A stretch of DNA of 31,823 bases, from the IMG/VR virus record IMGVR_UViG_3300010885_012858, positions 1-31,823 of that record; one strand, given 5' to 3'. The stretch's first letter is position 1, and every line of letters starts with the position of its first letter. This stretch comes from a virus. Shown here in pieces: positions 1 through 31,823 of this stretch. Under the pieces are notes generated by a model. That model saw nothing but the letters and a program-made list of their open reading frames with translations. It searched no databases and was not told the DNA's origin. The position numbers and the translations under genes are program-made.

Positions 1-20
1 GGTTTTAATTGGAGGGTATT

Positions 21-476
21 ATGGAAAAAGATAAATCAGATTACGTAACCATTCACGTTGTGAGTGAGTTAGATATAACACGTTCGCTTGAAGAAGCGGA
101 AGAGAATGCTTGGGAACACGCTAAAGAAAGTTCTATCGTAAATGATACGGACTTAGGTGGCGATGAGTTTCAAGCAGTATACAAAGTCTTACTAGATAGA
201 TATCAACATAATACTGAACACTTAAACTTTTTTATGACAGCAGCACTTCTCACATTGAGAGCTATGTTTGACACAGATATTATTAAGTTAGTTCCGGAAT
301 ATGAAGAAGGTTTATACGAAGAAGAAATAGCAGACAAGATGCAAATCCTATCTGAGAAGTTAGTAAACTCTTATCTATGGTTAACAGCCGGATACGAGAT
401 TACTTGGCTAAGCAATGACGAACTACCAAATGAAGTAGTAGTCAGTTTTAAATTTGACCCCAAAGACTTACAATAA
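21..476 (+). CDS. Hypothetical acidic early protein
   Basis: An unrecognised 151-residue protein, rich in Glu and Asp, with predicted helices and no clear motif, signal peptide or membrane segment. A longer reading from a TTG at position 9 is possible, but the GGAGG at 11-15 lies inside that extension and is correctly spaced for the ATG at 21, so I use the ATG. It is the first gene of the rightward early cluster and sits about 30 bases before the AAA ATPase gene, which suggests co-transcription. The function is unknown. It could be a small host-takeover or replication accessory protein, but nothing in the sequence proves this. Confidence 0.75.
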   Translation: MEKDKSDYVTIHVVSELDITRSLEEAEENAWEHAKESSIVNDTDLGGDEFQAVYKVLLDRYQHNTEHLNFFMTAALLTLRAMFDTDIIKLVPEYEEGLYEEEIADKMQILSEKLVNSYLWLTAGYEITWLSNDELPNEVVVSFKFDPKDLQ

Positions 477-506
477 AATACAAGAGAAAAGGAAGAAGGT
501 AACCAA

Positions 507-1505
507 ATGGAGTTAATGTACGATGAAAATGGAAATGTTATAGGAGAAAGAAAGGTTGGATTACAATCATTAAACGAGTTCCTAGACGAGGAAGAGCCTG
601 CATTAGGCTGGACCGAAGACAAGCCAGTAGAACAGAAGAGAAGGATAAAAGACCCAGAAGCTGCAGCAGCAGCCCCACAGTTCAGAACCCTATCTCTAGA
701 CGACCTAGACAACCTGCCAGACCCTGAATGGATTATTAACGGAATCCTTCCAGCAGATGCGATGACTACAATATTCGGAGCACCGGGTTCTACTAAATCA
801 TTCTGGGCTTTAAAGGTTGCGTTCTCTATTGCTTCTGGATTACCATTCGACGGTAACGAAGTAAAGAAAGGCAAAGTAATCTACTGTGTAGGTGAAGGTC
901 TACGTGGTATGAAGTGGAGAATCGAAGCACTTAAGTTAGCAAATCCTGAAGTAGATGTTAAAGCACTTGAGGAAAACTTAATCATTCTACCTAGAGCAGT
1001 AATGCTTTTAGATAAGACTGAATCACAGATGCTTATTAATACCGCTGAATCATTCAATGATGAAGCACCACTACGAGCATTTATTATTGATACTTGGGCT
1101 CGTTCACTTACAGGTGGAGATGAAAACTCTGCACAAGATGTAGGTGTGGCAATTAATATTTGTGAGACTGTAAGAGCAAAGACCGGCGCTTCTCCAATCA
1201 TCATCCACCACACTGGTGCTGACGGTTCAAGAGAACGTGGTTCAACCGCTCTACGCGGAGCAACAGATACCACCATTCAGATGATTAACAATGAGTTTGA
1301 TGGTATAGTAACAGTAAGTTGTAAGAAAATGAAAGATGGAGAACCGTTTAAACAGTTACGATATTCTGTAAAACAGTTTGGTCATTCAGTGGTATTACAG
1401 AAGGCTAGCATCGACGGTGGTATAGGGTACAACCCTCAAGCCCCGGCTAGAGATAAAGAGTACTACATACAGAAAGCAATTAAGGATAGAGACAATCCAT
1501 TCTAA
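507..1505 (+). CDS. RepA-like AAA family ATPase (AAA_25), putative replicative helicase or recombination ATPase
   Basis: A 332-residue RecA-fold ATPase of the RepA/AAA_25 type common in phages. Visible motifs are Walker A GAPGSTKS (residues 91-98), a GEG turn near 130 that may carry the catalytic Glu, a Walker B strand AFIID (191-195), the IIHHTG motif (232-237), and the GSTALRGATDT stretch (245-255) typical of RepA/GvpD-like proteins. Residues 1-65 are a charged, low-complexity leader that may bind a partner. The start ATG follows AGAAGG by 7 bases. In phages this family acts in DNA replication as a hexameric helicase or in recombination. It is the only recognisable replication motor here, since no DnaB, primase or polymerase is visible. 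Helicase activity is inferred from the family. Confidence 0.9.
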   Translation: MELMYDENGNVIGERKVGLQSLNEFLDEEEPALGWTEDKPVEQKRRIKDPEAAAAAPQFRTLSLDDLDNLPDPEWIINGILPADAMTTIFGAPGSTKSFWALKVAFSIASGLPFDGNEVKKGKVIYCVGEGLRGMKWRIEALKLANPEVDVKALEENLIILPRAVMLLDKTESQMLINTAESFNDEAPLRAFIIDTWARSLTGGDENSAQDVGVAINICETVRAKTGASPIIIHHTGADGSRERGSTALRGATDTTIQMINNEFDGIVTVSCKKMKDGEPFKQLRYSVKQFGHSVVLQKASIDGGIGYNPQAPARDKEYYIQKAIKDRDNPF

Positions 1506-1536
1506 TTGATGTTTTACCTACGAAGGGAAGTAACGG

Positions 1537-1923
1537 ATGAACGAGAAAGAAATGCTAGACCACTTGAGGTTAACTTACGTTGACTTAGAGAAATCACCAA
1601 ACAGTACAGATGGATACGATTGTTTATCACACATACACAAACTATACATCGAACTAAAATCAAGACGAACACACTATGATACTTTGTTGTTAGAGGAAAA
1701 GAAGTATAACTTCCTTATTGACAACGCATCGGAACTAGGATATACTCCACTGTATATTAACTGGACTCCTAAAGGTATGTGGGTGTTTGAACTTAGCCCG
1801 ATTGTATCTAATTACAAATGGGAAAAGAAATGGCTACCAAGAAATACAGACTTCGGAAGTGGCGATAAGATAGATAAGATAGTAACGTTCTTGTGCCTAG
1901 ATGATGGAGAGAAGATACTCTAA
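1537..1923 (+). CDS. Hypothetical protein
   Basis: An unrecognised 128-residue soluble protein. The N-terminal half is helical and charged. The C-terminal half has aromatic, strand-like segments (LYINWTPKGMWVFELSP, roughly residues 76-92). The ATG is preceded by AGGGAAG at a suitable distance. Its stop codon overlaps the next start as TAATG, so it is probably translationally coupled to the sigma-like HTH gene that follows. No metal-binding, nucleotide-binding or catalytic motif could be identified. Confidence 0.75.
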   Translation: MNEKEMLDHLRLTYVDLEKSPNSTDGYDCLSHIHKLYIELKSRRTHYDTLLLEEKKYNFLIDNASELGYTPLYINWTPKGMWVFELSPIVSNYKWEKKWLPRNTDFGSGDKIDKIVTFLCLDDGEKIL

Positions 1924-2378
1924 TGACACAGTATGCTTATCAGACAGGTGGTAAATCACACAAGTGGCTCTTTGACCCACAGACAATTGATTCCATTGGT
2001 CCTATCCTGTCTAAACTAGTAACTTATGATGTCTACTTTGAAATAGAAGAAGGACAGACTACACTCCAGATAGTCCTAGATAAGATATTAGAAGAGTTGC
2101 CACCACATTTAGAGGAGGCTGTAAGACTTACGTACCTAGCCGGTATATCATACCGTTCCGCTGCTAAGACAATCGGAGTTGACCATAAGACGGTCAAAGC
2201 CAGAGCAGATAAAGGCATAGGACTATTGCGTAAAAGACTTACAGACACAGTGTGGCTGGCATCTTTAGTTAGTAATATGATTCCACAAGACTCAGAAGAT
2301 ATTAAAAAAGTAACTTCACCGGATAAAATACTATCAGTACTAAACGGTATATCAGAGATAAGGAGTTCAAATGATTAA
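1923..2378 (+). CDS. Sigma-70 region 4-like helix-turn-helix protein
   Basis: A 151-residue protein with a region-4-type helix-turn-helix at about residues 58-107. It starts at LPPHLEEAVRLTYLAG and runs through ISYRSAAKTIGVDHKTVKARADKG, ending in the usual basic helix LLRKRL. No sigma region 2 is visible, so it is not a complete sigma factor. It could be a phage transcription regulator, an RNA polymerase-binding protein, or simply a DNA-binding protein with this fold. It overlaps the upstream gene by 1 base and the downstream gene by 8 bases. Because it is the only clear transcription-type DNA-binding protein in the window, it is a speculative candidate for recognising the repeated CTCCCCA-N6-GCTA motif in the late region. 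Confidence 0.8.
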   Translation: MTQYAYQTGGKSHKWLFDPQTIDSIGPILSKLVTYDVYFEIEEGQTTLQIVLDKILEELPPHLEEAVRLTYLAGISYRSAAKTIGVDHKTVKARADKGIGLLRKRLTDTVWLASLVSNMIPQDSEDIKKVTSPDKILSVLNGISEIRSSND

Positions 2379-2727
2379 GAAGATTAAAATCGGTCCAATA
2401 GATTATTCAGTTAAGATGTTGCCCGAAGATGTAGCAGACCAGTACGGTGCTTGTGTATTTGAACACCAGACTATTTACTTATCTCCTAATCAAATGCATC
2501 AAGGTGCTTCTGATACTTTACTCCACGAAATACTTCACGCTATATGGCACGAAGCAGGAATAGAGCACAGTGAGGTTCTGGTAGAAGAGACTGTGGTAAG
2601 AACATTATCAACCTGGTTAAGGATTGTCTTTAGAGACAACCCAGCAACAGTAAAGTTTATTCTAGATTCCAAATCTGAATGGCCGTATGGTCCTAAGACA
2701 AACCCTTTGAAAGAGGCAACGCAATGA
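2371..2727 (+). CDS. Putative zinc metallopeptidase (HEXXH)
   Basis: A 118-residue protein with the zinc-protease signature HEILH at residues 52-56, followed by AIWHEAGIEHSE. A Glu pair (72-73, VEETVV) one helix later could supply the third zinc ligand. The layout (N-terminal strands, VFEHQTIYLSPN, then the HEXXH helix) resembles the small ImmA/IrrE- or SprT-like phage metallopeptidases. The substrate is unknown. ImmA-type enzymes cleave repressors, but no repressor gene is visible here. The ATG has AGGAG at 2361-2365 and overlaps the HTH gene by 8 bases. The metallopeptidase call is strong from the motif; the subfamily is uncertain. Confidence 0.82.
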   Translation: MIKKIKIGPIDYSVKMLPEDVADQYGACVFEHQTIYLSPNQMHQGASDTLLHEILHAIWHEAGIEHSEVLVEETVVRTLSTWLRIVFRDNPATVKFILDSKSEWPYGPKTNPLKEATQ

Positions 2728-3032
2728 CAAAAGAAAGAAAAGTAAGAGGAGCTATTAAGTTCCCTCAAGATACAAGTGAGTATGCTATTACTATTAAAAG
2801 AATGCTGAATACAGATTCTGAAGGAGTAGACCCATACTACGCTGATGATAACTATATCTTATCTTCTGACAACGATGTCATTCTGGATAGAGACCATATG
2901 AAAATATATAAGTTATCAGACTTCCAACTTGATGATACTGAAAAAGAAATAGCAACACAGTTAATCAGAGATGGTTACTATGGAACATTTGATGAACTAG
3001 TTATAACAGTTAAGAAGTTAGCTAATGAGTAA
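2724..3032 (+). CDS. Hypothetical protein
   Basis: An unrecognised 102-residue acidic protein with no identifiable catalytic or binding motif. The C-terminal 40 residues look helical (DDTEKEIATQLIRDGYYG), and the middle is Asp/Tyr-rich. It overlaps the metallopeptidase gene by 4 bases (ATGA) and the DUF6378 gene by 8 bases, so it is firmly embedded in the early operon. The start is supported by AGAGG about 7 bases upstream. Confidence 0.75.
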   Translation: MTKERKVRGAIKFPQDTSEYAITIKRMLNTDSEGVDPYYADDNYILSSDNDVILDRDHMKIYKLSDFQLDDTEKEIATQLIRDGYYGTFDELVITVKKLANE

Positions 3033-3294
3033 AGAAACAATTGCTCAAGAAGCCGATAGATTAGTGAACGGTGATAGAGGTAAAGCCTATGGTCACCCTA
3101 GCAGGAACTTCCAGTTGACGGCAGACTTATGGTCTGTTATCCTGGGAGTCCCTGTTACACCAGCACAGGTCGCACTGTGTATGGTTCAAGTAAAGATAGC
3201 AAGAGAATTACACGCACCAAAGAGAGATAACCTAGTTGACGCTATTGGTTATATCTTAACATATGAAAAAGTCCTAGAAGGGGAGAGCGAATGA
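3025..3294 (+). CDS. DUF6378 family phage protein
   Basis: An 89-residue all-helical protein that I recognise as DUF6378-like. Conserved blocks are the N-terminal IAQEADRLVNGDRGKAYGHP (6-25), the NFQLTADLW segment (28-36), VTPAQVALCMVQVKIARE (44-61), and the terminal DNLVDAIGYILTYE (68-81). The spacing of acidic residues in the last helix recalls small MazG-type nucleotide pyrophosphohydrolases, but the canonical EXXE metal motif is not evident, so enzymatic activity is only a guess. It overlaps the preceding gene by 8 bases, and its stop (TGA) overlaps the ATG of the zinc-ribbon peptide. Confidence 0.8.
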   Translation: MSKETIAQEADRLVNGDRGKAYGHPSRNFQLTADLWSVILGVPVTPAQVALCMVQVKIARELHAPKRDNLVDAIGYILTYEKVLEGESE

Positions 3295-3392
3295 AATGTA
3301 AACAATGTGGTATGCCAATGAATGAACTAAGAGGTAGTTCTTTATTTATATGTATTAGTTGTAATCACACACAGGAGAATGAAGATGAGTAA
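3291..3392 (+). CDS. 33-residue zinc-ribbon microprotein
   Basis: A short gene encoding 33 residues with two CxxC knuckles: C3-K-Q-C6 followed by GMPMNE, and C21-I-S-C24. This is the pattern of a minimal zinc ribbon. A strong GGGGAG lies 5 bases before the ATG. The start overlaps the DUF6378 stop (ATGA), and the end overlaps the resolvase start, so the frame fills what would otherwise be a 90-base gap. Such peptides may bind nucleic acid or RNA polymerase, but the role is unknown. Confidence rests on the paired cysteines, the ribosome-binding site and the coupled overlaps. Confidence 0.72.
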   Translation: MKCKQCGMPMNELRGSSLFICISCNHTQENEDE

Positions 3393-3792
3393 AGCGAAAG
3401 CACAGGGAACTACGCACGAGTCTTGGATTGTTAATGAGTTTAAGGCAGTAGGAGTAGATAGCCGTAGACTTCCAGAAGGTGGCTCTGGTGATGAAGGAGA
3501 TGTAGAGTTCTTCCATAATGGAGAGCGTTGGGTTATAGAAGCCAAAGCCCGACAGACCCTTAACGTCCAGCAGACCCTGGGTAAGGCCCGTAAGAAGGCT
3601 GGTGGCAGTAAAGTTGCAGTAGTATGGAAGCGACTTGTAAAAGTTGCAGGTGCAAAGAACAGACAGCCAGTAGAGAACGAGAGAATTGTAGTAGTAATTA
3701 GTTGGGAAGATTACCTATCTTTACTAGGTCACAATCCATATGCTCCTACAGTAGATGATAGCACAATAACAACATCAATAGAAAAGGAATAA
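3385..3792 (+). CDS. Hjc-like Holliday junction resolvase (PD-(D/E)XK nuclease)
   Basis: A 135-residue nuclease of the archaeal-Hjc-like phage group. Counting from the second ATG, the N-terminal basic SKAKAQGT leads to helix Glu12, then R-L-P-E-G-G-S-G-D-E-G-D39-V, and IE52-A-K54-A-R, which form the metal-binding E/D/ExK set. A Gln- and Lys-rich helix follows (NVQQTLGKARKKAGG). The protein is expected to resolve branched replication or recombination intermediates before packaging. I chose the ATG at 3385 rather than 3379 because GGAG at 3374-3377 is 7 bases from it but only 1 base from the upstream ATG. It overlaps the zinc-ribbon gene by 8 bases. Confidence 0.88.
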   Translation: MSKAKAQGTTHESWIVNEFKAVGVDSRRLPEGGSGDEGDVEFFHNGERWVIEAKARQTLNVQQTLGKARKKAGGSKVAVVWKRLVKVAGAKNRQPVENERIVVVISWEDYLSLLGHNPYAPTVDDSTITTSIEKE

Positions 3793-3794
3793 TA

Positions 3795-4166
3795 ATGCTA
3801 ACACAAGAAGAGTTTAAAGTAATAGCCGATAAGATAAGTAATAAAGAAGCCCTGTCTCTAGAAGATAGCGAGTCTCTTATTAAAGTTATCACAGAGTTAG
3901 ATGCTAATATGTATATCCTACAAAACGCACTGCAACTATCCGTAGATAACGCAACAGAAGTAATTCCTGCAGTTGCAGAACAAGTTTTAAAATTCTCAGG
4001 TCGCACTGACAGTAAGATAAAGAAGAAGACAGCAAATTTCTGTGGAGAGATTGTAGCCCGTTTTGAGTTGGCTCTTCAAATGTATGTGGCTCAGTCACAC
4101 GAAGAAGTCCAGAGATTACTTTCTGGAGAAACAACTATACCAGAGGAAGGAGAAACTAATGAATAA
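3795..4166 (+). CDS. Hypothetical helical protein
   Basis: An unrecognised 123-residue acidic protein, predicted to be mostly helical, with no membrane segment or obvious motif. The ATG follows AAGGA by about 6 bases, 2 bases after the resolvase stop, and the end overlaps the next gene by 8 bases. Its position between the resolvase and two membrane proteins does not identify its job. Confidence 0.75.
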   Translation: MLTQEEFKVIADKISNKEALSLEDSESLIKVITELDANMYILQNALQLSVDNATEVIPAVAEQVLKFSGRTDSKIKKKTANFCGEIVARFELALQMYVAQSHEEVQRLLSGETTIPEEGETNE

Positions 4167-4350
4167 ATTCTTATCACGCAAGTTGATTATAGCTATATTA
4201 ACTATTGGAGCAGCAGTTGCCGCTAAAGAATATACAGCAGCAGTAGCAACCGCTATAGCGTATATCGTAGCACAAGGTTATGTAGATGCTAAGACAGCAA
4301 AGAACGTAGAGGCAGTAGTAGATTCAGTTCTACCTAAAGATAAAAAATAA
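4159..4350 (+). CDS. Small membrane protein, holin candidate
   Basis: A 63-residue protein with a short basic N-terminus (NKFLSRK), two hydrophobic stretches (about 8-22 and 26-40) and a charged, Lys-ending tail. This resembles small phage holin-like proteins that end in a VDAKTAK-type segment. The start is the ATG at 4159, with AGGAG 6 bases upstream and an 8-base overlap with the preceding gene. A longer reading from 4063 in the same frame would overlap the upstream gene by about 100 bases and is rejected. The holin role is inferred from size, topology and the absence of another obvious holin. The amidase is far away, in the other arm, so the link is indirect. Confidence 0.7.
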   Translation: MNKFLSRKLIIAILTIGAAVAAKEYTAAVATAIAYIVAQGYVDAKTAKNVEAVVDSVLPKDKK

Positions 4351-4352
4351 AT

Positions 4353-4384
4353 TTCACTCCGGTGAATAATCCGCCTCCTCGCGG
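4353..4384 (+). other. Two small hairpins after the holin candidate
   Basis: Directly after the stop codon is TTCAC-TCCG-GTGAA (4353-4366), a 5-bp stem closed by a C(UCCG)G tetraloop of the very stable UNCG class. CCGC-CTCCTC-GCGG (4371-4384) follows. Neither has a U tract, so they are not terminators by themselves. With the true terminator at 4394 they form a three-hairpin 3' end that could protect the early transcript. Confidence 0.5.
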
Positions 4385-4393
4385 TAGCCAAGG

Positions 4394-4432
4394 CTCTCAA
4401 CAAGTTATTTCCTTTTCTTGTTGGGAGTTTTT
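4394..4432 (+). terminator. Intrinsic terminator of the early operon
   Basis: An 11-bp stem (4394-4404 with 4417-4427, one G-U pair) has a 12-base loop and is followed at once by five T. It lies between the 63-residue membrane protein and the DUF5658 gene, so the latter probably has its own promoter or depends on read-through. Confidence 0.85.
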
Positions 4433-4490
4433 GCTTTGCCCCTATAGTATTAAATAACATAATAACTAATCACCTGAGGAGGTATTCACT

Positions 4491-4853
4491 ATGTTAACAA
4501 TCACACTAAAAAAATATGCTAGACACTTCTTTACACTAAAACCCACACGAGATATAACCGCAGACCCAAAGGTCTCTGTAATACTATCTTTTGGTATTCT
4601 ATTCACACAGGTAGCAGACTACCTCACAACTAAACTAGGACTCACCATTGCCGGCGCAACCGAAGCCAACTCTATTATGGGTAGGTTCATCGAGAAGCAC
4701 GGCTGGGACGCATTCTTAGAACTTAAATTAGCAGCAGTAGCATTTCTTATCTGGACTTGCTGGAAGCGCCCCCTATTCGGTGCTACCATTGTAGTCCTAT
4801 ATACTGGAGTAGTAGTTAATAACTTAGTTGCTATCCAGATGCATCTCGGCTAA
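4491..4853 (+). CDS. DUF5658-like membrane protein
   Basis: A 120-residue integral membrane protein with three hydrophobic segments (about 28-46, 78-91 and 95-116). It carries the DUF5658 pattern: an Asp followed by TTK-x-GL in helix 1 (D43-Y-L-T-T-K-L-G-L51), G-x-x-EAN (55-60), and a Lys in the next helix (K79). The biochemical function of DUF5658 is not known. The ATG has a very strong GAGGAGG at 4476-4482. The gene stands alone between two intrinsic terminators, which suggests separate regulation, and a lysis or superinfection-exclusion role is possible. No promoter convincing enough to annotate was found upstream, although 4440-4470 is A+T rich. Confidence 0.8.
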   Translation: MLTITLKKYARHFFTLKPTRDITADPKVSVILSFGILFTQVADYLTTKLGLTIAGATEANSIMGRFIEKHGWDAFLELKLAAVAFLIWTCWKRPLFGATIVVLYTGVVVNNLVAIQMHLG

Positions 4854-4871
4854 CAGACAAGCAGGAAGAAG

Positions 4872-4903
4872 CCCCGCCGTAACTGGTGGGGTTTTTTCTT
4901 TTT
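4872..4903 (+). terminator. Intrinsic terminator at the convergence of the two arms
   Basis: A 7-bp G+C-rich stem (4872-4878 with 4885-4891, one G-U pair) has the loop GTAACT, followed by TTTTTTCTTTTT. It ends the rightward transcript. The leftward late transcript also ends here, and read from that side the hairpin is followed only by a poor pyrimidine run, so bidirectional use is possible but weaker. Confidence 0.88.
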
Positions 4904-5390
4904 AATCAATAGATATTGTTTTAGGATAAGGAAATTTTCTAGTTCTCTTTCTTACTCTAACTCCTGGATTAATTCTAACTTTACCACCTTCTGGAAGTGT
5001 ATCTTCAAATAGAGGATGTTTAGCAGGAACATTTGTATAAGGACCTGATTCTTTTCCAATCTCTCTTATAACCTGTACTACCTTTAATTTACTTCCTGGT
5101 TTAATAGCAACTTCTTTTTCGTGTTTTCTATAGTCTCTACTTTGTAATAAAGAGAATCTTTCAGGACCTTTTTCTATATCATTCTTATTTACGTGTGCTT
5201 CAATAATAATAGTTTTTTTATTTTTAAGTGGTCCAGAACCTGTAAAATTGCGAGCAACATTTATATCAGTAGTCCAGTGAACACCTAGTGGTTTTGCTAA
5301 ATCTACGGCTTCAGTATCAGATAAACCTCTATATACTTTAACCATATCTTTACCAATTCTAGATAGTGCTTCTTTATTAATAGGTTTCAT
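4902..5390 (-). CDS. Putative mono-ADP-ribosyltransferase (R-S-E class)
   Basis: A 162-residue protein with the three signature motifs of ADP-ribosyltransferases related to bacterial exoenzymes. These are the NAD-contacting Arg in VYRGL (R21), a strand with W39-T40-T41 in place of the S-T-S motif, and the catalytic ExE as HE91-K-E93-V, followed by AIKPGSKLKVVQV. That last stretch matches the usual E-x-E-[VIL]-hydrophobic-PG-[ST] ending. The C-terminal 25 residues are strongly basic (VRVRKRTRKF). It is the last gene of the late arm, 1 base after the preceding stop. Phage T4 injects a capsid ART (Alt) that modifies host RNA polymerase, and a similar virion-delivered or late effector role is possible here. 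The target is unknown. The ART call is from motifs only. Confidence 0.72.
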   Translation of the reverse strand: MKPINKEALSRIGKDMVKVYRGLSDTEAVDLAKPLGVHWTTDINVARNFTGSGPLKNKKTIIIEAHVNKNDIEKGPERFSLLQSRDYRKHEKEVAIKPGSKLKVVQVIREIGKESGPYTNVPAKHPLFEDTLPEGGKVRINPGVRVRKRTRKFPYPKTISID

Positions 5391-5391
5391 A

Positions 5392-5823
5392 TTACCGCTC
5401 TATTAATCCTAGTGCTTCAAGTATCTTTGTTTGTTTAACTGTATTTCCTCTAGCAGATAAATCTCTCTTTGCCATTTTTATTTTATCGTAATCCTTCATT
5501 AGGTTCATAAGAGGAAGTTTTTTTATAGTAAAATTAGAATTAGTTTCCATTGCGTTAATTACACCACGACTATTTGCTAATGCTCTAGGATAACCATATA
5601 CCAAACTTCCATAATTATATGCTTGAGGATTAGCTAGTATATCAATAGCATACTTCTGAACACTGTTAGGTTCTACATTAGATAATTTAAAAGCAGCAGC
5701 TAGTGCTTCACCTTGGTCCATCTTATCCTTGTTAATAAAAGTTTTAGCAATCTCCTGAACATCATTAGGTATTCCTACTTTACGGATACTAGAAACAACC
5801 TTAATAAAATTATCTTGTTTCAT
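5392..5823 (-). CDS. Hypothetical protein of the late accessory cluster
   Basis: An unrecognised 143-residue, mostly helical basic protein with no membrane segment. It lies between a 26-residue microprotein and the ADP-ribosyltransferase. Its start and that of the transferase share the same upstream context, GGTAATATG. Translation initiation is not strongly supported by a canonical Shine-Dalgarno. It could be a partner of the transferase, but proximity is the only evidence. Confidence 0.65.
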   Translation of the reverse strand: MKQDNFIKVVSSIRKVGIPNDVQEIAKTFINKDKMDQGEALAAAFKLSNVEPNSVQKYAIDILANPQAYNYGSLVYGYPRALANSRGVINAMETNSNFTIKKLPLMNLMKDYDKIKMAKRDLSARGNTVKQTKILEALGLIER

Positions 5824-5832
5824 ATTACCACT

Positions 5833-5913
5833 TTACCTTATCTGCCCAGTAGGCTGGTTGAATCCGGATACTCCAGCCATACGTAGTAAAGCCTGTTCTC
5901 TTGGGGTACTCAT
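5833..5913 (-). CDS. 26-residue microprotein with an AGVSGFNQP core
   Basis: A short reading frame fills the gap between two late genes. Its ATG overlaps the upstream stop as TAATG, and it ends 9 bases before the next ATG. The peptide carries RMAGVSGFNQP (11-21). I recall a similar AGVSGFNKP-type start in small basic phage proteins of unknown function, which are usually longer. The ribosome-binding site is weak (AAGAAA). It may be a real microprotein or a shortened relative of that family. Confidence 0.45.
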   Translation of the reverse strand: MSTPREQALLRMAGVSGFNQPTGQIR

Positions 5914-6563
5914 TATAATTTCTTCGCTATCATTAATAAATCCTCTGGTGATATAGAAGATGTAGAATCAAAGTCTGATAGTAACTGATTAAATATTTCT
6001 CTTTGTGCTGGATTAAGTTCTCTTAACATAGAAGAAAACTTTTTAGTATTTGCTAGTAAAGGTTTTTGAGCAATAGTATCAGGGTTAAGCATTTTCGGAT
6101 TATTAACATCTACTAAACCGTGATTATACCAAGGATATTGTGACTCTAAAGATAATTGATTGAGTCTATGTACAGCAGCTAAATCTGATTTAGGTACACC
6201 CATTCTTTCTAAAGCAGCAAGTTCTGATATGTTTTGTGGAAAGTCTCCTGAGTTATACCAAAAAGAATTTTTAATATAATCAGTAGGAGATGTATCAAGT
6301 TTTGGTTCTAAATAGTTTCTATTAATCACACCGGAATACTTATCAGCATATTCACTTATTTTTTTATTTTTTCTAAGAACTTCAGCAATACCTTCTCTAC
6401 CACCAAGTCTTGCTTGATTTTTAGAATTAAAAAGACTATTAATTGCTGTAAGAATGTCTTGATGATATGTATCAACAGGATTTAAAGCACGTTGAACAGA
6501 AGGATGAAGAACATCTCCGCCCTTTGCTAGTATCTTCATAGCTAGTTCTGTAGCATTAGCCAT
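5913..6563 (-). CDS. Hypothetical protein with the shared C-terminal LLxxW-type motif
   Basis: A 216-residue protein of unknown function. The start is set at the ATG at 6563 (MANATELAMK), with GGGTGGG upstream and an 8-base overlap with the preceding gene. A longer frame to 6599 would run deeper into that gene and is rejected. The last 36 residues (LNPAQREIFNQLLSDFD..., about 181-216) resemble the C-termini of the two tandem paralogs at 30548-31755: L-x-P-x-Q-x-x-x-F-x-x-LL, then a hydrophobic/aromatic position, an acidic L-x-x-L/DL and a final A-x-x-L. This suggests a common docking or packaging tail on otherwise different virion or accessory proteins. Confidence 0.72.
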   Translation of the reverse strand: MANATELAMKILAKGGDVLHPSVQRALNPVDTYHQDILTAINSLFNSKNQARLGGREGIAEVLRKNKKISEYADKYSGVINRNYLEPKLDTSPTDYIKNSFWYNSGDFPQNISELAALERMGVPKSDLAAVHRLNQLSLESQYPWYNHGLVDVNNPKMLNPDTIAQKPLLANTKKFSSMLRELNPAQREIFNQLLSDFDSTSSISPEDLLMIAKKL

Positions 6564-7410
6564 TAATCCCACCCTTTGCCTCTTTAAATATACCAGCAAT
6601 ATTCTTACCAGTAGGGTTCTTTAACTCAGCATTAATAGCATTCCAGAATGCGCCCCTGCTAGTATCGTCCTTTAATCTACGGGCATACTTCCGGATTTCG
6701 GTAACATACAGGTCAATAGCCTGGCTCTTGTGCCATTCAGTTGGATTGACTGTGTGTCTCATAGAGTATTTAACAGCAGACTTGGAAGTGGCTTCAATCT
6801 TTACAGCGGGGAATAGTTTCTTTAATTGCTTAGCAGTTATGTTGGGAGACTCGATAACTTTTATAAGTTGTTTTTTAGAGTTACGTATTTTTTCTTTCTT
6901 AACAGAAGTAAGAACATCTACAGCCTTGTGGAGTTGTGCTCTATTGGCAGTAGGGGTATTAACAATATGAGTTAGGTAGCGGTGTGAGAATTTACCAACA
7001 GTATGAGCCTTATTAAGATGCTTATTTAAAACGTTACCTACATCAGTTGCTGAGAGTGTTGGATTGTTCTCAATGATATTAGCAATCTTCTTAGCAGTTT
7101 GAATCTTATCAGTATTCATAAGAGTATTTTTTACATTTGGGTGTAGAGAGCCAAGCAAATCTTCTAGTTTAGTAACTGTTTCTGGTTTCATATTACTGCC
7201 AGGCTTTACAGTATTAATAGTATTATGTATATCATCAACGTATTCTTTACGAGTCATACCATTAGAAAAAATATTACGAGTCTTGATAGCATCCAGCCCA
7301 GCCTGTTTAGCGGCATCCGAAATAACACCGACCTCTTTCGGGTTAACGGTGCTCTTCATTATCTTACTAAACTGCTTGCCTGCTTTGGCTGCTAGTTCAA
7401 GACTATTCAT
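6556..7410 (-). CDS. Hypothetical helical basic protein
   Basis: An unrecognised 284-residue Lys-rich protein predicted to be nearly all helical, with many Asn/Thr/Lys loops and no membrane segment. It starts with an amphipathic helix (LELAAKAGKQFSKIMK). The ATG follows GGCGGGA and lies two bases after the DUF6496 stop (TAATAATG). Its size, basic charge and location after the tail-fibre genes fit a DNA-associated internal virion protein or accessory effector, but no family was recognised. Confidence 0.7.
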   Translation of the reverse strand: MNSLELAAKAGKQFSKIMKSTVNPKEVGVISDAAKQAGLDAIKTRNIFSNGMTRKEYVDDIHNTINTVKPGSNMKPETVTKLEDLLGSLHPNVKNTLMNTDKIQTAKKIANIIENNPTLSATDVGNVLNKHLNKAHTVGKFSHRYLTHIVNTPTANRAQLHKAVDVLTSVKKEKIRNSKKQLIKVIESPNITAKQLKKLFPAVKIEATSKSAVKYSMRHTVNPTEWHKSQAIDLYVTEIRKYARRLKDDTSRGAFWNAINAELKNPTGKNIAGIFKEAKGGING

Positions 7411-7412
7411 TA

Positions 7413-7583
7413 TTATCCCGCCATCTTCTTTAACGCATCGGCTTTAGCCTGTTCAGACAGGGCAATAGCGATAGCCTGCTTACGGTTCTTTACAACAGGT
7501 CCGCCCTTACCGGAGTGGAGAGTACCAGTCTTATACTCGTGCATAACCTTGTTAACCTTTGCGGTATTCTTTTTCTTCTTCAT
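7413..7583 (-). CDS. DUF6496-like small basic protein
   Basis: A 56-residue protein matching the DUF6496 pattern found in many phages and some bacteria. It has a Lys-rich start, then KVMHEYKTGTLHSGKGGPVV (residues 12-31), then the KNRKQAIAIALSEQA block (32-46). The start has GGGAG about 7 bases upstream, and the gene fits exactly between its neighbours. The function is unknown. The invariant K-x-M-H-E-[FY]-K and K-x-R-x-QAIAIALSE segments suggest a conserved small fold, perhaps nucleic-acid associated given the charge. Confidence 0.82.
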   Translation of the reverse strand: MKKKKNTAKVNKVMHEYKTGTLHSGKGGPVVKNRKQAIAIALSEQAKADALKKMAG

Positions 7584-7597
7584 AGTATACTCCCTTC

Positions 7598-8194
7598 TTA
7601 CTTAGCGTTATATTTTTTAAGTAACTCTTCGTATTGTTTCTTTATCTTATTCTTATCTCTACGTTGTTTTGCATCATCAGCTACAGCAAGTAAACCAATA
7701 GGAGTTATAATCTTAGTTGTAGTCTTTAGTATTTTAATTGTTTTATCTTTTTTCTTAAGTACTGGTTTTACTTCTTCTATAGCATCGCTACGACCCAAAG
7801 CCTTACCAGTCTCTCTACCAGTTAAGTTACCGTGACTAAAGCTAGCATTAGCAGTTTTCTTAACAATAGGATTAACATTTTCTTTAAATTTCTTTCTTTG
7901 GTTTTTTGCTTTTTTCTTGCCACCCTTTTTACTTCCTTCTACTTGGTTAGCAGTTCTATCTGGTGACTTGCCTCCTAGTTGATTTTTATCTACTTGATGA
8001 GTAATTTTACCTGTTTTCGCATCTCTAGTAGCAACACTCCAGTTAGGGTCTGTATTCTTTGTGAATAGTTTACCTTCCTTAGTAGCGTTTTGCCCGGTAG
8101 TCTTATGGACTTTACGAGCTATAGCAGTTACCTCGTCCATAGATTTCCTAATAATATCTCCTAGGTCGTCTGCATTATTAATTGGGTTTTTCAT
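7598..8194 (-). CDS. Hypothetical highly basic protein
   Basis: A 198-residue, very Lys-rich protein. It has a dense basic patch at about 88-104 (KKGGKKKAKNQRKK), a moderately hydrophobic stretch at 161-171 (KIITPIGLLAV) and a charged helical tail. It has no recognised family. The charge suggests binding to DNA or RNA, or to packaged genome. The ATG overlaps the stop of the upstream 40-residue gene, and an AGGAG inside that gene serves as ribosome-binding site. Confidence 0.7.
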   Translation of the reverse strand: MKNPINNADDLGDIIRKSMDEVTAIARKVHKTTGQNATKEGKLFTKNTDPNWSVATRDAKTGKITHQVDKNQLGGKSPDRTANQVEGSKKGGKKKAKNQRKKFKENVNPIVKKTANASFSHGNLTGRETGKALGRSDAIEEVKPVLKKKDKTIKILKTTTKIITPIGLLAVADDAKQRRDKNKIKKQYEELLKKYNAK

Positions 8195-8313
8195 AATAGA
8201 TGTGCTCCTAACATTTTCTCTAGTATTTCTATATATGCTTTTAACTCTTTGTTTTCTTTTTGAACAGAAGACATCTGGTCAAGTACCGTATTCATTCTGT
8301 CCCTGTCGTCCAT
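8191..8313 (-). CDS. 40-residue coiled-coil microprotein
   Basis: A short frame fills the gap between the C1q-like fibre gene and the basic protein gene, ending with a TGA that overlaps the next ATG. The peptide is a single predicted coiled coil with heptad-spaced hydrophobics (VLDQMSSVQKENKELKAYIEILEKML), like a leucine zipper. A second ATG six codons in has a closer AGGG. The exact start is therefore uncertain. Confidence 0.5.
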   Translation of the reverse strand: MDDRDRMNTVLDQMSSVQKENKELKAYIEILEKMLGAHLL

Positions 8314-8322
8314 TATACTGTT

Positions 8323-8823
8323 TTACCCTACATTCCAAGTATTTATTACTGTACTTGTTCCTGCTGGTCTAGTTGGGTTAGAACCTGCTGCTACAGGAGT
8401 CAAAGCCATACCAGTTGCTACTGCTCTCCAATAAAATTGAAGATAATCTCCAGCATTTATAGCATATATGTCTTCCATATTTGCTAATGTTTGAGAATTT
8501 TGAGCACTAGTTGTAGTAAAAGAACGGCTAGAATTAGGAACAATAGTTCCATTCTTTACTGCCCATACAACTACAGAATAATCGCTAGCACCACCAGTAA
8601 AAGCAAATTGACCTAGTAGGTTGAATAAGTACTTACCAGTATGCGCATAAGTTATTTTAGACCCATCTACTAATGTTACACCTACTGATGTTGTAGTATT
8701 GTTGAATGTAATTAGATTTGCTGAAGTAGAACCAGCATTAGTTTGTGATTCATTACTTTCAAATGAACCACAATATAATGAAGGTGGTGTCGATGAATAG
8801 TCTGGATAGTAATTTAATGGCAT
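8323..8823 (-). CDS. C1q/TNF-like jelly-roll fibre head protein
   Basis: A 166-residue Ser/Thr/Asn-rich beta protein. Its layout matches phage C1q-like jelly rolls: a short N-terminal linker, TFNNTTTSVGVTLVDGSKITYAHTGKYLFNLLGQFAF (about 39-75), YSVVVWAVKNGTIVPNSSRSF (about 82-102), and a terminal DYLQFYWRAVA (about 126-136) followed by the closing hydrophobic strand. Such domains form trimeric receptor-binding tips or capsid fibres. It lies in a group of small fibre/decoration genes after the amidase, so host recognition or virion decoration is the best guess. No catalytic residues are visible. Confidence 0.72.
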   Translation of the reverse strand: MPLNYYPDYSSTPPSLYCGSFESNESQTNAGSTSANLITFNNTTTSVGVTLVDGSKITYAHTGKYLFNLLGQFAFTGGASDYSVVVWAVKNGTIVPNSSRSFTTTSAQNSQTLANMEDIYAINAGDYLQFYWRAVATGMALTPVAAGSNPTRPAGTSTVINTWNVG

Positions 8824-8825
8824 AA

Positions 8826-9071
8826 TTAACCTACGTTAATTACTCTCACGTCAGTATCAGGAGCATCGGCTTCAAGCCAGAGAGCCGCAGCACCTTCTAA
8901 TAGAGTAGCAGGAAATTCATACACAGCACCAGCTGGTAGGTATAATCCTGTAGTAGATAGGTTAGTACTTGATGTACCAATATATAAGTTACCTGGTCCA
9001 AGGTTCTGGATGATAGGCTGTTGAGTTCCTGAGAACCCTGAGTTAGTTGGGGTGTTAGCTGCTAGTATCAT
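8826..9071 (-). CDS. Small beta-rich virion decoration protein
   Basis: An 81-residue protein predicted to be beta sandwich, with a run of short strands: PIIQNLGPGNLYIG, LYLPAGAVYEFP, ALWLEAD and DVRVINVG. The composition is typical of small phage head- or tail-decoration proteins, with no charged catalytic groups. It overlaps the upstream 27-residue gene by 4 bases and sits 2 bases before the C1q-like gene. A structural role is inferred from composition and context. Confidence 0.65.
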   Translation of the reverse strand: MILAANTPTNSGFSGTQQPIIQNLGPGNLYIGTSSTNLSTTGLYLPAGAVYEFPATLLEGAAALWLEADAPDTDVRVINVG

Positions 9072-9151
9072 TCTCCCACCTCAATAACTTCTACTGTTTG
9101 ATTGCCTTCGGCATCAGTATTAATTATAACTATCTTTTCTGTTTGTTTCAT
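9068..9151 (-). CDS. 27-residue microprotein
   Basis: A very short frame coupled to both neighbours: its ATG overlaps the upstream stop as TAATG, and its end overlaps the next ATG by 4 bases. GGTGG lies just upstream. The peptide reads as a beta-hairpin-like acidic sequence (KIVIINTDAEGN then TVEVIEV). An in-frame extension to 9259 would overlap the upstream gene in a Ser/Arg-rich shadow frame and is rejected. The function is unknown. Confidence 0.55.
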   Translation of the reverse strand: MKQTEKIVIINTDAEGNQTVEVIEVGE

Positions 9152-9888
9152 TATGCCACCACTCCTTTCAAGTGTACTGCGTAGCCTTGTGTTACGTAGA
9201 CCATATCTGCTGCTGCTAGTGATACGAAGGGAGCAAGACCATCGTGAGATGCTACCCAAGAACCAACTGATACAGCAAAACTATTAGCACCATCAGAGAT
9301 AGCACCTTTAGAACCACCACTATAACCCCAAGAATCTACTGCTATAGGATGTGATTGTGATACCCCAACACCAGAGTTCTTTAATGCCTGTATGTTAAGA
9401 GCCTCACCAGCAACATAACCACCAGAACCATTATTGATTGCGGTTCTTACAGCTACCCAGTATACTGTGTTAGCAGTTAGTGTTAGAGGAGTAGTTATTG
9501 TTTTGTTTAAGAAATAAATCGGTGAACCACCTGGAGCTGGGTCAGTACCAGGTACGTTAATAACACCTAGAGCAGTGTTTAATGTAGTAGGAGCGTATGT
9601 ATTAGCATCGCTATTATAAAGAGCACACTCTATTTTTCCACCATTAGTAACAAAGCCTGCTCCAGCTGATGCCCAATCCCTAGCAACTACTCCCCAATCT
9701 GTAAATGAGAAGTCTTTATTAAAGATAAAAGGTATCATAGTAACATTTTGCCTATCCCAATAATTGGTATTATAGTTAGTATCACCCTTTGGAGAGTAAT
9801 AACCTGCTGGTGCTCCTGTGATTAAGTTAATTGTTTTGTCGTTGCCACTAGCAGAGCTACTGCCAGTTGGCGGGTATGTGAATGCCAT
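9151..9888 (-). CDS. Putative tail fibre or receptor-binding protein
   Basis: A 245-residue Gly/Ser/Asn/Thr-rich beta protein with no signal peptide. The N-terminal 45 residues are flexible (PPTGSSSASGNDK). The body has beta segments such as MIPFIFNKDFSFTDWGVVARDW and LTANTVYWVAVRTAIN, like carbohydrate-binding fibre domains. The gene follows the amidase by 2 bases with a good GGGAGG, and leads the run of small fibre genes. Receptor binding is inferred from composition and position. Confidence 0.65.
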   Translation of the reverse strand: MAFTYPPTGSSSASGNDKTINLITGAPAGYYSPKGDTNYNTNYWDRQNVTMIPFIFNKDFSFTDWGVVARDWASAGAGFVTNGGKIECALYNSDANTYAPTTLNTALGVINVPGTDPAPGGSPIYFLNKTITTPLTLTANTVYWVAVRTAINNGSGGYVAGEALNIQALKNSGVGVSQSHPIAVDSWGYSGGSKGAISDGANSFAVSVGSWVASHDGLAPFVSLAAADMVYVTQGYAVHLKGVVA

Positions 9889-9890
9889 AA

Positions 9891-10445
9891 TTATTTACCT
9901 CCCAGTAAATCGTAGTTAGACTGTACCTTGGCGATAAAGTCTTTCCAAGGGAAGTTCTTACCAGGGTCGGTATGCCCCCCTTGTATCCTGTAACCGAGAG
10001 TCACGTCAACGTGACCTATAATACCTGAACCAGTTCGAACTTGGTTAGGGGTTAATTTCTTAACAGGAATATCATATTTTATACATAACTCTGCTACAAG
10101 TTTAGCAGTTAGTTCTAGCATAGCAGCGCTATACTTATCATTCCACTGAGTCTTTGTCTGAGATGCTTTCCCAGCAAGTTCAATAGAGATTGAAGTTCTA
10201 TTAGTATCTCCCTGAGCACAAGCCCAAGCAGTGTCTTTCTCGTCAACCGCAGAGACAATATACTTGTCATCGATGCAGTAATGAGCAGAGGCATCAGGTG
10301 CGGTTTTACCAGCGAACCACTGGGCTACTTGCTTTGCCTTATTAGGCTGCTCTCCTGATTCCATAGTATGGATAACAATAAGTTTTACCTTCTTGCCACC
10401 TCTACCTTTAGTGAAATTTTTGGCTTTAATAAATGGTATTTTCAT
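9891..10445 (-). CDS. N-acetylmuramoyl-L-alanine amidase (Amidase_2), endolysin
   Basis: A 184-residue peptidoglycan amidase that cleaves the bond between N-acetylmuramic acid and L-alanine. The zinc site is visible as H26 (VIHTME), H145 (IGHVDV) and D160 (GGHTDPG), with E89 in the conserved SIEL strand. SAHYCID (54-60) and the W74 region complete the Amidase_2/PGRP core. There is no signal peptide or separate cell-wall-binding domain. It overlaps the upstream membrane-anchored coiled-coil gene by 4 bases. This is the phage's clear lysis enzyme and shows that the host has peptidoglycan. A tail-associated wall-penetration role is an alternative. Confidence 0.93.
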   Translation of the reverse strand: MKIPFIKAKNFTKGRGGKKVKLIVIHTMESGEQPNKAKQVAQWFAGKTAPDASAHYCIDDKYIVSAVDEKDTAWACAQGDTNRTSISIELAGKASQTKTQWNDKYSAAMLELTAKLVAELCIKYDIPVKKLTPNQVRTGSGIIGHVDVTLGYRIQGGHTDPGKNFPWKDFIAKVQSNYDLLGGK

Positions 10446-10843
10446 TCCTCAACCCTCTTATCTTTAGTTGTATACTTCTTACGTCTAGCAAGTTCAGATT
10501 CAAGTTTAGCAACCTGATTCTCTAACTCAGCAACTCTACCTCTAAGGGCACGGTTCTCCTTGTGGATTGCTTCCATATCCTTCAACTGTTCTCTAGCCTC
10601 TTCTAGTTGAGTCTTATATATATCTAATTGCTCTGTAAGATAAGTAATACTAGAACCCTGGGCATCTACGACAGCAGATATATTATCTAAACTGTTGCGT
10701 AGGTCCTCAGTAGTTGGGTCGACATTGAATAACCTTTTAAAATAGTTATAAGTCTGGGTCTTACCCTTCTTAGTTTTCAGGTACGTAAAGACAGCAGCTA
10801 TCGCTGTGCCTAGTGTGCCTAGAATTGCGGTTAGAATATCCAT
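10442..10843 (-). CDS. Membrane-anchored coiled-coil protein, lysis-associated
   Basis: A 133-residue protein with one N-terminal membrane helix (about 2-21, ILTAILGTLGTAIAAVFTYL), a basic stop (KTKKGK), and a long coiled coil from about 44 to 125 ending in RRKKYTTKDKR. The topology (short anchor, long helical domain) resembles inner-membrane spanins or holin-accessory proteins. It is directly coupled to the amidase (4-base overlap), which supports a lysis role. If the host is Gram-positive a spanin is not expected, and a holin or tether would be likelier. The start has GAGAGG 6 bases upstream, in a leader nearly identical to that of the 415-residue gene. Confidence 0.75.
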   Translation of the reverse strand: MDILTAILGTLGTAIAAVFTYLKTKKGKTQTYNYFKRLFNVDPTTEDLRNSLDNISAVVDAQGSSITYLTEQLDIYKTQLEEAREQLKDMEAIHKENRALRGRVAELENQVAKLESELARRKKYTTKDKRVEE

Positions 10844-10860
10844 TAATTACCTCTCTTAGT

Positions 10861-10877
10861 TAGCCATCTATGGGGAG
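10861..10877 (-). promoter_or_regulatory. Late-module motif copy A (CTCCCCA-N6-GCTA)
   Basis: On the + strand it reads TAGC-catcta-TGGGGAG. The motif lies between the stop of the 1626-residue gene and the ATG of the lysis coiled-coil gene, 17 bases before that ATG. In the transcribed direction it continues GCTAACTAAGAGAGG, into the ribosome-binding site. One of five copies. Confidence 0.65.
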
Positions 10878-13800
10878 TTATAACATTCCCAATGATTTCT
10901 TGTATTTTATAGTAGCCTCTGGTGTGATACCAGTAGGATTATTAGTATTGACAGTTACTTGACCCTGTCCGGATTGTAGCATTATTGCTATCTCTTGTGG
11001 AGTCTTGCCAATTCTTAACTGCTTTCTAATCCAGTCTGTATCATAGTTACCAGAAGCAGCAAGGTCTTTTATTATAGGGCGTTGTTTAGCAATACGCTTA
11101 TTAATCTCAGCACTGAATGTAGCAGGAGTTAGAGTAGTAGTAGAGAACCCACCAGCACCACCAATACCAGTTACGTTGAGAAGGTTAGATAACCCAGCAT
11201 TCTGTTGATTCTGTGAGAACAATAGATTTGGTTGAGTTCCAGGAATAAATGTAGCGGCAGCGGCAGCTGTTCTCTCAGCAGTTCCTAAGAATGGGAATAT
11301 ATCATTCATAAATCTAACTAACTTACTGTTAGCCTTAGTATCACCATCAGTTGTAGACTTAATTAAACCTAGTGGAGCAAAGATATTATAGTATCCAGGC
11401 ACTGATTCACCTGCTGGATTAGCAGTCTGCCCTGTAGATAGGTTAGTACCAGTTGCCACCTCAAGAGGAGTCTTTGTAGCAGGTCCAAGCATAGAAGCAA
11501 TTTCCTGTAACTTAGGCATACCAGTTGGTGTAAACAATCTGTTAAGGTCTTCATAAGGTAACTTCAAGAACATAGCAATATTATTACCACCAAACTTGAA
11601 TCTAGAAGCAAATCCATCCTGATTAACAATAAACTCAGGAAGCACCTGTTGCATCCAGGCATCATCCGAACTGAACTGGTTCTGGAACTCCTGGTTAGCG
11701 TACATAAATCTCTGTATCTTTCCAGGCTTCATAATAAGCAATCTGAATTGAGCAGGTACGTTGTTTCTTGTCCAAGTATAGAACGGTACTAAACGTCTTA
11801 TCTTTTGTTCTGCTCCAGATAAATCTTGATAGTTGAAGTGTAGAAGGTATACTCTATCCATAGCAGTATTAACATCTCCATACTTAGCCATACCATCAAG
11901 GAAGGCAGCATAACGAAGGAACAATTCTGAAGACTGACCCATATCAGTAAAGGCTCTTGATACAGGGTTAGATAGAATAAAGTCAATTACTTCACGATAC
12001 TTAGCCTCAGCATCATTAGCAGGAGCATTCTTATAAACAATACGGTTGGCTACACCACCTTGGAATACTGCTTCAGGAACATCAAAGCCAGCCTTCTTAA
12101 GCATATTAATAGTAGCAGTAGACTCTGTATTAGCAATACCACCGTAATCTAAGAACTTTTTCAAGTGAGTTTTAATTCTAGGATTAATCTCAGATAGAAT
12201 CTCTTCAGCAGCCTTAACGTTTTCAGGATAAGAACGCTCAGGATTTGTTTTCATAAGTTTAGCAACAGTATTATGGAACTGCCATAAGTCCTCAGCAGCC
12301 TGCTTGTGGTAAATAAGTTTAACATCCGCTGCGAAGTTCATAGATAAACCACCGGCAATGTTAGTAGTAACGAACCCAGGACCTCTACCAAGAGTTACAA
12401 CCCACTTCCACAGGTTAAGTAATGGGTCGATTACGTCAGTAATAAAGTTCTCAAATTGTGTAGGATTGGCTTTAATGCCATACATATTTTCCATAATCTT
12501 TACAACACCGTTTGAAGCAAAGAAGTCTCTAGTAACTTTATTAAGGTTAAGAATCTGCATACCTTCAGCACCTAAATACTGACCAAACTCTGAAGCCTTT
12601 TGCTTGCTATCAAAGATGTCTTTCTTAATATTATCTATACCTCTCTTAGATAACATATACTTAGTAGCTTCATCAGCACTAGTAAATGCTTCTGCTGGCA
12701 TAACCGTTCTAATGGTCTCAAAGGTTCTTACAAGGTCTCCGAATATCTGGTTACGGATATCATCAGGAATGTTAGGGTCATTAATACTGTCTAGTAACTT
12801 GTCTACAGTGCTACTAGATGATAGAACCTTATATGCCTGGAACTCATCATCACTTAATCTTTCTGAAGCAAGGATTGTATACTTAACATAGTTACCAAGT
12901 TTCTTATCAAGAAGTCTATTGCTTGTAGAACCAAGAAGGTCTTTAATACCCTGTCTCTTAGCCTTATAAACAGTTTCAAGTTCTTTTAGTTTAAGGTTTC
13001 TAAGTTCAATCGCATTCTTTATCTTAGCAGCAACATCTGCTTCTAGTTCAGTAAGTTTAGCTGGGTCAATAGTGTATCTTATATCATCTAACTCAGCCTT
13101 AAGTTTTTTCCTAAAGTCTGTTATTGAATACTTTGTGTTAAACTTATATTCATTAAATGCTTTTTTAGAAGTTAAGAAGTCATTAACTACTGAATCTAAT
13201 TGGTCTACATCTTCAATAGCCTGCTTTACAGAAACTCTATTATACTCTCTACGCTGTGCGGTTAGTTCTTCTTTAGCAGCCTTTAGTTTTTCTAATTGGT
13301 TTATTTTATTCTGTACAGCATTAGCATAAGAGGTAGCATCCATAACCTCATTAATAGCCTTAACAGCAATCTTGTGGTCTCTTAAGATGAAGGCAGTATC
13401 ACGCAACTGTGTACTTAATTCAAGTAATAGTTCTTCAGGATTTATAGCTAGTTTACTTGTCTTAGTAGAAGCCTTAATCTCCTCTATATTCTTTTTAAGA
13501 ATAGAAACAACTTCTTTGTTCTTGTTAGTAGATACTTCTTCTTTTAATAATCTTAGAAGTTCAGTATTTAAATCTACATCATCCTTGAGTTTAGCAATAC
13601 CCTTAGTTACACTAGTAACAACCTTTGACATTTCATTATAAGCATTAGATACATCAAGTACATCCTTCTCAAATTTATTTAACTGATTGTATGACTTTAC
13701 AAAGTTAGGTGTAGTTTTTCTTAACTCAATAGAAGCCTTATCATTCTCAACTCTAACAGAAGCAACTGCTTTTTCAGCATTATCGTATCTAGCCTTAGAA

Positions 13801-15758
13801 GCATCTCTTGCTGCTGTTAACTCAGTTTTAAGGTCATTAAGTTTATCAGGATTAACTACGGCATCAAGTTGCTTGTTATACGCATCCATTTGTTCATCAT
13901 AGAACTTCTTTATATCAGGCTCTGCGATAGTCATTAACTTAGTAAGATTAGCACCAGTCTTAGCATCCACAATTGTTCTGATTGCTGGTATATCCTTAAT
14001 GATAGTACCGAACTCGTTCATAACGTCTACAATCTTTTTTACAGACATACGGTTAGCAGCAGAACTAGCATAGGCAACGAATGCCTTTACTGGGTCTTCT
14101 TCATAGTGAACGGTAGTGTTAGGGTCTAGTGCTTTTTCAATCTCATTAGCACTCTGAGCATTGTTATAGTAAACATCTTTATTATCTACAAGTTCGTACT
14201 CACCAGTTTCCTTGTTCTTTACTTTTATCTTAGCCTGGAAACCTTTCTGTCTTGCTTCTTTAGCATTCTGTTCAAAGAACATATAACGTAAACGACCAAA
14301 GTTAGTTGAGTATTCTGAACCATTCATTCTTCCACGCTCTGTTGCCTTTTGCGCTTTAAGAGATGCCTCATCTAATACAAGTGGAGTCCAAGTCTCTGGG
14401 TCACCAATAACTCCAACCTCAATACCCATATCATTCATTTCTTTATGAAGAGCGTTCATTGATTCTCTTAGAGCATTAGCACCGTCAATAGCAAGTTTAT
14501 CTACAGCACTTACGTTAGGCTTAATAGATAGTGGTGAATGCCAGGCTTTTCTAAAGGTAGCATCAAATGCTTCATCTGTAAAGTTAGGTAGTTGTCTAGC
14601 ATATTCTTTATTGTGGTTAGCAAAAGAAACAGCACTAGTTATAGCTCCTTGAAGTTCCTCAAGTACTCTTCCACCAATTCTGAAAGCATCTTTAGTTCCT
14701 ACATAATCAATAAATCTATCAGCACCAGTTTTACCATTGTTCTTCCAAAGATTCTTATTTACGTTAGCAAGTATCTCACCTGCTTGACCCATATTTCTAG
14801 TGATAGGTCCTTTAAGAACAGAAGCACCAAGTCTTAATTTATTTAAACCCTCACCAAATTTACCTAGAGACTCACCAGTTCCTGGAGTCAGACGGATATA
14901 CTCACCGTTTGGTTGGGTGATTGGTCTACCTAAAATATTAGTTACAACTACTCCACCCTTAACCTCTTCAGGAAGGATACTGAATGCCTGTAGAGCGGCC
15001 TGCTTAGAGCCAAGTAGGTCGGTAAGTCTAGTTAAAACTTCTTTTCTACCGCCAGCCTTAAGACCTTCAGCAAGGTGGTTAGCAACATACTGCTTAGCGA
15101 GAATATCGTTAGATTGTGTCAGGAGGCCCTCAGGGTTAGCAGAAGGTATAAGTTCCTGTCTTTTGCTATTGGTAATGGCTTGACGTGATTTTGATGCCAA
15201 ATCGTCTATAAAAGCAGTCGAATTAGGGCTTAATTCTGCTAATTTCTCTACAAATTTTGAAGTATCACTTAAACTATGGCGAACTAGGAGTTGCGCTGCG
15301 GCATCTCTAGACAAAGCACCTGGTGCTCCTACATAAGATATAGGGTCTGTAACTACGTCTCCAACAAGTGAAGTACCATACTTAACAATCTTGGTGGCAA
15401 GGTTATCGTCAGGGTTAGTAGTAAGTAGTTGAGTCTGACCAAACCCTGGTTGTATCTTTCCAGTAAGTAATTGTTTGAATTCATCTAGACCAGAAGCATT
15501 CTCTAAATCTGGAGTAGTCATACCAGTTGCTTCCATTAACCCAGCACGGATTATGTTACCCGGTATAGCAAGTTTAGACAGGGTTGAAGTCAGGAATCCC
15601 TTGCCTGGTTTTTTGGAAGGGTCTTTATCACCGAGTGTTGTTAAGACTGATGTGTTTTTTGTATAGGTGTTTATAGCATCAAGTAATGCTTTATTTTTCT
15701 TGTCTAGATTTTTATCTCCGGAGCTAAATCCTGGTGTAAGATAATTACTTATTGGCAT
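10878..15758 (-). CDS. Giant internal virion / ejection protein
   Basis: At 1626 residues this is the largest protein in the window. It is third in a run of three large proteins after the tail genes, the position of gp14-gp15-gp16 in T7. It begins with a Lys-rich helical segment and a moderately hydrophobic region near 110-150 (SLVGDVVTDPISYVGAPGAL). A long coiled coil runs from roughly 620 to 960, followed by a region with FVTTNIAGGLSMNF and RRLVPFYTWTRNNVPAQF, and a Gly/Thr/Gln-rich C-terminus. No lysozyme or transglycosylase motif could be recognised. A role in DNA ejection or as a channel protein inside the head is inferred from size, composition and order. GGGGG precedes the ATG. Confidence 0.75.
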   Translation of the reverse strand: MPISNYLTPGFSSGDKNLDKKNKALLDAINTYTKNTSVLTTLGDKDPSKKPGKGFLTSTLSKLAIPGNIIRAGLMEATGMTTPDLENASGLDEFKQLLTGKIQPGFGQTQLLTTNPDDNLATKIVKYGTSLVGDVVTDPISYVGAPGALSRDAAAQLLVRHSLSDTSKFVEKLAELSPNSTAFIDDLASKSRQAITNSKRQELIPSANPEGLLTQSNDILAKQYVANHLAEGLKAGGRKEVLTRLTDLLGSKQAALQAFSILPEEVKGGVVVTNILGRPITQPNGEYIRLTPGTGESLGKFGEGLNKLRLGASVLKGPITRNMGQAGEILANVNKNLWKNNGKTGADRFIDYVGTKDAFRIGGRVLEELQGAITSAVSFANHNKEYARQLPNFTDEAFDATFRKAWHSPLSIKPNVSAVDKLAIDGANALRESMNALHKEMNDMGIEVGVIGDPETWTPLVLDEASLKAQKATERGRMNGSEYSTNFGRLRYMFFEQNAKEARQKGFQAKIKVKNKETGEYELVDNKDVYYNNAQSANEIEKALDPNTTVHYEEDPVKAFVAYASSAANRMSVKKIVDVMNEFGTIIKDIPAIRTIVDAKTGANLTKLMTIAEPDIKKFYDEQMDAYNKQLDAVVNPDKLNDLKTELTAARDASKARYDNAEKAVASVRVENDKASIELRKTTPNFVKSYNQLNKFEKDVLDVSNAYNEMSKVVTSVTKGIAKLKDDVDLNTELLRLLKEEVSTNKNKEVVSILKKNIEEIKASTKTSKLAINPEELLLELSTQLRDTAFILRDHKIAVKAINEVMDATSYANAVQNKINQLEKLKAAKEELTAQRREYNRVSVKQAIEDVDQLDSVVNDFLTSKKAFNEYKFNTKYSITDFRKKLKAELDDIRYTIDPAKLTELEADVAAKIKNAIELRNLKLKELETVYKAKRQGIKDLLGSTSNRLLDKKLGNYVKYTILASERLSDDEFQAYKVLSSSSTVDKLLDSINDPNIPDDIRNQIFGDLVRTFETIRTVMPAEAFTSADEATKYMLSKRGIDNIKKDIFDSKQKASEFGQYLGAEGMQILNLNKVTRDFFASNGVVKIMENMYGIKANPTQFENFITDVIDPLLNLWKWVVTLGRGPGFVTTNIAGGLSMNFAADVKLIYHKQAAEDLWQFHNTVAKLMKTNPERSYPENVKAAEEILSEINPRIKTHLKKFLDYGGIANTESTATINMLKKAGFDVPEAVFQGGVANRIVYKNAPANDAEAKYREVIDFILSNPVSRAFTDMGQSSELFLRYAAFLDGMAKYGDVNTAMDRVYLLHFNYQDLSGAEQKIRRLVPFYTWTRNNVPAQFRLLIMKPGKIQRFMYANQEFQNQFSSDDAWMQQVLPEFIVNQDGFASRFKFGGNNIAMFLKLPYEDLNRLFTPTGMPKLQEIASMLGPATKTPLEVATGTNLSTGQTANPAGESVPGYYNIFAPLGLIKSTTDGDTKANSKLVRFMNDIFPFLGTAERTAAAAATFIPGTQPNLLFSQNQQNAGLSNLLNVTGIGGAGGFSTTTLTPATFSAEINKRIAKQRPIIKDLAASGNYDTDWIRKQLRIGKTPQEIAIMLQSGQGQVTVNTNNPTGITPEATIKYKKSLGML

Positions 15759-15800
15759 ATTAAACCCCCGTTAAGACTCTATAAATTAATTCCTTATTCA

Positions 15801-16826
15801 TTAGATTCTGCCTAACATAGCGTTAACATAAATCTGGTCGTCTGACATTGTCTTACGTAATTCAGTTAGTGTAGCAGCAGGTATAATAGATGCTAAAGTC
15901 TGTTGCTTCTGACTTGTATTAAGTTTCTTCCAACCCTTATTTAAGATACTATTAATATCTGTCTGTGTTGGTATCACAGGAAGTGTTGTAGCAGCATTCA
16001 TCTTTTCTAATCCAGCATTCATTGCTAACTGAGCAAGAGCATCTTTCTTAGCAGCATTATTTTTTAAATCAGCATTGAATAACATACCTTGTAACTCACT
16101 AGCAAGATTCTGACTGTATCCCTGTCCAAATCTATTTATATCTGAGATACTAGCATCTCTATTAGCAGCATCCATATATGCCTGATTCTTTAAATACTGT
16201 GACATAACAGTTCCAGCATCTCTTATCTGTCCTGGCATTACGGCGTTATCTCCACTGGTAGGAACAATACCTGATTGTATATTACCAGTAGGAGCAGCAT
16301 TCATAGCATCTGCCTCGGCAGCAGCTTTTGCGTAATACTGATTAACAGCACTAGCATCAGCAGGTGTAGCCATTGTGTTCATACCTGTACTTAATTCATT
16401 TGATAAATTGCTATAAGCATCTCTACCTGACATATCAAGAGCAGCGTACATCTGTGCTAGTCTATCATAAGAGGCTGTATCTGGTGCGTAGGCTTGGTTA
16501 ATTAACTCCTGTTGCTTTTGTAGATTTTTATCAATTGTTTCAGTAGGAGTCATAAACCTAATATCTGTAGGAGAAACAGTGGGGTCTGGCTGAGTAGCTA
16601 GTTTATAAATACCTGTTCCTAATCCAGCAGCACCAAGCAAAGGAACAGTTATTTTAGTAATATCTCTAGCATTATTTACTCTAGTGTCAAAGAATTGTTT
16701 TGCTTTACTTGGTGTTTTAGGAATTATCTCTCCAAGGGCATCTCTCTTTAGAGGCTTGGCGAATAGTTTTTTAACTAAATCCAATCCTACATCTGCACCT
16801 AGTTTTATCTTTTTTAGTGGGTCCAC
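15801..16826 (-). CDS. Internal virion protein (341 aa), GTG start
   Basis: A 341-residue Ala/Asn/Gln/Met-rich helical protein with a hydrophobic Gly-rich stretch at about 59-77 (ITVPLLGAAGLGTGIYKLA). Composition and location, between the 415- and 1626-residue proteins, fit an internal core or ejection protein. The start codon is GTG, with AAGGAG 6 bases upstream. It begins one base after the upstream stop. Near its C-terminus (about 300-322, KLNTSQKQQTLASIIPAATLTEL) is a faint match to the L-x-x-x-Q...LLPxW...L-x-x-L tail seen in the tandem paralogs. Confidence 0.72.
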   Translation of the reverse strand: MDPLKKIKLGADVGLDLVKKLFAKPLKRDALGEIIPKTPSKAKQFFDTRVNNARDITKITVPLLGAAGLGTGIYKLATQPDPTVSPTDIRFMTPTETIDKNLQKQQELINQAYAPDTASYDRLAQMYAALDMSGRDAYSNLSNELSTGMNTMATPADASAVNQYYAKAAAEADAMNAAPTGNIQSGIVPTSGDNAVMPGQIRDAGTVMSQYLKNQAYMDAANRDASISDINRFGQGYSQNLASELQGMLFNADLKNNAAKKDALAQLAMNAGLEKMNAATTLPVIPTQTDINSILNKGWKKLNTSQKQQTLASIIPAATLTELRKTMSDDQIYVNAMLGRI

Positions 16827-16827
16827 G

Positions 16828-18075
16828 TTATTCTCCTTGTCCTAGTGAGTTTTTCTTTTTTAATGCGTTTAATGCTATTGTTTTAGCAAGAGCAATCTTA
16901 TCCATATCTTCCTGACGTAATGTACCAGCCTCAGAAGCTTTCTGCTTATTAGCTGCTTTTGCCGCGGCTGCTTCAGCATTAACTTTAGTAACCGCACCTG
17001 TTCCTTGAGCAATGTTTGCGTTAACTGCTGTATTGTATTGTCCTGGTGATGCTAGCATATTAAGAGATGCTAAAGCCGCTCTGGTGTCTAGATTTCTTCC
17101 AGTAGTTCCTCTATTAATCTGTCCTGCTTGATTAGCAGCGCCTTTTGTAATATTCTCATTTTGAGTATCTATCTGATTAAGTAAATCATTATAATGCTCA
17201 TCAACACTTCTTTTTTGTTGTGAGAAAAGTGCTTCAGTTTCTGGGTCTAATGTTATGTTACTAATTCGTCTTGCCTCTGCTTGTGTACGGTTTGCTTTAT
17301 CCCACTCTTTCCAGAAGTCAGAATTAGGAGAACCAAGTCCTTTTGCTTTATCCCACTCAGTAGTCATCTCAGCAGCACCTTTAGGGTTTGCCTTCTTATA
17401 GGTCTCCCAGAAGGTATCAGAACCAATACCAATATTTTTATCTACAGCATTAGCGGCAGCGTATGGATTTACTGGAGCAGAAGGAGTAGTAGTTTTTGGT
17501 TTGTACTTTTCATTAGCATTTGCGTTTGCTTCTTTAAGAGTGTTTAGTAATCCAAATACACTACCAGCACCTGTAAGTATTTGATTCTTCCAACCACTTT
17601 TAGCAAAATCTGTTAATCCCATTTTAATGCCAGATGTTAATGCTGGAGCTAAGGAAAATCCTGGAGTCATACCGGCTGCTAGACTTTCTCCATATGCAGC
17701 AGTTCCTCCTTTTAAACCTGCTCCTATACTTGGGCTAAATTTACCCATTGCGTATACTGCGGCTGCTGGAAGAAGAGCATTAGGTAAAGCATTTCTAACA
17801 TAGTCACCATAGTATCCCCAAGTATTTGCCTTAAATGGATTATAAATATTTGGTTGTTCCCAATTACCAGTTTTAGGATTAAAAACTTTATTAGCTTCCT
17901 TTGCTCTTTTATCATCTCCAGATAGTCCACCCCAGCCCCAAGATGCTGTTGCTCCTGTCATATTTCCGGCAGTATCGAGTAGGGACTTACCACCACCCAT
18001 AAGGTAATCATTTATAGAAGGGCTTTTTGCTGGCTGTCCGCCAGTATTGTATTGGTTGTTCCAGTTATCTGCCAT
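16828..18075 (-). CDS. Internal virion protein (415 aa)
   Basis: A 415-residue protein, Asn/Gly/Ala-rich at the N-terminus, with a moderately hydrophobic Gly/Ala region at about 95-185 (ALLPAAAVYAMGKF; ILTGAGSVFGLLNTL). A long Ala/Gln/Asn-rich helical C-terminal half contains IDTQNENITKGAANQAGQINRGTTGR. This resembles ejection proteins that insert in the host membrane. It is first of three large virion proteins in tandem and has a GAGAGG ribosome-binding site 5 bases from the ATG. The exact family is not recognised. Confidence 0.72.
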   Translation of the reverse strand: MADNWNNQYNTGGQPAKSPSINDYLMGGGKSLLDTAGNMTGATASWGWGGLSGDDKRAKEANKVFNPKTGNWEQPNIYNPFKANTWGYYGDYVRNALPNALLPAAAVYAMGKFSPSIGAGLKGGTAAYGESLAAGMTPGFSLAPALTSGIKMGLTDFAKSGWKNQILTGAGSVFGLLNTLKEANANANEKYKPKTTTPSAPVNPYAAANAVDKNIGIGSDTFWETYKKANPKGAAEMTTEWDKAKGLGSPNSDFWKEWDKANRTQAEARRISNITLDPETEALFSQQKRSVDEHYNDLLNQIDTQNENITKGAANQAGQINRGTTGRNLDTRAALASLNMLASPGQYNTAVNANIAQGTGAVTKVNAEAAAAKAANKQKASEAGTLRQEDMDKIALAKTIALNALKKKNSLGQGE

Positions 18076-18091
18076 ATTTACCTCTCTTAGT

Positions 18092-18108
18092 TAGCCCGCG
18101 GTGGGGAG
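18092..18108 (-). promoter_or_regulatory. Late-module motif copy B (CTCCCCA-N6-GCTA)
   Basis: On the + strand it reads TAGC-ccgcgg-TGGGGAG. The motif fills the 34-base gap between the tail protein stop and the ATG of the 415-residue internal protein. Its downstream side, GGCTAACTAAGAGAGGTAA, is identical to that of copy A over 19 bases. Confidence 0.65.
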
Positions 18109-18109
18109 T

Positions 18110-19492
18110 TTAGATTGAATGCTTATACGCAAGGAAGGCTGGGCTTAATGCTCCCCCACCATAGCCTGCTCCAAATAGCATCTTACCGTATGGAAGTTGT
18201 TGTAGGGAGTTACCAAATGAGTATGCTATGTTTGTGCTTTGATTTGAGTTAACATCAGCATATAGCCAACTTGTGCTTGAGTTGAAAGATGCCCCACATA
18301 GAGCAATATTCCACTGAGAAGCAGAACCTATTGGAGCACCGGCTATTACAATCTGGTCTGCTGTGGCTAACATCAAGAAGTATATTATACCGTTTGACCC
18401 TACTTCCATATCTAGTGGTGTTAAAGCTCCAGTGGAGTCTAATCCCGTATTATATTGAGTTAATAAACCATTATAATATCTATTTATTCTAACAGTTGAT
18501 GAAGTTTCTAATATAGAGTATAGTTCTCCAAGAGGACCAACAGCATAAGTAAGACCTGTTATAGAACCACTGTAAATCTCTACCCAATCTGAATCATCAA
18601 TAGAAGATTTTCGCCATACTTTACCACCAGAAGTTCCAATAAGATAACTATTACCAGCAGCAATTAGAACTATATCACTCTTAGAAGTAGTAACAGTGCT
18701 TTCTACTGTATCTCCTGATAGCCATTTTTTTAATACTGTATCAGACTTAAACCAGAGTGAGCCTGTTACATAATCATAAACTAAAGTATTACTTGCCGTA
18801 GTAGTATTTGATACTAAATGCCAAGTATCGGAGTATGTATTTTTATAATATAATTTAAAATCATTACCAGATGAACCAGTTCTAATTAAGTAAAATAATG
18901 TTCCTGTATAATTTAAATATAATCTGTAAGAAATTGTACTACTTTCCCCTATTGTTCCAAAACTATAAACTGCTGGAGATAGTGTATTTACACCATTTAA
19001 TGCTTGAGTGCTAGTAGCTGCACTAGATATACCTATTAAAACATCTGTTCCTAAACCAAATAACCCAGTTGAATCGTATGCTAAGTAAGGTCTTTCTGTA
19101 TTATTTGTATAAGGAGCAATAGGATAAGTAAGTGTACTAGTAACTAATGGGAAGTTTGTATCAAGAGTAATAGGTGGAACTTCACCAGGAGTTAAAGCAC
19201 CCGCTCTTGAGATTATAGCAACTGCTATGTTTCCTGTTGACTGTATTGCCACTGCTACAACATCTCCCGGAGTCAGGTAAGAACCAGTAGCATTTGTAAA
19301 AGTAACTCCAGTCCCAGTAGAATCATTACCAGCACCAGTATTAGTTGCTACAGCGTATGATGTAACTGTAACTGGAATAATGTTAGTAGCACTACCGGTA
19401 ATGTTAATACCTTTATCGTTCTGTGCGTAGATTTCATCTTCAGTTGGAAGTAAGCCAGTGTTTACATCTAGATAATTTCTATCCTTAGGCAT
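18110..19492 (-). CDS. Tail protein, putative fibre or receptor-binding
   Basis: A 460-residue beta-rich protein with a Thr/Ser/Gly-rich N-terminal section (about 30-105, with TGTGVTFTNATGSYLTPGDVVAVAI). The rest consists of repeated short strands ending in Trp/Tyr/Gly, such as GTLFYLIRTGSSGNDFKLYY, NSYLIGTSGGKVWRKSS, GPLGELYSILETSS and NGIIYFLMLATADQ. That spacing suggests a beta-propeller-like or beta-helical body. It overlaps the nozzle gene by 8 bases and ends the tail module. A tail-tip or receptor-binding role is inferred; no enzyme motif is visible. Confidence 0.65.
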   Translation of the reverse strand: MPKDRNYLDVNTGLLPTEDEIYAQNDKGINITGSATNIIPVTVTSYAVATNTGAGNDSTGTGVTFTNATGSYLTPGDVVAVAIQSTGNIAVAIISRAGALTPGEVPPITLDTNFPLVTSTLTYPIAPYTNNTERPYLAYDSTGLFGLGTDVLIGISSAATSTQALNGVNTLSPAVYSFGTIGESSTISYRLYLNYTGTLFYLIRTGSSGNDFKLYYKNTYSDTWHLVSNTTTASNTLVYDYVTGSLWFKSDTVLKKWLSGDTVESTVTTSKSDIVLIAAGNSYLIGTSGGKVWRKSSIDDSDWVEIYSGSITGLTYAVGPLGELYSILETSSTVRINRYYNGLLTQYNTGLDSTGALTPLDMEVGSNGIIYFLMLATADQIVIAGAPIGSASQWNIALCGASFNSSTSWLYADVNSNQSTNIAYSFGNSLQQLPYGKMLFGAGYGGGALSPAFLAYKHSI

Positions 19493-21647
19493 TAGTCTTT
19501 TCCTTATTTGAAGTAGAACCGTTGTACCAGAAAGTATAGTCTTCTAATATTACTTGTCCTTGGAATACATATGTTGCTGATACTATAGTTCTAGTACCAA
19601 CACCAGCAGGAACTACTACGCTATGGTATCCACTAGTAAAGCTTCTTGTAGAAGTTATAGGAGTATGAGTTGGCACACCTGATTGTAGAGCAGGACCAGC
19701 ATTGATAGTAATAGACTTCAAATCGCAACCTTCAGTTGTGTGGAATCCAATACCGAACTTATCCCAGTTAATCTTTGTGAACTGTTCTGGTATTCCTATT
19801 GAAGCAGTTGATATTGTTAAGTCTAGTTTAACGTTATCGGCTCTTCCTCTTTCTCCAACTGGACCATTAAGAGCGAATCTAGTTGCTTTACCGTTTATAA
19901 CAAGATAAAGGTTATTACCTGAGCCAATCATAGACTTAATATTGCTTTCTGATGAAGGAGTAAATGGTAGAGATATCTCTGTCCAGCATCCTGATAGTTG
20001 CCCGTCTGATACACCAAGACCTGTGAATAACATAAGTCTTTTGTTTCTCCATATAAATGCGTATCTACCAACAGCAGCAGGGTGGTCAAGATAACTTGAA
20101 CTTGTTGGTTGCTTTGGACCGTAAGTATCAATTCTATTTACTGTTTGACCATTAGTAGAGAATACCCCACCCAGTTTATCAATAAACAGCACAGAACCGG
20201 CATCAGCCCATAGACAGGTCTGGGTTGTGTGACCGTTTCCTGTGTCGGTGTAATCTGCTACACCTATATTGCCTTTTAATATTTGTTTTCTTATAGCGAA
20301 AGGATTTGCTGTTCCAGTTTCATAAGATTTTATTTGTGATAGGTTACCAGATAGAACAATAACTCCATCATTCTCACTACCTGATGTTGTAATAGAAATC
20401 AATCTGTTATCAATAACGTGCATACCAGCGATACGAGTATCAGTACCACTTACTCTAATAACAGAACGTGGGTCATAAACATCCATTTCACCTTCAGAGT
20501 AATAGAATGAGCCTCTGTGAGGTGCGGTAATACTATCTCTTAGTACAGCATTAGTCTTACTTGAACCTAGAAGTGCGCTACTTGGTACTGGTTTTAATGT
20601 TTTATCATCTTTAGCAATAGCAAGTTGTTCATTCATATACTCCATATCACCAAGAATCATCAAGCCACCCCACATAGTACCAACATTGGCTCTTGGAACA
20701 AATCCATAACCAGGGTTAAGTGCGCTATCTTTATCAAGATAAGTATAAGGGTGGAAGAAGTTATAGAACTTAGGCCATTTATCAGGACCTGTAAAGTCTG
20801 CGTGTGGGTACTCTGATGTAAATCCACCTGCTGGTACTGTACCAGTTGTGTGTTTTGCTGAAGCAACAAAAGGTTGAATAAGAGATACGTTTGCTTGTGC
20901 TGTATTAGTTGTAGTTGCTGTATAGTACCAAGGCCATCTACGGATATTTGGGAATGTTGCGGCTTTAACTACTGGACCACCAGTGTTAAGTGGGTCTACA
21001 TAACATACTATTGCAACTTGCTTATTATAATCAACTAGGGTTGGTTTAAACTGAAGTGTTTTAGTTGTTGTTCCAGCATAGAATCTACGGCAGTGAATTA
21101 ATACTCCAGATACAATAGAAGTAGGTGTTGTTGTTCCTTCTAGATTATCATACCAGAATTTATCTTTAACATATACAGAAGAACCACCAATTGTTTGCTG
21201 GTCTTGTTCAACTGCTTTAACATACTTATAAACCTCAAATGGCAAACCTGTAATGAATCTATAGTCAGGATTGCTCTCAATACTAATATCTGGCTGTGTA
21301 CTTGTTGCTCCAGCTAAATAACCTTTATTCTCAGCAGTAGTAATCTGAGTCCAAGATGTAGAGTTAGCAGCAGTATATATATCTGCATCAAGAGGGGCTT
21401 TACACCAGTAGATAGCACCAGCAGTTGTAATACCAACAAGGTATGTTCCGAATTGGCTTTCTAGTGGGAATACAGCATTAAAGTCTGTTCTGCTACCAAT
21501 AGTTTGTATAGCCCATTGAGATTCAAATGTTCTATCGTTACTAGGTACAATACCTTTTAGAACAGCAGACTGTCTAGGACTAAAGTCATCTGGAGAGTAG
21601 GACTCCTGGATACCACCTGAGAAATCATTAACGGATATCTTAGCCAT
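19485..21647 (-). CDS. Tail tubular protein B / nozzle-like
   Basis: A 720-residue beta-rich protein that begins with the VNDFSGGIQESYSPDDFSPRQSAVLKG segment typical of podovirus nozzle proteins (T7 gp12 type), which start with a [DN]FSGG motif. It follows the adaptor gene by a TAATG overlap. This adaptor-then-nozzle order is characteristic of short-tailed phages. The size is close to the T7 family (about 800 residues). It forms the hexameric tail nozzle below the adaptor. The ribosome-binding site is AGGG 7 bases upstream. Confidence 0.78.
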   Translation of the reverse strand: MAKISVNDFSGGIQESYSPDDFSPRQSAVLKGIVPSNDRTFESQWAIQTIGSRTDFNAVFPLESQFGTYLVGITTAGAIYWCKAPLDADIYTAANSTSWTQITTAENKGYLAGATSTQPDISIESNPDYRFITGLPFEVYKYVKAVEQDQQTIGGSSVYVKDKFWYDNLEGTTTPTSIVSGVLIHCRRFYAGTTTKTLQFKPTLVDYNKQVAIVCYVDPLNTGGPVVKAATFPNIRRWPWYYTATTTNTAQANVSLIQPFVASAKHTTGTVPAGGFTSEYPHADFTGPDKWPKFYNFFHPYTYLDKDSALNPGYGFVPRANVGTMWGGLMILGDMEYMNEQLAIAKDDKTLKPVPSSALLGSSKTNAVLRDSITAPHRGSFYYSEGEMDVYDPRSVIRVSGTDTRIAGMHVIDNRLISITTSGSENDGVIVLSGNLSQIKSYETGTANPFAIRKQILKGNIGVADYTDTGNGHTTQTCLWADAGSVLFIDKLGGVFSTNGQTVNRIDTYGPKQPTSSSYLDHPAAVGRYAFIWRNKRLMLFTGLGVSDGQLSGCWTEISLPFTPSSESNIKSMIGSGNNLYLVINGKATRFALNGPVGERGRADNVKLDLTISTASIGIPEQFTKINWDKFGIGFHTTEGCDLKSITINAGPALQSGVPTHTPITSTRSFTSGYHSVVVPAGVGTRTIVSATYVFQGQVILEDYTFWYNGSTSNKEKTNA

Positions 21648-23020
21648 TAGTTCACCCTAAAATAAGGGATGTATTTGCGTTCTTCTACTCCTCTTATTCC
21701 TATCTGGAAAGCATCTGTATTGTGGTCTAAGTTATAGTATGATACAATCGCATCAAACATATCTCTTTCTTGCTGTATGTATATCTCTAATATCTTTTTG
21801 TTAGCATCAGGTGCGAATAAATATCCCTTGATTGCTGCTCTATAAGCAAGGATAGTAACGAACTGTGTAGCAAGTAATGTAGTTGAAGCATCAGATGACA
21901 TTAAGTCACCATTCTTTACATAACGAATTCTAACAGTTAAGTTTTCTGTAGGTGTAGGAGCAATAGTAATAACTCCAGCAGGTGTAGTACTAAAGAAATA
22001 CTTATCATTGTTATCATCAATATCGTGAAGTGTTGGTCTCTGTGTTACAGGGTCAATTCTTAAACCATTTGTATTGATTACATATATACCCATAACCTTA
22101 CCAGTGCCACCGGCAGGTAGAGTAATAACGCTAGTTCCGGATGCGACAGCTACTTCTGTTTCTACCTGTAACCATTTCCAGTCTCTTTGATTCTGTAATA
22201 ATGTGTATGCTTCATTTAACCAAGTGTTAATAAGAACATCTGGAATATCTTTGCTATAGTTACCCATCAATGAACGAGTATAAACTCTTAGTTGAGCAAG
22301 TGTAGTTGGAGAAGCAGTCTGTAGTGTGTAAAGAGTTACTCTCTTCATTCTATCAAGAATATCAGAATACTCTAATAGATATGCTTTTGTGAGTTGTTCA
22401 GGTAATCCTAATTCAGCTGCTATTTTAGCAGAAGCACCATAAGCAAGTATCTTAGCATATTCCGCAATAGCACTCAAGTTACCAGAACTATAAGTCCAAG
22501 ACCAAGTAAAGGCATCTGCTAGTATCTTGTATTCATCTTTAAGTTTATTTTCAATATATGTATTTGAGATACTTCCATCATACACACTAGTTAACTGTCT
22601 TACGAACTTTACAAGTTTAGAATAATCTGTATAGTCACCAGTGTTAATAACATCACCAGTAATAGCAATTTGTAAATCATCTTGACGTAGAGCATCAACC
22701 ATTGTCTTGTAGATACTAAGGTATTCTTGAGCCCTTGTAGTATCATCAGCCTGGGTTATTAAAACAACCGCAGCGGCTTTATAAGCAAGCAGTGGATGGA
22801 ATTGTGCTGGGAAGGCAGGAGCATCTGTACCACTAGCTAAAGCGGCAGCTGGAGAGGCAGTATTGGACCAGGTCCATTCCTGTTGGGTACTTAAGTCAGA
22901 GTAGGCCTCATTAATGTATCCGTATAGAATATCATTTGTAAGAATATCTGTGGAGAACACTCCAGTTAGATTTCGTACATAAACACCTAGTGCTGTTAAA
23001 TTATAAGTTGTATAAGCCAA
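21647..23020 (-). CDS. Tail adaptor (tail tubular A-like) with three internal repeats, TTG start
   Basis: A 457-residue helical head-tail adaptor, larger than T7 gp11 (about 200 residues). It contains three related units: about 11-112 (LGVYVRNLTG...INEAY...EWTW...LLAYKAA), 136-225 (LVKFVRQLTS...KDEY...FTWSW...ILAYGAS) and 244-430 (LRVYTRSLMG...LNEAY...DWKW...ILAYRAA). The third unit carries a beta insertion from about 286 to 370. The start codon is TTG, supported by GGAGG 5 bases upstream and by the absence of any nearby ATG. It follows the capsid terminator and motif copy C, so it opens the tail module. Confidence 0.8.
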   Translation of the reverse strand: MAYTTYNLTALGVYVRNLTGVFSTDILTNDILYGYINEAYSDLSTQQEWTWSNTASPAAALASGTDAPAFPAQFHPLLAYKAAAVVLITQADDTTRAQEYLSIYKTMVDALRQDDLQIAITGDVINTGDYTDYSKLVKFVRQLTSVYDGSISNTYIENKLKDEYKILADAFTWSWTYSSGNLSAIAEYAKILAYGASAKIAAELGLPEQLTKAYLLEYSDILDRMKRVTLYTLQTASPTTLAQLRVYTRSLMGNYSKDIPDVLINTWLNEAYTLLQNQRDWKWLQVETEVAVASGTSVITLPAGGTGKVMGIYVINTNGLRIDPVTQRPTLHDIDDNNDKYFFSTTPAGVITIAPTPTENLTVRIRYVKNGDLMSSDASTTLLATQFVTILAYRAAIKGYLFAPDANKKILEIYIQQERDMFDAIVSYYNLDHNTDAFQIGIRGVEERKYIPYFRVN

Positions 23021-23048
23021 TTTGACCTCCGATAGTTATCTTCATTGT

Positions 23049-23065
23049 TAGCCGTTCGTGGGGAG
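23049..23065 (-). promoter_or_regulatory. Late-module motif copy C (CTCCCCA-N6-GCTA)
   Basis: On the + strand it reads TAGC-cgttcg-TGGGGAG. The motif lies directly downstream of the capsid terminator and 29 bases before the TTG start of the adaptor gene. A regulatory site placed right after a terminator is what one expects of a new promoter. Confidence 0.7.
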
Positions 23066-23071
23066 AAAATG

Positions 23072-23100
23072 AAAACCCCCCTAACCCGAAGGCTAGAGGG
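23072..23100 (-). terminator. Intrinsic terminator after the major capsid gene (UUCG loop)
   Basis: In the transcribed direction a 10-bp stem (23100-23091 with 23086-23077, two G-U pairs) closes on the extra-stable C(UUCG)G tetraloop, followed by G and then TTTTCATTTTC. It lies about 20 bases after the capsid stop codon. It would separate scaffold/capsid transcription from the tail genes. Confidence 0.9.
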
Positions 23101-23121
23101 ATTCCCAATCAATCTGGTAGA

Positions 23122-24327
23122 TTAAGCGGTTCTAATAAGAAGACCGTTAGCTCTACGTTCCGCAACGCCAACCTGAAGGGTTGAAGCGATAGGAACAACA
23201 GTGTCCAGAGTTCCTTCTAGAGGAACAGCTGGGAATGACTTCATAAATTCTCCAGCACAGTATCCGAAACGGAGTGATGGCTGGTTGATGAAGTATGCAC
23301 GGTCATCCTGGCAATCTGGGTCGAGGCGAACCTCAAGGTTACCAAACTTGATGGTAGTGAAACGAGTTTCAGCAGTACCTTGTGGGTTTGTGTATTGACC
23401 CTTTGTCTGTAAGAATGCTTCAAGCTCTTCGAACACATCGAAACCTGCGATGATGTGAGTTGGGCGCTTTGAAGAAGCACGGTAGATTTCGTTAGTTACT
23501 TTACGGAAAGCAGCAACAATATCTGTAGCAGCCTTAGATGAAGTAATTTCTGTAGCTGTCCAGTAATCCTTGATAGCATCTGCGACTACTGTACCTGCTG
23601 TAGCAGCGGTAGAAGCAACGTTTGATGCTGTCTTAGCATAAGAGATTGTTGTAGCAGCAACAGCTGTAAGTACGAATGTACCGTTGAATGTTGTATCAGC
23701 AACGCTAGCAACTACAACTGAGTCACCAACAATATAATCGTTAGCTCCCACTGTAAGTGTTGCTACGTTAGATGTAAGTGCGAAGTTAGTTACAGACTTA
23801 GTTGAAACTCCACCACGAATACCACCAACGGTACGAGCAGAAGTAGTTGACAACTTGTCAGAGTTTGATACTAGCATATCCATAGAGATAAGCTTTCCAG
23901 TTGACCAAGCAGAGCCTAGTTTGTGGAGTTCGTTAGTGATGAAGAGTGAGTGGTCTGCCTGAGCAGCTGTCACATAAGATTCAACAAGGTTAACGATTTG
24001 TTCAGGACCTGAGTTCTGAAGGATGTCTCTGTGGTTAAGTCTAAATGGTGTAATGATTCCTGATGCCCAGTCAAAGACAGCAGAACCCATAATATCCGCT
24101 GACTTAGCGGTTGAGTGTGTACCAGCAGCATCTGTATAACCAGTTGCTCCAAGGTTAGCAGCACGTAGAGGAATAACCAATCCACGTCCTGTAATTGATT
24201 TAGCAGATGATTTGAAGAGTTCTAGTGTTGGGTGCTCTTTAAGAACGTTATCAACGAGAGTCTTCTCATATCTTTGTAGTGTTGTTGTAAAGGTTTGCAC
24301 GAAGAATGCATCACCGAGTGCGGCCAT
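23122..24327 (-). CDS. Major capsid protein (HK97 fold) with an inserted beta domain
   Basis: A 401-residue major capsid protein. The N-terminal arm (1-50), the P-domain-like segment around ITPFRLNHRDIL (91-103) and the C-terminal strands (NLEVRLDPDCQDDRAYFIN, PLEGTLDTVVPIASTLQVGV) fit HK97-fold capsids of podoviruses. Residues about 177-250 form an extra Ala/Thr/Val-rich domain (NVATLTVGANDYIVGDSVVV through FNGTFVLTAVAATTISY) that looks like a small beta insertion. Scaffold lies upstream and adaptor downstream. GGAGG is 7 bases before the ATG, and expression is likely very high given the dedicated terminator. Confidence 0.9.
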   Translation of the reverse strand: MAALGDAFFVQTFTTTLQRYEKTLVDNVLKEHPTLELFKSSAKSITGRGLVIPLRAANLGATGYTDAAGTHSTAKSADIMGSAVFDWASGIITPFRLNHRDILQNSGPEQIVNLVESYVTAAQADHSLFITNELHKLGSAWSTGKLISMDMLVSNSDKLSTTSARTVGGIRGGVSTKSVTNFALTSNVATLTVGANDYIVGDSVVVASVADTTFNGTFVLTAVAATTISYAKTASNVASTAATAGTVVADAIKDYWTATEITSSKAATDIVAAFRKVTNEIYRASSKRPTHIIAGFDVFEELEAFLQTKGQYTNPQGTAETRFTTIKFGNLEVRLDPDCQDDRAYFINQPSLRFGYCAGEFMKSFPAVPLEGTLDTVVPIASTLQVGVAERRANGLLIRTA

Positions 24328-24390
24328 AGTATTACCTCCTAAGTAATTGTAGTATTGGCATAGTTAGTTTTTGACTAAACCGCAAGAATA

Positions 24391-25410
24391 TTAGTTGCCA
24401 GATTCTTTCATAGCCTGGCGTATTAATGCGTTTAAGTCAGTTCCATCTGTCATTGGAGAACCTTCTCCAGCTCCAGAACGGGAGACTACGTTTGTAGCCT
24501 TTTTTGCTTTCGCTTTTTCGATTGTTCGTTTAGCGATTTTTTGTTTTGTTTTTGACTCTTCATACTTAAATGCTTTGTAAGCAGTATTAAGATTTGTTAA
24601 ATCGTTTTCAGAAGCGTAAGAAGCAAGTTCCTGACGGAATGCTGCTCTTTGCTTTGTATTGAATTCTAAACCTTCGCTTTCAATGATTGAGTCAATTTGA
24701 CTATCATATTCAGCAATGGCTTTCTGGATATCTAACTCTAGTCTAGCATCCTCAAATTCCTTCTCTTTAGAAGAAGTAACTTTTGAATTCTGAGCCTGAA
24801 GTTTATCAATCTCACTTTGTCTACGCCATTCGTTTTGAATGTCTGGAGTAATACCAAACATATCTAAGAACTGACGGTCCAATACATTGTCTGCCGCTAA
24901 ATCACGTATTAACAATGCGATGGCTTGAGTGGGGTTCTCTGTGCTTTGTACGAAGTGGGAAATAACACCAACTGGGTTATCATTCCAAGCAGTATCAAGT
25001 TCTGTAAGAGCTTCAAACTGTTCTGAAAATTCCTGCTTCACTGCCTCTACCTTTTCGATATCGGCTTTAAGCGCCTGCTTCTCACGGGTGTAATCTGCTT
25101 GGCGTTGGTATCCTGACTTAAGTTCATCGAGTGTAACCTCGAACTTCTGACCATCTACCTTAACAGAGTATTTCTCTCCATCGCTGTCAGTAGAATCTTC
25201 TGTTTCATCTTCATCGGAATCTTCGTCTTCATCATCCTCGTCTAGTAAGTCATCAAGTCCGTCGTCTTCGACTTCACTATCAACTTCTTCGTCTTCGAAT
25301 AAATATTCTTCTAATTCTTCTGTATTGTCCGCTCCTTCCTGATTATCCAGGGCTTCTGGGTTCAATTCAGTTGCGGCGTTTGCGATTATTTCTTTTAATT
25401 CATCTGACAT
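24391..25410 (-). CDS. Scaffolding protein
   Basis: A 339-residue highly acidic protein. Residues 1-80 are dominated by Glu and Asp (DDLLDEDDEDEDSDED). Next comes a short beta motif (EKYSVKVDGQKFEVTLDELKSGYQRQADYTREKQAL, about 79-114) that recurs in scaffolding proteins of marine and freshwater podoviruses. A helical central region and a Lys-rich C-terminal capsid-binding tail follow (KTKQKIAKRTIEKAKAKKA). It sits between portal and capsid, the usual position. GGGAG precedes the ATG. It is expected to shape procapsid assembly and leave the mature head. Confidence 0.88.
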   Translation of the reverse strand: MSDELKEIIANAATELNPEALDNQEGADNTEELEEYLFEDEEVDSEVEDDGLDDLLDEDDEDEDSDEDETEDSTDSDGEKYSVKVDGQKFEVTLDELKSGYQRQADYTREKQALKADIEKVEAVKQEFSEQFEALTELDTAWNDNPVGVISHFVQSTENPTQAIALLIRDLAADNVLDRQFLDMFGITPDIQNEWRRQSEIDKLQAQNSKVTSSKEKEFEDARLELDIQKAIAEYDSQIDSIIESEGLEFNTKQRAAFRQELASYASENDLTNLNTAYKAFKYEESKTKQKIAKRTIEKAKAKKATNVVSRSGAGEGSPMTDGTDLNALIRQAMKESGN

Positions 25411-25544
25411 ATATTCTCCCTAACTAGTCCGAATGCTACCTAGATTGTCCACGGCGTGGGTTCATCAGTATGCTTGTTCGTTGGGATACGGAAATATCCC
25501 TCTATATATAGCACAAGATGGGGAGTTTTTCCTCCCCACCCTAT
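25411..25544 (-). other. Structured leader of the scaffold gene
   Basis: This 134-base gap holds three hairpins: GGGGAG/CTCCCC with a 6-base loop (25519-25538), GGGATA/TATCCC (25483-25500) and CCAC/GTGG (25449-25459), plus TATATATA at 25503-25510. It also contains motif copy D. It has no coding frame. It is probably the leader or regulatory region for scaffold and capsid expression. Confidence 0.5.
25509..25525 (-). promoter_or_regulatory. Late-module motif copy D (CTCCCCA-N6-GCTA)
   Basis: On the + strand it reads TAGC-acaaga-TGGGGAG. The motif lies about 100 bases before the scaffold ATG. The heptamer is also one arm of a perfect 7-bp inverted repeat (25519-25538). Downstream in the transcribed direction is TATATATAGA, which is A+T rich like the GCTATAG following copy E. 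Confidence 0.65.
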
Positions 25545-25946
25545 TTAAGCCGCTTGAATACCGGTTAGTTTTTGATTCAGGTCTTTACAGGCTATACTGA
25601 CAGTTGATAATAGTTTTCCATCTATCAAGTAATCTATAGTAACCACTTCAATATCTTTAGTCTGGCAAGCGCTTACAGCGGATGCTAGTATATAAAGTGA
25701 TATAGACTGCTCTTCGTTGGGTTCTAAAACTCTATTATTGTCAATAGTTATAATATCTCTTTTAATGCTATATGTATTTATAAATGTTTCTTTTACTTGG
25801 AAGCCAGTTTCTTTCTTTAATACTTTAATATAATCAGAGTCAGTAGACTGGGTATTATGAGTAGAAGTATATACAAATAGCAAACCGCCTATACCTATAA
25901 GCATTAAGCCTATAAATGTAAGTATGGTTTCTAGTTTACTATTCAT
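25545..25946 (-). CDS. Single-pass membrane protein
   Basis: A 133-residue protein with an N-terminal membrane helix at about 8-26 (ILTFIGLMLIGIGGLLFVY) and an exported C-terminal domain that is beta-rich. Two cysteines (94 and 120) could form a disulfide. No family was recognised. A location between portal and scaffold is unusual for a membrane protein and suggests an accessory gene, perhaps for superinfection exclusion or envelope modification, but there is no direct evidence. Its ATG overlaps the upstream Cys-rich gene by 8 bases. Confidence 0.7.
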   Translation of the reverse strand: MNSKLETILTFIGLMLIGIGGLLFVYTSTHNTQSTDSDYIKVLKKETGFQVKETFINTYSIKRDIITIDNNRVLEPNEEQSISLYILASAVSACQTKDIEVVTIDYLIDGKLLSTVSIACKDLNQKLTGIQAA

Positions 25947-26142
25947 TACAGTTACAATCTTCTGGTGCTTGCTGGCAGTCTTTACAAACTACATCACAAC
26001 CACAGTTACATTTGACAGCACTTTCGCTTTCGCCTTCTGTCATATCTTCTGCATTGTCTTCTGATTTATTCATTGGCTCTTTGTAATTACCGCCTTCTTC
26101 TGCCATAGCATTAAGTGCTTCGGCTTTTGGATTCATCTTCAT
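25939..26142 (-). CDS. Small Cys-rich acidic protein
   Basis: A 67-residue acidic protein with seven cysteines clustered at the C-terminus (45, 47, 49, 53, 56, 63, 65, in C-x-C-x-C...C-x-x-C...C-x-C spacing). Such a cluster can bind zinc or another metal. The first 40 residues are Glu/Asn-rich and probably disordered. The ATG overlaps the portal stop by 4 bases, and AAGGAGG lies 6 bases upstream. The function is unknown. Confidence 0.72.
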   Translation of the reverse strand: MKMNPKAEALNAMAEEGGNYKEPMNKSEDNAEDMTEGESESAVKCNCGCDVVCKDCQQAPEDCNCNE

Positions 26143-28043
26143 CCTATTCCTCCTTCCGTTGCTAGTGGGACTGGACTTCCACCCATACTCAACAGTTGCT
26201 GGAGCATAGCGGAATTTTGGTCTGGTTGCGGTTGAACCTGTGGCGCACCCTCTGGCATCTGTCCTTGAGGAGCTTGACCCTGAGGTGGCATTGGTGGTTG
26301 TTGAACCTTAACCAGAATATTGTCTGGGTTTAATCCCATATATGATAGAGCAGTTCTGATAGTAGGTTCTGGGTCGTAACCAAGTTTACTTAACATAGGA
26401 ACAATCTGCATTAATAATTCTTGTCCTTGACGTTGTCTTGTAGCAGGGTTGATAGCAGAGGTAGAACCACCTTCGATTTCAATGTAGAACTCTCCTTCAA
26501 TATCTTCCTCAGTTACTTGTAACCAAGTTGGTGCGGCTGGTCCGGCAATACGAATTGCTCTTGAGTTATCTAAGAACTGTTGGCATAGAGCAAGCATTCT
26601 AATAGCAATTTCTTTAGAAGCGTTCTCAACGTTAGTCATCTTATCAAGTGCTCTTGTTGTAGATGCTCCTTCAATAGCAGCGGATGCTGTAGCAGATACT
26701 CTGTTAGCAGCTTGTGCGTTACCCATCTGGAAATCAGAGATACCAAGAAGTCTCTGCATATAGTCCTGGAGTTTACCTTCCATCATATAGTTATCAGAAG
26801 GTGTTGCTAAACGAGTTACAGGTTGCATAACATCATTGAATGTCATATTGTTTGGTAGGTCGATAGGAATTACACCGTCAGCCTTGTTGTCTTGAAGTGC
26901 TTTAGTTACTTCTGGTGTTAGTATCTTCTTGTTAATAAAGTACTTGTTACCAACACGCTTTAGGTCGTTAAGTTCTGCGTGAATAATTTCGTTAATCATC
27001 AACTGAATACCAGCAATGTTCTCAAGGTCACCGAATGCCCAGATAGTATTACCACCGTCAGAGAAGTTTCTCATATGAACGAATGGTGAGTATCTGTGGT
27101 CGTAAGGAATTGGTCCTTCAAATAACTCTACTTCAGAATCTAATTGGAAGATAGAGATAGTTCTTTCTTTCATATCGTAGAATTCATAGATTGTAGCGTG
27201 TGTAAAGATAGCAGGAAGTGCTTGTTCAGTTTGTTCGTACTGCATAATAGTTGCAGGGTCAGTATAACCTGTATCAGGTTTAATATTCTCTAAAGCAGCT
27301 TTATTAAATAAAGTATTTGCTTTAAGTTCTTCAATAGGAATTCTAATCTTCTGTGCTACCCAACGAGAAGTATTTAATCTACGAGCATCAGCCGGCAAGA
27401 ACATATCATATGGTGAGACATATTCCAAAAAAGGCTCATCTAGTTCAACCAGATTTTGTGTAAGAGTAACTGATTCAACAATCTCATTAATTGTATTTTG
27501 GTCTAAAGGCATACCAGACTCTTGAGCAACCTCTTGAGCTGCTGAAACTAGGTCTGTAACCTCAATGCCAACTTCACCTTTAGTCTTATCAATAGTAGAT
27601 TCAGAATATGACCAACCCACTTTACCGAATCCGTTTCCAAGGATAACCATATCCTGGGTGATATCCCGTAGAGTAGCGGTGGCTTCTGTTCTCTTCCAGA
27701 AATAGTCAAGAATGTTTTTAGCAATCATAGCGTTACGTTCTACAGTATTGATATCTCCACCAACAGGTGTTACTACGAACTTAGGGTCTCTTGATACAAC
27801 AGAGTTTACAATCATTGATAGGTGAGGAAGAACCATATTAACAGTACGAAGGAATGCTCCAGATACTGGGAATGGGAGAATGCGATTAACATCAAGCATT
27901 GTTAGTTCACGTTGAGCACCTGTGCGGTAAAGTGCTTCAAGCATACGCCAGTGATTGTGTACAGGCTCTAATCTCCTGCTAGCATCACGAAGTACGGCTT
28001 GCTTATCTTTAAGCGAGTAGCCTTTTTGTTTCTTATCTTCCAT
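26139..28043 (-). CDS. Portal protein (head-tail connector)
   Basis: A 634-residue portal of podovirus type, the dodecameric ring through which DNA enters and leaves the head. Features are an N-terminal helical region (LEPVHNHWRMLEALYRTG), a conserved LPHLSMIVNSVVSRDPKFVVTP stretch (about 72-93), a central wing/stem with IPYDHRYSPFVHMRNFSDGG, the QNTINEIV and RALDKMTNVENASKEIA helices, and a Pro/Gln/Met-rich C-terminal tail (PPMPPQGQAPQGQMPEG). It starts inside the terminase stop (TAATG), with GAGAGG upstream, the standard terminase-portal order. The family assignment rests on context plus these segments. Confidence 0.85.
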   Translation of the reverse strand: MEDKKQKGYSLKDKQAVLRDASRRLEPVHNHWRMLEALYRTGAQRELTMLDVNRILPFPVSGAFLRTVNMVLPHLSMIVNSVVSRDPKFVVTPVGGDINTVERNAMIAKNILDYFWKRTEATATLRDITQDMVILGNGFGKVGWSYSESTIDKTKGEVGIEVTDLVSAAQEVAQESGMPLDQNTINEIVESVTLTQNLVELDEPFLEYVSPYDMFLPADARRLNTSRWVAQKIRIPIEELKANTLFNKAALENIKPDTGYTDPATIMQYEQTEQALPAIFTHATIYEFYDMKERTISIFQLDSEVELFEGPIPYDHRYSPFVHMRNFSDGGNTIWAFGDLENIAGIQLMINEIIHAELNDLKRVGNKYFINKKILTPEVTKALQDNKADGVIPIDLPNNMTFNDVMQPVTRLATPSDNYMMEGKLQDYMQRLLGISDFQMGNAQAANRVSATASAAIEGASTTRALDKMTNVENASKEIAIRMLALCQQFLDNSRAIRIAGPAAPTWLQVTEEDIEGEFYIEIEGGSTSAINPATRQRQGQELLMQIVPMLSKLGYDPEPTIRTALSYMGLNPDNILVKVQQPPMPPQGQAPQGQMPEGAPQVQPQPDQNSAMLQQLLSMGGSPVPLATEGGIG

Positions 28044-29824
28044 TACATTCCTCTCAAATAATCGTTATTAATGTAGAACACTTCATCTAACTGTTGTTGC
28101 TGTTCTTCCATCTCGAGCATCTTACGTTCTCGTGCTTCTTGGATAAACTTAACACTGAAACGACCAGTCTCTTGCCAAGTATTATCCTCAACTATAGCCT
28201 GTTGTGGGGAGGAAAGTTGGTACTCTTCTACAAGTATCCATAGGGATATAGCTAATGACATAATTAAGTCGTCGTGACAACCGATATCAGCAGCATAACG
28301 AACGTTTCCGTTGGCAGTCTCTTGGGTTACGAACTGTCCTAGTTCCATTCTAAGTAAAGGATAGACGTTATCAATAGAACACTCACCATCTGTGAATACA
28401 AGGTACTTAGCCAATCTATCGATAACTGCTTTTCTTCTGTCAGAGGTCATAGGGAACTCGAAAAGTCTCGTTTTATTGCGTGTTTTAGAGCCAATTGTTT
28501 GATAAATATAGGCATTTGGGTAGTCAAGGTGTCGGTGGAGTTCGTTTATGGGTAAACTACCCTGTGAGCCCTGATTTTCGATTGCTAGCAAAGCAGCCCA
28601 AGACCTACCGTTAAAGTATCTTCCTGCTTTATCTAAGTCAGCAGCGTATTCAGTTGGAGAAATAACATTACTGTGGTAGTATCCTATAATGATTGCTCGT
28701 TTCTCTTCATCAAAAGTCATAATGTGAGCAGTTGAGTAGTCCTTACCTTGACCAGTAGCAGGGTCACCACCGATTACGTAGAAGGCTGTAGGGTCTACAT
28801 CTAAAGTAGCAAGTCTTAATGGACCTGTTTCATCAAACTCGAAGTCAATAATATCATCATTCTTCCAAACAAAGTTACCTCTGATAGGAAAGTCTACAAA
28901 GTCTTGTTCTAATGGTAATCCAGTAAAGCGAGGACGACCTGATTCTCTAAATGCTTCTTCATCATCTCTAGGATATTCTTGATAAAAACGCCAAGGTTCA
29001 TCCGCAAAGTCTCTACGTTTTAAATCGTACTTAGAAGCACAAGGAGTTTTAGTTCCTTTAGGTCCTGAACACCAATCGCACTCATTACTACACTGCATAA
29101 AGGGAGATACTGACCAAGGTCTAAAGAACGCAACGAATTGAGACTCACCTCTTTTAGCTGCTTTATAAGTTTTAGCAAATCTGTTGTAACCACCTCTAGA
29201 AGTAGAAATCTTAATCATAGAACCACCAGCATCAGTCGTAGGCATAAGGGTTCTAAACACGTCTTCCTGGCGACTAGCGGGCTCTACAAGACCTGCCTCG
29301 TCCAGAATAACCAGGGAAGCAGTTTCACCCGCGAAAACGCCTTCAGTGGCTGCGGATGATTTAAGTTTAGATAACATACCGTCATTGAATTCAAAGGTCA
29401 TACCATCAGTAGAATCCGAGATAAGTTTAGGGGCTCTTTCTTTTAACCATTGTGGAAGGAACTGGTAAGCAAGACGGGCTTGGGCAAGGTTTTTATTTGC
29501 GGACTTTTGGTTACGAGATACAATAAGAATATTAGCACCGGGTCTGAAGAAAGCAAGCCAGAGTGAGTGTGCCATAGCCAGTGTGGTATAACCTAACTGA
29601 CGAGCCTTGAGAGCTGTAACGAAGCGATTAGATTTAAATAGATTAAGTAATTCAATCTGATAATCAAATAGGTCAAACTTGACACGACCGCGAGGGTCTT
29701 TTTCAGCAGGGATGTATACGTAGTTACTTAGAAAGTATTCTTCATCCTGATAGCATCTACGCCATTCAAGTTCTACTAAAAATTTATTTAGCTCTTGTTG
29801 TTTCCTATTTTCATTCAGACTCAT
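28043..29824 (-). CDS. terL: Terminase large subunit
   Basis: A 593-residue packaging motor. The ATPase half has a Walker A-like KARQLGYTT (73-81) and Walker B LVILDEAG (171-178, D175/E176). The nuclease half has D354 (IGGDPA), E416 (AIEN) and H517-D518-D519 (CHDDLIMSLA), the RNase H-fold metal site. Between the halves is a four-cysteine cluster, C245-x3-C249-x2-C252-x9-C262, that looks like a zinc knuckle. It cuts and pumps DNA into the procapsid, with the small subunit and portal as partners. GGAG is 4 bases before the ATG. Motif copy E lies inside its 3' end. Confidence 0.95.
   Translation of the reverse strand: MSLNENRKQQELNKFLVELEWRRCYQDEEYFLSNYVYIPAEKDPRGRVKFDLFDYQIELLNLFKSNRFVTALKARQLGYTTLAMAHSLWLAFFRPGANILIVSRNQKSANKNLAQARLAYQFLPQWLKERAPKLISDSTDGMTFEFNDGMLSKLKSSAATEGVFAGETASLVILDEAGLVEPASRQEDVFRTLMPTTDAGGSMIKISTSRGGYNRFAKTYKAAKRGESQFVAFFRPWSVSPFMQCSNECDWCSGPKGTKTPCASKYDLKRRDFADEPWRFYQEYPRDDEEAFRESGRPRFTGLPLEQDFVDFPIRGNFVWKNDDIIDFEFDETGPLRLATLDVDPTAFYVIGGDPATGQGKDYSTAHIMTFDEEKRAIIIGYYHSNVISPTEYAADLDKAGRYFNGRSWAALLAIENQGSQGSLPINELHRHLDYPNAYIYQTIGSKTRNKTRLFEFPMTSDRRKAVIDRLAKYLVFTDGECSIDNVYPLLRMELGQFVTQETANGNVRYAADIGCHDDLIMSLAISLWILVEEYQLSSPQQAIVEDNTWQETGRFSVKFIQEARERKMLEMEEQQQQLDEVFYINNDYLRGM
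28195..28211 (-). promoter_or_regulatory. Late-module motif copy E (CTCCCCA-N6-GCTA), inside terL
   Basis: On the + strand it reads TAGC-ctgttg-TGGGGAG. The motif lies within the last 170 bases of terL and about 150 bases before the portal ATG. In the transcribed direction it is followed by GCTATAGTTG. It has the same spacing and orientation as the four intergenic copies. Confidence 0.6.
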
Positions 29825-30044
29825 CTAGCTCCCTAAACGAACGCTTATGCCAAATAGCAGCAACATCAAATTCACCTGTATCTAGTTTACTTAAAGGAAC
29901 AATTCTACCACCGCAGTGACAAGCAATATATGAACCGTCTTCGTGTACGTCTCTGTTATCATCAACAGGGTAACCTAACCAATTGCGTAAGTGAAGGTTC
30001 TTATCTTTGTTTTGTCTTTCTTGGAAGGCGTGTAGTAGCATCAT
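29811..30044 (-). CDS. Small Cys/His protein upstream of terL
   Basis: A 77-residue protein with C42-H43-C44-GGRIVPLS and a later H66, so it could bind one zinc ion. The N-terminus is basic and the C-terminus acidic. It overlaps terL by 14 bases and starts 3 bases after the terS stop, so it belongs to the packaging operon. The Shine-Dalgarno is weak, and either of two adjacent ATGs could be used. The function is unknown; a packaging cofactor is a guess from position. Confidence 0.65.
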   Translation of the reverse strand: MMLLHAFQERQNKDKNLHLRNWLGYPVDDNRDVHEDGSYIACHCGGRIVPLSKLDTGEFDVAAIWHKRSFRELDESE

Positions 30045-30047
30045 AAT

Positions 30048-30548
30048 TTATACCGTAGGTGCTTCCACTTTGTAACCGAGTTCAACCAAGTGCTTTACAA
30101 GTATATCCACATTCACGGCTAGCGCCGCCTTAGCCACTAACTCTTCTGTATCCATATTACCGAAATCCGATACTCGGCTTGCCTGTTCTTCATCTACCCA
30201 AGTCTTACCATAAATCTTCATAAAGAGTTCTTGTGCTTTTAGATTACCAGTCTTGGCAGATTCAATCAACTTGCTTTTAACAACGCGATAGTCTCTCTCT
30301 TCACCATTAATAGTTGACTCATCATCTTCAAATATCGCAACTGCTCCAACCTTTGCTGTAAGAGTCTTTGTCAGGGTCATCTGGCGTTCAAGGAAGTCTG
30401 GATTCTTTTTCCAGCGTCTTGTAGTTCTAGCATCGGCAAAGCCGTTAGCCTTAGCCCACTGTTCTTCGTTTGCGATAGTTCCTCGTTCGTGTTCAGGGGT
30501 CGCAAGCCAGAGGATGTATTCATCCCACTTTGGATTATTCTCAGCCAT
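30048..30548 (-). CDS. terS: Terminase small subunit (phBC6A51-type HTH)
   Basis: A 166-residue small terminase, which recognises phage DNA and activates packaging. The N-terminal half has W-x-x-YILWLATPEHERGTIANEEQWAKANGFADARTTRRWKKNPDF (about 8-52), the helix-turn-helix of phBC6A51-like small terminases. A coiled region (ERQMTLTKTLTAKV) and an oligomerisation helix with KAQELFMKIYG follow. It lies two genes before terL, the usual order. GAGG is 8 bases before the ATG, inside the end of the preceding paralog gene (TAATG overlap). Confidence 0.82.
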   Translation of the reverse strand: MAENNPKWDEYILWLATPEHERGTIANEEQWAKANGFADARTTRRWKKNPDFLERQMTLTKTLTAKVGAVAIFEDDESTINGEERDYRVVKSKLIESAKTGNLKAQELFMKIYGKTWVDEEQASRVSDFGNMDTEELVAKAALAVNVDILVKHLVELGYKVEAPTV

Positions 30549-31165
30549 TATAACATCCTCGCTGTAACATATAGTTCATCTAAAGTTCCAGTCCAGCCTG
30601 GTAGTAGAGCAAGAAAGTTTTCCTGATGTACTTTATCCATTTTTTTTACATCCGTAAATATAGTTTTTGCGGCATCTATTTTATTTGGTAATATTTTGTT
30701 TGTTTCAAAATTTTCATATATAAAATCAAACTGTTTTTTATCTGTAGGGTGTAGATGTGATACAACTTTAGAATAGTCATTTAATATATCTAATGGGTTA
30801 TTCCAGTGTACTACAGCATCAGGAGTTCCTGCCATTGACATATCTTCTATTTCGTAGTCAATATAATCTTTTATACTTTTAGGTGGTTTTAAAACAGAAT
30901 TTAAATTATATATATCATCTACGTAAACCTCTTTAACATCAATAAAATTATCTAAATGCTTATCTTGAGCAGTAGGTTCGGCATTAAAATAATTATTTGC
31001 TTCTGCTTCTAAATCTTTATGTAACGAACGTGCGTTGTCAATTAAAGCAGAATGTTTTTTTTGTTGTTTCTCGGATTTTTTAACCCAGTCCATAGAGTCT
31101 TTTGCCACATCGGCTAATTTAGGTACAGCTTTCTCCGCACCCTTTGCTATATCCATAAAGTCCAT
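30548..31165 (-). CDS. Tandem paralog 2, shared C-terminal motif
   Basis: A 205-residue protein that is clearly a paralog of the preceding gene. The N-terminus MD..DIAKG...APKLxDVAKDxMxWV, the mid-region (D-Y-S-K/H-N-R...PxxKKQFD) and the C-terminus are the same. The last 32 residues are LLPGWTGTLDELYVTARML-like (174-205), preceded by KVHQENF. It is helical, charged and without membrane segments. Its ATG overlaps the upstream stop as TAATG and shares the same GCGAGG ribosome-binding context. The role is unknown. A location before terS and the repeat of its C-terminus elsewhere suggest a virion or packaging-associated protein. Confidence 0.72.
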   Translation of the reverse strand: MDFMDIAKGAEKAVPKLADVAKDSMDWVKKSEKQQKKHSALIDNARSLHKDLEAEANNYFNAEPTAQDKHLDNFIDVKEVYVDDIYNLNSVLKPPKSIKDYIDYEIEDMSMAGTPDAVVHWNNPLDILNDYSKVVSHLHPTDKKQFDFIYENFETNKILPNKIDAAKTIFTDVKKMDKVHQENFLALLPGWTGTLDELYVTARML

Positions 31166-31755
31166 TATAATAACCTCGCTGCTACTTCTAAGTCATCAAG
31201 TGATTGCTCCCAGTCAGGAAGCATCTTCAGGAAAGTATCCTGTTGAGTCGGGTCTAGTTTCCTGAGGTGGGTTAATGCTCCGGAGGCAAAGTCAAGAGAA
31301 CCGCCAACTGGAAATGGGCCTCCTTTGTAAAGGTCTACAAGAGTATCAAATTGCTTTTTTTCATTAGGGGGTAATTTAGCAATTCTATTGTGGTAATCAC
31401 TAAGTATGGTATGCATATCGAAGTTAGCTTCATAAGGACTTCCTGCTTGGTCAAGATAATGTGCCTCTTCACTTATACTAGTTTTTAATGTTTTTGGTAA
31501 TTCTAGATTTTTAGCCATCTTTGATAGGTCGCTGCGGTAGATACCTCTTAACTTTTCAAAGTCTCCTCCAGAAGCGTCTTCCACGAAGAATGCATCACTT
31601 ATTTCGTTTCTTAAATCTTTTATTCTACTGAGGTAAGTCTCGTGGGCCTTAGTTCTCTTATCTGCTTGTGTTACCCAAGCCATAGCGTCTTTAGCGACAT
31701 CCTCTAACTTTGGGGCAGCGTTTTTTACGCCCTTAGCAATGTCACCTAAATCCAT
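31165..31755 (-). CDS. Tandem paralog 1, shared C-terminal motif
   Basis: A 196-residue protein, the first gene of the late arm in this window. It matches the next gene across its length: DIAKGVKNAAPKLEDVAKDAMAWV at the N-terminus, then SDYHNRIAKLPPNEKKQFD, and RKLDPTQQDTFLKMLPDW at the C-terminus (165-182), closing with L-D-D-L-E-V-A-A-R-L-L. It contains two related P-x-x-x-x-Q-F/T-F segments. It has no known domain. A small upstream palindrome (AAACGTTT) and GGGG precede the ATG; the -35-like TTGCTG and -10-like TAGAAT upstream are unconvincing because they end at the start codon. Confidence 0.72.
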   Translation of the reverse strand: MDLGDIAKGVKNAAPKLEDVAKDAMAWVTQADKRTKAHETYLSRIKDLRNEISDAFFVEDASGGDFEKLRGIYRSDLSKMAKNLELPKTLKTSISEEAHYLDQAGSPYEANFDMHTILSDYHNRIAKLPPNEKKQFDTLVDLYKGGPFPVGGSLDFASGALTHLRKLDPTQQDTFLKMLPDWEQSLDDLEVAARLL

Positions 31756-31823
31756 ATTCTACCCCAAACGTTTAAATCAGCAAACTGGTATCTGCTGGTG
31801 TGTTATATTTTTTAATTAAAAAA

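Follow-up and report, generated by a model that had tools for sequence, protein, structure and literature searches.

Repeated two-part elements ahead of late gene modules, very probably late promoters, in a family of phages with no close relative in culture

What is the function of a short two-part motif, CTCCCCA-N6-GCTA, that recurs before the late genes of a viral DNA of 31,823 nucleotides (the whole stretch analysed, hereafter the window), and what reads it? A sequence-only reading of this DNA had placed five copies at the boundaries of late modules and proposed them as late promoters, preferably of a single-subunit phage RNA polymerase, with a sigma-region-4-like protein encoded elsewhere in the window as the alternative reader. 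Here we examine the motif in the window and its relatives, the probable start of its transcripts and the candidates for its recognition.

The motif in the window and in related phages

A scan of the window returned five exact copies at the same coordinates as in the sequence-only reading, all on the minus strand, with none on the other strand and none in 100 dinucleotide shuffles (Table 1). The central N6, which had been described as variable, is not free, since across relatives it reads C-n-n-n-C-G, and the logo across relatives extends the element beyond it as GGCTAW-NNN-T-RRRG. The copies do precede late modules as had been claimed, but copy E is not intergenic and lies within the terminase gene. 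Copies A and B each come immediately after the stop of the gene upstream and are followed at once by a Shine-Dalgarno sequence. Copy C follows directly on a strong intrinsic terminator, as had been noted for one of the copies. In relatives an additional copy precedes the small terminase gene; the corresponding region of the window is cut by the contig end.

Table 1. Positions of the predicted promoters and associated features in the window.
Feature	Position	Strand	Remarks
Sigma-70 region-4-like protein (151 aa), candidate for reading the box	1923..2378	+	recognition helix at residues 86-98
Late promoter copy A (predicted)	10852..10877	-	exact match; predicted start near 10855; box CTCCCCA 10877-10871, followed by GGCTA and AGAGAGG; upstream of the holin-like and endolysin genes, flanked by the stop of gene 10878-15758 and the Shine-Dalgarno of gene 10442-10843
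Late promoter copy B (predicted)	18083..18108	-	exact match; predicted start near 18086; precedes internal-protein genes 16828-18075 and 15801-16826
Late promoter copy C (predicted)	23040..23065	-	exact match; predicted start near 23043; between capsid terminator and tail genes; position conserved in clades 1-3
Intrinsic terminator	23070..23107	-	3' of capsid gene, directly ahead of copy C
Conserved leader sequence CGAACAAG	25473..25480	-	after the scaffold-leader hairpin
Scaffold transcript 5' leader hairpin GGGATAT-TTCC-GTATCCC	25483..25500	-	begins at position 26, 3 nt past predicted start 23
Late promoter copy D (predicted)	25500..25525	-	exact match; predicted start near 25503; precedes scaffold and capsid genes; present at this position in clades 1-4
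Inverted second box TGGGGAG of copy D	25532..25538	-	six bases upstream; dyad TGGGGAG-N6-CTCCCCA
Late promoter copy E (predicted)	28186..28211	-	exact match, codon evidence; predicted start near 28189; inside 3' end of terminase gene 28043-29824, about 150 bp ahead of portal start

The scan of related contigs that the sequence-only reading had called for found the motif at orthologous late boundaries, namely ahead of the small terminase gene, within the terminase gene, before the scaffold gene and before the first tail gene. In clade 1 (29 non-redundant contigs) the late strand has 75 occurrences of the refined motif [CT]TCCCCA-N5-GGCT-N5-T-R and the early strand has none. Clades 2, 3 and 4 carry boxes of their own (TGTCGG, CGCCCCA and TGCCACA, respectively) in elements of the same overall length and at the same places, with late/early strand counts of 33/0, 13/0 and 5/1, and each clade's variant is absent from the other clades. 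The clade 4 variant is the weakest: 3 of the 8 contigs carry it, in 6 copies altogether. The motifs of clades 3 and 4 were located via the end of the terminase gene and the leader of the scaffold transcript, a de novo pair search being swamped by low-complexity repeats. No copy was present in 661 kb from distant relatives. The tree makes clades 1 and 3 sisters, and we therefore dropped an argument that the clade 3 box resembles that of clade 1 against phylogeny. Among phage records the portal matched only MW202803 (27%), itself from a spring sample; no close cultured relative of the family was found, and alignments of terminase and capsid against bacterial genome contigs, as a search for the host, returned no relative.

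Two further patterns bear on whether the motif acts as DNA. Terminator-like hairpins lie upstream of 28 of 133 family sites, versus 7 of 665 random places. In the terminase-internal copies, serine is encoded by TCC in 25 of 25 cases (background 13%) and proline by CCA in 25 of 25 (background 26%), so that these copies are under nucleotide-level selection; this codon test rules out conservation of the protein as the explanation. To judge from these patterns the motif acts as DNA, and its copies would restart transcription after terminators. Strand bias, terminators, leaders and codon usage together lend good support to the placement of late promoters at module boundaries, and the repeated signal before the late genes is very probably the late promoter of this phage.

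Transcript start and promoter class

If the element is a promoter, its start should leave traces in the leader. A transcription start is expected to have a pyrimidine at -1 and a purine at +1, and this is the pattern found at positions 22 and 23 (counted from the first base of the box on the transcribed strand), where the logo is nearly always T and always a purine, respectively, although neither was required in the search. In leaders ahead of the scaffold gene, a hairpin starts 0-3 nt after the conserved T22 in 22 of 26 cases (1.4 in shuffles), and in four clades it is followed by CGAACAAG, a sequence that was also used to pick out these leaders. At compact sites the Shine-Dalgarno sequence occupies positions 23-28, with ATG soon after. 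Since hairpins and Shine-Dalgarno sequences both begin near position 23, we infer that the transcript starts near there, in keeping with the earlier suggestion of a start at the motif or just past it.

The same observations could be read in terms of RNA, with the element a processing or stability signal that is cut between T22 and R23 and leaves hairpin-capped leaders, no promoter being involved. Such a signal would occur on the sense strand only, as the copies do, and the beginning of hairpins and Shine-Dalgarno sequences at about 23 would fit it as well. However, copies stand directly past strong terminators, which should let little read-through RNA reach them, and the box varies together with a helix that binds DNA (see below). 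This explanation is highly improbable.

With a start at 23 the box would span -22 to -16, nearer than ordinary recognition of a -35 element allows, and there would be no -10 element in the usual place. Sigma-70-type promoters have TTGACA and TATAAT hexamers 16-18 bp apart; this class was rejected, as the logo holds no information at positions equivalent to -35. Sigma-70-like sites are rarer than in shuffles over 15900-31823, and the late strands have hardly any that score 11/12 or better. Sigma-54 promoters, which have an invariant GG at -24 and GC at -12 with ten bases between, were rejected as well: clade 1 has GC at positions 14-15 but TC instead of GG, and clades 2 and 3 are without the GC. 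One way to retain host sigma would be a classical activator with its box in place of the -35 element, at about -28 to -22, positions 17-22 being read as the -10 (T22 at -7) and the start falling near 29. Positions 17-22 often read NATANT, no -35 signal lies upstream, and a MotA box at -30 replacing the -35 is an established precedent (PMC6755090). On the other hand, with transcription beginning near 29 the leaders would lose the 5' arm of the hairpins that four clades conserve, and many compact sites would lose their Shine-Dalgarno sequence; clade-1 copies often have no A at the second -10 position; we regard this arrangement as unlikely.

T7-type promoter elements span about -17 to +6 and have a purine start. 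The remark that the layout is nearer to a promoter of a single-subunit polymerase than to -35/-10 stands, with an element at about -22 to -1, but such a polymerase was not found. A very divergent enzyme of this kind, starting at 23 and recognising -22 to -6, would account for close upstream recognition, A+T-rich last bases, a purine-rich start and 5' hairpin leaders. Against it, a search with PF00940 (T7-type polymerase) was empty in the family records searched (19 plus G019, G024 and G022), whereas the same search detected T7, the positive control, at 1e-110. G019 is a complete relative (41,074 bp with a 127-bp direct terminal repeat), and its largest proteins beyond the known head and packaging set are a tail-type protein of 883 aa, a tail fibre and a late protein of 1664 aa. 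The last has no PHROG match and its window orthologue no PDB sequence match; with no conserved polymerase motif either, a polymerase hidden in this late protein of about 1600 aa was rejected. An AlphaFold model of its residues 700-1626 (pLDDT 58, mostly helix) is too poor to use. The reader that the sequence-only reading preferred is not supported by these searches, and we consider it very unlikely.

The region-4-like protein as candidate reader

The protein encoded at 1923-2378 scores 29.1 bits against Pfam PF08281 (cut-off 25.7), and its AlphaFold model has a helix-turn-helix at residues 47-107 and matches sigma-E region 4 bound to DNA. Orthologues occur in all four clades and in 14 of 16 genomes, which were chosen to cover the early region. 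Only region 4 was recognised in this protein and its orthologues (PF08281 in 12 of 13), with no region 2, though the N-terminal 45 residues might possibly hold an unrecognised one. The protein had no match in the phage collection, and no RinA/ArpU model was among the NCBIfam matches listed (25 of 29 for the window protein and 25 of 62 across 13 orthologues).

Six of the eight fixed differences between clades 1 and 2 fall in the 13-residue recognition helix (p = 1e-5), in a comparison of nine sequences from two clades that amounts to one evolutionary contrast. Clade 3, whose box shares CCCCA with that of clade 1, also has D87, H88, K89 and R94 in common with it. Because the box changes between clades together with the recognition helix, the region-4 protein is likely the switch for late gene expression. 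As a reader of the box it fits better than the polymerase that had been preferred, with its presence in four clades and a helix that changes with the box, the binding itself being predicted. The same promoters might instead be read by another phage protein, such as one with two helix-turn-helix motifs that is conserved in clades 1-3 and whose helices also differ between clades. It was not found in clade 4 and occurs in 6 of 16 genomes, compared with 14 of 16 for the region-4 protein, and its sequences are too few for a co-variation test; we think it quite improbable.

Overall, we give a probability of about 0.6 to late promoters that the 1923-2378 protein recognises through their upstream box, with host RNA polymerase carrying out synthesis. 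The promoter would span about 26 bp, with the clade-specific box at positions 1-7, GGCTAW at 13-18, T at 22 and purines at 23-26 on the transcribed strand. The region-4 protein, made early from the opposite strand, would bind the box through its recognition helix and recruit host polymerase, which would melt the A+T-rich stretch at 17-22 and initiate at about position 23. The late region would thereby be split into modules that each have a start of their own (terminase, portal, scaffold/capsid, tail, internal proteins and lysis), the tail module restarting right past the capsid terminator. An inverted second box accompanies 14 of 14 clade-1 pre-scaffold sites versus 0 of 22 terminase-internal sites, and at the scaffold and small-terminase promoters of this clade it may provide stronger or dimeric binding.

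A bolder version, which we put forward tentatively and as rather doubtful, is that a stand-alone region-4 protein without region 2 reprograms host polymerase to start only about 16 bases past the box, at a 22-bp promoter unlike -35/-10, MotA or sigma-54 types, and that its specificity was reset between clades by changes in the recognition helix while promoter positions and length stayed fixed. A start truly 16 bases from the box would be an initiation geometry that we know from no sigma-dependent promoter. The specificity of a single homologous protein appears to have shifted together with the whole set of its promoters, and the four natural pairs of box and reading helix would offer both a testable late-gene switch for this family and a clean system for the co-evolution of one regulator with dozens of dispersed sites.

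Comparison with known phage systems

The elements resemble T7 late promoters in being short, in abutting the predicted start, in occurring once per late module and in their 5' hairpin leaders, such as the T7 gene 10 mRNA carries; they differ in sequence and in the upstream C-rich box, and no T7-type polymerase gene was found. MotA of T4 is not known to have the region-4 fold. The T4 MotA/AsiA system offers a similar case of a DNA-binding protein from the phage whose box takes the place of the -35, but that box lies at -30 (PMC6755090), ahead of a normal -10 and start, whereas here the predicted start is much nearer. RinA/Ltr proteins of Gram-positive phages are likewise small phage proteins that turn on packaging, capsid and lysis genes, but they act at a single late promoter whose repeats lie between about -107 and -42 (PMC13123087), in contrast to one short element per module here.

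Close parallels also exist with phiEco32 gp36 and 7-11 SaPh711_gp47, phage sigma factors with late promoters (PMC8948821). Shared with these are a sigma-family phage protein, several dispersed late promoters, the use of host RNA polymerase (predicted here), a late-gene motif absent from early genes (5/1 in clade 4) and promoter positions kept among related phages while the sequence is not (PMC8948821). Those factors have region 2 plus, at least in 7-11, region 4, whereas in the present protein region 4 alone is seen, and the element, of 22-26 bp, has its boxes a short gap apart; 7-11 promoters read GTAAtg-16-aCTA and those of phiEco32 a single tAATGTAtA (PMC8948821). Moreover, the phiEco32 and 7-11 factors were acquired independently, while the clades described here share one orthologous protein with a changed recognition helix. 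Further pairs of sigma factor and promoter were predicted by the authors of that work (PMC8948821).

The element in the window and across clade 1

Judged against its relatives, the virus record, which the window covers in its entirety (31,823 bp), is a genome fragment, with early genes extending from the left edge on the + strand and late genes on the - strand. The pattern CTCCCCA-N6-GCTA occurs five times, always on the - strand, with no other occurrence in the window and 0 in 100 dinucleotide shuffles of it, bearing out the sequence-only reading that five copies in one orientation are not expected by chance. Its placement of one copy directly after a terminator was likewise correct, and its placement of every copy ahead of a late module held for copies A to D, while copy E lies inside the terminase gene and not at a gene boundary.

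Coordinates of the element copies and of other features (in the window unless a relative is named)
Feature	Position	Strand	Setting
Copy A	10852..10877	-	before lysis genes
Copy B	18083..18108	-	before internal-protein genes
Copy C	23040..23065	-	before tail genes, directly after intrinsic terminator
Copy D	25500..25525	-	before scaffold/capsid genes
Copy E	28186..28211	-	within terminase gene 3' end, ~150 bp ahead of portal
Region-4 protein	1923-2378	+	151 aa
TTGACA-17-TATACT	1718-1746	+	in gene 1537-1923, upstream of region-4 gene
1626-aa late protein	10878-15758		
Pre-scaffold leader	25473-25503		
Two-HTH protein, relative	L032 9056-9763 (G007 28056-28763)		early
Clade-4 box, relative	G041 (L220) 7336	early	apparently divergent from pre-terminase copy
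Tandem 18-bp repeats, clade-2 phage	L052 12620-12710 (G024)		late region; ACCCCT...GGTAACAACC, ~5 copies

A capsid protein search yielded 18 related contigs and terminase alignments further ones; no cultured phage is among them, none of the bacterial genome contigs searched contains a relative, and the sole portal match in annotated phage records is MW202803 (27% identical). The terminase tree of 78 sequences contains supported clades: clade 1 (33 rows, including the window), clade 2 (18 rows), clade 3 (15 rows; sister of clade 1, support 99/98) and clade 4, a looser grouping of 12 rows. The clade-1 relative G019 (IMGVR_UViG_3300011113_000340; L125-L127; 41,074 bp) has a 127-bp direct terminal repeat, on which basis it is taken as a complete genome of this uncultured family.

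Clade-1 copies, gathered with at most one mismatch and classed as terminase-internal, inverted-box or other intergenic, gave the logo (C/T)TCCCCA-C-n-n-n-C-G-G-C-T-A-W-n-n-n-T-R-R-R-G. Upstream of position 1, information is found only in the inverted-box class and in the terminase-internal class, the latter because it is coding sequence. When related contigs were scanned, as the sequence-only reading had proposed, the refined form [CT]TCCCCA-N5-GGCT-N5-T-R had 75 late-strand and 0 early-strand copies, spread over 24 of the 29 non-redundant clade-1 contigs (417 kb), and 0 in simulated sequence; no copy of the core form was present in 661 kb of distant terminase relatives. In clade 1 a second, inverted box, TGGGGAR, lies upstream of pre-scaffold (14/14) and pre-small-terminase (9/13) copies, of 1/13 tail copies and of 0/22 terminase-internal copies, and may provide a site for a second protein subunit where the promoters are strongest; a simple pattern found no counterpart in clades 2-4.

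Protein conservation was rejected as the cause of the terminase-internal copy. All 25 clade-1 terminase genes in which the Ser-Pro pair aligns use TCC for the serine under the box and CCA for the proline, against backgrounds of 13% and 26% (codons for the same amino acid in the 500 codons upstream). This indicates selection at the DNA level.

Proposed transcript start and leaders

Of 133 sites, 28 have a terminator-like hairpin in the 75 nt upstream (random places: 7 of 665), as would be expected where transcription ends and then restarts. In four clades the pre-scaffold leaders, picked by a downstream CGAA(C/T)A sequence, have hairpins that are unrelated in sequence; of 26 distinct leaders, 22 have a stem of 6 bp or more that begins 0-3 nt after T22, against a mean of 1.4 and a maximum of 7 in shuffles. 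Other sites show no hairpin excess (7/102; shuffles 11). At many compact sites, including copies A and B, the Shine-Dalgarno sequence begins at about position 23 with ATG soon after, and in the logo position 22 is nearly always T and position 23 always a purine. From the leader hairpins, the Shine-Dalgarno position and T22/R23 we infer a start at about position 23, in conflict with usual host-polymerase spacing (~29). Either initiation is unusual here, or transcripts start near 29, with the ordinary -10 spacing of host polymerase, and the hairpins serve read-through transcripts; a start near 29 would, however, truncate the leader hairpins and Shine-Dalgarno sequences.

The window's pre-scaffold leader and those of relatives L050, L129 and L220, four clades together, have at their 5' end a hairpin whose sequence varies, with CGAACAA after it, possibly a separate conserved leader element of the scaffold gene. 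The near-perfect sigma-70 promoter upstream of the region-4 gene is not kept in relatives, where sites of this kind are almost absent.

Clade-specific boxes and their candidate reader

In clade 2, TGTCGG-N10-ATAG/A was the top family in an unbiased search for repeated pairs, and lies before and inside terminase, before scaffold and after the capsid terminator, the same places as the clade-1 motif. The clade-3 and clade-4 elements are CGCCCCA-N10-ATA-n-T-R and TGCCACA-N8/9-TAYAK-n-T-R, and all three variants end in T at position 22 (occasionally 23) followed by a purine. Late and early copies number 33/0 for the clade-2 variant (12/12 contigs), 13/0 for clade 3 (11/12) and 5/1 for clade 4 (3/8), the last counts making clade 4 the weakest part; each variant has 0 copies in other clades. 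The box sequence appears to have switched between clades while the geometry stayed fixed.

The sequence-only reading had favored a single-subunit phage RNA polymerase as reader, which did not hold up: no T7-type polymerase was found in 19 family records, nor in a second set of 5 (3 of them new, G019 included), by a search that detected T7 at 1e-110. Its alternative, the region-4 protein, fared better, as a candidate. This sigma-70 region-4 protein scores above the PF08281 cut-off; AlphaFold models its residues 47-107 well, and sigma region-4 domains, among them sigma-E region 4 bound to its -35 DNA, are its best matches in structure and in sequence. Of 16 genomes selected for coverage of the early region, 14 have an orthologue, and these span the four clades; every orthologue has region 4, and region 2 could be detected in none. 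Eight positions are invariant in clade 1 and in clade 2 but differ between the two; six of them fall in the recognition helix of 13 residues (Fisher p=1e-5), with DHKTVKxR in clade 1 and SDQTxRRE in clade 2. Clade 3 has a box that shares CCCCA with the clade-1 box, and it retains D-H-K and R. Because helix changes accompany the box change, in one contrast of two clades plus a third, the region-4 protein is the best candidate reader of the upstream box. Possibly, the box is read instead by a second conserved protein, an early product of ~200 aa that has two HTH regions and is shared by clades 1-3; its locus would fall past the window's left edge.

The 1626-aa late protein is shared by every clade at 20-34%, with a conserved PFYTWxRNNxPxQ stretch near residue 1325; it has no match to PHROG, Pfam or PDB sequences and is probably an internal virion protein.

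Comparison with known systems

By the features tested, the element is excluded from the T7, sigma-70 and sigma-54 promoter classes, and the matches listed for the region-4 protein include no RinA/ArpU model. By analogy, element and protein would work like a phage sigma/promoter pair, though sigma-factor membership proper is not claimed because region 2 was not found. The layout is unlike that of T4 MotA boxes at -30, which replace the -35 element (PMC6755090), or of Ltr activators, whose repeats span -107 to -42 of one promoter (PMC13123087). The closest published parallel is found in phages phiEco32 and 7-11, in which independently acquired sigma factors recognize different late promoters at comparable positions in the genome (PMC8948821), whereas here a single orthologous protein seems to have changed.
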